Both the position numbers and the translations under genes were made by a program. This document shows positions 1-64,000 of a DNA stretch of 64,000 nt, piece after piece. The stretch's first letter is position 1, and each line of letters opens with the position of its first letter. A model generated the notes under the pieces. It searched no databases, was not told the origin of the DNA, and saw only the letters and a list, made by a program, of their open reading frames with translations. Origin of the DNA: Paracoccus sp. (in: a-proteobacteria) (GTDB lineage Bacteria; Pseudomonadota; Alphaproteobacteria; Rhodobacterales; Rhodobacteraceae); NCBI GenBank assembly GCA_030538425.1, contig JAUNTZ010000004.1:1-64000 (forward strand), written 5' to 3'.

Positions 1-698
1 AAGGAGGACAGCACCCGCAGGCGCACATTGTAACGCATCGCCAGCTCAACCGAGCGGGTCTGCAAGACCTTCGCCCCAAGCGAGGCCAGTTCCAGCATTT
101 CCTCAAAGGCGATGCGGTCAAGTTTGCGCGCCTTGGGCGAGATGCGCGGGTCGGTCGTATAAACCCCGTCCACATCGGTATAGATGTCGCAGCGTTCAGC
201 ATCAAAAGCGGCGGCAAAGGCCACCGCGGTGGTGTCAGAGCCACCCCGGCCAAGCGTTGTGATCCGCCCGTCGGGGCCAAGCCCCTGAAAGCCCGCGACC
301 ACCGCCACGCGCATCCCTTCGCCGAATTTCTGGTCGATATTGCCCCTCGGGATCGACAGGAACCGCGCCGCCGAATGCTGGCCGGTGGTGTTGATCGGCA
401 CCTGCCAGCCCTGCCAGCTGCGCGCCGGAACGTCCATCTCTTGCAGGGTCAGCGCCATCAGACCGGCGGTCACGTTCTCGCCCGAGCTGACCACGGCGTC
501 ATATTCGCGGGCATCGAACAGGGGCGCGGTTTTCTCGACCCAGCCGACCAGTTCGTTGGTTTTGCCGGACATGGCCGAGACGATGACGATCACGTCATAA
601 CCGCGTTCCACCTCGCGCCGCACCTTTTCGGCGGCGTTCTTGATCCGGTCAAGATCGGCGACCGATGTGCCGCCGAATTTCATCACCAACAGGGGCAT
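1..698 (-). CDS. lysC: Aspartate kinase, N-terminal part (runs off the window)
   Basis: Catalyses ATP-dependent phosphorylation of aspartate, the first step of the Lys/Thr/Met pathway, in the cytoplasm. The reverse strand reads from ATG at 698 for 232 codons to the window edge without a stop. The N-terminal KFGGTSV nucleotide-binding motif is at residues 7-13, and further in there are an SSGENV block and a GRGGSDTTA block typical of the amino acid kinase fold. The C-terminal ACT regulatory domains lie outside the window. An AGGAGG ribosome-binding site sits just upstream of the ATG. The last visible residues read VLSS, so the gene continues past base 1. The 93 bp to the next gene show nothing notable. 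Confidence 0.95.
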
Positions 699-791
699 TC
701 AGACCCTCCTTGTGCCGCCGGGGGCGGGCTGTTGCGAACGCGCATCTTCTAGGGTCAGTTGGCCTGCCGTGCAAGGTCCGATTGATCGGCG

Positions 792-1190
792 TCAGTTGGT
801 CTTTTGGCGCGGGATGAAGGGCAGGGGGGCTATCGGCACGCCGTCCTCGATCAGCTTTTTCGCCTCATCCAGACGGGCCTCGCCATGGATGGCGCGTTCC
901 GGCTCATGGCCCTCGTGGATGGCGCGGGCGGTCTCGGCAAATCGGGGGCCGACATAATCGGAATTGGCCTCGACATGGGCGCGCAGCTTTTCCAGCGCAG
1001 ACGCCTTGGCGGGTTTGGTATTGTCGCGCGCGGGGACCGAGGGCGCCATCAGCGTCTTCTGCACCTGCGCTGAGCCGCAGATCGTGCAGGCGACCTGACC
1101 CGCCGCCGCCTGCGTCTCGAACGCATCGGAGGAACGGAACCAGCCGTCGAAATCATGGCCCTTGTCGCAGCGAAGTGAATAGCGGATCAC
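792..1190 (-). CDS. DUF1178 family protein
   Basis: A 132-residue cytoplasmic protein of the DUF1178 family, whose function is not established. The N-terminus MIRYSLRC-x-KGHxFDGWF is the family hallmark. It is followed by a CTIC pair, so Cys8 plus this pair could bind a metal (inference). The start is GTG, and it overlaps the stop of the upstream waaA gene in a GTGA tetranucleotide, so the two are probably translationally coupled. The C-terminal half is charged and helical and ends in a proline-rich stretch. Confidence 0.85.
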   Translation of the reverse strand: MIRYSLRCDKGHDFDGWFRSSDAFETQAAAGQVACTICGSAQVQKTLMAPSVPARDNTKPAKASALEKLRAHVEANSDYVGPRFAETARAIHEGHEPERAIHGEARLDEAKKLIEDGVPIAPLPFIPRQKTN

Positions 1191-2434
1191 GCGGAACCCT
1201 CATCAGTCATCCGTTCAATATCGGAATCGTCGGGCGGCGGCGCAAGGTCTGCCGGATCAAGCCCCGCCGCCTCAAGAATAGCCCCGATCAGCGGCGCGGG
1301 ATCGCCCGCCCGCATCCGCAACAGAGCCCGCCCCCGCGCCCCCATCGCCCGCGCCTGACCCGGCTCACGGACAAGCGCAGTCAGCACCGCGCCCGCATCA
1401 AGCCCGATGGTGCGGGCGGCCCCTGCGGCGTGGAACAGGGCGTAATCCTCGGCGAAATTGGCGTTATGGGGGCCGTGCAGCACCGCGCAGCCATAGGCGG
1501 CAGGCTCCCAAGGGGTATGCCCGCCACGCGCGACAAGCGAGCCGCCGGTGATGCAGATCTGTGCCGCGCGATACCAGTGGTCCATCTCGCCCAATGTATC
1601 GGCCAGCAGGACCGGCGCGGGATGCTCGGCCCCCTCGCTGCGGCGCGCGACCGATAGGCCGCGTGCGGCGATTAGCGTGGCGATGTCACCGGCGCGGGCC
1701 GGGTGGCGCGGGGCAAGGATCAGCCGCAGTTCCGGCACGACCCGCCGCGCCGCCAGAAAAGCGTCCAGAATCGGCGCGTCCTCGCCCTCATGGGTTGAGG
1801 CCGCCAGCACCAGCTTGTCGCGCGACCCCGAGGCGGGCGGCGGGGTGATCGCGGCAGGCCCAAGCAGCTTGAGTTGCAGACGCGGCAGCAGGGCATCAGC
1901 CCGCAGACCAAGCCGCAGCAGCCTTGCCTCACTGCTTTGGCTTTGCGCCGACAGGGCGGTGATGCGGCCCAGCATCGGGCGGATCAGCCCCGGCATATAG
2001 CGCCACCGCGCGGCCGAGCGCGCCGACATCCGCGCGCCCAGAACGACCTGCGGTATCCCCCGCGCGGCCAGCATCGCGATGCGGTTGGGCCAAAGCTCAT
2101 TCTCAAGCGTGACGGCTGCGCGGGGGCGGGCGTGATCCAGAAAGCGGCTCAGCGCCTGCGGCACGTCCAGAGGCGCCAGATGCGCGGCAAAGCCCATCGC
2201 GCGGGCGGTATCGCGTCCGGTCTCGGAATTGGCGGTGACAAGAAGATCGGCGCGGGCGGCCAGAGCCTCAAGGATGGTGGCGGCGGAACGGATTTCGCCC
2301 ACGCTTGCACCATGCACCCAGATATCGGCGGGGGCGGGCGGGTTGCCGTCCAGCATCAGCCGATCCGCCAGCCGGTTTCCCGCCAGCACAGACAAGGCCC
2401 CCCCGGCCAGCCATGATGCGCCGCGATAGATCAA
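1187..2434 (-). CDS. waaA: 3-deoxy-D-manno-octulosonic acid (Kdo) transferase
   Basis: Transfers Kdo from CMP-Kdo to lipid A precursor at the inner face of the cytoplasmic membrane. Recognisable blocks are an N-terminal membrane-associated helix (GASWLAGGALSVLAG), then HGASVGEIRSA and LENELWPNR, which match the first GT-B half of WaaA. A GGSLVARGGHTPWEPAA block near the C-terminus matches the donor-binding half. The open frame extends 39 codons further upstream, but that extension runs through tRNA-Cys and cannot be the true start. I chose the first in-frame start codon after the tRNA, a TTG giving 415 residues, close to the usual family length. No strong ribosome-binding site is visible there, so the start is the weak point. 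The stop overlaps the downstream DUF1178 start. Confidence 0.85.
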   Translation of the reverse strand: MIYRGASWLAGGALSVLAGNRLADRLMLDGNPPAPADIWVHGASVGEIRSAATILEALAARADLLVTANSETGRDTARAMGFAAHLAPLDVPQALSRFLDHARPRAAVTLENELWPNRIAMLAARGIPQVVLGARMSARSAARWRYMPGLIRPMLGRITALSAQSQSSEARLLRLGLRADALLPRLQLKLLGPAAITPPPASGSRDKLVLAASTHEGEDAPILDAFLAARRVVPELRLILAPRHPARAGDIATLIAARGLSVARRSEGAEHPAPVLLADTLGEMDHWYRAAQICITGGSLVARGGHTPWEPAAYGCAVLHGPHNANFAEDYALFHAAGAARTIGLDAGAVLTALVREPGQARAMGARGRALLRMRAGDPAPLIGAILEAAGLDPADLAPPPDDSDIERMTDEGSA

Positions 2435-2483
2435 ACCAAGCCCAGTATGTCGCGGAAAAAGAGGCGCAGGGCGCCCCGATGAA

Positions 2484-2557
2484 TGGAGGTGGGTACCGGA
2501 ATCGAACCGGTCTTCACGGATTTGCAATCCGGTGCGTAACCTCTCCGCCAACCCACC
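2484..2557 (-). tRNA. tRNA-Cys (anticodon GCA)
   Basis: A 74-nt cloverleaf on the minus strand. The acceptor stem is GGTGGGT paired with ACCCACC, with a U discriminator and an encoded CCA end. The anticodon loop contains GCA flanked by T and AA, and the T arm carries GGTTCGATTCC. It lies 49 bp ahead of the waaA start on the same strand. Confidence 0.96.
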
Positions 2558-2569
2558 TCGGTGCAGCGT

Positions 2570-2598
2570 GTGCTAAAGAAAGCGGCGGGCCGGGTCAA
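2570..2598 (-). promoter_or_regulatory. Probable sigma-70 promoter of tRNA-Cys
   Basis: On the minus strand TTGACC is followed after exactly 17 bases by TAGCAC, which ends 12 bases before the tRNA 5' end. The -35 box fits the consensus well and the -10 box is weak, as is common in GC-rich alphaproteobacteria. Assigned by position and motif only. Confidence 0.5.
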
Positions 2599-2623
2599 GG
2601 GGGGTCTGTGTGACCCGGCGATG

Positions 2624-2650
2624 AAAAAGGGCCGGTTGCCCGGCCCCTTT
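2624..2650 (-). terminator. Rho-independent terminator after cysA
   Basis: Reading the minus strand, an 11-bp stem (AAAGGGGCCGG with CCGGCCCTTT, one G-U pair) closes a GCAA tetraloop and runs into five T residues. It starts a few bases past the cysA stop codon and ends the sulfate operon. A second perfect 9-bp stem (GCCGGGTCA with TGACCCGGC) lies at 2589-2619 without a T tract. Confidence 0.8.
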
Positions 2651-2653
2651 GCG

Positions 2654-3373
<720 letters not shown>

Positions 3374-3393
3374 GGCGTGACCTTTAATGACGA

Positions 3394-4266
3394 CTAATGA
3401 CGGCGGGTTGCGGCAAGCGCATCGGCGTGCCGGATTTCAAGCGCGGTTTTCAGCGCCAGCGTCAGCAGCGCAAGCGCCGCCAGAACCGCCGCCATCGAAA
3501 AGGCGGCGACCGAAAGATATTCGTTATACAGCATCTCGATGGTGATCGGCATGGTCGCGGTCTTGCCCCGGATCTTGCCCGAAACCACCGCGACCGCGCC
3601 GAATTCGCCCATGGCGCGGGCGTTCGACAGCAACACGCCGTAAAGCAGCGCCCAACGGATATTGGGCAGGGTCACCGTCCAGAAGGTGCGCCAGCCTGAG
3701 GCGCCAAGGGTCAGCGCGGCCTCTTCCTCGGCACGGCCCTGCTCGATCATCACCGGGATCAACTCACGCGCGACAAAGGGAAAGGTCACGAACAAGGTCG
3801 CCAGAACGATGCCGGGCAGCGCAAAGACGATTGGATAGCCCGAGGCGACCAGCCATGCGCCAAGCGCGGTATTCGCGCCAAACAGCAAGACCAGACACAG
3901 GCCCGCCACCACCGGCGAGACCGAAAAGGGCAGGTCGATCAGCGTTATCAGAAACGCCTTGCCGCGAAAATCGAACTTGGTGATGAACCATGCCGCCGCA
4001 ATTCCGAACAGCGCGTTCAGTGGCAGCACGATGGCCGCGACCGTCAGCGTCAGCCAGATCGCGGAACGTGCATCGCGGTTTTGCAGGCTGCGGATGGCGG
4101 CGCTGACGCCTTGGCTCAGCGCCTCGGCAAAGATCACCAGCAGCGGCGCGAAGACCAGAACCGCCATGACCGCAAAGGCAAGCGCGATCAGCAGCCACCG
4201 GGTCAGCGGGGCCTCTTGCGTGGCGGGCCGCCATGCGCGGGCGTGATGGGGGGTGATGTCAGACAA
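3394..4266 (-). CDS. cysW: Sulfate ABC transporter permease CysW
   Basis: Inner-membrane permease half of the sulfate/thiosulfate transporter, about 290 residues with six predicted membrane segments. An [21 protein letters not shown] block is the EAA loop that contacts CysA. A conserved [16 protein letters not shown] stretch is typical of CysW. The start is TTG at 4266, supported by a strong GGAGGA ribosome-binding site six bases upstream, and it overlaps the cysT stop by eight bases, implying coupled translation. Confidence 0.92.
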
Positions 4267-5101
4267 GGCCGATCCTCCGACGAGAGATGATCTGGATCAG
4301 GTTGATGACCAGCAGCATGGCAAAGGAAATCGCCAGCATCGCAATGCCAATCGCCGCCGCGCCGTTATAGTCGTATTCCTCAAGCCGGATAACGATCAGC
4401 AGCGGCGCGATCTCGGTCAGCATGGGGATGTTGCCCGCGATAAAGATGACCGAGCCATATTCACCGACCGCCCGCGCCAGTGACAGCGCAAAGCCGGTCA
4501 GCGCGGCGGGCGTCAGCATGGGCAGGATCACCCGGCGGATGGTATAAAACCGCGCCGCGCCAAGCGTGGCCGAGGCTTCCTCGACCTCGCGGTCGATCTC
4601 CTCGATCACCGGCTGGACGGTGCGGACCACGAAGGGGAGGCCCACAAAGACCAACGCGATCAGGATGCCCCATTGCGTATAGGCGATACGCCATCCGAAT
4701 TGCCCGGCGATCTCACCGAAAAACCCGTTCGGGGCATAAAGCGCGGTCAGCGCGATTCCGGCCACGGCGGTGGGCAGCGCGAAGGGCAGATCCACGGCGG
4801 CATCCAGAATCCGGCGGCCCCAGAAGCGGTAGCGGACCAGAACCCAGGCCAGCAACACGCCGATCACCAGATTCACGCAGGCCGCGAAAAAGGCGATACG
4901 GAACGACAGAAACAGCGCCGACCAGACGCGCGGGCGGTTGACGGTGTCCCAAATGCCGGCCGCGCCATAGCTCGCGCCTTTCGCCAGCAGCGCGCCGATG
5001 GGCAACAGCACCACCAGCGACAGCATTGTCAGCGTGACCCCCATGCTCAGGCCAAGGCCCGGCATGGGGGACTTTTGAACCAAAGCCCCCCGTCCGAACA
5101 T
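4259..5101 (-). CDS. cysT: Sulfate ABC transporter permease CysT (CysU)
   Basis: The second inner-membrane permease of the sulfate/thiosulfate transporter, 280 residues. Hydrophobic segments begin around residue 20, and the EAA loop reads EVEEASATLGAARFYTIRR. The ARAVGEYGSVIFIAGN block is the CysT family signature and parallels the one in CysW. The ATG shares one base with the stop of the binding-protein gene (TGATG), so the order sbp-cysT-cysW-cysA is tightly coupled. CysT and CysW would form the heterodimeric channel. Confidence 0.93.
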   Translation of the reverse strand: MFGRGALVQKSPMPGLGLSMGVTLTMLSLVVLLPIGALLAKGASYGAAGIWDTVNRPRVWSALFLSFRIAFFAACVNLVIGVLLAWVLVRYRFWGRRILDAAVDLPFALPTAVAGIALTALYAPNGFFGEIAGQFGWRIAYTQWGILIALVFVGLPFVVRTVQPVIEEIDREVEEASATLGAARFYTIRRVILPMLTPAALTGFALSLARAVGEYGSVIFIAGNIPMLTEIAPLLIVIRLEEYDYNGAAAIGIAMLAISFAMLLVINLIQIISRRRIGLV

Positions 5102-6234
5102 CAGCGCGCCTCATAGATCTGGTCGAAGATCCCGCCATCGCCGAAATGTTCCGGCTGAACTGTGGCCCATCCGCCGAAATCGTCGATGCTGACCAGCTCC
5201 AGCTCGGGGAAGCGGGCGGTGTCCTCAGGCGCTGCGGCGCTGTCGTCCCATGCGCGGTAGAAATGCTTGAAGGCAAGCGCCTGCGCTTCGGGTGAATAGA
5301 GGAAGTTCAGATATTCGGTGGCGGCGGCGCGTTGGTCCTCGCTATGGATATTGCGTTCGACAAGGGCGACCGGCGGTTCGGCCAGAACCGAGACCGAGGG
5401 CACGACGATGTCGAACCGATCCTCACCCAGTTCCTTCAGCGCAAGGTAGGCCTCATTCTCCCATGCCAGCAGAACGTCACCGATGCCGCGTTGCGCGAAG
5501 GTCGTGGTCGAGCCGCGCGCGCCGGTGTCCAGAACCGGCACATTGCGATAGATATTGCCGACGAACTCGCGCGGGTCCTGCCCGTTGCGTTCCGCCCAGG
5601 CCCATGCGCCCAGATAGTTCCACCGCGCCCCGCCCGAGGTTTTCGGGTTCGGCGTAATGACCTGAACGCCCTCCTGCACCAGATCGCCCCAATCGGTGAT
5701 ACCCTTTGGGTTGCCCTCACGCACAAGGAACACGATGGTCGAGACATAGGGCGACGAGTTATGCGGCAGCAGGCTTTGCCAGTTCTCGGGCAGCAGGCCC
5801 TCTTGCGCCACGCGGTCGATATCGCTGGCAAGCGCAAGGGTCAGCACCTGCGCATCCAGCCCGTCGATCACCGAACGCGCCTGCGCGCCCGAGCCGCCAT
5901 GCGAGGTCTCGACCCGGACCGACCCATGACCCTGTTCGGCCCAATGCGCCTCGAACAGTGCGTTGTAATCACGGTAGAATTCGCGGGTCGGGTCATAGCT
6001 GACATTCAGCAGTTCCTGCGCGTGAACCGGGGCCGGGGCGGCCCAGGACATCACCGCCAAGGCCAATGCGCCCGCGCCTGAGGCCAGCAGGCTGCGCGCG
6101 GCGCGAAAGCGCGCCACCGGAACCCCGGTCTTGAGCCCCACACCCGTGTTCACCGTGATGCGGCCGTCAGGATGGGCCTTGGTCTGGATCCCCTGAGCCA
6201 GGGTATGTTTGCCGATGGCGATGGTCCGAAACAT
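5101..6234 (-). CDS. sbp: Periplasmic sulfate-binding protein
   Basis: Captures sulfate (or thiosulfate) in the periplasm and delivers it to CysT/CysW. The mature protein begins near ELLNVSYDPTREFYRDYN, the family signature, and later carries the SHGGSGAQARSVIDGL ligand loop. The signal peptide (hydrophobic core ASGAGALALAVMSWAAPA) is preceded by an odd extension of about 45 residues. A GGGAGAG ribosome-binding site lies ahead of the ATG at 6234 and supports this long start. An internal GTG at 6117 would give a more ordinary signal peptide but has no clear ribosome-binding site. First gene of the operon, with a candidate promoter and palindrome about 50-100 bp upstream. Confidence 0.92.
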   Translation of the reverse strand: MFRTIAIGKHTLAQGIQTKAHPDGRITVNTGVGLKTGVPVARFRAARSLLASGAGALALAVMSWAAPAPVHAQELLNVSYDPTREFYRDYNALFEAHWAEQGHGSVRVETSHGGSGAQARSVIDGLDAQVLTLALASDIDRVAQEGLLPENWQSLLPHNSSPYVSTIVFLVREGNPKGITDWGDLVQEGVQVITPNPKTSGGARWNYLGAWAWAERNGQDPREFVGNIYRNVPVLDTGARGSTTTFAQRGIGDVLLAWENEAYLALKELGEDRFDIVVPSVSVLAEPPVALVERNIHSEDQRAAATEYLNFLYSPEAQALAFKHFYRAWDDSAAAPEDTARFPELELVSIDDFGGWATVQPEHFGDGGIFDQIYEAR

Positions 6235-6283
6235 GGTTCTCTCTCCCGATTTCGTTGGCTGTCGCTGCTTGCGGCGGCCTATA

Positions 6284-6307
6284 CGACAATCACGACAGAG
6301 ATTGTCG
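6284..6307. promoter_or_regulatory. Perfect inverted repeat, candidate operator for the sulfate operon
   Basis: CGACAATC, eight spacer bases, then GATTGTCG form an exact palindrome about 50 bp ahead of sbp. On the minus strand a possible promoter (TTCGAC, 16 bases, TATATC) lies just upstream, so a bound regulator would cover the start-site region. The Rrf2 gene directly upstream is a natural candidate ligand, but that link is inference. Confidence 0.5.
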
Positions 6308-6412
6308 ATATAATCAAGAAGAAAACACGTCGAACTTGGTCGTGTATTCGATCCGCGCCGGAAATGTAGCGCGGGTCAGTTGGTTATGTCCTTTGAGTTC
6401 AAGAGGTTGCGG

Positions 6413-6880
6413 CTACTTGCTCAACTCTGCCGCAATTTGCGGCAGCACGGCGTCAACCCCGCCCTTGGCCATGAAATCGGCCATGCTGAGCGATTCGACC
6501 AGCAGCAGATAGCCCCAATAAAGGTCCGCAAACACGGCCCTGATTCGGCAATTGGTCTCACTCGCGCAATCCTCGCAGCGCTGATAGGCGTTGCGAGAAA
6601 GACAAGGCAGGGGCGCAATCGGCCCGTCAATCAGCCGCAGCAGATCGGCGACCATGATCTCGGACGGCGCTTTGATCAGCTTGTAGCCGCCCGCGCGCCC
6701 GCGCAGGGATGCGACCATGCCGGCATTGCGCAGATCCAGCAGGATATGTTCCAGAAACCGCTTGGGCGCGCCCGAAGCTTCGGCGATTTCACCGATGCGC
6801 AGCGCGCGGCCTTGCCCTGCGGCCTCATCGGCCAGAACCAGCAGGGCCTTGAGCGCATATTTCATCTTTTGCGTGATCAT
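6413..6880 (-). CDS. Rrf2 family transcriptional regulator, probably Fe-S or thiol sensing
   Basis: A 155-residue regulator. The N-terminal winged helix MITQKMKYALKALLVLA and the recognition region GAPKRFLEHILLDLRNAGMV match the Rrf2 family (IscR, NsrR, CymR). Four cysteines around residues 93-111, in a C-x8-C-x2-C-x5-C arrangement, could bind an iron-sulfur cluster. The spacing differs from the classical IscR C-x5-C-x5-C pattern. It lies directly upstream of the sulfate transport genes on the same strand, 178 bp apart, so control of sulfur uptake is a reasonable guess. It is divergent from the GAF-Fis regulator. AAGGCGGC precedes the ATG. Confidence 0.85.
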   Translation of the reverse strand: MITQKMKYALKALLVLADEAAGQGRALRIGEIAEASGAPKRFLEHILLDLRNAGMVASLRGRAGGYKLIKAPSEIMVADLLRLIDGPIAPLPCLSRNAYQRCEDCASETNCRIRAVFADLYWGYLLLVESLSMADFMAKGGVDAVLPQIAAELSK

Positions 6881-7094
6881 GCCGCCTTGTGGACCTTTTG
6901 GCGGAAAGGTTCAAGAAAACACGACCGGATGAATCGCAAAAAGCGGAATATTGTCGCGATGGCGGGCGCTCAGCCCACTGCCGCCCACACATCCCCAGCA
7001 AAGCCGCGTCGGCCCCCGCGCGGCGCTTGTCAGCATGATCCTCTTGCCAGACCGCGCCCGCCTCGTGCTAGGATCAGGGCGGGAGAGAGGAAAC

Positions 7095-8051
7095 ATGACG
7101 CGCAGTCACGCCGAGCGGGTGGCCCATGAGTTGCAGTCAAACAGCGCCGCCTCGGCGCTGGCCGCGTCATGGCGGCGCTCGGCCATGCGCTACGGCCTGG
7201 ACCCCGCCTGTCACCGCCGCCCGGAACGGGCCAGCGATGCCGAACTTGCCGCCCGCAAACAGGCGGTGGGCGCGTTTCTGCGCGTTGCCGCGCCGCAGCT
7301 GGACCAGCTTTATGGGCTTGTCGGGCTCTCGGGCTGCAATGTGATGCTGACCGATTGCAACGGGCTTGTGCTGGATCAGAGGGTCAGCGATGCCGATGCG
7401 GATCAGTTCCGCGACTGGGGGCTGTGGCAGGGCGCGCTGTGGTCCGAGGCCGCGCAGGGCACCAACGGCATCGGCACCTGTCTGGCCGAGGGGCGGCAGG
7501 TGACCATCCATCGCGAGGAACATTTCCACACCCGCAACACCGGCATGTCCTGCATGGATGCGCCGATCTGGGGGCCGGATGGGCGGCTTCTGGCCGCGCT
7601 TGACGTCAGTTCAGCCCGGGCCGATCAGACCGCGCGCTTTAACCGGCTGATCGCCGCGCAGGTGGCGCAGACCGCCCGCGCCATTGAGACGGCCTATTTC
7701 CGCGCCAGCTTTCCGGGCGCGCGGATCGTGGTTGCCCATGACGATGCGGCAGAGGCCGCGATGCTGCTGGCGGTGGATCGCGACGATCTGGCGATTGGCG
7801 CGACCCGCGCGGCGCGCCGTGCCCTTGGGCTGGAGCGAGAGGGCGCGATTCGCCCCCGCCCCGCCGTCGATCTCTTGGGCATGGCGGAACAGGCGGGCGG
7901 GTTCGACCGCGCCGAACGTGCTGCGGTGATGCGCGCGCTTGCGCGCTCTGGCGGGAATGTCTCGGCTGCGGCGCGGGCGCTTGGGGTGGGGCGGGCGACG
8001 CTTTACCGGCGCATGAACAGGCTGGGCATCGCTGCCCGCGACGGCGCCTGA
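7095..8051 (+). CDS. AcoR-like GAF-Fis transcriptional regulator lacking the AAA+ domain
   Basis: A 318-residue regulator. Residues about 60-210 form a GAF sensor region ([23 protein letters not shown] and [14 protein letters not shown] are typical of AcoR/DhaR-type proteins). The last 45 residues hold a Fis-type helix-turn-helix ([20 protein letters not shown]). The central sigma-54 AAA+ ATPase domain of full-length AcoR is absent, so it should not act as an ordinary sigma-54 activator. The ATG at 7095 is chosen because AGAGAGGAAAC precedes it; an open frame extends further upstream without such a site. It is followed by an aldehyde dehydrogenase and a DUF779 gene, which it probably controls. 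Confidence 0.85.
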
Positions 8052-8060
8052 GCCCGCCAC

Positions 8061-8080
8061 CTGTCCCGGTTTTGAGACAG
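8061..8080. promoter_or_regulatory. TGTC...GACA palindrome ahead of aldehyde dehydrogenase
   Basis: The 20-bp element CTGTCCC-GGTTTT-GAGACAG has TGTCyC and GrGACA half-sites with dyad symmetry. It lies between the GAF-Fis regulator and the aldehyde dehydrogenase, about 100 bp ahead of the latter. Fis-type regulators of the AcoR class commonly use TGTC/GACA half-sites, so this is the likely upstream activating site. Assignment is by position and symmetry. Confidence 0.5.
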
Positions 8081-8181
8081 TCGCGCCCTCGCACCCCGCC
8101 CTAGCCGATTGCACCACCCCCGCCCTGTGGCAGACTGCCCCCATCCCCGGAAGGAGGGTCCGGGCCAATGAGGAGGACAAC

Positions 8182-9708
8182 ATGCCAAACGACCAGACAC
8201 ATGCGTTCAAGGGGGTCAAAGCCCTGCCATTCGCCAGCCGCTATGACAATTTCATCGGCGGCAAATGGGTCGCGCCCAAATCGGGCAAGTATTTCACCAA
8301 TACCACCCCGATCACCGGCGCCGAGGTGGGTGAGATCGCCCGCTCAGACGCCGCGGATATCGAGGCCGCGCTTGACGCCGCCCATGCCGCAAAGGACGCT
8401 TGGGCGCGGACCTCAACGACTGAACGCTCGAACATCCTGCTGAAGATTGCCGACCGGATGGAGGCCAATCTGGAGATGCTGGCCGCCGCCGAGACCTGGG
8501 ATAACGGCAAGCCGATCCGTGAGACCATGGCCGCCGACCTGCCGCTTGCCATCGACCATTTCCGCTATTTCGCGGGCGTGCTGCGCGCGCAGGAAGGCGG
8601 GATTTCCGAGATCGACCACGACACCATTGCCTATCATTTCCACGAACCGCTTGGCGTGGTGGGCCAGATCATCCCGTGGAACTTTCCGCTGCTGATGGCG
8701 ACGTGGAAGCTCGCCCCTGCGCTTGCGGCGGGCAATTGCATCGTGCTGAAACCGGCCGAGCAGACGCCCGCAAGCATCATGGTCTGGGCCGATCTGGTGG
8801 GCGACCTGCTGCCGCCGGGCGTGCTGAACATCGTCAACGGCTTCGGGCTGGAGGCAGGCAAGCCGCTTGCCTCGAACCCGCGCATCGCGAAAATCGCCTT
8901 TACCGGCGAGACGACGACGGGGCGGCTCATCATGCAATACGCCGCTGAGAATATCATCCCGGTCACGCTGGAACTGGGCGGCAAATCGCCCAATGTGTTC
9001 TTCGCCGATGTCGCCCGCGAGGATGACGATTTCTTCGACAAGGCGATCGAGGGTTTCGTGATGTTCGCGCTCAATCAGGGTGAGATCTGCACCTGTCCGT
9101 CGCGCGCGCTGATACAGGAAAGCATCTATGACCGCTTCATGGAACGCGCGCTGAAACGGGTCGAGGCTATCGTGCAGGGCGACCCGCGCGATAGCGCCAC
9201 CATGATCGGCGCGCAGGCGTCAAGCGAGCAGAAAGAGAAGATCCTCTCCTATTTCGACATCGGTCGCAAGGAAGGGGCCGAGGTGCTAACCGGCGGCGAG
9301 GCCGCGGATCTGGGCGGCGACTTGTCGGGCGGCTATTACATCAAGCCGACCGTGCTGCGCGGCAACAACAAGATGCGCGTCTTTCAGGAAGAGATCTTCG
9401 GCCCGGTCGTCTCCGTCACCACCTTCAAGGATCAGGACGATGCGCTGTCGATTGCGAATGACACGCTTTATGGTCTGGGTGCCGGGTTGTGGTCGCGCGA
9501 TGCCAACACCTGTTACCGGATGGGACGGGGTATCAAGGCGGGGCGGGTCTGGACCAACTGCTATCACGCCTATCCGGCCCATGCGGCCTTTGGCGGCTAT
9601 AAACAGTCCGGCATCGGGCGCGAGAACCACCGCATGATGCTGGACCATTATCAGCAGACCAAGAATATGCTGGTGAGCTACAGCCCCAAGAAACTGGGCT
9701 TTTTCTGA
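8182..9708 (+). CDS. NAD-dependent aldehyde (acetaldehyde) dehydrogenase
   Basis: Oxidises an aldehyde, probably acetaldehyde, to the acid with NAD(P). At 508 residues it has the usual ALDH length. The catalytic general base is Glu264 in ELGGKSPN and the nucleophile is Cys303 in GEICTCPSR; the double Cys-Thr-Cys is typical of AcoD/ExaC-type enzymes. [21 protein letters not shown] block forms part of the cofactor fold. AGGAGG lies just ahead of the ATG. The AcoR-like regulator upstream and DUF779 protein downstream are the usual partners of acetaldehyde or alcohol catabolism. ExaC or AcoD are possible names; the exact substrate is not shown by the sequence. Confidence 0.93.
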
Positions 9709-9730
9709 GTGGCCGTGACTGATTGAGGCG

Positions 9731-9775
9731 GCGGGGGGCTGTCTGCCCCCCGCTTCGGGCCTTCCGGCCCCTTTT
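9731..9775 (+). terminator. Hairpins after aldehyde dehydrogenase
   Basis: Two stems in series: GCGGGGGG closing onto CCCCCCGC at 9731-9753, then GGGCC-TTCC-GGCCC followed by C and four T residues. Together they probably attenuate or end transcription between the dehydrogenase and the DUF779 gene. Confidence 0.6.
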
Positions 9776-9780
9776 CCACT

Positions 9781-9805
9781 GAAAAAGCTCCACCGGAGCT
9801 TTTTC
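9781..9805. terminator. Symmetric rho-independent terminator
   Basis: A perfect 11-bp stem, GAAAAAGCTCC with GGAGCTTTTTC, around an ACC loop. The A and T tracts make it work in either direction. Since DUF779 follows 50 bp later, some read-through or a separate start must supply that gene. Confidence 0.7.
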
Positions 9806-9857
9806 CGAGCGTTCCAAAGCCCCGAGGATATTTTCGGACAAAAGAAAGGCCCAAGCG

Positions 9858-10187
9858 ATGTCAAGCGTCACCGCCACCCAAGCCGCTTTGGATCTCTTGG
9901 CCGAGATCGTCGCGGATCACGGCCCGGTTCTGTTTCACCAATCGGGCGGCTGCTGCGACGGCTCATCGCCCATGTGCTATCCGCAGGGCGATTTCCGCAT
10001 CAGTGAGCGGGACGTGAAACTGGGCGAGATCGGCGGGATGCCGTTTTACATCTCGGCCAGCCAGTTCGAGGCGTGGAAACATACCAATCTGATTATCGAC
10101 GTGGTGCCGGGGCGCGGCGGCATGTTCAGTCTTGATAACGGGCGGGAAAAGCGGTTTCTCACCCGGTCCGAGATCTGCGAGACTTAG
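9858..10187 (+). CDS. DUF779 family protein (aldehyde dehydrogenase partner)
   Basis: A 109-residue protein of the DUF779 family, often encoded next to acetaldehyde dehydrogenase genes; its function is not established. The conserved stretch is HQSGGCCDGSSPMCYP, with a Cys-Cys pair and a third Cys that could bind metal. A second motif is DVVPGRGGMFSLDN. AAAGG precedes the ATG with normal spacing. It is convergent with cobS across a duplicated intergenic region. Confidence 0.85.
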   Translation: MSSVTATQAALDLLAEIVADHGPVLFHQSGGCCDGSSPMCYPQGDFRISERDVKLGEIGGMPFYISASQFEAWKHTNLIIDVVPGRGGMFSLDNGREKRFLTRSEICET

Positions 10188-10225
10188 CCGAAGGCATGGA
10201 GCGACTGGTAGATGGGCCGGTCCCG

Positions 10226-10530
10226 GCCAGTGCCGGAAACCCGCCGCGCGCTCGCCTGCCTTGGATTTGACGTGAAAGCCCAACCCTGTTCTATCGTTTC
10301 TATTGTGCTGCCCGGCAGAGGTTCAGCCTTGAGAGCGCCAAGCCCCTCATCCGCCCGGCATGATGGTCGTCGCGGTTGCCAGTGCTGACAACCCGCCGCG
10401 CGCTCGCCTGCCTTGTATGTGAGGCGAAAGGCCCGTCCCTCTATATTCTTTGTCAGGTGGTCTGGTGCGACGGTTCAGCCTTGCGGGCATCAAGCCCGCT
10501 CATCCGCCCGGCATGATCGCCACAAAAGCC
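10226..10530. repeat. Two-unit tandem repeat including the 3' end of cobS
   Basis: Units start at 10226 and 10378, a period of about 152 bp. Both begin with GCCAGTGC, then CCCGCCGCGCGCTCGCCTGCC, and both carry GGTTCAGCCTTG and CATCCGCCCGGCATGAT. In the right-hand unit that last block encodes the final residues of CobS (IMPGG, stop); in the left-hand unit it is an orphan copy. The middle of the unit is strongly diverged. This repeat fills the 312 bp between the DUF779 gene and cobS. No riboswitch or other gene was seen here. Confidence 0.8.
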
Positions 10531-11243
10531 GCCAGCATGGCCAGTTCGGCGGCCACCTGTGCCGCGCCCAGAATATCGCCGGTCCAGCCGCCGATCTGGC
10601 GCATGGCAAGTGCGGCGGTCAGCGCGGCGGCGACGGTCCCTGCCAGCAACATGGCAAGCCCGCCGGGGATCAACAGGATCACAAGCGCGGCAGGCAGCAC
10701 CGCCCAGATCGTCCCCCGCGCGCCATCAGCGGCAGCCGCCCCCAGACCCTGACCGCGCGCGTTGGGCAGGCAGGTCATGATGACCGGCAGCAACGCGCGG
10801 CTGAAGGCGGCGGCCCCGATCAGCGCCAGCCAGCCGCCCGCGCCGCCCGCCATCTCGGACAGCAGCGCGACCTTGACCCCTGCGGCAAAGATCAGCGCCA
10901 TCACCCCGTAAGAGCCGATCCGGCTGTCGCGCATGATCTCCAGCTTGCGCGCGGGGGTGGCACCGCCGCCCAGACCGTCGGCGCTGTCGGCCAGGCCGTC
11001 CTCATGCAGCCCGCCCGTCGCCAGCCATCCCGCGCCAAGCGCCAGCCAGCCCGCCACCATCGCGGGCAGGGCGCCCACGGCAAGCGTCAGAACAACCGCC
11101 ACGATGCCGCCCACCGCGACCCCGGCAAGCGGATAGGCCCAGAAGGCGCGGCCCATCGCGGGCGCGTCATGGACGGCCCCCACCGGCAGCCGGGTCAGCA
11201 GCGACAGCGCCAGTTGCGCCTCGGTCAGCCGGGCGCGGATCAT
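10500..11243 (-). CDS. cobS: Adenosylcobinamide-GDP ribazoletransferase (cobalamin synthase)
   Basis: Joins adenosylcobinamide-GDP and alpha-ribazole in the last step of B12 assembly (CobV in Pseudomonas naming). A 247-residue inner-membrane protein with several hydrophobic segments. The signature GGLHEDGLADSADGLGGG at about residues 77-94 is present, followed by the RDSRIGSYG block. Its start overlaps the cobT stop in ATGA. Its last codons lie inside a tandem duplication. Confidence 0.95.
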   Translation of the reverse strand: MIRARLTEAQLALSLLTRLPVGAVHDAPAMGRAFWAYPLAGVAVGGIVAVVLTLAVGALPAMVAGWLALGAGWLATGGLHEDGLADSADGLGGGATPARKLEIMRDSRIGSYGVMALIFAAGVKVALLSEMAGGAGGWLALIGAAAFSRALLPVIMTCLPNARGQGLGAAAADGARGTIWAVLPAALVILLIPGGLAMLLAGTVAAALTAALAMRQIGGWTGDILGAAQVAAELAMLAAFVAIMPGG

Positions 11244-12253
11244 GCGGTGATGCCCGCCTCGGCAAAGGTGGCCATGCCGTCATGCACCGCAATCGCCGCC
11301 CGGATCAGGGGCAGCGCGAGTGCCGCGCCCGAGCCCTCGCCCAAGCGCATCCCAAGCGACAGGATCGGGGTCAGACCCACCGCCTCCAACAGGCGGGCAT
11401 GGCCGGGCTCGGCGCTGACATGGGCGGCGATGCAGTGATCCAGCCCGCCCCACCCAGCCACCGTGGCGGCGGCGGCGGTGCAGATGAACCCGTCCAGCAG
11501 CACCGGCACCCGCGCCATCCGCGCCGCCAGCACCGCGCCCGCAATCGCCGCCTGTTCGCGCCCGCCAAGCGCGGCCAATGTCGCAAGCCCGTCCGCGCGG
11601 TCCGGGTGGCGGGCCAGTGCGGCATCCACCACGCGCGCCTTATGCGCGACACCTGCCGTATCCATGCCGGTCCCGGGGCCGGTCCAATCCGCGCCCGCAC
11701 CGCCAAACAGCCCCGCCGCAAGCGCCGCTGCGATGGTTGAATTGCCGATCCCCATCTCGCCCAGAAGAAGGATATCGGCCTGCGGATCAAAGGCCGCCGC
11801 GCCCCGCGCCATGGCGGCGAGGGTCTCGGCTTCACTCATGGCGGGGGTTTGGGTGATGTCGCCGGTCGGGCGCTCCAGCTCCAGCGGCACCACGCTGAGC
11901 GTCGCACCACCGGCGCGGCAAAGCTGGTTAATGGCGGCGCCGCCGGCCTCGAAATTGGCGACCATCAGCGCGGTGACCTCGGCGGGGAAGGGACTGACAC
12001 CCTGCGCGACGACGCCGTGATTGCCTGCGAAAACAATGGCCTGTGCGTGATCCAGATGCGGGCGCTCGGTCCCTTGCCAGCCGGCGATGAAACAGGCGAT
12101 GTCTTCCAGCCGTCCCAGACTGCCTTGCGGTTTGGTCAGGCTGTCCTGCCGTGCCTGCGCTTTGTCTGACGCGGCCAGATCAGCGGCGGGCAGGCCCCGC
12201 GCAAGCTGCGCGCGCAGCGCGTCAAAGGATGAAAAATCAAGGGTTTGGGTCAT
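11240..12253 (-). CDS. cobT: Nicotinate-nucleotide-dimethylbenzimidazole phosphoribosyltransferase
   Basis: Makes alpha-ribazole phosphate from dimethylbenzimidazole and nicotinate mononucleotide (CobU in Pseudomonas naming), in the cytoplasm. 337 residues. Family motifs are TKPQGSLGRLE near residue 39, FAGNHGVVAQGVSPFP, LLLGEMGIGNSTIAAALAA and, near the C-terminus, SLGMRLGEGSGAALALPL, whose Glu is the catalytic base in the family. The start is ATG at 12253, preceded by AGGTG. The open frame runs further upstream, but only through a duplicated stretch that carries a second copy of the first codons. Confidence 0.95.
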   Translation of the reverse strand: MTQTLDFSSFDALRAQLARGLPAADLAASDKAQARQDSLTKPQGSLGRLEDIACFIAGWQGTERPHLDHAQAIVFAGNHGVVAQGVSPFPAEVTALMVANFEAGGAAINQLCRAGGATLSVVPLELERPTGDITQTPAMSEAETLAAMARGAAAFDPQADILLLGEMGIGNSTIAAALAAGLFGGAGADWTGPGTGMDTAGVAHKARVVDAALARHPDRADGLATLAALGGREQAAIAGAVLAARMARVPVLLDGFICTAAAATVAGWGGLDHCIAAHVSAEPGHARLLEAVGLTPILSLGMRLGEGSGAALALPLIRAAIAVHDGMATFAEAGITA

Positions 12254-12446
12254 GGTTTCACCTGTATCGAAGGCCGGAAACGACCAACTGCACCTCAGCC
12301 GCCGTCGCCGCGACAGCCTGATTGAGCGCACCTTGCGCATCGCGGAAATGGCGGGCGAACGCGTTGTCGGAGGCGGCCAGATCAGCGGCGGGCAGGCCCC
12401 GCGCCCGCAGCGCGTCAAAGGATGAAAAATCAACGGTTTGGGTCAT
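12253..12446 (-). repeat. Duplicated cobU-cobT junction (193-bp unit)
   Basis: The segment between the cobU stop/ATG at 12446 and the cobT ATG at 12253 is an extra copy of the junction. On the minus strand it begins with a near-copy of the first codons of cobT (MTQTxDFSSFDALRA, GLPAADLAASD) and continues as a near-copy of the last 35 codons of cobU plus the AGGTGAA spacer. The two ATGs are 193 bp apart, which gives the unit length. Confidence 0.85.
12258..12446 (-). pseudogene. Hybrid orphan ORF: cobT 5' end joined to cobU 3' end
   Basis: A 62-residue open frame created by the duplication. Residues 1-27 match the CobT N-terminus with a short deletion and about 35 residues match the CobU C-terminus (NA-ARxFRDAQGALNQAVA, then AEVxLVVSGL). 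A one-base loss relative to cobU shifts the frame at the end, giving SGLRYR instead of SGLSIQVKP. Its ATG overlaps the cobU stop, so ribosomes finishing cobU could translate it. A function is not expected; it is probably a by-product of the duplication. Confidence 0.75.
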
Positions 12447-12943
12447 GGCTTCACCTGTATCGAAAGGCCGGAAACGACCAACCGCACCTCAGCCGCCGCT
12501 GCCGCCACGGCCTGATTGAGCGCGCCTTGCGCATCGCGGAAACGGCGGGCGAGCGCGTTGTCGGGGACCACGCCAAGGCCGATCTCATTGGTCACAAGGA
12601 TGGCGGGTGCTGTGCGTGCGGCCAATGCGTCAAGGAGCCGCGCTGTCTCTGCCTCGGGGTCGCGCTCGGCAAAGATCAGATTCGACAGCCACAGCGTCAG
12701 GCAATCGACCAGAACCGGCCCCTCGGCGCGCCCCAAGGCCTCCGCCAGATCAAGCGGCGCGTGATGCTCGATCCATGCGCTGCCCCGGCGGGCGCGGTGG
12801 CGGGCAATGCGGGCGGCCATCTCGGCATCGCCCGCCTCGGCGGTGGCGATGTAATGATGCGGGCCGGGCAGGGCGGTCAGCCGGTTTTCGGCATAAAGGC
12901 TCTTGCCCGAGGCGGCCCCGCCTGTGATGAGAATATGCGTCAT
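12443..12943 (-). CDS. cobU: Adenosylcobinamide kinase / adenosylcobinamide-phosphate guanylyltransferase
   Basis: Bifunctional enzyme that phosphorylates adenosylcobinamide and then attaches GMP (CobP in Pseudomonas naming). 166 residues, close to the usual size of about 175. The P-loop GGAASGKS is at residues 8-15, followed by YIATAEAGDAEMAARI and the VDCLTLWLSNL and NEIGLGVVP blocks. GAGGTTAGA precedes the ATG. It is divergent from the histidine phosphatase gene with only 20 bp between the starts. Confidence 0.94.
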   Translation of the reverse strand: MTHILITGGAASGKSLYAENRLTALPGPHHYIATAEAGDAEMAARIARHRARRGSAWIEHHAPLDLAEALGRAEGPVLVDCLTLWLSNLIFAERDPEAETARLLDALAARTAPAILVTNEIGLGVVPDNALARRFRDAQGALNQAVAAAAAEVRLVVSGLSIQVKP

Positions 12944-12963
12944 TCTAACCTCGCAGGTGGTGT

Positions 12964-13509
12964 ATGTCCGAACTGATCCTGATCCGCCATGCGCCCGCCG
13001 ACCATCAGGGACGGCTGGCCGGGCGGCGCGATGTGGCGGCGATCCGGCCCGAGCGAGCGGTTCTTCACGCCGCGCGGGCGCGCATCGGCGCGGTGGATGC
13101 GGTGGTGGCCAGCCCCGCTTTGCGCTGTCGGATGACCGCAGGCTGGCTGTTCCCCGATGCCGCGCCGCACCTTGATCCGCGGCTGTGGGAGCAGGATTTC
13201 GGCGCGTGGGAGGGGTTGCTCTTTGACCAGATCCCCGATCACGGCGCCATGTCGCGGCGCGATCTGGCGCGCCTCGCCCCGCCCGGCGGTGAGAGTTTTG
13301 CGAGCCTTTACGCCCGCGTCCGCCCCGCGCTCGAGGCCGCGACGGGGCGCGTCGCCATCGTCGCCCATGCCGGAACGGTGCGGGCGGCGCTGTCCATGGC
13401 GCTTGGGCAGGTCGGCGCCGGGCTGGCCTTCAGCATAGATCCGCTGTCGGTCACCCGGCTGATCCGGGCGGGCGATACTTGGGCTGTGGTCTCGGTCAAT
13501 CACAGGTAG
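12964..13509 (+). CDS. Histidine phosphatase family protein, probable alpha-ribazole phosphatase
   Basis: Probably removes the 5'-phosphate of alpha-ribazole phosphate made by CobT, or of the final cobalamin phosphate. 181 residues. The catalytic RHA motif is at residues 8-10 and the second catalytic His is in VAHAGTVRA, as in the phosphoglycerate mutase/CobC superfamily. The VASPALRCRMTA block aligns with the substrate region. It lies on the plus strand inside an otherwise minus-strand cob run, overlapping the 3' end of cobD by 10 bp and starting 20 bp from cobU. Context supports the B12 role; family alone would allow other phosphatases. Confidence 0.8.
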   Translation: MSELILIRHAPADHQGRLAGRRDVAAIRPERAVLHAARARIGAVDAVVASPALRCRMTAGWLFPDAAPHLDPRLWEQDFGAWEGLLFDQIPDHGAMSRRDLARLAPPGGESFASLYARVRPALEAATGRVAIVAHAGTVRAALSMALGQVGAGLAFSIDPLSVTRLIRAGDTWAVVSVNHR

Positions 13510-14456
13510 AACGCCCCCGCCAAGCCCGCCAACAGCGCGATGAACAGCGCATCCGCGACGACATAAAGCCGCAAGGCGCGGCGGATATCGGTGGCGGCGA
13601 CCTCACGCCGCCCGCTTGCGTTCATGGCCGGGTCGCGGCTCATTTCGCCCGCGTAGGCGCGCGGTCCCGCCAGAGACAGGCCAAGCGCGCCCGCCATGGC
13701 CGCCTCGGGCCAGCCCGCATTGGGTGAGCGATGCGCCCGCGCGTCTTGCCGCACGGCCCGCCCCGCGCCGCGCCAATCCGCGCCCGACAAAGCCGCCGCT
13801 GCGACGATCAGCAGGGCAGAGAGCCGCGAGGCGGGCAGGTTCACCAGATCGTCCAGACGGGCGGCGGCTTTGCCAAAATCCTCATATCGTTCAGAGCGAT
13901 AGCCGATCATGCTGTCGGCGGTGTTCACCGCCTTATAGGCCAGCCCGCCCCCGGCCCCAAGCGCCGCCGTCCAGAACAAAGGCGCGACTACGCCATCGGA
14001 AAAATTCTCCGACAGGCTTTCGATGGCGGCGCGCGCGATGGCGTGATCGTCAAGCGCATCGGGGTCGCGGCCCACGATCTGCGCGACCGCCCGCCGCGCA
14101 GCTTCGGTGCCCGTGTCCAAAGCATCGGCCACGGCGGCGACATGGACATAAAGGCTGCGCTGCGCGGGCAGGCTGGCGGCAAGCAGAACCGCCGCGGCAA
14201 GGCCAGCCGCGCCGGGGATCAGCGCAAGCACGACAGCAACGCCGCCCGCGCCCGCCAGCAGCGCCGCAACCAACCCCGCCCCCGCCAAACGCCGCCGCGC
14301 GGGCGCGCTGATATTCAGCCGCGCCTCGGCCCCGCCGATCACCGCACCGATCCATGTCACCGGATGCCCGATCCGCGCGTAAAGCCCGCGCGGCCAGCCG
14401 AAGGCGGCCTCGATCAGCGCGGCCAATGCGGCGACGATCAGACCCGCGCCGATCAT
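13500..14456 (-). CDS. cobD: Adenosylcobinamide-phosphate synthase
   Basis: Attaches (R)-1-amino-2-propanol phosphate to the corrin ring (CbiB in Salmonella). A 318-residue membrane protein with several hydrophobic helices. Family blocks are GHPVTWIGAVIGGAEARLN near residue 30, IESLSENFSDGVVAPLFW in the middle and YKAVNTADSMIGYRSERYEDFGKAAARLDD following. The ATG at 14456 overlaps the stop of the kinase-like gene in ATGA and gives a natural start; the longer open frame is not needed. Confidence 0.94.
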   Translation of the reverse strand: MIGAGLIVAALAALIEAAFGWPRGLYARIGHPVTWIGAVIGGAEARLNISAPARRRLAGAGLVAALLAGAGGVAVVLALIPGAAGLAAAVLLAASLPAQRSLYVHVAAVADALDTGTEAARRAVAQIVGRDPDALDDHAIARAAIESLSENFSDGVVAPLFWTAALGAGGGLAYKAVNTADSMIGYRSERYEDFGKAAARLDDLVNLPASRLSALLIVAAAALSGADWRGAGRAVRQDARAHRSPNAGWPEAAMAGALGLSLAGPRAYAGEMSRDPAMNASGRREVAATDIRRALRLYVVADALFIALLAGLAGAFYL

Positions 14457-15370
14457 CGCGCCCCCCACCATCCGGCGCCCCCCAGATAGTCCCGCGCCAG
14501 CCCGACCGTTTCGCGGGCGAATTGCGGGCCGCCGAACTCGGCCCATGTGTCATTGCCCGCCCGCGAGGTCAGCCAGGCGGTCAGCTGAATGCGCCGCATC
14601 ATCACCATCACCGGAAGGATCGCCAGATCCTCGGCCCCAAGCGGGCGCAGCGCGCGATACCCCTCAACCCAGAGCCGCGCATAATCGGGCAGGCGCGGGT
14701 CGGTCTCAATGAAGGAGACGGTGGCCGCGAAATCGGACATCAGCCAGCCCATGCCGCAATCGTCGAAATCCAGAACCGCCAGCCCCTGCGGCGTGACCAG
14801 CAGATTGCCCAGCCGCAAATCGCCGTGGATCAGACCAAAGCCGCCGCGATAGCTGGCCAGCCGGGCGGCAAGGTCGGCGGCGGTGGCCTCCAGCAGCTCG
14901 CGCCCGGCCTCGTCCAGCCCGATCGCCGCGCGCCAGTCGCCCCAGATCGCCCCCGCGCCGATCATCGCGGGCGCGTCCCAGACCTTGCGGATAAACCCCT
15001 TGGGCCGCGCCCAGGCCTTTGCGTGATCGTGAAGCCGGGCGGCGATTTGCCCGATCTCGGGCAACCAGGCGGCCAGATCGTCGCCCGCTTGCGGGTGGTG
15101 GCCGTCGATGCGGGTAAAGGCCACGGCCAGCCGCGCGCCCACCTCAACGATCAGCTCCCCCGAGACCGCGCGGCGCGGCGTCACGCAGCGTAGCCCGGTC
15201 GCCTGCAAGGCCATCAGCCAGTCCAGTTCCGAGGCAATTTCAGCGCGGCTGTGATAGCCCTCGCGATGCAGCCGGATGACCAGATCGCCCGCCGCCCAGA
15301 TCTCATTTTCCGAGCGGTTGAGCAGGGTTGCAGGGCCCGTCTGACCCCAGATGGCGGCCAGATCCCGCAT
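14453..15370 (-). CDS. Phosphotransferase (APH/homoserine kinase-like), candidate L-threonine kinase
   Basis: A 305-residue protein with the aminoglycoside phosphotransferase/homoserine kinase fold. The catalytic loop reads LIHGDLRLGNLL (Asp as base) and the metal-binding LDFDDCGMGWLMSDFA follows. An RLHREGYHSRAEIASELDWL stretch in the N-lobe supplies the ATP-binding helix. It sits between cobF and cobD with TGATG and ATGA overlaps, so a cobalamin role is likely. Rhodobacter BluE has been described as an L-threonine kinase that supplies threonine phosphate for the aminopropanol arm; this gene is the positional candidate. I cannot confirm it is the same protein. No threonine-phosphate decarboxylase gene is present nearby. 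Confidence 0.7.
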   Translation of the reverse strand: MRDLAAIWGQTGPATLLNRSENEIWAAGDLVIRLHREGYHSRAEIASELDWLMALQATGLRCVTPRRAVSGELIVEVGARLAVAFTRIDGHHPQAGDDLAAWLPEIGQIAARLHDHAKAWARPKGFIRKVWDAPAMIGAGAIWGDWRAAIGLDEAGRELLEATAADLAARLASYRGGFGLIHGDLRLGNLLVTPQGLAVLDFDDCGMGWLMSDFAATVSFIETDPRLPDYARLWVEGYRALRPLGAEDLAILPVMVMMRRIQLTAWLTSRAGNDTWAEFGGPQFARETVGLARDYLGGAGWWGAR

Positions 15371-16104
15371 CAGGCGCGCCGCATCAGATAGATGTCCATG
15401 ACCCAGCCAAGGCGCGCGCGCAGGGCGGCGCGCTCGGCATCGATCTGCGCGGCCACTTCGGCCAAAGCCCCCGCGACAAGCCGCTGTTCGGGCAGGCCCA
15501 GACAGCCGCCCCACCAGATCGTGACGCCTGCGGGCTCAATCGCGCGAAAGGCGCCGCCTGCGTCGAGCATCACCGCGACGGTCTCGGCGCCCGGCGGCCA
15601 GCCCTCGGCGCGCAGGCGGCGGCCCGTGGTCAGCCAGACCGCGCCGCCCAACCCGTTGAGCGGGATGCGATGTTCGGCGCAAAGCACCTGCAACGAGGTG
15701 ATCCCCGGCTCAACCCGCACCGCCAGCCCCAGCCGCCCGGCAATCCGCAGCGTTGAGTCGTAAAGCGAGGGGTCGCCCCAGACCAGCAGAGCGACCCGCC
15801 CGCCGCCTGGCAGATGTTGGTTAATAAGCGCGGCCCATTGCTGCGCGATGGCGTCATGCCAGAATGCGACATCGGCCAGATAATCGCCGTCACGCCCCCG
15901 CGCGGGCAGGTCGAACTCGACCACGCGGGCGGGCGCGCTAAGGTGCCGGGCAAGGATCTGGCGGCGCAGATCGGCCAGAGCAACCTTGTCCCCCTTGAGC
16001 GGCACAAGGATCAGATCGGCGCGGTTCATCGCCGCAATCGCGCTTAGCGTCAGGTGCTCGGGATTGCCGCTGCCGATCCCGATCAGATCAACCGTGACAG
16101 TCAT
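15370..16104 (-). CDS. cobF: Precorrin-6A synthase (deacetylating)
   Basis: SAM-dependent C1 methylation of precorrin-5 with loss of the acetyl group, a step specific to the aerobic pathway. 244 residues. The SAM-methylase N-terminus DLIGIGSGNPEHLTLSA is at about residues 6-22, with VWGDPSLYDST and VEPGITSLQVL as the other cofactor-pocket blocks. The start overlaps the cobB stop in ATGA and the stop shares one base with the next ATG. Confidence 0.95.
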   Translation of the reverse strand: MTVTVDLIGIGSGNPEHLTLSAIAAMNRADLILVPLKGDKVALADLRRQILARHLSAPARVVEFDLPARGRDGDYLADVAFWHDAIAQQWAALINQHLPGGGRVALLVWGDPSLYDSTLRIAGRLGLAVRVEPGITSLQVLCAEHRIPLNGLGGAVWLTTGRRLRAEGWPPGAETVAVMLDAGGAFRAIEPAGVTIWWGGCLGLPEQRLVAGALAEVAAQIDAERAALRARLGWVMDIYLMRRA

Positions 16105-17408
16105 GCCGCCCCCGCAATCAGGTGAAAGAAGGTGCCGCTGACATGGCCGCGATAGGACCCGGTCTCAGCCACCGCCGCGCCATCGGCATCGGTGACGCAG
16201 GCCAGTGCCGCATCGGGCTGCGCGGTGATGGTCGAATAATGAAACTCATGCCCGCGCAGCCGGTCGCCTGTGGCAAAGCCCGGGATGGGCGCGGCAAGGC
16301 GCGCCATGCGATAGCCCAGATGCATCCGGCGCTTGGCATAACTAGTCTCAAGCCCCAACAGCCCCGCCATCTCGTGCCGCACCCCGTCCTTGTCGGTCAG
16401 CCCGGCGCCAAGTGCCATGTAACCGCCGCATTCGCCATGGACCGGGCGGGTTTCCGCGTGACGGTGCAGCGCGCTGCGAAAACGATGCGCCGCCGCAAGC
16501 TGGCCCGCGTGCAATTCGGGATAGCCGCCGGGCAGCCAGATCAGATCGGCGCCCGCGTCGGGGATCTCGTCGGCGAGGGGTGAGAACGGGATGATCTCGG
16601 CCCCTGCCGCCCGCCAGGCGGCCAGAAGATGCGGATATGTAAAGGAAAATGCTGAGTCTTGGGCCAGGGCAATGCGCTGCGCCGGGGGCGTGATCCGCGC
16701 GCTCGCAGCCTCGGGTGCGGCCCCCGCGCGGGCGGTCTCGCGCAGCGCGTCCAGATCGACGTGATCCGCCAGAAACCCCGCGTAATCGGCAATCGCCGCG
16801 TCCAGATCGGGATGTTCGGCGGCCTGCACCAGACCCAGATGCCGCTCGGGCAGGGTCAGGTCGATGCGCCGGGGCAGGGCGCCGAAGACCCGCAACCCGA
16901 CCGCCTCCATCCCCAGCCGCGCCAGCCGCTCATGCCGCGGTGAGGCCACGCGGTTCAGGATCACCCCGGCAATCTGCGGCGCGCCGGGATAGTGGGCAAA
17001 GCCCGAAGCCCCCGCCGCCGCCGATTGCGCCTGACCTGAGACATCGACCACCAGCACCACCGGCCAGCCCATAAGCCGCGCGAGTGAGGCCGAGCTGCCG
17101 TTATCCGTCGCGCCCGCGCGTGCCACGCCGTCAAACAGCCCCATCGAGCCCTCGGCCAGAACCAGATCGGCGCCCGCCGCCGCGCCCGTGATATGGCCCA
17201 GCAGCCCGGGCTCCATCGCCCATGTGTCCAGATTGAACGAACAGCGCCCGGCGGCGGCGCGATGAAAGGCCGGGTCGATGTAATCCGGCCCGCTTTTATA
17301 GGGCTGCACCGCCAGCCCACGCGCCGCCCAAGCGCGCAAAAGGCCCAAAGTGACGGTGGTTTTCCCCGAACCCGAGGCCGCCGCCGAGATCATCAGGCCG
17401 GGGATCAT
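16101..17408 (-). CDS. cobB: Cobyrinic/hydrogenobyrinic acid a,c-diamide synthase
   Basis: Glutamine- and ATP-dependent amidation of the a and c side chains. 435 residues. The N-terminal dethiobiotin-synthetase-like domain starts with [18 protein letters not shown] (P-loop at about 10-19). The C-terminal type 1 glutamine amidotransferase domain has its nucleophile in [11 protein letters not shown] and a late histidine in GHEFHYS. ATGA overlaps join it to cobM upstream and cobF downstream. Confidence 0.95.
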
Positions 17409-18187
17409 TCGCGCCCCCCGGCAAAGGGCGAATCCGCGCTTTGCGGGCGAAAGCGGCGGTCGTAATCGGGCGCGTAAAGGCAGCTTTCCGCGAACCCCTC
17501 GGCTCCAAGCGCGGGGCCTGCAAGGATCAGCGCGGTGCGCTCGATCCCGTCGACCTGCGCCGCGATGGTGGCCAGTGTCGCGCGGATGATGCGCTGATCG
17601 GGCCAGCTTGCCCGCCAGACCACCGCGACCGGGGTGTCGGGGCCGTAATGCGGCTCCAGCTCCGCGACGACCTGCGCGAGATTGTGGATCGACAGATGGA
17701 TCGCCAGTGTCGCGCCAGTGGCGGCGAAGGCGGCCAGCGTTTCACGCTCGGGCATCGCGCTTGCCCGCCCCGGCGTGCGGGTCAGCACCACCGATTGCAC
17801 AAGCCCCGGCAGGGTGAGCTCAGCCCCAAGCGCAGCCGCAGCGGCGGCAAAGGACGGCACGCCGGGCGTGACGCTGACCGGAATATCCAGGGCGCGCAGC
17901 CTGCGCATCTGTTCACCCATGGCCGACCAGACCGACAGATCGCCCGAATGAAGCCGTGCAATATCAGTGCCTTGAGCGTGGTGATGGGCGATGGTGGCGA
18001 TGATCTCATCCAGCGACATCGGCGCGGTGTTGATGATCGTGGCGCCCTCGGGGCAATGCGCCAGAACCGCCTCGGGGATCAGCGATCCGGCGTAAAGGCA
18101 GACCGGGCAGGCGGCAATCAGGTCGCGCCCGCGCAAGGTCAGGAGGTCGGGCGCGCCGGGGCCCGCGCCGATAAAATGAACTGTCAT
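17405..18187 (-). CDS. cobM: Precorrin-4 C11-methyltransferase
   Basis: SAM-dependent methylation at C11 of the corrin precursor. 260 residues from the chosen start. The N-terminus [17 protein letters not shown] is the family SAM loop, followed by [15 protein letters not shown] and [18 protein letters not shown] at 18187 is chosen over a longer frame because GGAAGGA lies six bases upstream and the family start aligns there. The end overlaps cobB in ATGA. It lies 40 bp after cobE. Confidence 0.95.
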
Positions 18188-18227
18188 GGCATCCTTCCGG
18201 CGATGGTGTGGCGCGCTGCGGTGAGGG

Positions 18228-18620
18228 TCATTGCGGCACCCTCTCGGCAATGGCGCAGGTGGCGTTGCGGTCGGGGGCTGTGGCGCGCGGGGACAGCAAT
18301 CTGGCCGGTGCAGCGGCGCTCAGCGCGCAGGCCTCGGCCACGCTGCCGGTGCCATAGACGGCATGGGAACGGGCGCTTTGGCTGGGCGTGGCGGTGCCGC
18401 GCAGCAGGGCAGGCTCAAGCACGATCAACGCGACGCCCATCGCCTCGGCCAGGGGGTGCAGCCGGGCGGCATGGTCGCGCAGCGCCGCCAGTGCCGTAAC
18501 CGGCGGTCCCCCCGCCTGCGCCGCCATCAGCGCCGCGCGAAGCGAGCGCAGATCGGCGCGGCTGTTCATCCCGAACCCGGCGACGACCAGAGGCGCCTTA
18601 CCGGTTACACTCTGCGCCAT
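18228..18620 (-). CDS. cobE: CobE/CbiG C-terminal-type cobalamin biosynthesis protein
   Basis: A 130-residue protein matching CobE, the stand-alone equivalent of the CbiG C-terminal domain; its exact role in the aerobic pathway is not settled. Recognisable pieces are [20 protein letters not shown] at the N-terminus, the [16 protein letters not shown] block with conserved glycine, and a [19 protein letters not shown] tail. The ATG shares one base with the cobL stop (TGATG). A longer in-frame start would lie inside cobL and is not needed. Confidence 0.85.
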
Positions 18621-19819
18621 CACGCCACCCCTCCGATCACCGTGGAAAATTGCACGATGGGCAAAGCGGGCCGCCATGTGTGACCGCCGCCCAAGCGCGC
18701 GGCCCGCGCCAGATCAACGCGCAGAAACTCGCCGCCCCAGAGCTCATGCAGCCCGGCCAGCCGCGATTGTGAGGCGATCGTCACGGCATTCGCGACCAGC
18801 CGCGCGCCCTTGGCCTGCGCCTCAAGCGCCGCGAGCAGCGCATCGGACAGCCCGCCCCCTATAAAGACCGCATCCGGGCGCGGCAGGCCCGCCAAGCCCT
18901 CGGGGGCGGGCAGGTTCACGATGCGCAGCCGGTCCTGGCCCATGGCACGGGCATTTCTCTCGATGCGGGCGGCACGGGCCCCGTCGGCTTCGATGGCGAT
19001 GGCGCGGTTGGCGGGGTGGCACAGCAGCCATTCGATGCCGATCGACCCCGAACCCGCGCCGATATCCCACAGCAATTCCCCCGCCACCGGCGCAAGCGCC
19101 GAGAGGGTCAGCGCGCGGACGGGGCGCTTGGTGATCTGGCCGTCATGTTCGAACAGCGCATCTGCGCGGCCCGAAGCTTGGGACAACGCAGGCCCGCCCG
19201 CCACCTCGACCGCAAGCGCGACCGGGTGGGCGGGCTGCACCGCAAAGCCCGCGGCAGTGGTCGCGGTGATCCGCTGATGCGGCCCGCCAAGCGATTCCAG
19301 CACGCTGACGCGCGAGGCACCAAAGCCTTGATCGTCCAGATAAGCCGCCGCCTCTGCCACCGCCTGACCGTCGCGCAACAGCACGATCAGCCGCGCGCCA
19401 GGGGCCAGATGCGGGCGCATCCGCGACAAAGGCGCGGCGTGCAGGCCAAGGCAGGCGCAATCCTCAAGCCGCCAGCCCATCGCCGCCGCTGCAAGCGAAA
19501 ATGTGGACGGCGCGAGCATGGCGCGCCACTCGCCGGGCGCCAGATGCGGGGCAAGGCTTGCCCCCGCGCCGAACCAGAACGGGTCACCCGAGGCCAGCAT
19601 CACCACCCGCCGCCCGCGCATCGCGAGCAGCCCCGCCACGCCCTCGGTCCATGGGACGGGCCATTCGCGCAGCTCGGCGCTCAGCTCGGGCAAAAGCGCC
19701 AGATGTCGCGCTGCGCCGGTCACGATTTCGGCGGCTTGCAGCGCGGCAAGGCTTGCGGGCGGCAGGCCGTCCGGTCCATCCTCGCCGATGCCGATAATGG
19801 TCAACCACGGATCAGCCAT
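18620..19819 (-). CDS. cobL: Precorrin-6Y C5,15-methyltransferase (decarboxylating)
   Basis: Methylates C5 and C15 and decarboxylates the acetate side chain at C12. 399 residues, a fusion of CbiE-like (N-terminal; LTIIGIGEDGPDGLPPAS) and CbiT-like (C-terminal; LLWDIGAGSGSIGIEWL with IAIEADGARAARI) methyltransferase domains. Its ATG and the ATG of cobK share two bases of a single CATG at 19817-19820, on opposite strands. An AAGGA eight bases upstream, inside cobK, is the likely ribosome-binding site. First gene of the run down to cobD. Confidence 0.95.
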   Translation of the reverse strand: MADPWLTIIGIGEDGPDGLPPASLAALQAAEIVTGAARHLALLPELSAELREWPVPWTEGVAGLLAMRGRRVVMLASGDPFWFGAGASLAPHLAPGEWRAMLAPSTFSLAAAAMGWRLEDCACLGLHAAPLSRMRPHLAPGARLIVLLRDGQAVAEAAAYLDDQGFGASRVSVLESLGGPHQRITATTAAGFAVQPAHPVALAVEVAGGPALSQASGRADALFEHDGQITKRPVRALTLSALAPVAGELLWDIGAGSGSIGIEWLLCHPANRAIAIEADGARAARIERNARAMGQDRLRIVNLPAPEGLAGLPRPDAVFIGGGLSDALLAALEAQAKGARLVANAVTIASQSRLAGLHELWGGEFLRVDLARAARLGGGHTWRPALPIVQFSTVIGGVA

Positions 19820-20564
19820 GCGCCATGTCCTTATTCTTGGCGGCACGCTTGAGGCAAGCGCGCTTGCCCGCGAACTGGCCGCGCGCGGCATCCGCGCGAC
19901 CCTGTCCTATGCGGGCCGGACCGAGAGCCCGCGCGCGCAGCCGGTCGACTTGCGTATCGGCGGCTTTGGTGGGGCCGGGGGGCTGGCGGACTGGATGCGC
20001 GCCCATGGCGTGACCCATCTGGTCGATGCCACCCATCCCTTTGCCGCGCAGATTAGCGCCAATGCGGTGGCGGCGAGCCGCGCCGCCCTTGTGCCGCTGA
20101 TCGCGCTGAGCCGCCCCGCATGGCAGGCGGGGGCGGGCGACGTTTGGCAGCATGTCGCGGATATCGCGGGCGCGGTTGCCGCGCTGCAAGGCCCCGCGCG
20201 GCGGGTGTTTCTGGCCACGGGGCGGCAAAATCTTGGCGATTTCGCGGCCCAAACGCAACATTTCTACCTTTTGCGGCTGGTGGACCGGCCCGAGGCCCCG
20301 CCCTTGCCCGATTGCGCCGTGGTCGTGGATCGAGGCCCCTTCACCGTCGCGGGCGATACCGCCCTGATGGCCGCGCATCGCATTGATCTGGTCGTGGCCA
20401 AGAACGCAGGCGGCACGGGCGCGAGCGCCAAGCTGGAGGCCGCCCGCGCGCTTGGCCTGCCGGTGCTGATGATCGACCGGCCCGCGATTCCCGCGCGGCC
20501 CGAGGCGCAAACCGTCGTGGATGTTCTCGACTGGCTGGATCATGGCACCGACCTTGGCGTGTAA
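19818..20564 (+). CDS. cobK: Precorrin-6A reductase
   Basis: NADPH-dependent reduction of precorrin-6A. 248 residues. N-terminal nucleotide-binding region HVLILGGTLEASALAREL, then LVDATHPFAAQISANA, the family signature, and the VVAKNAGGTGASAKLEAA block near the C-terminus. It is the only plus-strand gene in this part of the cluster, back to back with cobL (shared CATG) and convergent with cobJ, with a duplicated junction between them. A complete copy of its last 15 codons occurs 182 bp downstream. Confidence 0.94.
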   Translation: MRHVLILGGTLEASALARELAARGIRATLSYAGRTESPRAQPVDLRIGGFGGAGGLADWMRAHGVTHLVDATHPFAAQISANAVAASRAALVPLIALSRPAWQAGAGDVWQHVADIAGAVAALQGPARRVFLATGRQNLGDFAAQTQHFYLLRLVDRPEAPPLPDCAVVVDRGPFTVAGDTALMAAHRIDLVVAKNAGGTGASAKLEAARALGLPVLMIDRPAIPARPEAQTVVDVLDWLDHGTDLGV

Positions 20565-20883
20565 AGCCAGCCGCCAACCCGCCGCGTCCGGCTGGAGCCG
20601 ATGATGATCACCGTGCGCATATCGGCCATCTCGGGTCGCGCCTCGCGCAGCGCCACGGTGTGCAGCACCTCTTCCGGTGTGGTGACGGTGCGGGCGAAGC
20701 CGATGTTCTCGACTGGCTGGATCATGGCGCCGACCTTGGCGTGTAAAGCCAGCCGCTAACCCGCCGCGTCCGGCTGGAGCCGATGATGACCACGGTGCGC
20801 ATATCGGCCATCTCGGGTCGCGCCTCGCGCAACTCCACGGTGCGCAGCGCCTCGTCCGGTGTGGTGACGGCGCGGGCGAACAG
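20520..20883. repeat. Duplicated cobK/cobJ convergent junction (182-bp unit, two copies)
   Basis: Units start at 20520 and 20702 with GATGTTCTCGACTGGCTGGA. Each unit contains the last codons of cobK on the plus strand and the last 51 codons of cobJ on the minus strand. The left unit carries the true cobK end and an orphan cobJ end; the right unit carries the true cobJ end and an orphan cobK end (DVLDWLDHGADLGV, stop). Differences are scattered substitutions, with no indel seen by eye. Confidence 0.9.
20540..20725 (-). pseudogene. Orphan copy of the cobJ 3' end
   Basis: A 61-residue open frame. After eight residues read from antisense cobK DNA (MIQPVENI), it matches the CobJ C-terminus (LREARPEMADMRTVIIIG, SSRTRR, GWLYTPRS) with about nine substitutions in 51 positions. 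Its ATG overlaps the cobJ stop, so it could be translated by re-initiation. The frame is intact, which suggests a moderately recent duplication. Confidence 0.8.
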
Positions 20884-21459
20884 GATCAGCCGTTCCGGTT
20901 CGCAGCATTCGCGCAGGATCTCAAGTGTGCGCACAAACCCCTCGGGCCGCGAAGCCGAGCGCGGATTATAAAGCGCAATCGCGAAATCCCCCTCAAGCGC
21001 AAGGCGCAACCGGCGCTCGATCAGCGACCACGGCTTGAGATTGTCCGACAGGTTGATCGCGCAAAAATCATGGCCCAAAGGCGCGCCCGCCCGCGCCGAT
21101 GCGGCCAGCATCGCGGTGATCCCGGGCAGAATACGGATATCCAGATCGCGCCATTCGGGCGGGCCTGCCTCAACCGCCTCGAACAGGGCCGAGGCCATGG
21201 CAAAGACCCCCGGATCGCCCGATGAGGCCACCACCACCCGCCGCCCCGCTGCTGCAAGCGTCAGCGCGTGACGGGCGCGGTCCAGCTCAACCCGGTTGTC
21301 TGACGCATGACGGGTCAGGCCCGGGCGGTCCGCCACGCGGGCGACATAGGGGAAATAGCCGATCAGGTCCTCGGCCTCGGCCAAGGCCGCGCTCACCTCA
21401 GGGGTGACAAGCGCCTCATCCCCCGGACCCAGACCCGCGACCGCGACCCAGCCGCTCAT
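20722..21459 (-). CDS. cobJ: Precorrin-3B C17-methyltransferase
   Basis: SAM-dependent methylation at C17 with ring contraction. 245 residues from ATG at 21459. N-terminus VAVAGLGPGDEALVTPE is the SAM loop; VVVASSGDPGVFAMAS, ILPGITAMLAASARAGAPLG and FAIALYNPRSASRPE are further family blocks. The start overlaps the stop of a 57-codon ORF in ATGA, so a longer in-frame start is unnecessary. Its last 51 codons are duplicated just downstream. Confidence 0.95.
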   Translation of the reverse strand: MSGWVAVAGLGPGDEALVTPEVSAALAEAEDLIGYFPYVARVADRPGLTRHASDNRVELDRARHALTLAAAGRRVVVASSGDPGVFAMASALFEAVEAGPPEWRDLDIRILPGITAMLAASARAGAPLGHDFCAINLSDNLKPWSLIERRLRLALEGDFAIALYNPRSASRPEGFVRTLEILRECCEPERLILFARAVTTPDEALRTVELREARPEMADMRTVVIIGSSRTRRVSGWLYTPRSAP

Positions 21460-21629
21460 CGCTGCACCGTGACAGGCTGCTGCCCGGTGGGGCGCGCCGC
21501 CTTGACCGTGATCTGATCCACCTGCCGGGCCATCATGGTCGGGTGCCCGGCCCCACGCCAACCCGAGCCACCACGACCCGCCGGATCAAGGCCATCGCCC
21601 CGCTTAATCCGCCTTTCCCAACCGCTCAT
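21456..21629 (-). CDS. Small unknown ORF between cobI and cobJ (57 residues)
   Basis: An ATG-initiated 57-codon frame exactly fills the gap between cobI and cobJ, with ATGA overlaps at both ends. It starts MSGWERRIKRGDG, is rich in Gly and Arg in the first half and ends in QQPVTVQR. No known family is recognised. The first codons resemble those of cobJ (MSGW), and the DNA around both ATGs is alike for about 13 bases, so it may have arisen by a local duplication. The double overlap argues that it is translated, perhaps only to carry ribosomes from cobI to cobJ. Confidence 0.5.
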   Translation of the reverse strand: MSGWERRIKRGDGLDPAGRGGSGWRGAGHPTMMARQVDQITVKAARPTGQQPVTVQR

Positions 21630-22351
21630 GGCCGCCGCCCCGCGCCGTGGATCAGCAGGATCGAGAAATAGGGCGTCACATCGCCCGCCTCGGACAAGGG
21701 CAGGATGCGCTGACCCTCCATCTGGGCGAACTGGACCAGAACCGCCTCATCCTCGCGACCCGCGCGGGCCAGGGCGCGGCGCAGCTTGGGCAGGTGGCGA
21801 CCGATCTTCATCACCACGGCGGCATCGGTATCGGCCAGACGCCGGGCCAGATCGTCCTCGGGCATGGTCGCGGTCAGCACGGTGAGGACGTCATCGCCCC
21901 ATGTGATCGGCTGGCCCGAGGCCGTCCATGCCCCCGACATGCCGGTGATCCCCGGCACGACCTCAACCGGGACCACGCCCGACAGGCGGGTGTAAAGATG
22001 CATGAAACTGCCGTAAAAGAACGGGTCGCCCTCACACAGCACGACGACATCGTGACCGGCCTGCGCAAGCGCCACCAGACGCGCGGTTTCCTCGGCATAA
22101 AAGCCTGAAAGCGCGGCATTATAGGCCGGATCGTCCAGCGGGATCTCGGTCGTGACGGGGTATTCCATCGCGATTTCAACCGCGCCATCGGGGATCAGAC
22201 CCTCGACAATCTTGCGCGCCCGCCCGCGCCGCCCCGCCTTGCGGAAAAACGCCACATGAGAGGCCGCGCGCAGCAGCCGGTCGGCGCGCACGCTCATCAG
22301 GTCGGCGGCACCGGGGCCGAGACCCAGGCCGTAAATCGTCCCCACGCTCAT
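21626..22351 (-). CDS. cobI: Precorrin-2 C20-methyltransferase
   Basis: SAM-dependent methylation of precorrin-2 at C20, the entry step of the corrin-specific branch. 241 residues. The SAM loop is YGLGLGPGAADLMSVRA at about 7-23; VVVLCEGDPFFYGSFMHLY and VEVVPGITGMSGAW are the other conserved blocks. ATGA overlaps with cobH upstream and the 57-codon ORF downstream. Confidence 0.96.
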   Translation of the reverse strand: MSVGTIYGLGLGPGAADLMSVRADRLLRAASHVAFFRKAGRRGRARKIVEGLIPDGAVEIAMEYPVTTEIPLDDPAYNAALSGFYAEETARLVALAQAGHDVVVLCEGDPFFYGSFMHLYTRLSGVVPVEVVPGITGMSGAWTASGQPITWGDDVLTVLTATMPEDDLARRLADTDAAVVMKIGRHLPKLRRALARAGREDEAVLVQFAQMEGQRILPLSEAGDVTPYFSILLIHGAGRRP

Positions 22352-22977
22352 TCCGCGCGGCTCGCAAGCGCGTTCAGCGCGGCCGCCGTGATGGCTGAAC
22401 CGCCCAAGCGCCCCTCAACGATAAGGCAAGGCACCGGCGGCGCGGCCCACAGCGCGGCCTTGGACTCGGCGGCGCCCACAAAACCCACCGGGAAGCCGAT
22501 GATCGCTGCGGGGCGCGGACAGGCGGGGTCCTCCAGCATGTTGAGCAGGTGGAACAGCGCGGTCGGTGCATTGCCGATCGCCACCACCGCGCCCGCCAGC
22601 CGGTCGCGCCACAGCTCAAGCGCCGCTGCGGATCGGGTGTTGCCCATATCTGCCGCCAGATCCGGCACGCGCGGATCGTTCAGCGTGCAGATCACCTCAT
22701 TGCCCGCAGGCAGCCGCGCGCGGGTCACGCCGCGCTCAACCATATGCGCATCGCAAAAGATCGGCGCGCCCGAGGCCAGCGCCAGCCGCGCGGTGGTCGA
22801 AAATTCGGGCGTCATGCGGATAAAGGGGGCCAGCTCGACCATCCCCGCCGCATGGATCATCCGCACGGCAATCGGTTCCTCATCCGGGGTGAACCGGGCC
22901 AGATCGGCCTCGGCGCGGATCGTGGCAAAGGACTGGCGATAGATCGCCGCGCCGTCAGTCTCATAGAAATGGGGCAT
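22348..22977 (-). CDS. cobH: Precorrin-8X methylmutase
   Basis: Moves the C11 methyl group to C12 to give hydrogenobyrinic acid. 209 residues. Family features: MPHFYETDGAAIYRQSF at the N-terminus, RMIHAAGMVELAP with the catalytic His, PIFCDAHMVERGVTR and AAIIGFPVGFVGAAESK. It overlaps the end of cobG by 17 bases and the start of cobI by four. Confidence 0.96.
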   Translation of the reverse strand: MPHFYETDGAAIYRQSFATIRAEADLARFTPDEEPIAVRMIHAAGMVELAPFIRMTPEFSTTARLALASGAPIFCDAHMVERGVTRARLPAGNEVICTLNDPRVPDLAADMGNTRSAAALELWRDRLAGAVVAIGNAPTALFHLLNMLEDPACPRPAAIIGFPVGFVGAAESKAALWAAPPVPCLIVEGRLGGSAITAAALNALASRAE

Positions 22978-24331
22978 TCGGGTCTCGGAACAGGTGCAGG
23001 ATTACGGTTTCGGTCAGCTTTTCGCGGCTGGGCGGGTCGGATGCAAGCCCGTCTTGGATCAGGTCAAAGCGGCCTTCTCGCCCGGTCAGGGTGACGGCGG
23101 CAGGGCGCGCCCGCGCGCAGCCCTTGGCGCAGCCCGAGACATGCAGCCGCCCCTTGATATGGGGGGCAAGCGCGCGGGCAAGCGCATGGGTCGCGACCGT
23201 GGCCTGCGGGCAAAGCGGCGCGCCGGCGCAGGCATCCACCCGCAGAAGGGGGTTGGCCGGGTCGCGGATCAGCGCGGGCGGCGCGGGTGCATCGCTGAGT
23301 ATGATGCGCCAGGGCGTCACCCGCAGACCCGCAGCGCCAATCGCCGCCAGATCGTCGGCGCTGATCTGGCCAAAGGCGAGACCCAAGGCGCCCGGCCCCG
23401 GTTTGATCGCCGGGCGCGGTGGCAGGGCGGGCAGGCGCGGCGCGGCCCAGTCCGGCAGCGCTGCGTCAAGCCGCGCCATGCGCGTGGGGGGGCGGTGGTT
23501 GGGTGATCGCGGGGTGGGAGATTGTTGGTCGGGCGAGTGCGGTCTGCGCGATTGCGGGTCGGGCCATTGCGGGGTTGGCATTTGCGGGGCATAGCGGTGG
23601 CGGGGTGCGTTCTGCTCCGCAGGCGGCACCGGGTGAGCGGTCGAGGCGCGGATCAGGTTAGGTTCCGCGCTGAGGGGGGCCTGATCCTTGGCGTGGTCCA
23701 ATGCGCCGTTGTGTTCGTCGGCTGTCGCCGCGTCGTCACCACGCGCATCACCCCCCCTGAGCCGAGCCTCGGCAAACCAATGCGCCAGCCGGATCAGCGC
23801 GTCGATCTCACCCTCATGCGGCAGCAGACAGCCCCACTCGCGGCCATCGGCGCGCAGGATCAGCCCCTCGGCGGCGCGCTCAATCCGCAGATCGGCGGGC
23901 GCGTCTGTCAGGATCGGGGCGGGGCCTGCGTCAATCGCAAAGCCGAACTTGGCGGGCAGGTCGGGCAGTTCCTCCAGCCGCGCGGCCAGTTCCGCCGACA
24001 GCCGCGCCGTGTCGTCGCCCTCCTGCCAGTCGGGCGCGGTCAGGATATTGCGCCGCGCCTCGGTCGCGGCATCTGCATCCAGAAGCCCGGCTGCGGCAAG
24101 CATCTCTTGCGCCGGGGCCACATTCTGGGCCGCAATGCCACGGATTTGCAGATTGGCGCGGTTGGTCAGGTCGATCAGCCCCGCGCCAAAGCGCCGCGCG
24201 GCCTCGGCAATCGCGGCGACCTCGGCCCCGCTCAGCGCCGCCTGTCGCGGGCGCACCCGGATGATGAACCCGTCGCCCGATTCCATCGGGCGCAGCGCGC
24301 CGGGGCACCAGCCTTTGACGCGCCCGCTCAT
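22961..24331 (-). CDS. cobG: Precorrin-3B synthase with an expanded proline-rich linker
   Basis: Oxygen-dependent monooxygenase of the aerobic pathway, related to sulfite/nitrite reductases. 456 residues from ATG at 24331, which overlaps the cobN stop in ATGA. The N-terminal half has the GDGFIIRVRPRQAALSGAE and LTNRANLQIRG blocks. The Fe-S/siroheme-type cysteines are in CAGAPLC and SGCAKGCARARPA near residues 380-425. Between the halves is a low-complexity linker rich in Pro, Ser, Gln and His, encoded by a 15-bp tandem repeat. The frame stays open through it. Confidence 0.92.
   Translation of the reverse strand: MSGRVKGWCPGALRPMESGDGFIIRVRPRQAALSGAEVAAIAEAARRFGAGLIDLTNRANLQIRGIAAQNVAPAQEMLAAAGLLDADAATEARRNILTAPDWQEGDDTARLSAELAARLEELPDLPAKFGFAIDAGPAPILTDAPADLRIERAAEGLILRADGREWGCLLPHEGEIDALIRLAHWFAEARLRGGDARGDDAATADEHNGALDHAKDQAPLSAEPNLIRASTAHPVPPAEQNAPRHRYAPQMPTPQWPDPQSRRPHSPDQQSPTPRSPNHRPPTRMARLDAALPDWAAPRLPALPPRPAIKPGPGALGLAFGQISADDLAAIGAAGLRVTPWRIILSDAPAPPALIRDPANPLLRVDACAGAPLCPQATVATHALARALAPHIKGRLHVSGCAKGCARARPAAVTLTGREGRFDLIQDGLASDPPSREKLTETVILHLFRDPNAPFL
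23493..23597. repeat. 15-bp tandem repeat inside cobG
   Basis: At least seven diverged 15-bp units in a row; the best are TGCGGGTCGGGCCAT and TGCGGGGTTGGCATT, with a weaker eighth unit after. On the coding (minus) strand each unit gives five codons, read as PTPQW, PDPQS, RRPHS, PDQQS, PTPRS, PNHRP. The array sits in the linker between the two domains of CobG, so length changes would be tolerated. Confidence 0.8.
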
Positions 24332-27300
24332 GCCGCGTCCCCGTCCATGGCGGCGGCGATGCTGTTGCGCCGCGTGACCCATAGCCCCGCCGCCCGCAGC
24401 GCCGCAAACTGCGCCTGCATCGCCGCCAGAGCGGCGGGGTTCTCGCGCTCCAGAAAAGCGCGGATCGCGGCATCGCCCAATGTCGCATCATAATAAAGAT
24501 CGAAGGCCGCATCGCTGACCGCATCGGCCAGATGCGCGAAAGCCGCCATGTGATCAAGCGTTGCGGCGATTTCCGCAGCGCCGCGAAAGCTGTGCCGCAT
24601 CATGCCCGAAAGCCAGTCGGGATTGGCGGCGCGGGCGCGTGTGATGCGCGCGACCTCCTCGGGAAGGCTGCGGGCGCGGGGGCGGGCGGGGTCGGTCGCG
24701 TCCAGATGCCAGATGGCGGCCTGCCCGCCGGTGACGCCTTGGGCTGCGGCAAAGCCCGCCTCATGGGCGGCATAATCGGCGGCCAGCAGCAGGTCGCTTT
24801 CGGGCAGATCCTGCGCATGGACAAAGGCATCCGCCACAGCCACCCGCGCCCGCAGCCCGGCCTCATCGGCGCGGCCCAGATCAAGCGCATGGGATGAGGC
24901 GGCAAGCCAAGCGCGCCCCGCCCGCGCGCGCGCATCATCCGACAGATCGGCCGAAGGGTCGCCCATCCCCGCGCCATAACTGCCGGGCGCGGGGCCAAAG
25001 ACGCGCGCGCCCTGCGCCTGACCGGCATAAGGGTTCCAGTCGGCGGCCTCATCGCGCGCCGAGAGCGCCCGGACCGCTTGCGCGAACAGCTGCGGCAGGG
25101 TCGGGAAGGCGTCGCGGAAGAGGCCCGAGACACGCAAGGTCACGTCAAGCCGGGGGTAGTCCAGCTCAGTCACCGGGACGATCTCAACCCCCGAGACCCG
25201 GCCTGAACTCTCGTCCCAGACGGGCTTTGCCCCGATCAGCGACAGCGCCATGGCGAATTCCTCGCCCGCCGTGCGCATCGTGGCCGAGCCCCACAGGTCG
25301 ACCACCAGCCCGCGCGGATAATCGCCGTGATCCTGCAGATGCCGCCGGATCAGTTCCGCCGCCAGCCGCTGACCCTGTGCGAAGGCCGCGCGGGTCGGCA
25401 CCGCGCGCGGGTCCACCGCAAACAGGTTGCGCCCGGTGGGCTTCACATCCGAACGCCCCCGCGCCGGGCTGCCCGACGGCCCCGCCGCCACGAAACGCGC
25501 GTCCAGCGCGGCCAGCAGCCCCGCGCGTTCCGCCGCGCCACATTCGCCCGCGCCGTAGATATGCAGCCCATCGCCGAATCGGCTGTCCTTTACGTCGCAG
25601 ACAAAGCTGTCCAGCCGCGTGATCGCCTCGGCGGCCTCGGTGTCGGGGGCAAGGCCCAGTTCGGCCTCCAGCCCCAAGGCGGTGGCCTCGGCGCGGATAT
25701 CCTCTTGCAGCCGGTCGCGGCGGCGCGGGTCGAGCCCGTCGGCGGTCGCGAATTCGTCCAGCAGAGCCTCAAGCTGGCCCAAGCCCGCCGCCCGGCCCGC
25801 CGTGACCAGAGGCGGCGGCAGATGGCCCAGCGTGACCGCGCCCAGGCGGCGCTTGGCCTGCGCGGCCTCGCCCGGGTCGTTGGCGATGAAGGGATAAACC
25901 ACCGGCAGCGGCCCGGTCAGCGCCTCGGGCCAGCATGCGTCCGACAGCGCCACCGCCTTGCCCGGCAGCCATTCCAGCGTGCCATGCGCGCCCAGATGGA
26001 TCAGCGCATCGGCGCGGGTTTGCAGCCAAAGATAGAAGGCGACATAGGCATGGCGCGGCTGGCGGGACAGGTCGTGATAGTCTTCGGCGCGGGCATCCGA
26101 GCGCCCTCGCTCCGGCTGCGCAGCGATCAGCAGGCGACCCGCCCAAATCGCGCGAAACCGGAACGCACCACCTCTGCAATCGGGGTCGTCCTCCGGCGCG
26201 CCCCAAGCCGCCGTCACGGACTGTTGCAGCGCGTCGGGCAGGCGGGCGAATGCCGCGCGATAGTCGGCCAGCCCAAAGCCGATCTCCGCCTCATGCAGCG
26301 CCTCCATATCCGGCGGCTGCACATCATACCCCGCCTCGGCCAGCATCGCGGCAATCGCTTGGGCCGAGGCCAGCGCATCAAGCCCGACCGCATGGGCGAT
26401 CTGCCATGGCTTGCCCGGATAAGAGGACAGCACCATGGCCAGCCTGCGCTCTGCCGGCGCAAGGCTGCCCAGCCGGGCAAGCGCGGCAATGCGGGCGGCG
26501 GTGGCGCGGATGCGGGCGGGCTCGGGGGCGTGACGGGCGGGGGCGAATTGCAGCGCCTCGGACCGCGCGGCCTGCTCCTTGAAACTGACCACGCCGCCAA
26601 AGATATGCCCGTCGATCTCAGGCAGGACCACATGCATGGCCAGATCGGCGGGCGAGAGGCCGCGCTCGGCCCCCGCCCAAGCCGCGCGGTCGGAGGTCGC
26701 ATGGGCGATCTGCACGACCGGCACCCCGCAATCCAAGGGCGCCTCAGCCGCATCCCGCGCGGAAAACCCCGTCGCCGAGACCACGATGCGCGGCGCCAGA
26801 TGCTCCAGCCAGCGGCGCACAAAAGCGCGGGCCTCAGCCGCCTTGAGGCTGGGGACATAAAGCCCGATCACGTCGAATCCCTGCGCGTCAAGCTCTGCCG
26901 CCAAGGCGTCAAGCGCGGCCAGATCACCGGCTGCGGCCCAAGCGCGGTAAAACACCATGACCACGCGGGGGCGGCTGGCCTGTAGATGAAAAGCGGCAGG
27001 GCAGGCGGCGCAGCCCGCTTGCCGATCCCATGCGCCCGCAAGCGGCAGTTCCGCATCCGGCGCGGGCGCGGTCGGATAAGACAGCCCCGCCGCGCCCGCC
27101 AGCAGGGCCAAAGCCTGCCCCGCCGCCGCCGTGCCCCCCGTCTCGCAGAGTTTGCGCAACCGATCGAGCAGCGGCGCGGGCAGGGTCGAGGCCGCCTCAA
27201 GCGCCGCATCGGGCCTGCCATCGGCGGGCAGAACCGCCAGCGCGATGCCGCGCGCCCGGGCCAGTCGCGACAGTTGCGCAAGCCCGTAATCCCAATAGGC

Positions 27301-27558
27301 CGCCCCGCCGATCAGCCGGACCAGCACCGCGCGCGCCCCCGACAGGGTCACATCCAGATAGTGATCGACCGAAAGCGGATGGCGCAGCAGGCTCAGATTG
27401 GCGAGCAGAAGCGACGGGCCGCCCCGATGCGCTGCGGCGAAACTCGCAAGCTCACTGTCCGAATAGGACAGCACCGCCAGATCGGCGGGCGTCTGGCCCG
27501 GATCGGCGGGGCTGTCGCTTTCCTCCAGCCCGTGACGCTCACGAAAGACGACATGCAT
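24328..27558 (-). CDS. cobN: Aerobic cobaltochelatase subunit CobN
   Basis: Large subunit that inserts cobalt into hydrogenobyrinic acid a,c-diamide together with CobS/CobT chelatase subunits, which are not in this window. 1076 residues, somewhat shorter than the about 1250 of Pseudomonas CobN. Typical blocks include LIHLGAHGTLEWLPGKAVAL, DLWGSATMRTAGEEFAMALS and RGLVVDLWG; the magnesium/cobalt chelatase H-subunit fold is clear. It starts one base after the cobW stop and overlaps cobG in ATGA. Confidence 0.96.
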   Translation of the reverse strand: MHVVFRERHGLEESDSPADPGQTPADLAVLSYSDSELASFAAAHRGGPSLLLANLSLLRHPLSVDHYLDVTLSGARAVLVRLIGGAAYWDYGLAQLSRLARARGIALAVLPADGRPDAALEAASTLPAPLLDRLRKLCETGGTAAAGQALALLAGAAGLSYPTAPAPDAELPLAGAWDRQAGCAACPAAFHLQASRPRVVMVFYRAWAAAGDLAALDALAAELDAQGFDVIGLYVPSLKAAEARAFVRRWLEHLAPRIVVSATGFSARDAAEAPLDCGVPVVQIAHATSDRAAWAGAERGLSPADLAMHVVLPEIDGHIFGGVVSFKEQAARSEALQFAPARHAPEPARIRATAARIAALARLGSLAPAERRLAMVLSSYPGKPWQIAHAVGLDALASAQAIAAMLAEAGYDVQPPDMEALHEAEIGFGLADYRAAFARLPDALQQSVTAAWGAPEDDPDCRGGAFRFRAIWAGRLLIAAQPERGRSDARAEDYHDLSRQPRHAYVAFYLWLQTRADALIHLGAHGTLEWLPGKAVALSDACWPEALTGPLPVVYPFIANDPGEAAQAKRRLGAVTLGHLPPPLVTAGRAAGLGQLEALLDEFATADGLDPRRRDRLQEDIRAEATALGLEAELGLAPDTEAAEAITRLDSFVCDVKDSRFGDGLHIYGAGECGAAERAGLLAALDARFVAAGPSGSPARGRSDVKPTGRNLFAVDPRAVPTRAAFAQGQRLAAELIRRHLQDHGDYPRGLVVDLWGSATMRTAGEEFAMALSLIGAKPVWDESSGRVSGVEIVPVTELDYPRLDVTLRVSGLFRDAFPTLPQLFAQAVRALSARDEAADWNPYAGQAQGARVFGPAPGSYGAGMGDPSADLSDDARARAGRAWLAASSHALDLGRADEAGLRARVAVADAFVHAQDLPESDLLLAADYAAHEAGFAAAQGVTGGQAAIWHLDATDPARPRARSLPEEVARITRARAANPDWLSGMMRHSFRGAAEIAATLDHMAAFAHLADAVSDAAFDLYYDATLGDAAIRAFLERENPAALAAMQAQFAALRAAGLWVTRRNSIAAAMDGDAA

Positions 27559-27559
27559 G

Positions 27560-28597
27560 TCAGCCGGTCAGCCCCGCCCGCAGCGCGGCCTCATCCAGAC
27601 GGTCATGTTCCGCGATGAACACCAGAGCCGAGCGGCGCGGCTCATCCGCGCGCCATGGCCGGTCGAACTGATGGCGCAGGCGCGGCCCGACGGCTTGCAG
27701 CAGAAGGCGCATCGGCTTGCCCTCGATTGCCGCGTAACCCTTGACCCGAAGGATGTCATGGGCGGCAATCAGCGCCTCAACCCGCGCGGCCAGATCCTCT
27801 GGCGAGGCGAAAGCGCCTGTCTCAACCACCACGGTCTCAAAATCGTCATGTTCGTGATCGTCGGCCCCGTCATGATGCGACGGACGCGAAGCCAGATCGT
27901 CCTCAGCCCCCGCGCCTAGCCCCAAAACGACGCGCGGATCGACCACGCCTTCGGCAGCCTCGATCACCGGCAGCTTGCGCGGGGCCTCGGCGGCGATGAC
28001 CTCGCGGGCGCGGGCCACGGCGTCAGGCCCGGCCAGATCGGGCTTGGTCAGGATCACCAGATCGGCGCAGGCAATCTGGTCCTCGAACACCTCGGCCAAG
28101 GGCGTCTCATGGTCGAGGCTGTCATCGGCGGCGCGCTGCGCATCGACCGCCGCCACGTCCGGCGCAAACCGCCCCGCCGCAACCGCCTCGGCATCGGCCA
28201 GGGCCACCACCCCGTCCACCGTGATGCGAGAGCGGATCGCAGGCCAGTCAAAGGCCCGCAGCAAGGGTTTGGGCAGCGCCAGACCCGAGGTCTCGATCAG
28301 GATATGATCGGGGCGCGGGTCCAGTTTCAGCAAAGCCTCAACCGTTGGGATAAAGTCATCGGCGACCGTGCAGCAGATGCAGCCATTGGCCAGCTCGACG
28401 ATATTTTCTTCGGGGCAATCGGGGATCGCGCAGGATCTGAGCATCTCGCCATCGACGCCGACGCTGCCGAATTCATTGACGATCACCGCCAGACGGCGCC
28501 CGCCCGCATGGCGCATCAGATGCGAGATGAGCGTGGTTTTCCCCGCGCCCAGAAAGCCGGTGATGATGGTGACGGGGATTTTCGACAGATCGGTCAT
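27560..28597 (-). CDS. cobW: CobW family GTPase
   Basis: COG0523 G3E GTPase thought to supply cobalt for corrin metallation. 345 residues. P-loop GFLGAGKTTLISHL near residue 12, the metal-binding GCICC motif near 72, ILTKPD base-recognition motif, and a His/Asp-rich loop (SHHDGADDHEHDD) ahead of the C-terminal domain that could hold metal. ATG at 28597 overlaps the DUF1636 stop; the longer open frame upstream lies within that gene. Confidence 0.94.
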   Translation of the reverse strand: MTDLSKIPVTIITGFLGAGKTTLISHLMRHAGGRRLAVIVNEFGSVGVDGEMLRSCAIPDCPEENIVELANGCICCTVADDFIPTVEALLKLDPRPDHILIETSGLALPKPLLRAFDWPAIRSRITVDGVVALADAEAVAAGRFAPDVAAVDAQRAADDSLDHETPLAEVFEDQIACADLVILTKPDLAGPDAVARAREVIAAEAPRKLPVIEAAEGVVDPRVVLGLGAGAEDDLASRPSHHDGADDHEHDDFETVVVETGAFASPEDLAARVEALIAAHDILRVKGYAAIEGKPMRLLLQAVGPRLRHQFDRPWRADEPRRSALVFIAEHDRLDEAALRAGLTG

Positions 28598-28983
28598 GGC
28601 ATGTCCTCGGATGGGGGGATGCGGGCGATGGTGTTCTTGCGGATATGGATGGGCCTTTCGCGCCAGGGAACAAGCCCCGCGGGCGCCGCCGCAAAGGCTG
28701 CGGCATATTCGGTCAGCATGGTGGCGTGATCCTCGGGGTCGAGACGGCCCAGAACATAGCTCCAGCGGCCCGGCCCGCGCAAAACGGCGGTGCAGCCATG
28801 GTCGCAATTCGACAGGCATTCGACCCCGCGCAGCCTGACCCCCGGCGGCAGGGCGGTGGCACAGGCATCGGCCAACCGTTGCCCGTCACGGGGTGCGTCA
28901 GGCAGGGCAACCGCGCCGGTCACGCGGCAGGTGGTGCAGATCAGCAATTCGACCGGCGCAGAGGGGGAGGCGGGGGCGGACAT
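28594..28983 (-). CDS. DUF1636 family metal-binding protein
   Basis: A 129-residue protein of DUF1636, frequently found beside cobW. Cysteines in LLICTTCRVTG and VECLSNCDHGCTAVL resemble the thioredoxin-like [2Fe-2S] ferredoxin pattern, so a metal or cluster is likely (inference). It overlaps cobW in ATGA. It lies 107 bp after hupE with no obvious terminator between, so it is probably in the same riboswitch-controlled transcript. Confidence 0.8.
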   Translation of the reverse strand: MSAPASPSAPVELLICTTCRVTGAVALPDAPRDGQRLADACATALPPGVRLRGVECLSNCDHGCTAVLRGPGRWSYVLGRLDPEDHATMLTEYAAAFAAAPAGLVPWRERPIHIRKNTIARIPPSEDMP

Positions 28984-29090
28984 GGGCTATCAGGTCACGG
29001 CTTGGGTGCAGCAAGGGCGCTGCGGTCATGGGATACGGTCATGGAGATGCGCGGCCCGGGACAGCCCGGGCCACGGCGGATCATCGGCAA

Positions 29091-29708
29091 TCAGCCAAGG
29101 ATCAGATGCTCGACATGCTCGGCCATGAAGGCCACGCCAACGCCGGTCAGCAGCGCCGCCGCGATGCGCGGCTGATAGCCCGCACGCATCCCGGCCTCGG
29201 TCGCCTTGGCGGCGGCTGCGGCAATCGCGAACTGAATCGCGGCAAAGCCCAGCAGATAAGCGGCCACCGGCATCGGCTCGGACCCGATCACCGCCTCGCC
29301 ATAAGCCCAGCCGTGGAACAGACCGGCGGCGGCAAAGCCCGCCAGCGCCACCGGACGCGCCATATCGCGCCCCGAGACCAGCAGCGCACCCAGCAAAACC
29401 ACCGAAAGCGCGATGGCAAGTTCCGCGCCCGGCAGGGTCACACCCGCCAGAATAAGCAGCGTGCCGGCCATGGTCGCGGCGATAAAGGCCAAGGGCGCGG
29501 CAAGTCCCACACCCCTGACCGTGGCCGCGATCCCGGCCAGCAGCACGAAGGCCAGATGATCGACGCCGATCACCGGATGGGCCAGCCCGCTGAGCAGGCC
29601 ATGAGCAAATGTCTGCGGCGCCTCGCCGCCCATCGGGTGATGGGCAAAGGCCGGGGCCGCGATCATAGTGATTGGCAGCGCGACTGGCAGAGCCAAGAGT
29701 TTCTTCAT
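29091..29708 (-). CDS. HupE/UreJ family protein, probable cobalt (or nickel) transporter
   Basis: A 205-residue membrane protein with an N-terminal signal segment (MKKLLALPVALPITMIAAPA) and about six further hydrophobic helices. The HPVIGVDHLAFVLLAG motif near residue 49, with His-x4-x-Asp-His, is the metal-selectivity motif of the HupE/UreJ family. B12-riboswitch-controlled HupE genes are established as predicted cobalt importers, and this one has such a riboswitch. ATG at 29708 is fixed by GAGGGACAG just upstream; the open frame continues upstream through the riboswitch but that part is non-coding. Confidence 0.9.
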   Translation of the reverse strand: MKKLLALPVALPITMIAAPAFAHHPMGGEAPQTFAHGLLSGLAHPVIGVDHLAFVLLAGIAATVRGVGLAAPLAFIAATMAGTLLILAGVTLPGAELAIALSVVLLGALLVSGRDMARPVALAGFAAAGLFHGWAYGEAVIGSEPMPVAAYLLGFAAIQFAIAAAAAKATEAGMRAGYQPRIAAALLTGVGVAFMAEHVEHLILG

Positions 29709-29735
29709 CTGTCCCTCAACATATTGGGGGGACAG
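29709..29735 (-). promoter_or_regulatory. Hairpin that can hide the hupE ribosome-binding site
   Basis: On the minus strand CTGTCCC at 29735-29729 pairs with GGGACAG at 29715-29709, which ends directly at the ATG and includes part of the GAGGGACAG ribosome-binding site. This is a plausible expression platform for translational control by the riboswitch. Confidence 0.6.
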
Positions 29736-29794
29736 GGTTTGATGGCGGGCGCAAAGCTGACCCGTCACCGGCACACCCCGTCCGGTTTCGTCTT

Positions 29795-29996
29795 CCGATG
29801 CTGGCAGGTCTCCCGGCTTGCGGATGTCCAAGGGCGGGCCTTGGGCGGCGGCCCCGCCTTCCCGGCGCGCGGCCAGTGGCATTGGGGCGACCTCTCCGGT
29901 CACGGTCGCGGGGGCGGCTGCGCTTGAGGGTGGTCTTGCCCGCCCCTGTCGCATTCCCTTTTCACCTGCGTTAAACAGGCACCAGCCCGACCCTTT
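29795..29996 (-). ncRNA. Cobalamin (adenosylcobalamin) riboswitch
   Basis: On the minus strand the conserved elements appear in order: GGTGCC near 29984, GGTGAAAAGGGAAT at 29966-29953, CAGCCGCCCCCGCGACCGTGA at 29920-29900, GCCACTGG at 29880-29873, and the B12 box AAGCCGGGAGACCTGCC at 29819-29803. It lies upstream of hupE and, through the continuous minus-strand run, probably controls hupE to cobJ. High cobalamin would reduce expression. Confidence 0.93.
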
Positions 29997-30036
29997 TGCG
30001 ACCGGGCCCACGACAAGTCAAGCAAGGATGCGCCCG

Positions 30037-30645
30037 ATGAATGACGACGCCACCCGCCACCGCGAGAAAAAGGCCAAAATTCAGGCCGCCCGAGCGAAGA
30101 TGATGGAGGCCAAGACCATCGAAAAAGGCCTGATCATCGTCCATACCGGGCCGGGCAAGGGCAAGTCCTCGTCCGGGTTCGGGATGATTCTGCGGGCGGT
30201 GGCGCATGGCATGCCCTGCGCGGTGGTCCAGTTCATCAAGGGCGCCTGGGACACCGGCGAGCGGCGCCTGCTGACCGGCCATTTCGGCGATCTGGTCCAG
30301 TTTTACGCGATGGGTGAGGGCTTTACCTGGGACACGCAGGACCGAGAACGCGACATCGCCGCCGCGCGTGCCGGCTGGGACAAGGCCCGCGAGCTGATCC
30401 GAGATCCGCGCAACCGTATGGTTTTGCTTGATGAAATCAATATCGCGCTGCGTTATGATTATCTCTCGGCGGACGAGGTGGTGGGGTTCTTGCGCGATGA
30501 AAAGCCCGAGATGACCCATGTCGTGCTGACCGGTCGCAACGCGCCCGAGGCGCTGATCGAGGCGGCGGATCTGGTCACCGAAATGACGCTTGTGAAACAT
30601 CCGTTCCGTTCAGGCGTGAAGGCGCAGGCCGGGGTCGAATACTGA
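30037..30645 (+). CDS. cobO: Cob(I)yrinic acid a,c-diamide adenosyltransferase
   Basis: Transfers the adenosyl group from ATP to the corrin cobalt (BtuR/CobA type). 202 residues. P-loop HTGPGKGKSSSGFGM near residue 36, FIKGAWDTGERR, and VLLDEINIALRYDY as the Walker B region. Two in-frame ATGs exist at 30028 and 30037; AAGGA overlaps the first and is eight bases ahead of the second, so 30037 (MNDDATRH) is chosen. Divergent from the riboswitch-controlled run, and convergent with cobQ across a repeat array. Confidence 0.95.
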   Translation: MNDDATRHREKKAKIQAARAKMMEAKTIEKGLIIVHTGPGKGKSSSGFGMILRAVAHGMPCAVVQFIKGAWDTGERRLLTGHFGDLVQFYAMGEGFTWDTQDRERDIAAARAGWDKARELIRDPRNRMVLLDEINIALRYDYLSADEVVGFLRDEKPEMTHVVLTGRNAPEALIEAADLVTEMTLVKHPFRSGVKAQAGVEY

Positions 30646-30654
30646 CGCCGCGCT

Positions 30655-31398
30655 GGCGGAGGGACGCGCCTCCGGCGGGGATATTTGGTGACAAAAGACG
30701 GGTTTTGTGCGGCTTGTAAAGCCTCAGCTTTCCGGGCCGGGCCGCCCTGATGCGATCTGCAACAGAAGGTCCAGATGCCGGGCGATGCGATCGGCCAGCT
30801 CGTCCAGCACCTGCTCAAGCCCCGCGCGAGAGGCAAAGCGTGAGGGGGATGCCGAGCCGGGGTATCGGCAACAAAGGGTGCGCTTTGAGCGGCTTGTAAA
30901 TGCTCAGCTTTCGTGGCCGCGTAGATGCGCTGCGCTCTGCAACGGAAGGTCAAGGTTGGCGATAGCGGGTGATGTGATCGTCCAGCACTTGTTCAAGCGC
31001 CGCGCGATGGGCAAGGCGTGAGGGGTGACGCCTCCGGCTGGGATACTGGGGGAACAAAAGGCGCGCTTTATGCTTCTTCTGTGCGTAAATACTCATCTTT
31101 CGGGCCCGGGCCGCCGCGTGGCCCTCTGCAACAGAAGGCCCAGATCGAGCTGGCAGGCGATGTGACCAGCCAGATGGCCAAGCACTTGTTCAAGACGCCC
31201 GCGGAAGGTCTGAGGGGGCGACGCCTTCGGCGGGGTATTGGGACAAGAGAGGCGCTTTGTGCTTCTTCTAAATGCTCAGCTATCAGGCCGGGGCCGCTGC
31301 GCTGCGATCTGCAACAGAAGGTCCAGATCGAGATGGCGGGCGATGTGCTCGGCCAGCTCGTCCAGCACCTGCTCAAGCCCCGCACGATAGGCAAAGCG
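30655..31398. repeat. Four-unit tandem array of the cobQ 3' end
   Basis: Unit boundaries, placed at TGAGGG, are near 30655, 30841, 31019, 31211 and 31398, so units are 178-192 bp. Each contains about 70 bp of intergenic DNA (GCCTCCGGCGGGGATATTT in the first) and the last 39 codons of cobQ on the minus strand, marked by GATCTGCAACAGAAGGTC and CAGCTCGTCCAGCACCTG. Only the rightmost unit belongs to the live gene. The other three have indels and many substitutions. They fill the 630 bp between cobO and cobQ; nothing else was seen there. Confidence 0.9.
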
Positions 31399-32739
31399 TG
31401 AGGGCGCGACGCCCAGATGGGCCAGAAAAGCGCTGCGAAAGGCGTCGTCGCTGAACAGCCCGTGCAGATAGCTGCCGATCACGCGCCCGTCGGGGCTGGC
31501 CGCGCCCTCGGGGCGACCGTCCAGCACGAAAGGCGCGCGGGCGCAGTCCGGGCCGGTGGTGCGGCCCAGATGGATCTCATAGCCCTCAAGCGCCAACCCG
31601 CTTGCGCGGTCGGTGGCGTGGACCGGGCGGACGGTTTTTTCCGCACTGATCGTGGTGGTCACGTCCAAGAGGCCAAGGCCCGGCGCATGGGCCTGACCCT
31701 CAACGCCGCCCGGATCGGCGATGCTCTGGCCCAACATCTGATATCCGCCGCAGAGCCCCATAACCCATGCGCCCCTCTCGCGGGCGGCGGCGATGTCGCG
31801 GTCCCAGCCCTCGGCGCGCAGGGCGGCCAGATCGGCCATGGTCGATTTGCTGCCCGGAAGCAGGATCATATCGGCGCTCCGCGGCAGAGGACGGCCGGGC
31901 GGGACAAGTTCAACGCTGAGGCCCGGTTCCTGCATCAGCGGGTCGAGATCGTCGAAATTCGCGATCCGGGGCAGTTGCGGCACGGCGATGAGAAAAGCGC
32001 CGCGCCCGGCGCTGCGGCGCAGGTCGGCGGCATCCTCGGCAGGGAGAAGATGCGCCTTGGGGAACCATGGCAACACGCCCAGACCGGGCCAGCCGGTGCG
32101 CCGCGAGATCTCGGCATAGCCATCGTCGAAAAGTTGAGAATCGCCTCGGAACTTGTTGACCAGAAAGCCTTTTATCATCGCCGCATCATCCGGCGCGATG
32201 ACCGCCTGTGTGCCGACGATCTGCGCGATCACGCCGCCACGGTCGATATCGCCTGCCAGCACCACCGGCACAGCGGCGGCGCGGGCGAAGCCCATATTGG
32301 CGATATCGGCCTCGCGCAGGTTGATCTCGGCGGGGCTGCCCGCGCCCTCGACGATGACCAGATCGGCCCCGTCGCTCAGCCTCTGAAAGCTGTCAAGAAC
32401 CGCGCCCATCAATTGCGGCTTGAGGCGGCGATAGTCGGCGGCGCGGGCGCGGCCCCAGAGCTTGCCCTGAACGATGATCTGCGCGCCGGTCTCGGATTCG
32501 GGTTTCAGCAGGACCGGGTTCATATCGACCGAAGGGCTAACCCCGCAGGCCATGGCCTGCATCGCCTGTGCGCGCCCGATCTCACCGCCATCGGGGGTTG
32601 CGGCGGCGTTGTTCGACATGTTTTGCGGCTTGAACGGGCGGACCCGCAGCCCGCGCCGGGTGAAGGCCCGGCACAGCCCCGCGACCAAAAGCGATTTGCC
32701 GACATTCGAGCCGGTGCCTTGTATCATCACGCAGCGCAT
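31276..32739 (-). CDS. cobQ: Cobyric acid synthase
   Basis: Amidates the b, d, e and g side chains of adenosylcobyrinic a,c-diamide. 487 residues. P-loop-like [20 protein letters not shown] at residues 4-23, [11 protein letters not shown], then the glutamine amidotransferase domain with the nucleophile in [13 protein letters not shown] and a late GYEIHLG. Last codons ([18 protein letters not shown]) lie in the terminal unit of a four-unit tandem array of its own 3' end. Confidence 0.96.
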
Positions 32740-32796
32740 CTTGCCCCCGAGACTGTTTCGCCAGACCTAAGCGGCGGGGCGGGCAAGAGCAATCGC

Positions 32797-33597
32797 CTAG
32801 CTGCCGATCAGCGCGCGGCCCTGCCCAAGCAGCGGCTGCGCCTGTCCCAAAAGCCCGCTGCCCCCGCCGCCGATAATCGCCAGCGAGCCGCCCGCGCCGC
32901 CCGCGCCGGGCGCGCTGCCCAGCAATGTGAGCCGCTGTTCGGGGGCCGGGCGATAGCGGCGGGTGCGGCCTGCGGGCATCAGGTCGGGCACAATATGGGG
33001 CGCAAGCTCGGGCGAGAGCGCGGCAAAGCTGTTATAAGTCTCAGACGTGCCGGTCATGCCGTCGAACCCGCGCTGCCGAAAGCCCGCGCGAAGCTCATCG
33101 AAACGGGCCAGATAGCGGTTGGCATGCTGCGGTGTGCGTGAATGGAACGCGCCCGCCGCGCGGCGCCAATCGCCGAATTCGCGGTAAAGCTCGGTCACGA
33201 AGCGGGCCGCGTAGCGGGTGTTCTCAAGCGGATCGAACATCGCGGCGGGCGAGGAAAAATGCTGACCATGCCAGCGATAATTCAGCTGAAAACAGCCAAT
33301 ATCGACGTTCAGCCGCCCCTGTCGTACCCGCTCTTCGGCAAAAGCCACGGCAGAGGGGCGGTCGTCGAACCAGACCCCGCGCCCTTCGGCATTCACGCTC
33401 CACGCCCAGGGGCGCACCGTGGCCCCGCGCCTTCGCCCGGTTTCGGTCAGGGTCAGCGTGGCCAGAATATCGGCCGGAACGCCGGTCTCAGAGGCGACCT
33501 GAAGGGCGGCGCGTTCGCACATCTCAGCGGGCGCCCCGGCCAGCACAGGCAGGGGCAGCAATGTCAGAATCAGCAATGTCACCAGACGCAGGATCAT
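32797..33597 (-). CDS. Lytic transglycosylase (SLT domain) family protein
   Basis: A secreted 266-residue protein that probably cleaves peptidoglycan. Signal peptide MILRLVTLLILTLLPLPVLA, then an SLT-type domain with LTLTETGRRRG (catalytic Glu candidate), VDIGCFQLNYRWHG and YAARFVTELYREFGDW. The C-terminal 70 residues are low-complexity and glycine-rich. The ATG at 33597 is preferred because it begins a clean signal peptide. Stand-alone gene between cobQ and a DsbA-like gene. Confidence 0.85.
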   Translation of the reverse strand: MILRLVTLLILTLLPLPVLAGAPAEMCERAALQVASETGVPADILATLTLTETGRRRGATVRPWAWSVNAEGRGVWFDDRPSAVAFAEERVRQGRLNVDIGCFQLNYRWHGQHFSSPAAMFDPLENTRYAARFVTELYREFGDWRRAAGAFHSRTPQHANRYLARFDELRAGFRQRGFDGMTGTSETYNSFAALSPELAPHIVPDLMPAGRTRRYRPAPEQRLTLLGSAPGAGGAGGSLAIIGGGGSGLLGQAQPLLGQGRALIGS

Positions 33598-33783
33598 GCC
33601 CCGATGATGCGCCCAAAAAGGTTGAGATCGGGTTAAGCCGCCCGCGATTTTGCGCATCCTCACGCGAAAGTTGGACGTCGCGGGTTGCCGCCATGGGGTG
33701 CTGCGCTAGACTATGGGTCAAATAACGAACCTCATAAATCATATGAGAAATCGATGATATCCGATTGATTGAAAGGAATAAAC

Positions 33784-34419
33784 ATGCTGACCCGCCGTCA
33801 ATCTATCGCCCGTGGCCTTGCCGCCGGATCGGTTCTGGTCATCCCCACCGCCGCGCTGTCGCAGCAACCCCATGCCAACCCGATGCCACCGGAACTGCGC
33901 CAGGCGCTAGAGCGCGAGGCCAACGCGCCGGTTCTGGGCAATCCGAACGGCGATATCACGCTGGTCGAGTTCTTTGACTATAACTGCCAGTGGTGCCGCA
34001 AGCTGGTGGACGATATTCCGCATTATATCGAAAGCGACCCCAATTTGCGGATCGTTTTCCGCGAATGGCCGGTGTTTGGCGAGGGTTCGTTCTATGCCGC
34101 GCAGGTGGCGCTGGCCTCACTGCCGCAGGGCAAATATTGGCAGACCCATCACGCGCTGATGAAGATCCGGGGCCGGGCCGAGCCTGCTTCGGTGGACCGC
34201 GTGATCCGTCAGGTCGGGCTGGATGAGGCCCGTCTGCGTGAGGATATGCAGGGGCAGGCGGTGTCGTCTCATCTGCTTCATTCGCATGAGCTGGCCGATT
34301 CCATGGGGCTGGCGGGCACGCCGACCTTCATCGCCGGGCATGAGGCGCATTTCGGCGATATCTCGCGCTCGGACATGCGGGAGTTCATTGCGCAGGCGCG
34401 GCGGGATCTGGGCGTCTGA
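33784..34419 (+). CDS. DsbA family thiol-disulfide oxidoreductase
   Basis: Periplasmic thioredoxin-fold protein of 211 residues. The N-terminus MLTRRQSIARGLAAGSVLV has a twin-arginine pair and ends in a likely cleavage site after ALSQQ. Active site is YNCQWCRK, a C-x2-C. The cis-proline region is AGTPTFIAG. A substrate would be exported proteins needing disulfide formation or reduction; the DSBA/Com1-like group (ScsC/BdbD-like) fits best. AAGGAATAAAC precedes the ATG. A terminator follows. Confidence 0.88.
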   Translation: MLTRRQSIARGLAAGSVLVIPTAALSQQPHANPMPPELRQALEREANAPVLGNPNGDITLVEFFDYNCQWCRKLVDDIPHYIESDPNLRIVFREWPVFGEGSFYAAQVALASLPQGKYWQTHHALMKIRGRAEPASVDRVIRQVGLDEARLREDMQGQAVSSHLLHSHELADSMGLAGTPTFIAGHEAHFGDISRSDMREFIAQARRDLGV

Positions 34420-34426
34420 GTGCCGG

Positions 34427-34450
34427 AACCCGCGCTGCGAGCGCGGGTTT
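34427..34450. terminator. Hairpin between DsbA-like and sulfotransferase genes
   Basis: A perfect 10-bp stem, AACCCGCGCT with AGCGCGGGTT, around a GCG loop, followed by one more T. It sits at a convergent junction and probably serves both strands. Confidence 0.6.
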
Positions 34451-34469
34451 CCCCTCACATTACAACGCC

Positions 34470-35288
34470 TTACCGGCCAAGTTTCGCGTGAACCTCGTCC
34501 AGATCGACCTCGGCGCTTGGGAATTTGTTGTCGGGGTCGTCAAAGTCATATTTGAACAGCTGGAAGTCCTTTTTATAGATCTCCCAGACCAGATGGCGCG
34601 ACAGATCGTCGAAATAATCGCTGACCTTATGGGCGCGCTTGGGGCCGTGGCCCTCTGATTCGTTAAAGCGCGGCACCTCTTCGACATTGACCTGAAACGG
34701 GGTCTCGGCGGCGTCCAGAACCGCCTGCATCCCCTGATTGAACTTTTCGGTGAAGAAAATCTGGTCGTAGCGCCCGCCATTGACGATAAAGGTCGAGATA
34801 TGGCCCGACATGGCCGACCAGTGAATATCCGGGTCCATCGGACGCCGCCAGCGGATGGTGTCGCGCGCAAACAGCAAAAAGCGGCGGAACGACCGGACCT
34901 GATCGAAGTCGAAATTATCCTCGGGTGAGCCGACCTCGATGCCGTATTCCTGGATCAGCTGCGGCACCAGATTGCCGCGATAGCGCTTGCCATTGCGCTG
35001 AATCCCGCAGATTTTGTCAAAAAACGACGACAGGATACGCGCGTAAGGGTTGCGCACGCAGGTGAAGGTCACGCCCTTGCGGGCGCGCACGGCGGCCTCG
35101 ATCGGGGCCTGGCTGTGGTCCAGCGACCATTTATGCATGCCCTCGCGCGCATCATGGATGTCGCCGTCGAAATAGCGCCCGTTATCCGAGTAATACATGA
35201 TCTGACCGATGGTCGAGCAGGCGCATTTGGGCACCACGCGATAGGTGATGCTTTGGCTTTCCGTCATCCAGGTGCCGGGGAACCCCAT
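34470..35288 (-). CDS. Sulfotransferase family 2 protein
   Basis: A 272-residue PAPS-dependent sulfotransferase, probably acting on a carbohydrate. The 5'-phosphosulfate loop is VVPKCACSTIGQ near residue 20 and the 3'-phosphate loop is TCVRNPYARILSSFFDK near 77, the pair that defines family 2 (HNK-1/carbohydrate type). No signal peptide or clear membrane anchor was seen. ATG at 35288 follows GAGGTAAAACC. It is divergent from a GT14 glycosyltransferase, so the two may decorate the same surface glycan. Confidence 0.8.
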   Translation of the reverse strand: MGFPGTWMTESQSITYRVVPKCACSTIGQIMYYSDNGRYFDGDIHDAREGMHKWSLDHSQAPIEAAVRARKGVTFTCVRNPYARILSSFFDKICGIQRNGKRYRGNLVPQLIQEYGIEVGSPEDNFDFDQVRSFRRFLLFARDTIRWRRPMDPDIHWSAMSGHISTFIVNGGRYDQIFFTEKFNQGMQAVLDAAETPFQVNVEEVPRFNESEGHGPKRAHKVSDYFDDLSRHLVWEIYKKDFQLFKYDFDDPDNKFPSAEVDLDEVHAKLGR

Positions 35289-35423
35289 GGTTTTACCTCT
35301 TATCACAAGCCAGCTTCTTGCGGGGGCTGGCAAAATCGTTCACAGACAGAAAGCAAATCGGCGCAGATTTTACAACGTCTGGCGTGCTTAAAAAATTGTA
35401 ACTTTGTAACTCTCAGACAGCAT

Positions 35424-37001
35424 ATGTCAAAGATCGCCTTCATCCTGCTGACCCATAAAGATCCCAAGGGGGTGATCGCACAGGCCGAGCGGCTGACGGC
35501 GACGGGCGATTTCGTGTCGATCCATTTCGACGCGAACGGCAGGGCTGAGGATTTCCGGCTGATCGAAGATGCGCTGCAGGGCAACCCCTCGGTGACCTTC
35601 GCGCGCAAGCGGTTGCGCTGCGGCTGGGGCGCGTGGTCGCTGGTGGCCGCCACGCTTGAGGCGGTGCGCGCGGCGGTTGAGGCTTTCACAAGTGCGACGC
35701 ATTTCTACATGCTCTCGGGCGATTGCATGCCGATCAAATCGGCTGAATATGCGCATGATTTCCTTGACCGAGAGCACGTCGATTATATTGAAAGTTTTGA
35801 CTTTTTTGAAAGCGACTGGATCAAGACCGGGTTCAAGGAAGAGCGGCTGATCTATCGCCACTGGTTCAACGAACGCAGCCAGTCGCGGCTGTTTTACGCA
35901 AGCTATAACCTTCAGCGCCGCTTTGGCCTGACCCGTGAGGTGCCGCGCGACATCCAGATGATGATCGGCAGCCAATGGTGGTGCCTGCGCCGCCAGACCA
36001 TTGAAAAGGTTCTTGATTTCTGCGACTCGCGCCCCGATGTGATGCGGTTTTTCTCGACCACATGGATTCCGGATGAGACGTTTTTCCAGACCATCGTGCG
36101 CCATGTCGTGCCGCGCGGTGAGATCCGCTCGCGGACGCTGACCTATCTGATCTTTACCGATTACGGGATGCCGGTCGTCTTCTGCAACGACCATTACGAT
36201 ATGCTCTTGGGCCAGGACTATCTGTTCGCCCGCAAGATCAGCCCGGAAGCCACGGACATGAAAGAGAAAATGGGTGCGCTCTGGCGGGTTGAGGGGCAGC
36301 ATTTCCCGATCTCGGGCGAGGGCAAAAGCCTGTTTCGTTTCCTGACCGGGCGGGGCCGGATCGGGCGGCGTTTTGCCCCGCGTTTCTGGGAAACCGAGGG
36401 CAGTCTGGGCCGCCAGAACGAGTTGCTGATCGTGGTCGCCAAGAAATGGCATGTCGCCAAGCGGCTGACCCAGGCGATCCGCGACCATACCGATATTCCG
36501 GCGGTCGATTACCTGTTCAATGAGACGCAGGCGGGCCTGCCCGATATGGGCGGGATCGAGAAAACCCTTGAAAAGCGCGAACGCCATCGCCGCGCGCTGA
36601 TCCGCATGTTGTTCAGCGAATTTGGCACTTCGCGCATGGTGCTGTGCCTTGATCCCTCGGCGCTTGAGCTGGTGCAGGATCTGGCCAATGACAAGGCCGA
36701 AACCCGCATCCTGTTCATCGACGCCGAGTTCGACGATGATTATGTGCGCGGCCATATCGAGCGCGTGGGTCTGGCCGGGCAATCGACCCCGCCCGAGGTG
36801 GTGGAGCGTCTGCTGCCCGTCGTGCGCGGCGATCTGGAACATGAGGCCGAGCGTTTGCAGGACATGGAGTTCGAGAATTTCGGCCAGATCTCGGCCAGTT
36901 CGGGGGTGGAGCGCAATGCGCGCAAGATTGCCGCCTTCCTGAACATTCCGCCGGAAGATGCGACCCGCATCGCCGAGACGCCCCATCTTTTTGCCGACTG
37001 A
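35424..37001 (+). CDS. GT14-type beta-1,6-N-acetylglucosaminyltransferase-like protein with long C-terminal region
   Basis: 525 residues. The first 300 resemble core-2/I-branching glycosyltransferases: AFILLTHKDPKGV, SIHFDANG, GWGAWSLVAATLEAVRAA, FYMLSGDCMPIKSAEY and GSQWWCLRRQTIEKVLDF, with WIPDETFFQT as a likely catalytic Glu region. The remaining 225 residues form a separate domain, seen in Rhodobacterales homologues (DUF5928 as I recall), containing a helical RILFIDAEFDDDYVRGHIER stretch. Function: probably transfers a sugar to a cell-surface or intracellular acceptor. The start at 35424 has only a weak ribosome-binding site. Confidence 0.8.
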   Translation: MSKIAFILLTHKDPKGVIAQAERLTATGDFVSIHFDANGRAEDFRLIEDALQGNPSVTFARKRLRCGWGAWSLVAATLEAVRAAVEAFTSATHFYMLSGDCMPIKSAEYAHDFLDREHVDYIESFDFFESDWIKTGFKEERLIYRHWFNERSQSRLFYASYNLQRRFGLTREVPRDIQMMIGSQWWCLRRQTIEKVLDFCDSRPDVMRFFSTTWIPDETFFQTIVRHVVPRGEIRSRTLTYLIFTDYGMPVVFCNDHYDMLLGQDYLFARKISPEATDMKEKMGALWRVEGQHFPISGEGKSLFRFLTGRGRIGRRFAPRFWETEGSLGRQNELLIVVAKKWHVAKRLTQAIRDHTDIPAVDYLFNETQAGLPDMGGIEKTLEKRERHRRALIRMLFSEFGTSRMVLCLDPSALELVQDLANDKAETRILFIDAEFDDDYVRGHIERVGLAGQSTPPEVVERLLPVVRGDLEHEAERLQDMEFENFGQISASSGVERNARKIAAFLNIPPEDATRIAETPHLFAD

Positions 37002-37013
37002 CCGGAGGTTCTG

Positions 37014-37394
37014 ATGCAGTTCACCTATGACGACAGCAACATTTTTGCCCGTATCCTGCGCGGTGAGATCCCCAATGACACGGTGCTTGAAACCGAACAC
37101 ACGCTGGCGTTTCGCGACATTCAGCCCAAGCGCCCGGTGCATGTTCTGGTGATCCCCAAAGGGAAATATGTGAGCTTTGACGACTTCGCTGCCCATGCCT
37201 CGCCCGAGGAGATCACCGATTTCATGCGCGTCTGTGCGCGGGTGGCTGAGGGTGAGGGGGTCTCGACCGCTGCGGGCGGGCAGGGCTTTCGCGCGATCAC
37301 CAATGCGGGCACTCATGGCGTGCAGGAAGTGCCGCATTTCCACCTGCACATTCTGGGCGGGGCCATGGCCGGGCCGATGCTGGCGGCGGGCTGA
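37014..37394 (+). CDS. HIT family nucleotide-binding protein (HINT-like)
   Basis: 126 residues, the usual size. The histidine triad is HFHLHILGG near the C-terminus, preceded by NAGTHGVQEVPH. The N-terminus has YDDSNIFARILRGEIP, typical of HINT purine nucleoside phosphoramidases. It starts 12 bp after the GT14 stop with GGAGG ahead of the ATG, so the two are probably co-transcribed. Confidence 0.93.
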   Translation: MQFTYDDSNIFARILRGEIPNDTVLETEHTLAFRDIQPKRPVHVLVIPKGKYVSFDDFAAHASPEEITDFMRVCARVAEGEGVSTAAGGQGFRAITNAGTHGVQEVPHFHLHILGGAMAGPMLAAG

Positions 37395-37402
37395 TCGGCC
37401 TT

Positions 37403-38338
37403 TCAGCTGTGCTTGCGGGTCAGGTCGACGAAGACATCCTCCAGCCGGGGCTGTTCAATCGCAATATCTCGGATCGGCAGCCCCGCGCCCCTCAGCGCGT
37501 CGATCAGCGCATCCGCCCGCATGGATGAGGGCTTGTAGCTGAAGGCCAGCCGCCCGTCCCGGCGTCGCTCCATCGTGACGCCTTCGGGCAGGGCGGGGTC
37601 GGGGGCCTCGGTGCCCGGGTCGATCACAAGCGTCTTGCCATCGGCCTGTGCGACAAGGGCCGCGGTGTCATCGAGGGCGATCACCTCGCCGCGGTCGATA
37701 ATGGCGATGCGGTCACACATTTCCTCAGCCTCTTCAAGGTAATGCGTGGTCAGGATGATGGTCATGCCCTGTTCGTTCAGCCGCCGCACATTGCGCCAGA
37801 GCATGTCCCGCAGCTCAATATCCACGCCTGCCGTGGGTTCGTCCAGAACAAGAACCTGCGGGCGATGAACCAGGGCCTTGGCGAGCAGAAGCCGCCGCTT
37901 CATTCCGCCCGAGAGGCTGCGCGCATAGGCATCAGCCTGCGCGGTCAGGCCGACCAGCTCCAGAAGCTCATCCGTCCACCGCTCACCGCGCGGCACGCCG
38001 TAAAGCCCGGCTTGCACCTCAAGGCTGGCGCGGGGCGTGAAGAACGGGTCGATGTTCAATTCCTGCGGCATGACGCCAATCGCGGCGCGCGAATTGCGCG
38101 GATTGATGTCCTGATCAAAGCCCCAGATCACAACCTGACCCGCTGTTTTGTTCACCAGACCGGCCAGAATGTTGATCGTGGTCGATTTGCCTGCCCCGTT
38201 CGGCCCCAAAAGCCCAAAGATCGAGCCTGCGCGGATCGTCAGGTCAATCCCGCGCAGCGCCTCTTTCGCGGGTTGATTGCCCGAGGCGGCATAGATCTTG
38301 CGCAGCCCGGTGATCTCGATGGCGTTTGGTGTTGTCAT
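37403..38338 (-). CDS. ABC transporter ATP-binding protein (NatA/DrrA type)
   Basis: 311 residues with Walker [16 protein letters not shown] near 43, signature [16 protein letters not shown], Walker [13 protein letters not shown] and the switch His in [10 protein letters not shown]. The C-terminal 80 residues match the DrrA-like extension. The class exports drugs, lipids or sodium with a separate permease. No permease gene is adjacent, so its partner must lie elsewhere. The end is 8 bp from the HIT gene stop, convergent. Confidence 0.9.
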
Positions 38339-38419
38339 GGCGGTCTCTTGTCTGCGGGGGCAGGGACGGGTTATGTGGGCTTAGATCAAACCCCGCGCCC
38401 GATCACAAGAAGGCCCGCC

Positions 38420-38656
38420 ATGACTGAACACACCGCACCCCACGCCGATCGTGCCCTGCAAGACGTGACCCTGCCCGACGCGCCGCGCAGCGTCATGGTG
38501 ACAAGCCGCCGTGTTGCCTGCGACGGGGAAACTTCGCTGGGCCTTGGACATCCGCGCGTCTGGCTGGCCGTGGCTGAGGATACCGGCATGGTCGAATGCG
38601 GCTATTGCGACACGCGCTATATTCTTGACCCCACCCATGCGGGGGATGCGCATTAA
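38420..38656 (+). CDS. CHCC-type zinc-finger protein (NDUFS6-like)
   Basis: 78 residues. The zinc ligands are the Cys in VACDG, the His in LGLGHPRV and the C-x2-C of ECGYCDTRY, the pattern of the zf-CHCC domain related to the 13-kDa subunit of complex I. In alphaproteobacteria small proteins of this class associate with NADH dehydrogenase; here that is inferred. It is convergent with the FABP-like gene across a duplicated junction. Confidence 0.82.
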
Positions 38657-38863
38657 GCGCGCCGTCGGTTTCGGCTGAGAGGTCTCGGCCCGCCGCAAGA
38701 GGATTGGCGACCGGACCGGCCACGCGTATTAGGCGCGCCTTGGATTCCGGCTGAAGGGCCTCAGCGCGCGTTGGGTTCCGGCTGAAGGGCCTCAGCGCGC
38801 GTTGGGTTCCGGCTGAGAGGTCTCAGCCCGCCGCCAGAGGATTGGCGCTAGGCCCGGCCACCC
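38649..38863. repeat. Duplicated zinc-finger/FABP convergent junction
   Basis: The left unit runs from GCGCATTAA (zinc-finger gene stop) to the first copy of CCGCAAGAGGATTGGCG. The right unit starts near 38724 with GCGTATTAGGCGCGCC and ends in the true FABP-gene terminus. Both contain GGCTGAGAGGTCTC. Inside the right unit a roughly 31-bp piece (GCGCGCGTTGGGTTCCGG...) is itself repeated two to three times. The orphan FABP tail reads AGPVANPLAAG against the genuine AGPSANPLAAG. Confidence 0.8.
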
Positions 38864-39446
38864 GGCGCAGGCGGTTCTCGTCGTGGTGGTCGAACGGCTC
38901 GCGCCCCCGGATCATCAGCGTGGTGTCGATGCGGTAGGACCAGCTGTCGTCATCATGCAGCGTCACCTCGATGCGGTAGCGGTCGGTGCGGAAGTTCTGT
39001 TCGAGAAAATCGTTCGAGACGATCCCGTAATCCGCAGCCCCCCGCCGCGCCTCGACGCTGAAGCGGCGGGCGTCCTTCTCGGCCTTGCCTGCGGCCAGAA
39101 ACGCCTGCCCGCGCGGGATCGTGCCGCTTTGCAGCAACAGCCCGCTGGCGGGTTCCCACAGCCAATAGCCAACCTGATCGTGGAAGGTGATCTTTTCCTC
39201 GGGGTTGTTGATATGGATGTGATAGCGCAGCCCGTAAAGCAGTTGCGGCCCGTTGGTCTGCGCGTCGATCGGATCAAAGCGCACCCTTTCGATGAACTGC
39301 TTGCGTTCTGGCCCCTGGGCCTTGGGGCTGACATCGAGACCCTTTTGCGCCTCCCATGTGCCGGCCAGGGCGCGCAGCGGGCCAAGATGGGCAAGCGTAT
39401 CAGCCGAGACCGGCGGTTCGGTATAGATATCGGGCGGCGGGTGCAT
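38823..39446 (-). CDS. FABP-like heme-binding beta-barrel protein (nitrobindin-like)
   Basis: 207 residues. N-terminal LAGTWEAQKGLDVSPKA and the later LLYGLRYHIHIN, GYWLWEPASGLLLQS and FRTDRYRIEVTLHDD stretches fit the FABP/DUF1794 family of ten-stranded barrels, some of which bind heme and react with nitric oxide or peroxynitrite. No signal peptide. Role in this organism is unknown. The C-terminus (SANPLAAG) is duplicated downstream. Confidence 0.78.
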   Translation of the reverse strand: MHPPPDIYTEPPVSADTLAHLGPLRALAGTWEAQKGLDVSPKAQGPERKQFIERVRFDPIDAQTNGPQLLYGLRYHIHINNPEEKITFHDQVGYWLWEPASGLLLQSGTIPRGQAFLAAGKAEKDARRFSVEARRGAADYGIVSNDFLEQNFRTDRYRIEVTLHDDDSWSYRIDTTLMIRGREPFDHHDENRLRRVAGPSANPLAAG

Positions 39447-39725
39447 GGCGTGATCCTTGTGTTGCGCGCGGGCAGGAGAACCCGCAATCGCGCGCGGGGC
39501 AAGTTTTTTCCCGCGACCCTATCGGACGGCGGGCGATTTGCGGCAAATGGACCCTGCGGCGTGGACCGCCCGCTTGATTGGCTTTTCGCCAGAAGAGTGC
39601 CTTTTGCTGGCAAAGTTCCCGTAGATGAACGCCTCAGCAAACCACACGGCCCGACAGCGCCCCTTTGCCCCGGCTCAACTTCATGCGACAAGGCCCCAAA
39701 GACCCGACCACAAAGGACCACGCGC

Positions 39726-42533
39726 ATGAGTTTCGGCAAAGGCCACCACCTGCATCTGATCGACGGATCGGCCTTTATCTTCCGCGCCTATCACGCGCTG
39801 CCGCCGCTGACGCGGAAATCGGACGGGTTGCCGGTGGGCGCGGTGGCGGGGTTCTGCAATATGCTGTGGAAATATGTGCAGGATGCCAACGGCTCGGGCG
39901 GGCCGACCCATGCGGCGGTGATCTTCGACCATTCGTCCAAGACCTTCCGCAATGAGATCTATCCCGATTACAAGGCCAACCGCCCCGAGCCGCCCGAGGA
40001 TCTGCGCCCGCAATTCCCGCTGACCCGCGACGCCACCCGCGCCTTCAATATCGCCTGTATCGAGACCGAGGGGTTCGAGGCCGACGACATTATCGCGACC
40101 CTTGCCTGCCGGGCGCGCGATGCGGGCGGCTCGGCCACGATCATCAGTTCGGACAAAGACCTGATGCAACTGATCGGGGGCGGCGTCGATATGCTGGACC
40201 CGATCAAGAACAGCATTATCGGTCCCGATGAGGTGCGCGAAAAATTCGGCGTCGGGCCGGATCGGGTCGTCGATATTCAGGCCCTCGCAGGCGATTCGGT
40301 CGATAACGTGCCGGGCGCGCCGGGCATCGGGGTCAAGACAGCCGCGCTGCTGATCAACGAATATGGCGATCTGGAAAGCCTGCTGGAACGCGCCGAGGAA
40401 ATCAAACAGCCCAAGCGCCGCCAGACGCTGATCGATTTTGCAGAACAGATCCGGATCTCGAAACGGCTGGTGACGCTTGATTGCGACACGCCGCTTGATC
40501 TTGATCTGGCCTCGCTTGAGGTCCGCGCGCCCGAGCCTGAGGCCCTGCTGGGCTTTCTGGCGCAGATGGAGTTCCGCACCCTGACCGCCCGCGTGGCCGA
40601 GCGTCTGGGCGCCGACGCCCCCGCCGTGCCCGACCCCGCGCCGGTCAGCACCCCTGCCGCACAGGCCGCCGCCGCGCCCGACTGGCCCGCCATCGACCAT
40701 GCGGCCTATGAGACCGTCACCGATGAGGCCGCGCTTGACCGCTGGATCTCCGCGATTCGTGAGGCGGGGGCGGTTGCCATAGATACTGAGACAACCTCGC
40801 TCGATGAAATGCAGGCCGAGTTGGTGGGCATCTCGCTGGCGCTTGGACCGGGGCGGGCCTGTTATATTCCGGTCGGCCATATCGCGGGCGGGGGGGATCT
40901 GTTCGGCGGGGTCGAGAAGGTCGCGGGCCAGCTTGACCGCGATCTGGTTCTGGCGCGGCTGAAGCCCGTGCTTGAGGATTCCGCCACGCTGAAAATCGGC
41001 CAGAACGCGAAATATGACTGGAAGATCCTCGCCCGCCACGGCATCCGCATGGCGCCCTTGGAGGATACCATGCTGCTCTCCTATGCGCTTTATGCGGGTG
41101 AGCATAATCACGGCATGGATGAGCTGTCCGAGCGTTATCTGGCCCACCACCCGCTGCCGATCAAGGATCTGATCGGCTCGGGCAAGGCGCAAATCAATTT
41201 CGCGCAGGTCGAGATCGACCGCGCCGCGCCCTATGCCGCCGAGGATGCCGAGATCACCTGGCGGCTGCGCGAGGTGCTGCGCCCAAGGCTGGGTCCGGCG
41301 CAGGTCACGACCGCCTATGAGACGCTGGAGCGTCCGATGATCCCGGTTCTGGCGGAGATGGAAATGGCGGGCATTCGCGTCGATACCGATCACCTGTCGC
41401 GGATGTCGAACGCCTTCGCGCAGAAAATGGCCGGGCTTGAGGATGAGATCCACGCCCTTGCCGGTGGCCCGTTCAATGTCGCAAGCCCCAAGCAGTTGGG
41501 CGATATCCTGTTCGGGCAGATGGGGCTTGCGGGTGGCAAACAGGGCAAGACAGGGGCCTTCTCGACCAGTGCCGATGTGCTGGAGGATCTGGCCGCCGAG
41601 GGGCACGAACTGCCTGCCCGCGTGCTTGACTGGCGGCAGATTGCCAAGCTCAAAAGCACTTATACGGATGCGCTGCAAACCCATGTGAACCCCGATACGG
41701 GCCGGGTGCATACGTCCTATTCCATCGCGGGCGCGCAGACCGGGCGGCTGGCCTCGACCGATCCGAACCTGCAAAACATCCCCGTGCGCAGCGACGAGGG
41801 GCGGCGCATCCGCGAAGCCTTTGTCGCAGCCCCCGGTCATAGCCTTGTCAGCCTTGACTACAGCCAGATCGAGCTGCGGATTCTGGCCCATGTCGCGGAT
41901 ATTCCGGCGCTGAAACAGGCGTTCCGCGACGGCATCGATATTCACGCCATGACCGCCAGCCAGATGTTCGGCGTCCCGGTCGAGGGCATGGACCCGATGA
42001 TCCGCCGCCGCGCCAAGGCGATCAATTTCGGGGTGATCTATGGCATCTCGGGCTTTGGACTGGCGCGCAACCTGCGCATCCCGCGCGCCGAGGCGCAAGA
42101 GTTCATCGACACCTATTTCCAGCGTTTCCCCGAGATCCGCGCCTATATGGACGACACCGTCGCCAAAGCGCAGCGCGACGGGTTCGTGCGCACGATCTTT
42201 GGCCGCCGGATCATGACGCCGGGCATCAATACCAAAGGCCCCGCCGCCGGTGGCGCCCGCCGCGCGGCGATCAACGCCCCGATTCAGGGCGCCGCTGCCG
42301 ACATCATCCGCCGCGCAATGATCCGCATGGGTGAAGCGGTCCGAGACCTGCCCGCGCGGATGCTGCTGCAGGTGCATGACGAGCTGGTGTTTGAGGTCGA
42401 ACAGGGCGCCGAAGCCGCGCTGATCGACGCCGCCCGCGCGGTGATGGAGACCGCGCCGGAGCCTGCGGTGAAGCTGTCGGTGCCTTTGGTCGTGGATGCC
42501 GGGCAGGGCGCGAACTGGGCGGCTGCGCATTAG
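39726..42533 (+). CDS. polA: DNA polymerase I
   Basis: 935 residues with all three domains. 5'-3' exonuclease: LIDGSAFIFRAYHALPP near the N-terminus and SSDKDLMQL. 3'-5' exonuclease: AIDTETTSLDEMQAELVGIS, which keeps the Asp-x-Glu pair and so looks active. Polymerase: motif A LDYSQIELRILAHVA (Asp near 711), motif B RRRAKAINFGVIYGISGFG, motif C VHDELVFEV. Repairs DNA and removes primers. The end, LSVPLVVDAGQGANWAAAH, is followed by nine decayed copies of itself. Start ATG at 39726; the longer frame upstream has no support. Confidence 0.97.
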   Translation: MSFGKGHHLHLIDGSAFIFRAYHALPPLTRKSDGLPVGAVAGFCNMLWKYVQDANGSGGPTHAAVIFDHSSKTFRNEIYPDYKANRPEPPEDLRPQFPLTRDATRAFNIACIETEGFEADDIIATLACRARDAGGSATIISSDKDLMQLIGGGVDMLDPIKNSIIGPDEVREKFGVGPDRVVDIQALAGDSVDNVPGAPGIGVKTAALLINEYGDLESLLERAEEIKQPKRRQTLIDFAEQIRISKRLVTLDCDTPLDLDLASLEVRAPEPEALLGFLAQMEFRTLTARVAERLGADAPAVPDPAPVSTPAAQAAAAPDWPAIDHAAYETVTDEAALDRWISAIREAGAVAIDTETTSLDEMQAELVGISLALGPGRACYIPVGHIAGGGDLFGGVEKVAGQLDRDLVLARLKPVLEDSATLKIGQNAKYDWKILARHGIRMAPLEDTMLLSYALYAGEHNHGMDELSERYLAHHPLPIKDLIGSGKAQINFAQVEIDRAAPYAAEDAEITWRLREVLRPRLGPAQVTTAYETLERPMIPVLAEMEMAGIRVDTDHLSRMSNAFAQKMAGLEDEIHALAGGPFNVASPKQLGDILFGQMGLAGGKQGKTGAFSTSADVLEDLAAEGHELPARVLDWRQIAKLKSTYTDALQTHVNPDTGRVHTSYSIAGAQTGRLASTDPNLQNIPVRSDEGRRIREAFVAAPGHSLVSLDYSQIELRILAHVADIPALKQAFRDGIDIHAMTASQMFGVPVEGMDPMIRRRAKAINFGVIYGISGFGLARNLRIPRAEAQEFIDTYFQRFPEIRAYMDDTVAKAQRDGFVRTIFGRRIMTPGINTKGPAAGGARRAAINAPIQGAAADIIRRAMIRMGEAVRDLPARMLLQVHDELVFEVEQGAEAALIDAARAVMETAPEPAVKLSVPLVVDAGQGANWAAAH

Positions 42534-43441
42534 GGCGGGCGCTGATGGAGGGCGCGGCGGAAGCTGCGCAAGCTGTCGTTGCCTTTGGTCGTTGATGCGG
42601 GGCAGGGCGCGAACTGGACGGCTGCGCATTATTTCGGGCTTTGCCGTAATGGAGCACTAGGCGGAACCTGCGGTGAAGTTGTCTGTGCCTCTGGTGGTGG
42701 ATGCAGGGCAGAGCGCGAACTGGGCGGCCGCGCATTAGGGCGGGCCGTGATGGAGCGCTCGGCGCAGCCGTAGCAAATCTGTCTGTGCCTCTGGTTGTCG
42801 ATGCGAAGCAGGTCGCGAGCTGGGCCGCCGCGACTTAGTGCGGGCGATGCCGTGATTGAGTGGGCGGCGGATCGCGCGGTGGAGCTGTCGGTGCTTCTGG
42901 TCGTCGCTTCGAAGTAGGCCGCGAAGCGGGCCGCCGCGAATTAGCGGCCCGCGCGGTGATGGCGACCGCGCCCGAACTTGCGGTGAAGCTGTTGGTACCG
43001 CTGGTGATAGACGCAGGGCAAGGCGCGAACCGGGCCGCCGCGAATTAGGGCGGGCCGCGCCGTGATGGAGTGCGCGGCAGAACCTGCGGTGAAGCTTTCG
43101 GTTCTTATGGTCGTCTATGCAGGGCGGCCCGCGAATTGGGCCGCTGTGCATTAGGGCGGGGGGGATGGAGCGCTCGGCGGAGGCTGCGCAAGCTGTCGTT
43201 GCCTTTGGTCGTTGATGCGAGGCAGGGCGCGAACTGGGCCGCCGCGCATTAGCGCCTAGCGCCGTGACGGAGCGCTCGGCGGAGCGTGTGGTGAAGTTGT
43301 CTGTGCCTCTGGTCGTTGATGCGGGAAGGGTGTGAGCTGCGCATTAGTGCGGGCCCTGCCGTGCTGGGGACTGCGGTTAAGCTGTCGGTGCCTTTGGTGG
43401 TCGATTCCGGGCAGGGCGCGCATTGGCCCGATGTATATTAG
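42438..43441 (+). repeat. Ten-unit tandem array of the polA 3' end (one live, nine decayed)
   Basis: Each unit is about 94-106 bp and ends in a copy of the last codons of polA, usually still closed by TAG. Unit ends fall at about 42533 (live gene), 42632, 42738, 42838, 42944, 43048, 43154, 43252, 43347 and 43441. Shared landmarks are GTGATGGAG, CTGCGGTGAAGCTGTC, TGCCTTTGGTCGT, GCAGGGCGCGAACTGGGC and GCGCATTAG. The unit ending at 43048 keeps an open frame, VKLLVPLVIDAGQGANRAAA. The units ending at 42632 and 43252 are more like each other than like their neighbours. Nothing else was seen in this stretch. Confidence 0.93.
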
Positions 43442-43510
43442 CGGCCCGCGCCCCGCCACAAACCTGCTGACCGCACGTTTTTGATCGGGTCGCGAATTTC
43501 CACACGGCAC

Positions 43511-43524
43511 TTGAGTTTGGTCAA
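43511..43524. promoter_or_regulatory. FNR/NnrR-type box ahead of nosR
   Basis: TTGA-GTTTGG-TCAA is an exact FNR-family half-site palindrome 66 bp ahead of the nosR start. In denitrifying alphaproteobacteria such boxes bring nos genes under oxygen or nitric oxide control through FNR/CRP-type regulators. Which regulator binds cannot be told from the site. The polA-tail array ends 70 bp upstream. Confidence 0.75.
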
Positions 43525-43589
43525 GGCCCGCGCGCGTCGCCTGTTCCACTGTCCTGCATGAAGGCGGCACTTGTGGACAGGAAGCCAGA

Positions 43590-45818
43590 TTGGAACGATC
43601 AGCCCAAACCGGATTTTGGTGCCGCATCGCGGCCTTTCTTCATGTCGTGGTCGCCGCGTTTTTCATCGCCGCAGGTGCTGCATCGGCGCAGTCGCCGGTC
43701 CTCGCGCAATTCCTTGAGACCGTCGCACCCGCCGATCTGGCCCCCGGCGCGGACGGGTTCGGGCCGTTGCGGGACGATCTGCCGGTGGCCCCCGTCATGC
43801 GCGGCGCAGATCGGATCGGCTGGGCCTTTATCACCAGCGATTTCGTTGGCACCACCGGCTATTCGGGCAAGCCCATTCACACCATGGTCGCGGTCGATGA
43901 TGGCGCGCAGGTGATCGGCGTCAAGCTGGTGAAACATTCCGAACCCATCGTGCTGATCGGCATCCCCGAATCGCGCATGGTCGAGATGGTGGCGGGCTAT
44001 GTGGGCCTCGATCTGGTGGCTGAGGCGCTCGCGGGCGGCTCGGCGCATGATCTGAACATCATTTCGGGCGCAACCGTTACGGTCATGGTGATCGACGACA
44101 ATATCGTGCGCGCGGGCCTGCGGGTGGCGCGGGCGCTGGGTCTGGGCGGGCTTGGTCCCGATCAGGCGGAGGCCGCGCCCCCGCGCGAGATTGCCGAGGA
44201 CGCCGCCCCGATCACCGACTGGGCCGAGGGTGAGGGCGATGGCACCATCCGCCGTCTGGTCCTGACCGTGGGTGAGATCAACGAGGCCTTCGACGCCCAT
44301 GACGACCTGCGCGCCGCCGCACGCCCCCTGCCCAATGAGCCGGAGACGGTGTTCATCGACATGCAGGCGGCGCTTGTCTCGGTGCCCTCCATCGGTCTGC
44401 CGATCCTTGGCGCGGCGGAATATGGCAATGTCGAGACATGGCTGGAGGAAGGCGACAGCGCCATCGCGATTGCCGGTCTTGGCATCTATTCCTTCAAGGG
44501 GTCGGGCTATGTGCGCGGCGGGATATTTGACCGTATCCAGTTGATTCAGGACGATATCTCGGTGCGGTTCCGCGACCGCCAGCATCGCCGCACCACCATC
44601 GCCCTAGAAGGCGCGCCCGATTTTACCGAGATGGACCTGTTCCGCATCCCCGCCGATAGCGGCTTTGATCCGGCGCGGCCCTTCCGCATTCAGCTTCTGG
44701 TGCATCGTGATGTCTCGGCCCTGGACAAGGCGTTTCTGACCTATGATCTGGGCTATCAACTGCCCGAGCGTTATCTGGCCCCGCTGCCCGCGCCGGAACC
44801 CGCTCCTGCGCCCGCCGCGCCCGTCGCCGCCGATCTGGACGAGGCCGCCGCGCAGGCCGCGCTGTGGCAACGGGTCTGGGATGCCAAGCGCCCGCAGATC
44901 GCGGTTGTGGTCGCCATGCTGGGCGTGCTGACGGCGGCGTTCTTCTTTCAGGACTTTTTCACCCGCTCGGAACGCGCGGTGCGGATTTTCCGGCTGTCCT
45001 TCCTGACCGTGACGCTTGTCGTTCTGGGCTGGATGTGGAACGCGCAGCTTTCGGTGGTGAATATCCTCGCGCTGTTCGCCAGCCTGCGCGACGGGTTTTC
45101 GTGGCAGGCATTCATGCTGGACCCGCTGACCTTCATCCTGTGGTTCAGCGTCGCGGCGGCGCTGATCTTCTGGGGGCGTGGGGCCTATTGCGGCTGGCTT
45201 TGCCCGTTCGGCGCATTGCAGGAACTGACCAACCAGATCGCGCGCAAGCTGAGCGTGCCGCAGATCACCGTGCCGTGGTTCATCCATGAACGGGCATGGG
45301 CGGTGAAATACATGATCTTCCTTGGCCTGTTCGGGGTCTCGCTGATGAGCCTTGACCGGGCCGAGCATCTGGCCGAGGTCGAGCCGTTCAAGACCGCGAT
45401 TATCCTGAACTTCCAACGCTCATGGCCGTTCCTGCTTTATGTCGGCGTGCTGCTGGGGGCCGGGCTGTTCATCGAGCGGTTCTATTGCCGTTACCTCTGC
45501 CCGCTTGGCGCGGCGCTGGCGATCCCGGCGCGGCTGCGGATGTTCGACTGGCTCAAGCGTTACAAGGAATGCGGCAATCCGTGCCAGACCTGCGCCAAGG
45601 AATGTTTCGTGCAGGCCATCCATCCCGAGGGCCAGATCAACCCCAACGAGTGTCTGAACTGTATGCACTGTCAGGTGCTGTATCACTCGGAGACGAAATG
45701 CCCCGTCGTCATCAAGCGGCTGAAACGCCGCAAGAGCATCAGCGACAGCGGCGTGCCCGATCTTGGGCCGCGCGCGGGCATCACCAACCACCCCAATCTT
45801 GTGACGAAGGGAGTCTGA
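43590..45818 (+). CDS. nosR: NosR, membrane iron-sulfur flavoprotein for nitrous oxide reduction
   Basis: 742 residues. Supports electron supply to and activation of NosZ. Signal-like N-terminus ([15 protein letters not shown]), then a periplasmic FMN-binding domain ([19 protein letters not shown] around residues 152-170, Thr as flavin site). A membrane region with several helices follows, with two CxxxCP motifs ([13 protein letters not shown] and [10 protein letters not shown]). Then come 4Fe-4S ferredoxin cysteines in [12 protein letters not shown] and CLNCMHCQ. The start is TTG at 43590, supported by AGGAAG five bases upstream; the nearby ATG at 43558 is out of frame. Confidence 0.95.
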
Positions 45819-45819
45819 G

Positions 45820-47796
45820 ATGATTGAAGACAACAAGACCCGGATCAGCCGTCGCGGCCTGCTTGGCGCAACGGCAGGCGGCGCAGCCCTGCTGGGCGGT
45901 GGCATCACCACGCGCAGCGCCTTCCTTGCCGCCGCGACCGGCGGCGCGGCGACCGCAGCCGCCTCAAGCGCGGCGCAGGCGCAAGCGGCCTCTGGCGCGC
46001 CCAATGTGCATATCGCGCCCGGCCAGCTTGATACCTATTACGGCTTCTGGTCCTCGGGCCAGACCGGCGAGGCGCGGATCCTGGGCATCCCGTCCATGCG
46101 CGAATTGATGCGGATTCCGGTGTTCAACCGCTGTTCCGCGACCGGCTGGGGCCAGACCAATGAATCGATCCGCATCCATCAGCGGACGATGAGCGACAAG
46201 ACCCGCGCTTTCCTTGAGGCGAATGGCAAGAAGATCCACGACAACGGCGATCTTCACCATATCCATATGTCCTATACGGACGGGCGCTATGACGGCCAGT
46301 ATCTGTTCATGCAGGACAAGGCCAATGGCCGCATCGCGCGGATCCGCTGCGATGTGATGAAATGCGACGCCATTCTGGAAATGCCCAACGCCACCGCCAT
46401 GCACGGGATGCGCCCGCGCAAGGTGCCGTCCTCGAACTATATCTTCTGCAACAGTGAGGATGAAACGCCGCTGGTCAATGACGGCACGACCATGCATGAC
46501 ACCTCCACCTATGTGAACCTGTTCAGCGCCGTGGACAGCGAAACCATGGATGTGGCCTGGCAGATCATGGTCTCGGGCAACCTTGACAATTGCGACGCCG
46601 ATTATGACGGGAAATATGCGTTCTCGACCTCGTATAACTCGGAAATGGGGATGACCCAGCCCGAGATGACCGCCGCCGAAATGGACCATGTGGTGATTTT
46701 CGACATTGAGGCGATCGAGGCCGCGATCGAACGTGGCGAGTATGAGGAGCTCAACGGCGCCAAGGTGCTGGACGGGCGCAAGGAAAACGCGGCTGCACGG
46801 CTGACCCGTTACGTCCCGATCCCGAACAACCCGCATGGCTGCAACATGGCCCCGGACAAGATCCACCTCTGCATCGCGGGCAAGCTGTCGCCCACGGTCA
46901 GCGTGATCGACGTGCGCCTGCTGCCCCCGGTCTTTGCCGATGAGGCGGAACCCGAAAGCTGCATCGTCGCACAGCCCGAGCTGGGCCTTGGCCCGCTGCA
47001 CACTGCCTTTGACGGCGAGGGGAACTGCTATACCTCGCTGTTCCTCGACAGTCAGGTGGTCAAGTGGAACCTTGATCGTGCCGTGCGCGCCTATGCGGGC
47101 GAAAATGTCGATCCGATCATCTCCAAGGTCGATGTGCATTATCAGCCGGGCCACCTGAAAACCACGCTTGGCGAAACGCTTGATGCCGATGGCAAATGGT
47201 TGGTCTGTCTGTCCAAGTTCTCGAAGGACCGCTTCCTGAATGTCGGCCCGCTCAAGCCCGAAAACGACCAGTTGATCGACATCTCGACCGATCAGATGGT
47301 GGTGGTCCATGACGGCCCGAACTTTGCCGAGCCGCATGACGCGATTGCCGTTCCGGCCGCGCTGATGACGCCGATCATCAAATCGGTCTGGGACCGCAAC
47401 GATCCGATGTGGGCAGAGACCCGCGCACAGGCCGAGGCCGACGGGATCGACCTTGACGACTGGCAGGACAGCGTGATCCGCGATGAGGCCGACCCGACCA
47501 AGGTGCGGGTCTATATGTCCTCGCAGGCGCCGAACTTTGCCCTCGACATGTTCGAGGTCAACGAGGGCGACGAGGTCACCGTCATCGTCACCAACCTTGA
47601 CGATATCGACGACCTGACCCACGGCTTCACGCTTGGCAATCACGGTATCGCGATGGAGGTCGGGCCTATGGCCACGTCCTCGATCACCTTCAAGGCGGCG
47701 AAGCCCGGCGTTTACTGGTATTATTGCCAGTGGTTCTGCCACGCGCTGCATATGGAGATGCGCGGCCGGATGCTGGTTAACCCCAAGGCGGCCTGA
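45820..47796 (+). CDS. nosZ: Nitrous-oxide reductase, clade I
   Basis: Reduces N2O to N2 in the periplasm. 658 residues. A Tat signal ([16 protein letters not shown]) marks the clade I, Tat-exported type. The N-terminal seven-bladed propeller carries CuZ histidines in [21 protein letters not shown] and [12 protein letters not shown]. The C-terminal cupredoxin has the CuA ligands in [12 protein letters not shown] (C-x3-C-x3-H-x2-M) near residues 635-646. AAGGGAG precedes the ATG, one base after the nosR stop. It shares one base with nosD. Confidence 0.98.
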
Positions 47797-49124
47797 TGAT
47801 GATCCGCATCCTTGCCCTTGCCATGATCCTGCTGGCCGGTCCCCTCGGGGCCGCCACTGCGGTCGTGCCTGCGGGCGGGGATGCTTTGCAACGCGCCATC
47901 GCCGGGTCCGCGCCCGGCGATGTGCTGATCCTTGAGCCGGGGCTGCATCACGGCCCCGTCACCATCGACCACGCCCTGACGCTTGAAGGGCGTGAGGGCG
48001 CGCAGATCGACGGCGGCGGGCAGGGCAGCGTGATTTTTGTCACCGCCGAGAATGTCACCATTCGCGGGCTGCTGCTGACCGGATCGGGCAATTCGCATCA
48101 GGATATCGATTCGGGCGTGTTGCTGACCCGGACCGCCCATGGCGCTTTGGTTGAGAATAACCGGCTGGAGGGCAATCTTTACGGCGTCGATATTCACGGC
48201 GCGCGGGACAGCATCGTCCAGAACAACGTGATCATCGGGCGGCGCGACCACCGGATGAACAGCCGGGGCAATGGCGTCTATGTCTGGAACGCGCCCGGCG
48301 CGCAGGTGATCGGGAACCGCATCCGCTATGGGCGTGACGGGATCTTTACCAACTCATCGCGGCAAAACGTGTTTCGCGACAATATGATGACCGATCTGCG
48401 TTTCGCCGTGCATTACATGTATACCAATGACAGCGAGGTCAGCGGCAATATCTCGGTGGGGAACCATCTGGGCTATGCGATGATGTTCTCGGACCGGGTG
48501 ACGATCACTGATAACCTGTCGATCAACGACCGCGACCATGGGGTGATGCTGAACTATGCCAATGGCGCGGATGTGGCGGGCAATCTGGTTACCGGCGGGC
48601 CGGAAAAATGCACCTTCATCTATAACGCGCATCGCAACCTGATCGTGGACAACCGTTTCGAGGGCTGCGATATTGGCATCCATTTCACCGCAGGTTCCGA
48701 ACGCAACGCATTGACCGGAAACGCCTTTATCGGCAACCGCACGCAGGTGAAATATGTCGGCACCCGCGATATCGAATGGAGCCTTGAGGGGCGCGGCAAT
48801 TACTGGTCGGATCACCCGGTTTTCGATCTGAACGGCGACGGGATTGCCGACAGCCGGTTTCGGCCGAATGATCTGATGGATCATATTCTCTGGTCGCAGC
48901 CCGCCGCCGCGCTTCTGACCGGCAGCCCCGCTGTGCAGTTGATCCGCTGGAGCCAGGCGAATTTCCCGGCCACCCTGCCGGGCGGCGTCGTGGACAGCTT
49001 TCCGCTGACCCGCCCTGTGGTGATCGACCTGCCCCCCGAAATTGCAGAAATGGCGGCTCGCGCGCCGCTTTGGAAAACCGTAAGGACCGATGACGATGGC
49101 GCTGACGCTTTCGCACCTCACTAA
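47796..49124 (+). CDS. nosD: NosD, periplasmic copper-site maturation protein
   Basis: 442 residues with a signal peptide (ILALAMILLAGPLGAATA) and a right-handed parallel beta-helix (CASH/PbH1 repeats: GNRIRYGRDGIFTNSS, DNLSINDRDHGVMLNYAN and similar). Works with NosF and NosY in delivering sulfur for the CuZ tetranuclear centre. The ATG shares a base with the nosZ stop (TGATG). Two consecutive ATGs are possible starts. Confidence 0.95.
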   Translation: MMIRILALAMILLAGPLGAATAVVPAGGDALQRAIAGSAPGDVLILEPGLHHGPVTIDHALTLEGREGAQIDGGGQGSVIFVTAENVTIRGLLLTGSGNSHQDIDSGVLLTRTAHGALVENNRLEGNLYGVDIHGARDSIVQNNVIIGRRDHRMNSRGNGVYVWNAPGAQVIGNRIRYGRDGIFTNSSRQNVFRDNMMTDLRFAVHYMYTNDSEVSGNISVGNHLGYAMMFSDRVTITDNLSINDRDHGVMLNYANGADVAGNLVTGGPEKCTFIYNAHRNLIVDNRFEGCDIGIHFTAGSERNALTGNAFIGNRTQVKYVGTRDIEWSLEGRGNYWSDHPVFDLNGDGIADSRFRPNDLMDHILWSQPAAALLTGSPAVQLIRWSQANFPATLPGGVVDSFPLTRPVVIDLPPEIAEMAARAPLWKTVRTDDDGADAFAPH

Positions 49125-49989
49125 ACGCTTCGGCGATTTCACCGCGCTGAATGATGTGGCGCTTGCCGTTCAGCCCGGTCAGCGGGTCGCGCTGCTGGGC
49201 CATAACGGCGCGGGCAAATCCACGCTGATGAAGATCGTGCTGGGGCTGATCCCCTTTGATGGCGGCGAGGTGTCGGTGATGGGCTCAGGCCCGGGCAGCG
49301 CCGAGGCCCGCGCGCGCGTCGCCTATCTGCCCGAGAACGTCGCATTTCACCCCGCGCTGAGCGGGCTTGAGATGGTCCGCTATTATCTGCGGCTGCGCGG
49401 TCAGCCGGTCTCCGAGGCACCCGGCTTGCTGGAGCGGGTCGGGCTTGGCCATGCGATGAAGCGGCGCATCGGCACTTATTCCAAGGGGATGCGGCAGCGG
49501 GTCGGTCTGGCGCAGGCGCTGATCGGGCGGCCCGGCCTGCTGGTTCTGGATGAGCCGACCTCGGGGCTTGATCCGGTCTCGCGGCGGTCGTTTTACGAAT
49601 TGCTGGACGGTCTGGCCGCCGAGGGCGCGGGCATCCTGCTCTCCAGCCACGCCCTGACCGAGGTTGAGGCGCGCACCGATCGCATCGTCATTCTGTCGCA
49701 GGGCCGTCGCGTGGCTGAGGGCACATTGGCCGATCTGCGCCGTGAGGCGGCGTTGCCGGTCTCTTATCTGCTGATCCCGCAACCGGGGGCCGAACCGGGC
49801 CTGCGCGCCGCATTCCCCGAGGCGCGCGACAACCCTGCGGGCCTGATCCTGTCGGGCGCGCAAAGCGACAAGCTGGAGACTCTGCGCCGCATCGCGGCCA
49901 TGCCGGATCTGGTCGCGGATCTGGAGGTGATGCCGCCCAGTCTGGAAGATATCTACAGCCATTTCGGCGCAAAGGGGGCCGCAGCATGA
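49090..49989 (+). CDS. nosF: NosF, ABC ATPase for NosZ maturation
   Basis: 299 residues. Walker A LLGHNGAGKSTLMKI near 36, signature YSKGMRQRVGLAQAL, Walker B LLVLDEPTSGLDP, and the switch His in LLSSHALTEVE. Energises the NosDFY complex from the cytoplasm. It overlaps the end of nosD by 35 bp. Two in-frame ATGs, 49090 and 49096; AAGGA sits three and nine bases ahead of them respectively, so the second is at least as likely. Confidence 0.95.
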   Translation: MTMALTLSHLTKRFGDFTALNDVALAVQPGQRVALLGHNGAGKSTLMKIVLGLIPFDGGEVSVMGSGPGSAEARARVAYLPENVAFHPALSGLEMVRYYLRLRGQPVSEAPGLLERVGLGHAMKRRIGTYSKGMRQRVGLAQALIGRPGLLVLDEPTSGLDPVSRRSFYELLDGLAAEGAGILLSSHALTEVEARTDRIVILSQGRRVAEGTLADLRREAALPVSYLLIPQPGAEPGLRAAFPEARDNPAGLILSGAQSDKLETLRRIAAMPDLVADLEVMPPSLEDIYSHFGAKGAAA

Positions 49990-50810
49990 TCGGGCGTATT
50001 CTGGCCACGGCGCAGGCTGAATTGCGCATCGCGCTGCGCAACCGTTGGGTGGCGATTGCGGTTGCCATGATGGCGGTGTTTGCGCTTGTGCTGTCGGCGG
50101 CGGGTTCGGCGCCCACGGGGGCACTTGGCGCGGACCGGCTGTCGGTGGTGGTGGCCTCACTGACGAATCTTGCCGTCTATCTGGTTCCGCTGCTCGCTTT
50201 GCTGATGTCATTCGACGCGGTGGCGGGCGAGGTTGAGCGCGGCACGCTGCCGCTGCTTCTGACCTATCCGATTGCGCGGGCCGAGATCCTGGCCGGACGC
50301 CTGCTGGCGCATCTGGCCATTCTGGGGCTGGCGGTCGCGGTGGGTTACGGTCTGGCCGCGATTGCCGCGATTGCCGTTGATGGCGGCGCAGTCGCCGGTC
50401 TGCCCGCCTTGTGGCGCCTGTTCTGGACCTCGCTCTTACTGGGCGCGAGCTTTCTGGGTCTTGGCTATGTGCTGTCGGCTTTGTCGCGCAGGCCGTCGGG
50501 GGCGGCGGGTCTGGCGATTGGCGCATGGCTGGTCGCGGTGGTGCTTTACGACCTTGGCCTTCTGGCCGGTCTGGTCGCCACCGGCGGCGAGGGGGCCTTC
50601 GGCGCGGCGCTGCCCGCTTTGTTGCTGGCCAACCCCGCCGATGCGTTCCGCCTGTATAATCTTGCCGCATCTGAGGCCACGGCGGCGGCGGCAGGTCTGG
50701 GCGGGGCTGCGAACACGATCCCCGCATGGGCCTCGCTTTTGTCCCTGTTACTGTGGCCGGTCGCGATGCTGACCGCCGCCAGCCTTGTCTTTCGTCGGGT
50801 GCAGCCATGA
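49986..50810 (+). CDS. nosY: NosY, ABC permease for NosZ maturation
   Basis: 274 residues with six predicted membrane helices. The block DAVAGEVERGTLPLLLTYPIAR is typical of NosY/ABC-2 permeases. Partner of NosF in the inner membrane. ATGA overlaps with nosF upstream and nosL downstream. Confidence 0.95.
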   Translation: MIGRILATAQAELRIALRNRWVAIAVAMMAVFALVLSAAGSAPTGALGADRLSVVVASLTNLAVYLVPLLALLMSFDAVAGEVERGTLPLLLTYPIARAEILAGRLLAHLAILGLAVAVGYGLAAIAAIAVDGGAVAGLPALWRLFWTSLLLGASFLGLGYVLSALSRRPSGAAGLAIGAWLVAVVLYDLGLLAGLVATGGEGAFGAALPALLLANPADAFRLYNLAASEATAAAAGLGGAANTIPAWASLLSLLLWPVAMLTAASLVFRRVQP

Positions 50811-51367
50811 AACGTCTTGCCCTGATCGCCCTTGTCGCGCTGAGCGCCTGCCGAGAGGAACAGGCCGCCATCCCGGGGCCTGTGACGATGACCGAATCGG
50901 CGGTGGGTCACTTCTGCCAGATGAACGTGTTGGAACATCCCGGCCCCAAGGCGCAGGTGCATCTCAAGGACGTGATGGACCCGCTGTTCTTCAGTCAGGT
51001 GCGCGACGCCATTGCCTATCAGCGGATGCCTGAGCAAAGCCACGAGGTGATCGCGGTCTATGTCAGCGATATCGCGCAGGCCGAAAGCTGGGATTTCCCC
51101 GGCGCGGATAACTGGATCGCGCAGGAAAGCGCGGTCTATGTTCTGGGCTCTGACCGCGAGGGCGGGATGGGCGCGGCCGAGACGATCCCCTTTTCGACGC
51201 GAGAGGCCGCCGAGGCCTTTATCGCGGACCATGGCGGTGAGATCCGCGCCCTTGACCAGATCACCACCGAAGAGGTGCTCAGCCCCGATGACGGGGCGAG
51301 CGCCGCGGCTGAGGATGACAGCGCGGGCGATTATGCCGACCGGCTTCGCAGGCTTGGCCGGGATTGA
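50807..51367 (+). CDS. nosL: NosL, copper-binding lipoprotein
   Basis: 186 residues. A lipobox (LVALSAC) after a short signal peptide indicates an outer-membrane or periplasmic lipoprotein. MNVLEHPGPKAQVHLKD carries the conserved Met and His for Cu(I), and the preceding CQM is also a ligand candidate. NosL hands copper to apo-NosZ through NosDFY. ATGA overlap with nosY. The last 25 residues are acidic and of low complexity. Confidence 0.94.
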   Translation: MKRLALIALVALSACREEQAAIPGPVTMTESAVGHFCQMNVLEHPGPKAQVHLKDVMDPLFFSQVRDAIAYQRMPEQSHEVIAVYVSDIAQAESWDFPGADNWIAQESAVYVLGSDREGGMGAAETIPFSTREAAEAFIADHGGEIRALDQITTEEVLSPDDGASAAAEDDSAGDYADRLRRLGRD

Positions 51368-51377
51368 GGAGAAAGCG

Positions 51378-52274
51378 ATGAACAGGCGGCGGTTTCTGAC
51401 AATCACGGCGGCGATGTGCGCCTATGCGGCGCTGCCCGGTGGGGCTCGGGCGGGCGGCTATGCGCAGTGGGAAGGGGTCGCGCTTGGCGCAAGGGCGCGG
51501 ATCACGCTTGAGGCGCCCGATGCGGGGCTGTTCGAGGCAATCCGCGCCGAGATTGCCCGGCTGGAGGATGTGTTCAGCCTCTATCGCCCCGGCTCCGCCC
51601 TGTCGCGGCTCAACCGCGACGGCGTGATCGAGGCCCCGCCCTTTGAGCTTGCCGATTGCCTTGCCCTTGCCGGGCGGGTGCATGAGGCGACCCACGGGCT
51701 GTTCGATCCGACCGTCCAATCGCTCTGGCTGGCCTATGCCGATGCGCAAGGCGCGCCCGCGCCCGCGCGGCTCAAGGCGCTTGCGATGGGGTGGCAGGGG
51801 GTGCGGCTGGACCCCGCGCGGATCAGCCTGGGTGAGGGCATGGCCCTGACGCTGAACGGGATTGCGCAGGGCTATATCGCGGACCGGGTCGCGGCGCTGA
51901 TCCGGGCGCGGGGCTACGACCGCGTCATGGTCGATACGGGTGAGCTGCACGCCATCGGCACCGCGCCGGATGGGCGCGACTGGCCGGTGACGCTTGCGGG
52001 CGGCGGGCAGATCGGGCTGGAGAGCCGCGCGCTTGCCACATCGGCGCCGCTTGGCACCAGCTTTGATGCGGGCGGACGGGTCGGGCATATTCTGGACCCG
52101 CGCAGCAGAGAGCCTGCCCCTGCGCGATGGGCTTCGGTCTCGGTGTCGTCGGGCTCGGCGGCGGTGGCGGATGCGCTGTCAACGGCCTGCTGCCTGATGG
52201 AAAGCCGCGCCGCGATGGACCGTGCCGCAGCCGGTTTCCGCGACACAAGGGTTGAGCGGGCTCAGGCGGTGTAG
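51378..52274 (+). CDS. nosX: NosX, FAD:protein FMN transferase for NosR
   Basis: ApbE-family enzyme of 298 residues that attaches FMN to NosR. Tat-type signal MNRRRFLTITAAMCAYAALP. ApbE motifs: DVFSLYRPGSALSRLNRDG, LTLNGIAQGYIADRVAALI and VMVDTGELHAIG, where many ApbE proteins read NxGG; the Glu-Leu here is an oddity within NosX. GGAG precedes the ATG. The last 85 codons are duplicated directly downstream. Confidence 0.93.
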   Translation: MNRRRFLTITAAMCAYAALPGGARAGGYAQWEGVALGARARITLEAPDAGLFEAIRAEIARLEDVFSLYRPGSALSRLNRDGVIEAPPFELADCLALAGRVHEATHGLFDPTVQSLWLAYADAQGAPAPARLKALAMGWQGVRLDPARISLGEGMALTLNGIAQGYIADRVAALIRARGYDRVMVDTGELHAIGTAPDGRDWPVTLAGGGQIGLESRALATSAPLGTSFDAGGRVGHILDPRSREPAPARWASVSVSSGSAAVADALSTACCLMESRAAMDRAAAGFRDTRVERAQAV

Positions 52275-52591
52275 CCCCTCACCGTCTGGGCCTTGCGGGC
52301 TCGATAACCGCGCGCTTGCCACATCGGCGCCGCTTGGCACCAGCTTTGATGCGGGCGGACGGGTCGGGCATATTCTGGACCCGCGCAGCAGAGAGCCTGC
52401 CCCTGCGCGATGGGCTTCGGTCTCGGTGTCGTCGGGCTCGGCGGCGGTGGCGGATGCGCTGTCAACGGCCTGTTGCCTGATGGAGAGCCGCGCCGAGATG
52501 GACCGCGCCACAGCCGGTTTCCGAGACACAAGGGTTGAGCGGGCTCAGGCGGCGTAGCCCTCACCCTCTGGGCCTTGCAGGCTCGGGCGCG
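52024..52591. repeat. Duplicated nosX/pirin junction (284-bp unit, two copies)
   Basis: Units start at 52024 and 52308 with CCGCGCGCTTGCCACATCGG. The unit holds the last 83 codons of nosX, its TAG, and the beginning of the convergent pirin-gene terminus (CTCTGGGCCTTG). By eye the first 166 bases are identical between copies, and about ten differences, including one indel, all fall in the last 115 bases. Confidence 0.92.
52308..52557 (+). pseudogene. Orphan copy of the nosX 3' end
   Basis: Encodes RALATSAPLGTSFDAGGRVG onward to RVERAQAA and a TAG, in the same relative frame as NosX. Changes against NosX are confined to the last 25 residues (Ala to Glu, Ala to Thr, Val to Ala). No start codon or ribosome-binding site of its own is evident, so it is a non-functional fragment. 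Confidence 0.85.
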
Positions 52592-53514
52592 TGGATATGT
52601 TCGGCATCGTCGCCCGGCGGCAGGGTAAACGCGCCCCGGCCCCAATCGGCGCGGGCCCAGTCGATGCGGGCGGCCTCGATCCGCTCGCGGCTTGAGGCGA
52701 CGAAGTTCCACCAGATATAGCGCGGCCCGCTCAGCGTCGCCCCGCCCAGAGCCATCAGCCGCGCGCCCTCGGCCCCCGCCTCAACGGTGATCGCATCGCC
52801 GGGGCGGAAGACCATCATCCGACCGGCGGCGAAGTCGTCACCCGCGAACCGGATTGCGCCCTGGGTCACGTAAATGCCCCGGTCCTCGTGATTGTCGGGC
52901 AGGGGAAAGCGCGCGCCGGGGGCGAGCGTCACGTCCAGATAAAACGCCTCGGAGAACATCGTTGCCGGGGCGGCCTCACCGTAGGCCGCGCCAAGGATCA
53001 GGCGGGCTGTGACGCCATGGGCCTCGATCACGGGCAGGCTTTCCTTCGGGTGATGCTCAAAGATCGGCGCCATATCCTCAACCTCTTCGGGCAGGGCAAT
53101 CCAGCTTTGGATACCGAACAGGCTGTGCGGGCCTTGGCGGGCGGCCTCGCTTGTGCGCTCGGAATGAGTGACGCCGCGCCCGGCCACCATCCAGTTCAGC
53201 GCGCCGGGGCGGATGATCTGGTCGGTGCCGAGGCTGTCGCGATGATGAAAATCGCCCCGGTAAAGATAGGTCACGGTGCCAAGGCCGATATGGGGATGCG
53301 GGCGCACGTCGATGCCCTGGCCGGTCAGGAATTCGGCCGGGCCCGCCTGATCGAAAAAGATGAACGGGCCGACCATCTGGCGCTTGGGCGCGGGCAAGGC
53401 GCGGCGCACCTCGAAGCCGCCGATATCGCGGGCGCGCGGCACAATGACGGTCTCGATCGCATCGGCGCTCAGTTGATCGGGATGGCCGGGGGCTAACAGG
53501 GGGTTCCAGCTCAT
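52561..53514 (-). CDS. Pirin family protein
   Basis: 317 residues with two cupin halves. N-terminal cupin metal ligands are in RPHPHIGLGTVTYLYRG and the later GVTHSERTSE. Pirins are iron-binding redox sensors or quercetinases. The C-terminal half has the GQVAF-like GDAITVEAGAEGARLMALGG. The C-terminal codons lie at the edge of the nosX-tail duplication. Confidence 0.92.
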   Translation of the reverse strand: MSWNPLLAPGHPDQLSADAIETVIVPRARDIGGFEVRRALPAPKRQMVGPFIFFDQAGPAEFLTGQGIDVRPHPHIGLGTVTYLYRGDFHHRDSLGTDQIIRPGALNWMVAGRGVTHSERTSEAARQGPHSLFGIQSWIALPEEVEDMAPIFEHHPKESLPVIEAHGVTARLILGAAYGEAAPATMFSEAFYLDVTLAPGARFPLPDNHEDRGIYVTQGAIRFAGDDFAAGRMMVFRPGDAITVEAGAEGARLMALGGATLSGPRYIWWNFVASSRERIEAARIDWARADWGRGAFTLPPGDDAEHIHAPEPARPRG

Positions 53515-53578
53515 GTTCGGGGCCTTTCTGCGGTTTTTTCCAACCTAGCGCGCGGGGAGGGCCGCGCAAGGGCGGTGC

Positions 53579-53950
53579 CGTTCGGCCAGCCCGAACGCGG
53601 GGGGCGTTTTTGGCGTCATTCGGTTTGGGCAAGCGCGGCTGCTCGGGTGGCGACTGAGCGGGCCGCTCACGGCAGGTTTTCCCTCGCTTCTTTGAAACGC
53701 ATCGGCTGATAAATTCGCGCAAACGGCGTCGGTTGGGTCAAGCGCCTCTGCTCCGGTGGCGGTTGAGCGGACAAAACACGGACGGCGCATGGCATCCCCA
53801 TGCCCTTCGTTTCGTCCACGCTCATATGCGCGTGGCGTGGCACGACCGCCGATAGCCGACTTGCAAGAGCGCGGGGCAGGCCGGTGCCGCGCGGGTGGAC
53901 GTCTCGCCCAAGCCCGCCGCGCGACCACCGTTCGGCCAGCCCGAACGCGG
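53579..53950. repeat. Repeated hairpin and diverged direct repeats in the pirin/VOC intergenic region
   Basis: The 506 bp between the pirin start (53514) and the fusion gene (54021) hold no gene I can support. The sequence CGTTCGG-CCAGC-CCGAACG, itself a hairpin, occurs exactly twice (53579-53597 and 53929-53947). A looser direct repeat of about 40 bp begins at 53624 (TTTGGGCAAGCGCGGCTGCT) and 53731 (GTTGGGTCAAGCGCCTCTGC). The region should contain two divergent promoters, but no convincing box was found. Confidence 0.6.
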
Positions 53951-54020
53951 GCTTTCTCTGACGCGGGTTGGATGCAGGCCGCGCGCGGCCTATCTTGGCG
54001 GCAACAGCGAAAGGCAGAAC

Positions 54021-55541
54021 ATGACCTCTGGCATCCATCATGTGACCGCGATCACCGCGGACGTTCAGCGCAATGTCGATTTCTATGCGGGCTTTCTGGG
54101 CCTGCGTCTGGTCAAGCAGACCGGCGGTTATGAGGACGGCGCGCAGCTTCATCTGTTTTATGGCGACGGGGCGGGCAGTCCCGGCTCATTGCTCAGCTTC
54201 CTGGTCTGGCAGGGCGGGGCGCGGGGGCGCACGGGTCTGGGCGTGGTCTCGGAAATCGCTCTGGCGGTGCCTGCCGCGCAGATCGGTGACTGGCTGATCC
54301 GCGCGATGAAGGCGGGGGTTGAGGCGACTGGCCCCGCGGCTGAGGGCGGCCATCCGGTCCTGCGCCTGCGCGACCCCGACGGTCTGATCATCAAGCTGAC
54401 CGGCGTTGATGCCGCGCCCACCGTCCCATGGGGCGAGGCGCCCGCCCGCATCCATTCCGTGACCGTGCTGAGCGATGAGGCCGAGGCCACCGCCCGCTTC
54501 ATCACCCGCTTCGGCTATCGCGAGACCGGGCGCGAGGGGCCGTTCATCCGCCTCTCCTCTGACCGTGATCAGGTTGAGATCCGGGCCTCCGCGGGCTTTG
54601 TTCCGGCAATTGCGGGGGCGGGCGTGGTCGATCATGTGGCCTTTCGCGCCACAGACGCGGATGCTGTGCGGCAGATGCGGCTTGATCTGCGCGACCATGA
54701 AGGCGTGACAAATGTCCATGACCGGCAATATTTCCTGTCGCTTTATGTCCGGGCGCCCGGCGGGCTCTTGGTGGAATATGCCACCGACGGGCCGGGTTTT
54801 GCGGTCGATGAGCCCGAAGATGCGCTTGGCCAGACGCTGATGTTTGCGCCCCATGACGCAGGCCGCGCCGATGATCTGCGCGTGATGCTGCCCCAGTTTG
54901 CCATGCCCGGCGATGAAAGGATGCCGATGCGTGACCTGCCCTTTATTCACCGATTTCATCACCCTGCTGAGCCTGACGGTTCGGTCATCGTCCTGCTGCA
55001 TGGCACTGGCGGGAATGAGGCCGACCTGATGCCGCTGGCTCATCGGCTGAACCCGCGCGCCACCCTTCTGGGCCTGCGCGGACGCTCAACCGAGGAAGGG
55101 ATCAACCGCTGGTTTCGCCGCTATAGCGCGGTCAGCTATGATCAGGCCGATATCCGCGCCGAGGCAGCGGCCTTCGCGGGTTTCATGGAGGAGGCGCAGC
55201 GGGCTTATGGGCTGGACGCGGCGCGGATCAGCTATCTGGGTTATTCCAACGGCGCAAACCTTCTGGGCGCGGTGATGCGGCTCCATCCCGGCACGGTGCG
55301 CCGCGCGATTCTGCTACGCGGGATCGAGGTTTTGGAGGACGCCCCCCGCGCCGATCTTTCGGGCCATGAGGTGCTGATGCTGTCGGGGCGTGACGATTAT
55401 TTCGGCGCCATGGCTCCCGCGCTTGAGACCGCTTTGCGCGAGGGTGGCGCGGAACTCGACGCGCGGATGCTCGAGGCCGGGCATGAGCTGTCGCCCGAGG
55501 ATACCGAGCAGGCGCAGGGCTGGCTGGCCGCGCGGGCTTAG
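54021..55541 (+). CDS. VOC dioxygenase-like / carboxylesterase fusion protein
   Basis: 506 residues in two modules. Residues 1-310 are a ring-cleaving dioxygenase of the vicinal oxygen chelate type (GIHHVTAITADVQRNVDFY, DGLIIKLTG, RIHSVTVLSDEAEATARF, VDHVAFRATDADAVRQM, GGLLVEYATDG with metal His and Glu). Residues 320-506 are an alpha/beta hydrolase (VIVLLHGTGGNEADLMPLA, oxyanion region; nucleophile Ser in YLGYSNGANLLGA; His in LEAGHELSPED). This joins in one chain what Bacillus encodes as MhqO/MhqA and MhqD, proteins of quinone and electrophile resistance. A GAAAGG lies 8 bases ahead of the ATG. Its stop overlaps the convergent DUF2125 gene. Confidence 0.85.
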   Translation: MTSGIHHVTAITADVQRNVDFYAGFLGLRLVKQTGGYEDGAQLHLFYGDGAGSPGSLLSFLVWQGGARGRTGLGVVSEIALAVPAAQIGDWLIRAMKAGVEATGPAAEGGHPVLRLRDPDGLIIKLTGVDAAPTVPWGEAPARIHSVTVLSDEAEATARFITRFGYRETGREGPFIRLSSDRDQVEIRASAGFVPAIAGAGVVDHVAFRATDADAVRQMRLDLRDHEGVTNVHDRQYFLSLYVRAPGGLLVEYATDGPGFAVDEPEDALGQTLMFAPHDAGRADDLRVMLPQFAMPGDERMPMRDLPFIHRFHHPAEPDGSVIVLLHGTGGNEADLMPLAHRLNPRATLLGLRGRSTEEGINRWFRRYSAVSYDQADIRAEAAAFAGFMEEAQRAYGLDAARISYLGYSNGANLLGAVMRLHPGTVRRAILLRGIEVLEDAPRADLSGHEVLMLSGRDDYFGAMAPALETALREGGAELDARMLEAGHELSPEDTEQAQGWLAARA

Positions 55542-56527
55542 TCCGCCAAAAGCACCGGCGCGGGGCCGAGCGTGACCGGGCCGATCTGGGTCTGGCCATC
55601 CTCAAAGCGCAGCGCGATGCGCATCTCGCCGGGTGCGGCGGGGGGCAGGCTGTCCTCCGCCGCGCCAAAGCTGGCCAGATTGTTCAGCCCGGCCACGACC
55701 GGCAGAACCATGCTTTGCGGCATCAGCCCCATCGCGGCGGCGGCTTCAAGAAAGCTTTGCGCATCGGTGGAATACAGCCCGAGCTGCCCCTCGGCCCGGC
55801 CCTCGGCGTCGGCGATGACCCGGCCCATCAGCCGCGCCGTGGCCGGGCCAAGGGTGAGCGTGACGCCCTGCGTTTCAATGCCGGTCAGCCGCGGCGTACT
55901 GGCGGATCCCGCGCCCGGCGCCTCGGTCAGCCAGACCCGCGCCGCGCCCGTCGCATCAAGCGCCGAAGGCAGGCCGATGCCGGTCAGCGCCTCAGGCGCA
56001 AGCCCCTGCATATCGAGGGTGACATCATAGGCGGCGTTGCTGCGGATCGGCGCTTGCAGCCCCGGCACGGCCAGCCGCGCGTGGGCCGACAGGCTCTCAA
56101 GCAGCGGTGCGCCAGCCAGAGCGACGCTCTGCGCGTCAAGCTGTGCCTCGCTTAACGCGCCGCGATTGGCGGGTGATAGCGCGGCAAAGCCCGTGCCTGC
56201 GCCGATGCTGACGGGCAGATCAAGACCGGCCTGCCGAATCACCATTTCGGGCGGCAGATCAAAGCTGAACGCATTGGGCCGCGTCACCGGCACGAACAGA
56301 TCAAGCGCAGGCGCGCTGATCCCGTCCGTGCCATCGCCCATCTCGACCCCGGTCAGGTGCAGGCCGAACCGGCCCGGCGCGCGCAGTGGCGCGACTGAGG
56401 CCGCATCAATGTCGGGGCTGGCCGCGATCTGTTCGCGGGCGCGGTTGCTCAGCCAGCTTTCGCCGCCCATCCAGCCGCCGACCGCCAGCAAAGCGACCAC
56501 CAGAACCGTTATCAACAATCCGCGCAT
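55538..56527 (-). CDS. DUF2125 domain-containing protein
   Basis: 329 residues. An N-terminal membrane anchor (GLLITVLVVALLAVGGWMGG) is followed by a periplasmic domain of the DUF2125 family, common in alphaproteobacteria and of unknown function. A GGGGGA site precedes both an in-frame GTG at 56530 and the adjacent ATG at 56527; ATG is preferred. Confidence 0.82.
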   Translation of the reverse strand: MRGLLITVLVVALLAVGGWMGGESWLSNRAREQIAASPDIDAASVAPLRAPGRFGLHLTGVEMGDGTDGISAPALDLFVPVTRPNAFSFDLPPEMVIRQAGLDLPVSIGAGTGFAALSPANRGALSEAQLDAQSVALAGAPLLESLSAHARLAVPGLQAPIRSNAAYDVTLDMQGLAPEALTGIGLPSALDATGAARVWLTEAPGAGSASTPRLTGIETQGVTLTLGPATARLMGRVIADAEGRAEGQLGLYSTDAQSFLEAAAAMGLMPQSMVLPVVAGLNNLASFGAAEDSLPPAAPGEMRIALRFEDGQTQIGPVTLGPAPVLLAD

Positions 56528-56609
56528 CACTAGTCCCCCGCCATCACACCCCTTGAAACGCGCATATCAAAGCGTAATTTGCCCCTCAGCGAAAGGGCAG
56601 AAGCACGAT

Positions 56610-57182
56610 ATGAACAAGAATGACGGCAACTGGGTCTTCGCCTATGGCTCACTTTTGTGGGATCCGGGCTTCGATATGGTTGAGCGGCAGGTTGCGCGGC
56701 TGGAGGGCTATGCGCGCAGCTTTTGCCTGCGCTCGGTCACCTATCGCGGCACGCCGGAGGCGCCGGGGCTTGTGCTGGGCCTTGACGCGGATGAGGCCGC
56801 GCATTGCACCGGGCTTGCAATGCGGGTTGAGGATGGGCCATGGCCCGAGGTGCTGGCCTATCTGCGCGAACGCGAGCTGACGACAAGCGCCTATCGTGAG
56901 GAAATCCTGCCGGTTGCGCTTGAGGACGGGCGCCATGTCCGCGCCGTGACCTATGTGATGCGCCGCGACCATCACCAATATGCGGGCGGGCTGCACCTGT
57001 CCGAACAGGCCCGGATCATCGCCACCGCGCAAGGCGGGCGCGGGCCGAATGCGGATTATCTGTTCAACACGGCGGCGCATCTGAACGGGATCGGGCTGGG
57101 CTGTCCGCAGATGGACGATCTGGCGGGGCAGGTCCGGGCGATCTTGGCGCAGGGGCAGGACGCGGGGCAGGGTGCGCAGTAG
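56610..57182 (+). CDS. Gamma-glutamylcyclotransferase (ChaC-like)
   Basis: 190 residues. The phosphate-binding loop WVFAYGSLLWDPGF at residues 8-21 and FCLRSVTYRGTPEAPGLVLGL match the ChaC/GGCT fold; the Glu in LTTSAYREEILPV is the likely catalytic residue. ChaC enzymes degrade glutathione to 5-oxoproline and Cys-Gly. The gene stands alone between DUF2125 and the MotA-like gene. Confidence 0.88.
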   Translation: MNKNDGNWVFAYGSLLWDPGFDMVERQVARLEGYARSFCLRSVTYRGTPEAPGLVLGLDADEAAHCTGLAMRVEDGPWPEVLAYLRERELTTSAYREEILPVALEDGRHVRAVTYVMRRDHHQYAGGLHLSEQARIIATAQGGRGPNADYLFNTAAHLNGIGLGCPQMDDLAGQVRAILAQGQDAGQGAQ

Positions 57183-57284
57183 CCTGCCGCAAGCCGTGCG
57201 ATTTTAACGAAAACAGCCGTTGGCACAGAGGGGCGGCTTGCCTAAGGTCGGGGCGACAGGTTCTTGCCCAGAGGGACGCCGCCC

Positions 57285-58937
57285 GTGACCGACGAGACCA
57301 GCACGCCACCCGAAGCCGAGCCCGCCACCCGCGAGGGTGCGACGCGCGAGGGCGCAACCCGAGGCAGGCTCTCGGCGCGGCGGATCGAGGCGCGGGCCGC
57401 GCAACAGCCGCGCTTCAGCCAGCCGGTGCGCCAGATCCTGCTGATGCTGATCGTGCTGGCTTTGGTCGCGGCGGGCGGCTGGTTTGCTTACGGGCGCATC
57501 TATTCGATCTTTGCCGCCAATCCGGTGCTGAACGGGATCATCCTTGGCGTGTTCGTGCTGGGCGTTCTGGCCTGTTTCTGGCAGGTCGCGCAGCTGATCC
57601 AGTCGGTGATCTGGATCGAGCGCTTTGCCGAGGCGCGCCGCAATGCCGCGGCCTCTGGCGTTGCCGCGCAGGGGCAGGGCGATGTCGTCCCGCCGCGCCT
57701 GCTGGGGCCTCTGGCCACGCTCTTGGGCGGGCGGGGACCGGCGGGGGGCGTGATCTCGACCGGCTCGGCGCGGTCGATCCTCGATTCGGTCGCGACCCGC
57801 ATTGATGAGGCGCGCGACATCACCCGCTATCTGTCCAACCTGCTGATTTTTCTTGGTCTTCTGGGGACGTTCTATGGCCTCGCCACGACCGTTCCGGCGG
57901 TGGTTGAGACGATCCGCGCGCTTGCCCCGCAAGAGGGGGAGACCGGGCTTGAGGTCTTTGAAAAGCTGATGTCCGGGCTTGAGGCGCAGTTGGGCGGGAT
58001 GGCCACGGCCTTTTCATCCTCGCTTCTGGGGCTTGCCGGGTCGCTTGTCGTGGGCCTGCTGGAGCTGTTCGTGACCCATGGCCAGAACCGCTTTTACCGT
58101 GAGCTTGAGGAATGGATGTCGTCCTTCACCCGCATCGGCCTTGGCGGGGATGAGGGCGACAAGCTGGATCAGGCGAGCCTTGCCGCCTTCCTTGACCGCA
58201 TGGCCGATCAGATGGCGGTCATGCAGGATTTCTATCTGGAACGCGACGAATTGCGCGAGGCGGAGGCTGCGGGCAATGACAGCCGCATCGCCGCGCTTGG
58301 CCATGACACCGCGCGGCTGGGTGCCTATCTGGCCGAGGATGCGCAGACCCGCGCCGCTGACCGCGCCCGCATGACGGACGCAATGGCCCAGCTGGCCGAG
58401 GGCCAGACCCGGCTTGTCGCCCTGGCCGAAGGCGCGGGCAATGATGAGGGCGGCGCGGTGCTGCGATCCATGGATGAGGCGTTGGGCCGGCTGGTCGCCC
58501 ATGCCGCGAATGAGGCCGACACCCATATGCGGCTGCGGTCCATGGACGAATCGCTGATCTATCTGGCCGCGCAGGCCGAGACCGCGCGCCCCGACGGTGA
58601 TGAGGAAAGCCGCGCGCTGCTGCGCTCGATCAACGCGTCGCTTGCCGCGCTGCAAGCCCCGCCCGCAGCCTTGCAGCCTGACCCGGAAAGCCGTGATCTG
58701 CTGCGCTCGATCGACGAAGGCATCGCCGCGCTTGCCGCTCATCGCGCGGCCGAGGTTGAGGCTTATGCGCAGGCCGATGACGGGGCCGAGGCGCGGATGC
58801 GGCTGCGGTCGATCGACGTGACGCTTGGCCGTCTGGTTGAGGAAATCGCCGCCTCGCGTCAGGATATGATGGCCGAGTTGCGCGGCGATATCGCGCATCT
58901 GACGAAATCGGTGCAACGACTGGGCGGAGGCGGCTGA
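57285..58937 (+). CDS. MotA/TolQ/ExbB-type proton channel protein with repeated C-terminal tail
   Basis: 550 residues. Membrane segments at about 40-65 and 75-97, then NLLIFLGLLGTFYGLATTVP and a fourth pair around TAFSSSLLGLAGSLVVGLLE, as in TolQ/MotA-type ion channels. The C-terminal half is a cytoplasmic helical tail with about five repeats of the pattern LRS(M/I)(D/N)xxLxxL at intervals of 30-35 residues. GTG at 57285 is chosen because GAGGGA lies eight bases ahead; a TTG further upstream is possible. The stop shares one base with the next gene. Context suggests a MotA/MotB-like stator pair. Confidence 0.82.
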   Translation: MTDETSTPPEAEPATREGATREGATRGRLSARRIEARAAQQPRFSQPVRQILLMLIVLALVAAGGWFAYGRIYSIFAANPVLNGIILGVFVLGVLACFWQVAQLIQSVIWIERFAEARRNAAASGVAAQGQGDVVPPRLLGPLATLLGGRGPAGGVISTGSARSILDSVATRIDEARDITRYLSNLLIFLGLLGTFYGLATTVPAVVETIRALAPQEGETGLEVFEKLMSGLEAQLGGMATAFSSSLLGLAGSLVVGLLELFVTHGQNRFYRELEEWMSSFTRIGLGGDEGDKLDQASLAAFLDRMADQMAVMQDFYLERDELREAEAAGNDSRIAALGHDTARLGAYLAEDAQTRAADRARMTDAMAQLAEGQTRLVALAEGAGNDEGGAVLRSMDEALGRLVAHAANEADTHMRLRSMDESLIYLAAQAETARPDGDEESRALLRSINASLAALQAPPAALQPDPESRDLLRSIDEGIAALAAHRAAEVEAYAQADDGAEARMRLRSIDVTLGRLVEEIAASRQDMMAELRGDIAHLTKSVQRLGGGG

Positions 58938-60457
58938 TGGCGCTTCACCGCGCGCGCTCGGCCAATCGCTTCAACTCGACCATCTGGCCGGGCTTTGTCG
59001 ATGCGATGACCGCGCTGCTCATGGTGCTGATGTTCGTGATCACGATTTTCATGGTCGTGCAATCGGTGCTGCGGGAACAGGTGGACGCGCAGGAAAGTCA
59101 GCTGGATCAGCTGGGCGAACAGATTGCCGGGCTGACCTCAACCCTTGCGGTGGCCGAGGGACAGCGCGATTCGCTTGGCGCGGATCTGGCGGCTGAGCAG
59201 GCGCGGGTGCGGGCTTTGGACGATGATCTGGGGCAGGCTTTGTCGCGGATCACCGGGTTTGAGGCGCAGGTCGCGGCGCTGATCGCCGCGCGTGATGCGG
59301 TTGCGGCGCAGGCGGGTGAGGCGGAGGCCGCGCTCTCTGCCGCGCGGGATGAGATCGACGCGCAGGCCGAAGAGGCCCGGCTGGCGGCGGCGCGTCGCGA
59401 GGCGCTAGAGGCTTTGCTGGCCGAGATCCGCGCTGAACAGGCGGAGACTGCGGAGGCGTTAGGTGAGGCGCAGGCCGGTCTGACGGAGGCCGAGGCCGCG
59501 CGTCTGGCCGATGCTGCGGCGGCCGAGGCATTGCGCGCGCGGTTGGAGGGGGCTGAGGCTGAGCTGACCGCCATGACCCTCTCGCTGGAGCAAAGCCGCC
59601 GTGAGGCTGAGGAAACCCTGACCTTGCTTGCCGCCGCTGAGGCTGCCCGCGCGGGGCTTGTCGCGGATGCCGAACAGCAACTCACGGAGGCTGAGCGGCA
59701 GGCGGGCCTTTTGGTCGCAGCGCAGGCGCAACTGGCTGATCAGGAACAACTTTCGAGTGAGGCGCAGCGCCGCGTGGCCCTGCTGAACGAACAGGTCTCG
59801 GCGCTCAATGCGCAGCTTGGCACGCTGCAATCGGTGCTGGCCGCGACTGAGGCCGACCGCGCCGCAGACGCGCTGCAACTGGACGATCTGGGCGCGCAGC
59901 TCAACGCGGCGCTCTTGCGCGCGACCCGTGAACAAGAGGCGCGGCTGGAGCTTGAAGAGGCCGAACGGACCCGGCTTGAACAAGAGGCCGCCGATCTGGC
60001 CCGCTATCGGTCCGAATTCTTCGGCAGGCTCAGCCAGATCCTTGAGGGGCGTGAGGGGGTGAATGTCGTGGGCGACCGCTTTGTTTTCTCCTCCGAGGTG
60101 CTGTTTGGCACCGGCGAGGCGGTGCTGTCCGATGCGGGCCGCGCGGGCATTGCGCAGGTGGCCTCGATGCTGCGCGATATCTCGGATGAGATCCCGCCAG
60201 AGATCGACTGGATCATCCGCGTCGATGGCCACACCGATAACGTGCCTTTGTCGGGGCAGGGGCGGTTTCGCGACAATTGGGAACTCTCGCAGGCGCGCGC
60301 CCTTGCGGTGGTGCGCTATCTGGTCGAGGATCAGGGCTTTCCCGCCGAACGCCTTGCCGCGACCGGCTTTGCCGAGTTCCGGCCCGTTGCCACCGGCAAC
60401 TCGCCTGAGGCGCGCGCGCAGAACCGGCGCATCGAACTCAAACTGACGGAGCGGTGA
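58937..60457 (+). CDS. OmpA/MotB-like peptidoglycan-binding protein with long coiled coil
   Basis: 506 residues. One N-terminal membrane helix (FVDAMTALLMVLMFVITIFM) with the Asp that in MotB/TolR carries protons. Residues about 50-360 are an almost pure Ala/Glu/Gln/Arg coiled coil. The C-terminal OmpA domain has DGHTDNVPLSGQGRFRDNWE and EARAQNRRIELKL for peptidoglycan binding. Partner of the upstream channel protein (TGATG overlap). It resembles the ZorAB motor layout, but no other Zorya gene is present. Confidence 0.85.
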   Translation: MALHRARSANRFNSTIWPGFVDAMTALLMVLMFVITIFMVVQSVLREQVDAQESQLDQLGEQIAGLTSTLAVAEGQRDSLGADLAAEQARVRALDDDLGQALSRITGFEAQVAALIAARDAVAAQAGEAEAALSAARDEIDAQAEEARLAAARREALEALLAEIRAEQAETAEALGEAQAGLTEAEAARLADAAAAEALRARLEGAEAELTAMTLSLEQSRREAEETLTLLAAAEAARAGLVADAEQQLTEAERQAGLLVAAQAQLADQEQLSSEAQRRVALLNEQVSALNAQLGTLQSVLAATEADRAADALQLDDLGAQLNAALLRATREQEARLELEEAERTRLEQEAADLARYRSEFFGRLSQILEGREGVNVVGDRFVFSSEVLFGTGEAVLSDAGRAGIAQVASMLRDISDEIPPEIDWIIRVDGHTDNVPLSGQGRFRDNWELSQARALAVVRYLVEDQGFPAERLAATGFAEFRPVATGNSPEARAQNRRIELKLTER

Positions 60458-61203
60458 TGACCGAATTTCTGGATACCCCATCAGGGCGGCGCATCGCCTA
60501 CGCGCAGCAGCCGGGCGGGGGACCGGGCGTGGTTTTCCTGGGCGGTTTCAAATCCGATATGCGCGGATCGAAGGCCGAATATCTGGCTGACTGGGCCGCG
60601 CGGACGGGCAGGGCCTTTCTTCGGTTCGACTATTCCGGCCATGGCGAAAGCGCGGGCGCTTTCGAGGATGGCGCGATCGGCGACTGGGCGGCGGATGCGA
60701 TGGCCGCGATCAGCGCGCTGACCCAGGGGCCGCAGATTCTGGTCGGCTCGTCCATGGGCGGCTGGATCTCGCTTTTGGTGGCGCGCGCCATGCCCGAACG
60801 GGTCGCCGCTCTGGTCGGTATCGCCGCCGCGCCGGATTTTACGAAAAACGGCTTCTGGGCAGGTTTCGACGCCGCTCAGCGCGCGGCTTTGCTGCGCGAT
60901 GGTCGGGTCGAACTGCCCTCGGAATATGACGATTCGCCCTATGTCATCACAAAACGGCTGATCGAGGACGGGGCGAGTCATCTGGTGCTGGAAAGCCCGC
61001 TTGCGCTGCCCTTTCCCGTGCGGCTGCTTTACGGGACGGCGGATGCCGATGTGCCGCTTGACTGGCAATTGCGGCTGATCGAGCACGCGACTTGCGGGGA
61101 TATGCGGCTGCATCTGGTCAAGGGCGCCGATCACCGTTTTTCCACGCCGGATTGTCTGGCGCTGATCGAACAGACGGTTGAGGACGCCCTTGCGCGTGCT
61201 TAG
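60457..61203 (+). CDS. Alpha/beta hydrolase
   Basis: 248 residues. Nucleophile Ser in LVGSSMGGWISL (G-x-S-x-G), a DYSGHGES block, acid Asp near GTADADVPL, and His in VKGADHRFS. Resembles ABHD10/BPHL-like thioesterases. ATG at 60457 overlaps the stop of the OmpA-domain gene (GTGATGA); an in-frame GTG one codon earlier is also possible. Confidence 0.85.
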   Translation: MTEFLDTPSGRRIAYAQQPGGGPGVVFLGGFKSDMRGSKAEYLADWAARTGRAFLRFDYSGHGESAGAFEDGAIGDWAADAMAAISALTQGPQILVGSSMGGWISLLVARAMPERVAALVGIAAAPDFTKNGFWAGFDAAQRAALLRDGRVELPSEYDDSPYVITKRLIEDGASHLVLESPLALPFPVRLLYGTADADVPLDWQLRLIEHATCGDMRLHLVKGADHRFSTPDCLALIEQTVEDALARA

Positions 61204-62143
61204 CCTGATCGCGGCGCTTGCGCTGATCGTCGCAGCCGTGATCCTGCTGCGACCCGCGCCGCGCTTTGCGCCGCAGCCGGTGATGCTGGAACAAGACCTC
61301 GACGCGATGCTGGCCGCGCAGGAACAGGGCATCGCGCCGGAACTGGCCGCGCGGATCATCTGGGCGGGCAGGCCCGATGTGCCGACCCCCGTCGCGATTG
61401 TCTATCTGCACGGCTTTTCCGCCAGCCCCGAGGAAATCCGCCCGGTCCCCGATCAGGTCGCGCAGGCGCTTGGCGCGAACCTCTATTTCGCGCGGCTGGG
61501 CGGTCACGGGCAGGGGGCCGCCGCGATGGGTGAGGCAAGCGTGGCGGGTTGGGCGCAGGATGTCGCGCAGGCGGTGGCGATGGGCCGGGCCTTGGGGGAA
61601 CGGGTGGTTGTGATCGGCACCTCGACCGGCGCGACCCTTGCCGCGCTTGCCGCCCGCGACCCGCAGATCGGTGGAGAGATCGACGCGGTGGTGATGCTGT
61701 CACCGAACTTTGCGCTGCAAAACCGCGCCGCGCCGCTGTTGACGCTTCCCCTTGCGCGGCACTGGTTGCCGCTCATCGCAGGGCGCGAGCGCTGTTTCGA
61801 GACCCGCAGCGACGATCACGCCCGGTTCTGGACGCCCTGCTACCCGACCCGCGCGCTGATCCCGATGGCTGAGCTCGTCCGCCTGTCGGCGCAAGGCGAT
61901 TATGCTGAGGCGACGCAACCCCTGCTGATCCTTGCCGATCCGCGCGACCGCGTTGTGGACCCGCAAGCCGCCCAGCCTGTCGCCGCGACATGGGGCGGGC
62001 CTGTCACCTTGACCGAGATCACCACGCCCGAGGGCGACGACCCCGACCACCACGTCATCGCGGGCCGGATCATGTCGCCGCAGAACACCCCCGCCATTAC
62101 GGCAGAAATCACCAACTGGCTGCGCGAGGTGCTGCGCCCCTGA
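61190..62143 (+). CDS. Alpha/beta hydrolase, membrane-anchored esterase-like
   Basis: About 317 residues. N-terminal anchor (VLSLIAALALIVAAVILL), then VAIVYLHGFSASPEEIRP, nucleophile Ser in VIGTSTGATLAAL, acid region ILADPRDRVVDP and a late His pair in DDPDHHVIAG. Probably an exported or periplasm-facing carboxylesterase. The start is uncertain: TTG at 61190 and GTG at 61196 are both in frame after GAGGA; it overlaps the end of the previous gene in either case. Confidence 0.8.
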   Translation: MRVLSLIAALALIVAAVILLRPAPRFAPQPVMLEQDLDAMLAAQEQGIAPELAARIIWAGRPDVPTPVAIVYLHGFSASPEEIRPVPDQVAQALGANLYFARLGGHGQGAAAMGEASVAGWAQDVAQAVAMGRALGERVVVIGTSTGATLAALAARDPQIGGEIDAVVMLSPNFALQNRAAPLLTLPLARHWLPLIAGRERCFETRSDDHARFWTPCYPTRALIPMAELVRLSAQGDYAEATQPLLILADPRDRVVDPQAAQPVAATWGGPVTLTEITTPEGDDPDHHVIAGRIMSPQNTPAITAEITNWLREVLRP

Positions 62144-62204
62144 ACGCAACAAGGCGCAGCCGAAGCCACGCCCTGTTTTCTCTTGTGCGCAAATACTCTG
62201 GGGT

Positions 62205-62221
62205 CCGGGGCAGCGCCCCGG
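62205..62221. terminator. GC-rich hairpin between the esterase gene and typA
   Basis: Perfect 7-bp stem CCGGGGC with GCCCCGG around AGC, at a convergent junction, but without a T tract. Possible shared terminator. Confidence 0.35.
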
Positions 62222-62238
62222 TCCTGACGCCGCCCGGC

Positions 62239-64000
62239 TCAGCCCTCGCTGCGGGCCTGGCGCTTGCGCTCATGCGGGTCGAGATAGCGCTTGCGCAGAC
62301 GGATATTCTTGGGCGTGACCTCGACCAGTTCGTCGTCGTCGATGTAGGAAATCGCCTCTTCCAGCGACATGCGCACCGGGGGCGTCAGCCGCACCGCCTC
62401 ATCCGTGCCCGAGGCACGCACATTGGTCAGCTTTTTGCCCTTGAGCGGGTTCACCTCAAGGTCGTTGTCGCGGCTATGTTCGCCGATGATCATGCCGACA
62501 TAGACCTGTTCCTGCGCGCCGATGAACATCTTGCCGCGTTCCTCAAGATTCCACAGCGCATAGGCGACGGACACCCCGTCCTCCATCGAGATCAGCACGC
62601 CCTGGCGGCGGCCCTGAATGGCGCCCTTGTAAGGCGCCCAGTCGTGGAAGATGCGGTTCAGCACGCCATTGCCGCGCGTGTCGGTCATGAACTCACCATG
62701 ATAGCCGATCAGCCCGCGCGAGGGGACATGGGCGACGATGCGGGTCTTGCCGACGCCTGCGGGCTTCATTTCGACCAGATCGCCCTTGCGGTCGCCGGTG
62801 AGTTTCTCGATCACCGCGCCGGTATAGTCGTCGTCCACGTCGATGATGACTTCCTCGATCGGCTCCATCCGCTGGCCGTCTTCCTCACGGAAGATCACCT
62901 TGGGGCGGCTGATCGACAGCTCAAACCCCTCGCGGCGCATGTTCTCGATCAACACGCCCATCTGCAATTCGCCCCGGCCCGAGACCACAAAAGCCTCACC
63001 GCCCGGCGTGTCCTCGATGCGGATAGCGACGTTCGACTCGGCCTCTTTGAAGAGGCGTTCGCGGATCACGCGGGACTGCACCTTGCTGCCATCGCGGCCC
63101 GCAAGGGGGGAGTCGTTGATGCCGAAGGTCACGCTGATCGTGGGCGGGTCGATGGGCTGGGCGGGGATCGCGTCCTCAACCTCAAGCGCGCAGATCGTGT
63201 CGGCCACGGTGGCCTTGGCCATGCCCGCAAGGCTGACGATATCGCCCGCCTCAGCCAGATCAATCGGCTGTTGGGTCAGGCCGCGAAAGGCCAGCACCTT
63301 CGAGATACGGAACTGTTCGATCCGTTCGCCATCGCGGGACAGAGCCTTGACGGTATCGCCCGCCTTGGCGGTGCCCGCCTCAACCCGGCCGGTCAGGATG
63401 CGGCCCAGAAACGGGTCGGCGCCAAGCGTGGTGGCCAGCATGCGGAAGGGCTCATCCCTTGCCTCAACCTGCTTGGGCGGCTGCACATGGCGCAGCACCA
63501 GATCGAACAGGGGCGACATATCCTTTTGCTCATCGCCCAGTTCTGCGACCGCCCAGCCGCCAATCCCCGAGGCATAAAGATGCGGGAAATCAAGCTGTTC
63601 ATCCGTGGCGCCCAGATTGGCGAACAGGTCGAACACCTCATTCAGAGCGTTTTCAGGATCAGCGGCGGGCTTGTCCACCTTGTTCAGGATGACAATCGGG
63701 CGCAGGCCAAGGGCAAGCGCCTTCGAGGTCACGAATTTGGTCTGCGGCATCGGCCCTTCGGCGGCATCGACCAACAGGCACACGCCATCCACCATCGAGA
63801 GGATGCGTTCCACCTCACCGCCGAAATCGGCGTGGCCGGGCGTGTCCACGATATTGATGCGGGTGCCGTTCCATTCAACAGATGTGGCCTTGGCCAGAAT
63901 CGTGATGCCGCGTTCGCGTTCAATGTCGTTGCTGTCCATCACCCGTTCGGCCACGGCCTGATTCTCGCGGAACGAGCCGGACTGCCGCAGCAGCTGGTCA
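62239..64000 (-). CDS. typA: Ribosome-associated GTPase TypA/BipA (N-terminus outside the window)
   Basis: Translational GTPase involved in ribosome assembly and stress responses. At least 587 codons are visible to the window edge, lacking only about the first 20 residues including the P-loop. Seen: switch [15 protein letters not shown]3 [13 protein letters not shown]4 LNKVDKP, then the EF-G-like domains and the BipA-specific C-terminus ([32 protein letters not shown]). Reading starts at [10 protein letters not shown]. The gene continues beyond base 64000. Confidence 0.96.

Follow-up and report, generated by a model that had tools for sequence, protein, structure and literature searches.

Tandem arrays of locally copied DNA are spread over gene junctions throughout the sampled part of this Paracoccus genome, at a higher density than in congeners, and we suggest that they are likely the products of independent small tandem duplications that arose repeatedly in the lineage and survived where they were harmless. 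In this model, (i) tandem duplications with units of about 65-285 bp would keep arising in the lineage, the probable cause being replication slippage or template switching at short direct repeats, (ii) survivors would be found mainly where each gene keeps one intact copy and its start and promoter are undisturbed, i.e. at convergent junctions and 3' ends (where a unit spans a gene end, the gene stays whole and a ghost tail follows it), and (iii) more slippage or unequal exchange would take some arrays to many copies, and the ghost copies, presumably neutral, would decay afterwards.

The assembly is a fragmented draft (92 contigs, 86.6% complete), is probably metagenome-derived and falls in Paracoccus according to the named hits in a polA search. 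Our sample of it covers 716,505 b (27% of the assembly; GC about 63%) and includes the 64-kb stretch described first, hereafter the window. Genes were called with a home-made codon-usage finder rather than a standard annotator, and a repeat was scored as a strict array row if the match spanned at least 55 bp and no less than 0.45 of its offset. The sample holds 33 such rows, i.e. 32 distinct arrays, L020 and L170 being two pieces of one array split at a stretch border; the p-values for density and junction type given below rest on this array count that is one too high. The rows comprise 12 at convergent, 15 at co-directional and 1 at divergent junctions, together with 5 at stretch or contig edges.

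Seven tandem arrays in the window

A first-pass annotation of the window had reported tandem copies at seven named loci. These arrays are real: self-BLAST of the window recovers all seven as direct repeats of local DNA, no further direct repeat of at least 40 bp within 1,500 b was found in the 64 kb at E 1e-4, and third-order Markov shuffles of the window (n = 5) gave zero repeat clusters. Our own junction assignment agrees with the earlier one in placing five of the seven at convergent junctions, the other two being co-directional, and each array overlaps a coding 3' end. The products of cobS, cobT, cobU, cobK, cobJ, cobQ and polA pass the NCBIfam cut-off; the nosX product belongs to the ApbE family (Pfam), and the label nosX is that of the first-pass annotation. 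The arrays are as follows, with the spacing and identity of the best match in brackets.

10226..10517, DUF779 gene (+)/cobS (-), convergent: two copies spaced about 152 bp apart, copy 2 including the final 18 coding bases of cobS (152 bp, 76.6%)
12158..12564, cobU followed by cobT, both (-), co-directional: two copies spaced about 194-202 bp apart, the array enclosing the tail of cobU and the start of cobT (202 bp, 88.8%)
20520..20880, cobK (+)/cobJ (-), convergent: two copies (94% identical) at an offset of 182 bp, both tails included (182 bp, 94.4%)
30667..31413, cobO (+)/cobQ (-), convergent: about four copies of about 180 bp, about 71% alike, the last entering the cobQ coding tail (180 bp, 70.7%)
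38656..38864, zinc-finger gene (+)/THAP4-type heme-binding gene (-), convergent: two copies 138 bp apart (138 bp, 84.5%)
42429..43452, polA (+), next gene co-directional: about 99 coding bases of the polA tail, stop included, then nine decayed copies (101 bp, 71.9%)
52013..52585, nosX/apbE (+)/pirin (-), convergent: two copies 283 bp apart (283 bp, 95.5%)

The earlier description of these arrays as copied gene ends holds in outline and needs amendment at several loci. As stated earlier, the array next to cobQ copies the tail of that gene; the tail of cobO is not copied. The end of cobS is copied, but the unit carries only the 18 coding bases listed, and at cobU/cobT the cobU tail is present but the unit also holds the start of cobT. 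The heme-binding beta-barrel gene (formerly 'FABP') contributes its tail and the zinc-finger gene only its last base; a 31-bp repeat (x3.2, 38733-38832) lies partly between the two copies at this locus. The polA copies are decayed as described and in detail consist of the original tail plus nine copies at a spacing of roughly 100-106 bp, 73.7-85.7% identical to that tail. The nosX/pirin array covers the nosX tail over 262 bp and pirin over 25 bp.

Relatives, density and the nature of the arrays

The state before duplication was examined in 29 relative loci for each of cobT, cobJ and cobQ (matches were present in 44, 57 and 48 relative genomes, respectively). A repeat at the matching gene end was absent from 29/29 cobT, 29/29 cobJ and 29/29 cobQ loci. 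The 3' ends of cobK and cobJ overlap in 28 of the 29 relatives by 22-37 bp, most often 25, the exception being L240 with the two genes 23 bp apart; in the window they are 157 bp apart, and each 182-bp copy retains both stop codons in a 25-bp overlap, as relatives do. By sequence comparison, it is the 182-bp duplication that separated cobK and cobJ in this genome. Likewise, the gene upstream of cobT lies on the same strand in 26 of 29 relatives and overlaps or abuts cobT in 24 of these 26, with an exact 4-base overlap in 7 relatives, and in the window a ghost cobT start at about 12443-12446 still overlaps the cobU stop. Because removal of one unit would restore the relatives' arrangement at both loci, the cobK/cobJ and cobU/cobT duplications are derived. 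The gap between polA and the next gene is 1,113 bp here; in 79 loci its median is 55 bp, although it is 1,510 bp in one of them. In L086, the nearest relative by polA among the named hits, the gap is 402 bp and contains no array. Strict repeats are also present elsewhere in the relative loci of the cobT and cobQ sets (L199, L267, L273 and L275).

The first-pass annotation had proposed a wider self-alignment compared with related genera, and over 27% of the genome this places arrays genome-wide and above the level of congeners. Outside the window there are 26 rows (25 distinct arrays) in 652,505 b, or 3.98 per 100 kb; the window is a dense patch, with 7 in 64 kb (10.9 per 100 kb vs about 3.9 elsewhere in the sample). 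One baseline consists of 80 polA neighbourhoods (GTDB loci), mostly from Paracoccus and representing a single genomic neighbourhood, with 8 rows in 1,703,906 b (0.47 per 100 kb; p = 5e-9 for the excess here), and the other of a few stretches of five congeners, with 6 rows in 560,934 b in total (1.07 per 100 kb; p = 0.001). Of the eight GTDB rows, three represent a conserved pair of stem-loops downstream of ccoP and two represent neighbouring coding repeats of L154 that resemble paralogous genes; since part of this baseline is therefore not tail duplication, the contrast with relatives is if anything understated. The excess p-values refer neither to G072 (3 rows in 147,353 b; 2.04 per 100 kb), the nearest of 60 congeners in the cobT and cobQ comparisons and one of the nearest in that of cobJ, nor to G015 alone, which has 4 rows in 180,000 b, including an array after polA of 4 x 119 bp at 93%. 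Junction rows numbered zero in G013 and G014. Arrays within genes are not in excess: four were found in 716,505 b here vs four in the 560,934 b of the five congeners and three in the GTDB loci.

Among arrays away from edges, a coding 3' tail is overlapped by 7/7 in the window and 13/21 elsewhere, together 20/28; for the relatives' rows the figures are 1/3 in G072, 1/1 in G007, 1/8 in the GTDB loci (L154) and 0/5 in G008 and G015 combined. The coding fraction is 0.853 here vs 0.88-0.89 in G008, G015 and the GTDB loci. The earlier claim that the arrays differ in age and do not stem from one event extends to the whole sample: identities run near-continuously from 66.4 to 95.5%, with no gap between values larger than about 4 points, indicating that ages differ and that the duplications are recurrent and independent.

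These data bear on three other accounts of the arrays. Insertion of a dispersed or mobile repeat family (of the MIRU, REP or IS-like kind) at junctions would fit the many loci and the intergenic sites; however, all-against-all comparison of the 33 rows yields no family, the one strong cross-hit being the array cut by a stretch border and the rest three weak cross-hits of 19-43 bp, and the nosX unit has no second locus except for a 71-bp, 78% match on C70. The units are copies of local sequence without shared ends, and no transposase was seen among the scanned genes beside the window's arrays, so that the earlier statements on unrelated units and on the lack of a mobile element both stand and we regard such insertion as scarcely credible. 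It is very improbable that the arrays are artefacts of the draft, i.e. tandem joins of strain variants or graph scars. The fragmentation and incompleteness of the assembly speak for artefacts, and exact 55-bp repeats 155 bp apart in L029 (this genome) and L218 (another draft) do resemble assembly scars, but the copies within arrays diverge by 4.5-34%, indels occur in several, copy numbers reach ten, 28 of the 33 rows are not at a stretch or contig edge, and less fragmented congeners such as G015 also carry arrays. Alternatively, the arrays could serve as tandem terminators, RNA stabilisers or insulators, and the persistence of large decayed arrays (about 10 copies at polA; 66-bp units over 907 bp, about 13 units, in L035) could be read in this way. 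A function is nevertheless improbable given that the loci share no sequence, many copies have decayed to about 70%, structure at the borders is not in excess, and arrays are missing from all 29 relatives at each of the three sites; moreover, an Rfam scan of the window returned only a cobalamin riboswitch and a tRNA, with zero matches at the arrays.

Junction bias, borders and repair genes

The first-pass annotation had proposed a continuing process acting on gene termini, with convergent transcription as one of its suggested mechanisms beside replication slippage and error-prone repair. Such a mutational process, involving R-loops, polymerase collision or terminator hairpins that stall forks, would account for the rise in arrays per junction with the number of 3' ends, from 1/105 at divergent to 15/414 at co-directional and 12/99 at convergent junctions (convergent vs divergent, p = 0.001; convergent vs co-directional, p = 0.002). 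It would also account for the 15 co-directional arrays, of which five overlap the 3' end only and none the 5' start only, five overlapping both and five neither. On the other hand, 8 of the 28 arrays lie clear of any 3' tail, hairpins are no more likely at array borders once composition is controlled, and the split among junction types is reproduced by selection alone on the relatives' gene map. Taken together, we consider targeting of gene ends unlikely.

The last of these points comes from simulations in which random duplications of the observed unit sizes were filtered for units inside a gene and for damage to the start codon plus 0, 60 or 120 bp upstream; the simulation places single units and observed arrays span at least two, and its tail-overlap figures are therefore not compared. 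Protection of open reading frames alone misfits the observed 12 convergent, 15 co-directional and 1 divergent arrays (with p = 5e-5 for the relatives' map and 0.002 for the own map). Adding protection of the start and 60 bp upstream gives an expectation of 11.2/13.5/3.3 on the relatives' map (p = 0.46), and the filters with 0 and 120 bp give p = 0.17 and 0.42. On the own map, in which junctions are already lengthened by the arrays themselves, the fit is poorer (p = 0.11, 0.027 and 0.008 for 0, 60 and 120 bp), the misfit at 60 and 120 bp reflecting a shortage of convergent and divergent arrays and a surplus of co-directional ones; with the 60-bp filter, 12 convergent arrays are seen vs 14.0 expected. 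A single divergent array is seen vs 3.3-5.2 expected under the 0- and 60-bp filters. Because the start-protecting simulation reproduces the split on the relatives' map, the orientation bias is explicable by selection alone: selection that removes duplications harming starts and promoters would leave behind just such a 3' bias, and a process aimed at termini is not needed. The proposed direction towards gene termini is thus dispensable, and no convergent excess beyond the selection-filtered random model remains to support a tie to convergent transcription. In total, the earlier interpretation is partly supported.

Hairpins at array borders were rejected as a cause: raw energies differed (p = 0.001) and the difference was gone after dinucleotide shuffles. 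The structure z-score is -0.13 at array borders vs -0.36 at array-free 3' ends (p = 0.15), and array-free convergent midpoints are more structured (z = -0.90, p = 0.004).

Returning to duplication by slippage or template switching, border homology was inspected in the 16 of 33 rows with arrays at 82% identity or more. Terminal direct homology is present in three of the 16 (cobU/cobT, 11 bp; nosX, 8 bp; L019, 8 bp), and the remaining 13 have no terminal homology or are multi-copy, at an edge or too decayed; cobK/cobJ, among the youngest arrays, has no terminal direct homology. The 8-11 bp homologies hint at slippage or template switching. The excess over congeners goes beyond what a model of pure survival explains, and the duplication model leaves unaccounted for the persistence of the long decayed arrays at polA and in L035 against the deletion bias of bacteria. 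The raised density could stem from mutation or from relaxed selection.

Loss of a repair gene was also considered and rejected as a cause, RecJ and MutS being present above the cut-off. Flap-processing mutants (FEN1/Rad27 or the PolA 5'-nuclease) accumulate duplications between short direct repeats. The arrays resemble these in being tandem duplications, some with short terminal homology, but a comparison of PolA of this genome with 25 others, namely L086 and 24 further relatives and excluding L091 because of its internal stop, shows no change specific to this genome in any column that is invariant among the 24. The xseA gene, found in 59 of 61 Paracoccus genomes (this one counted), is missing here and in G017, which is 71% complete. 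A protein search for the neighbouring purD, run without a positive control of its own, found no match here, and the 4.4-kb xseA locus of G072 has only short weak DNA matches in this genome. On this basis, the absence of xseA is probably an assembly gap.

Significance and related systems

A further-reaching reading, which we put forward tentatively and hold to be possible rather than probable, is that an active tandem-duplication mutator feeds on gene ends in this presumably free-living Paracoccus lineage, separating overlapping genes (cobK/cobJ and cobU/cobT) step by step and enlarging the intergenic DNA. Should the raised rate prove mutational, such a lineage would serve as a natural model of what ordinarily keeps tandem duplications of 100-300 bp in check. 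The arrays present, side by side, differently aged cases of growth of bacterial intergenic DNA and of the separation of overlapping genes without loss of either, and they illustrate that apparent targeting of gene ends can arise from selection on where duplications are tolerated.

A literature search on Paracoccus intergenic tandem repeats, judged by titles, returned no report of such arrays, and neither did the listings of searches on E. ruminantium, tandem duplication, minisatellites or PolA. By analogy, the closest precedent would be the intergenic tandem-unit expansion of Ehrlichia ruminantium, reportedly treated in the genome papers of Collins 2005 and Frutos 2006; the units there measure about 150 bp. 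The two systems share many unrelated intergenic arrays in an alphaproteobacterium, with a median unit here of 157 bp; in expansion of the E. ruminantium type, strains also differ in copy number, and the comparison here covered one genome per species. In contrast, Paracoccus is presumably free-living, with a GC of about 63% and a coding fraction of 85% vs about 64% in E. ruminantium, and most of its arrays copy a coding gene tail. For E. ruminantium, expansion and contraction of noncoding regions by tandem units are described in PMC10710844.

Units at gene junctions that touch stops and starts, as here, are reminiscent of the mycobacterial repeats invoked above, but each Paracoccus locus has its own sequence. 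MIRU elements are tandem units at gene junctions and form one homologous family. Bacterial minisatellites, or VNTR loci, which are the basis of MLVA, similarly consist of locus-specific tandem units in intergenic DNA; unlike these, the Paracoccus arrays occur at high density, and the overlapping genes of relatives reveal the origin of two of them.

Repeat arrays and exact repeats beyond the window

Tandem direct copies of local DNA were also found in another Paracoccus species (G015), in which an independent array of approximately four 119-bp units that are 93% alike lies 3' of polA, and in another stretch of the window's own genome (L035), where the array is flanked by two co-directional genes.

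L039 / L181:13382-13806, G015 post-polA array, beginning ~125 bp past the polA end
L035:8946-9852, array of 66-bp units, ~907 bp in total, 73% alike
L029:2814-3023, exact 55-bp repeat pair, 155 bp apart
L218:3483-3692, exact 55-bp repeat pair, 155 bp apart

The two exact pairs come from two different draft genomes, and their length of 55 bp suggests that they are scars of assembly at k=55.

A stem-loop pair at ccoP/fixP gene ends

In Paracoccus relatives, the gene end of ccoP/fixP carries two stem-loops, ~100-150 bp apart, with the conserved loop TGTTCGCGCGTTC.

L088, L095, L096, L098, L103, L114, L119 and L131, ccoP/fixP stem-loop pair (example L096:21585-21725)

The identity of the adjoining gene was checked in seven of these eight loci (all except L095). 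The loop has 31 matches in the GTDB polA neighbourhoods (1.70 Mb), one in G015 and none in the 716 kb sampled from the window's own assembly. Six of the eight loci were scanned and gave no Rfam match at the gathering score. The pair may be an RNA element or a terminator of a kind not yet described.

Other features of the window

Genes read as a nos cluster follow polA (43647-52274), a reading for which the profile scan covered the first and last gene; a search for the first across the relatives' 80 polA neighbourhoods found nothing at E 1e-8. A riboswitch adjoins the cob genes:

29786-30001, minus strand, cobalamin riboswitch (Rfam RF00174)
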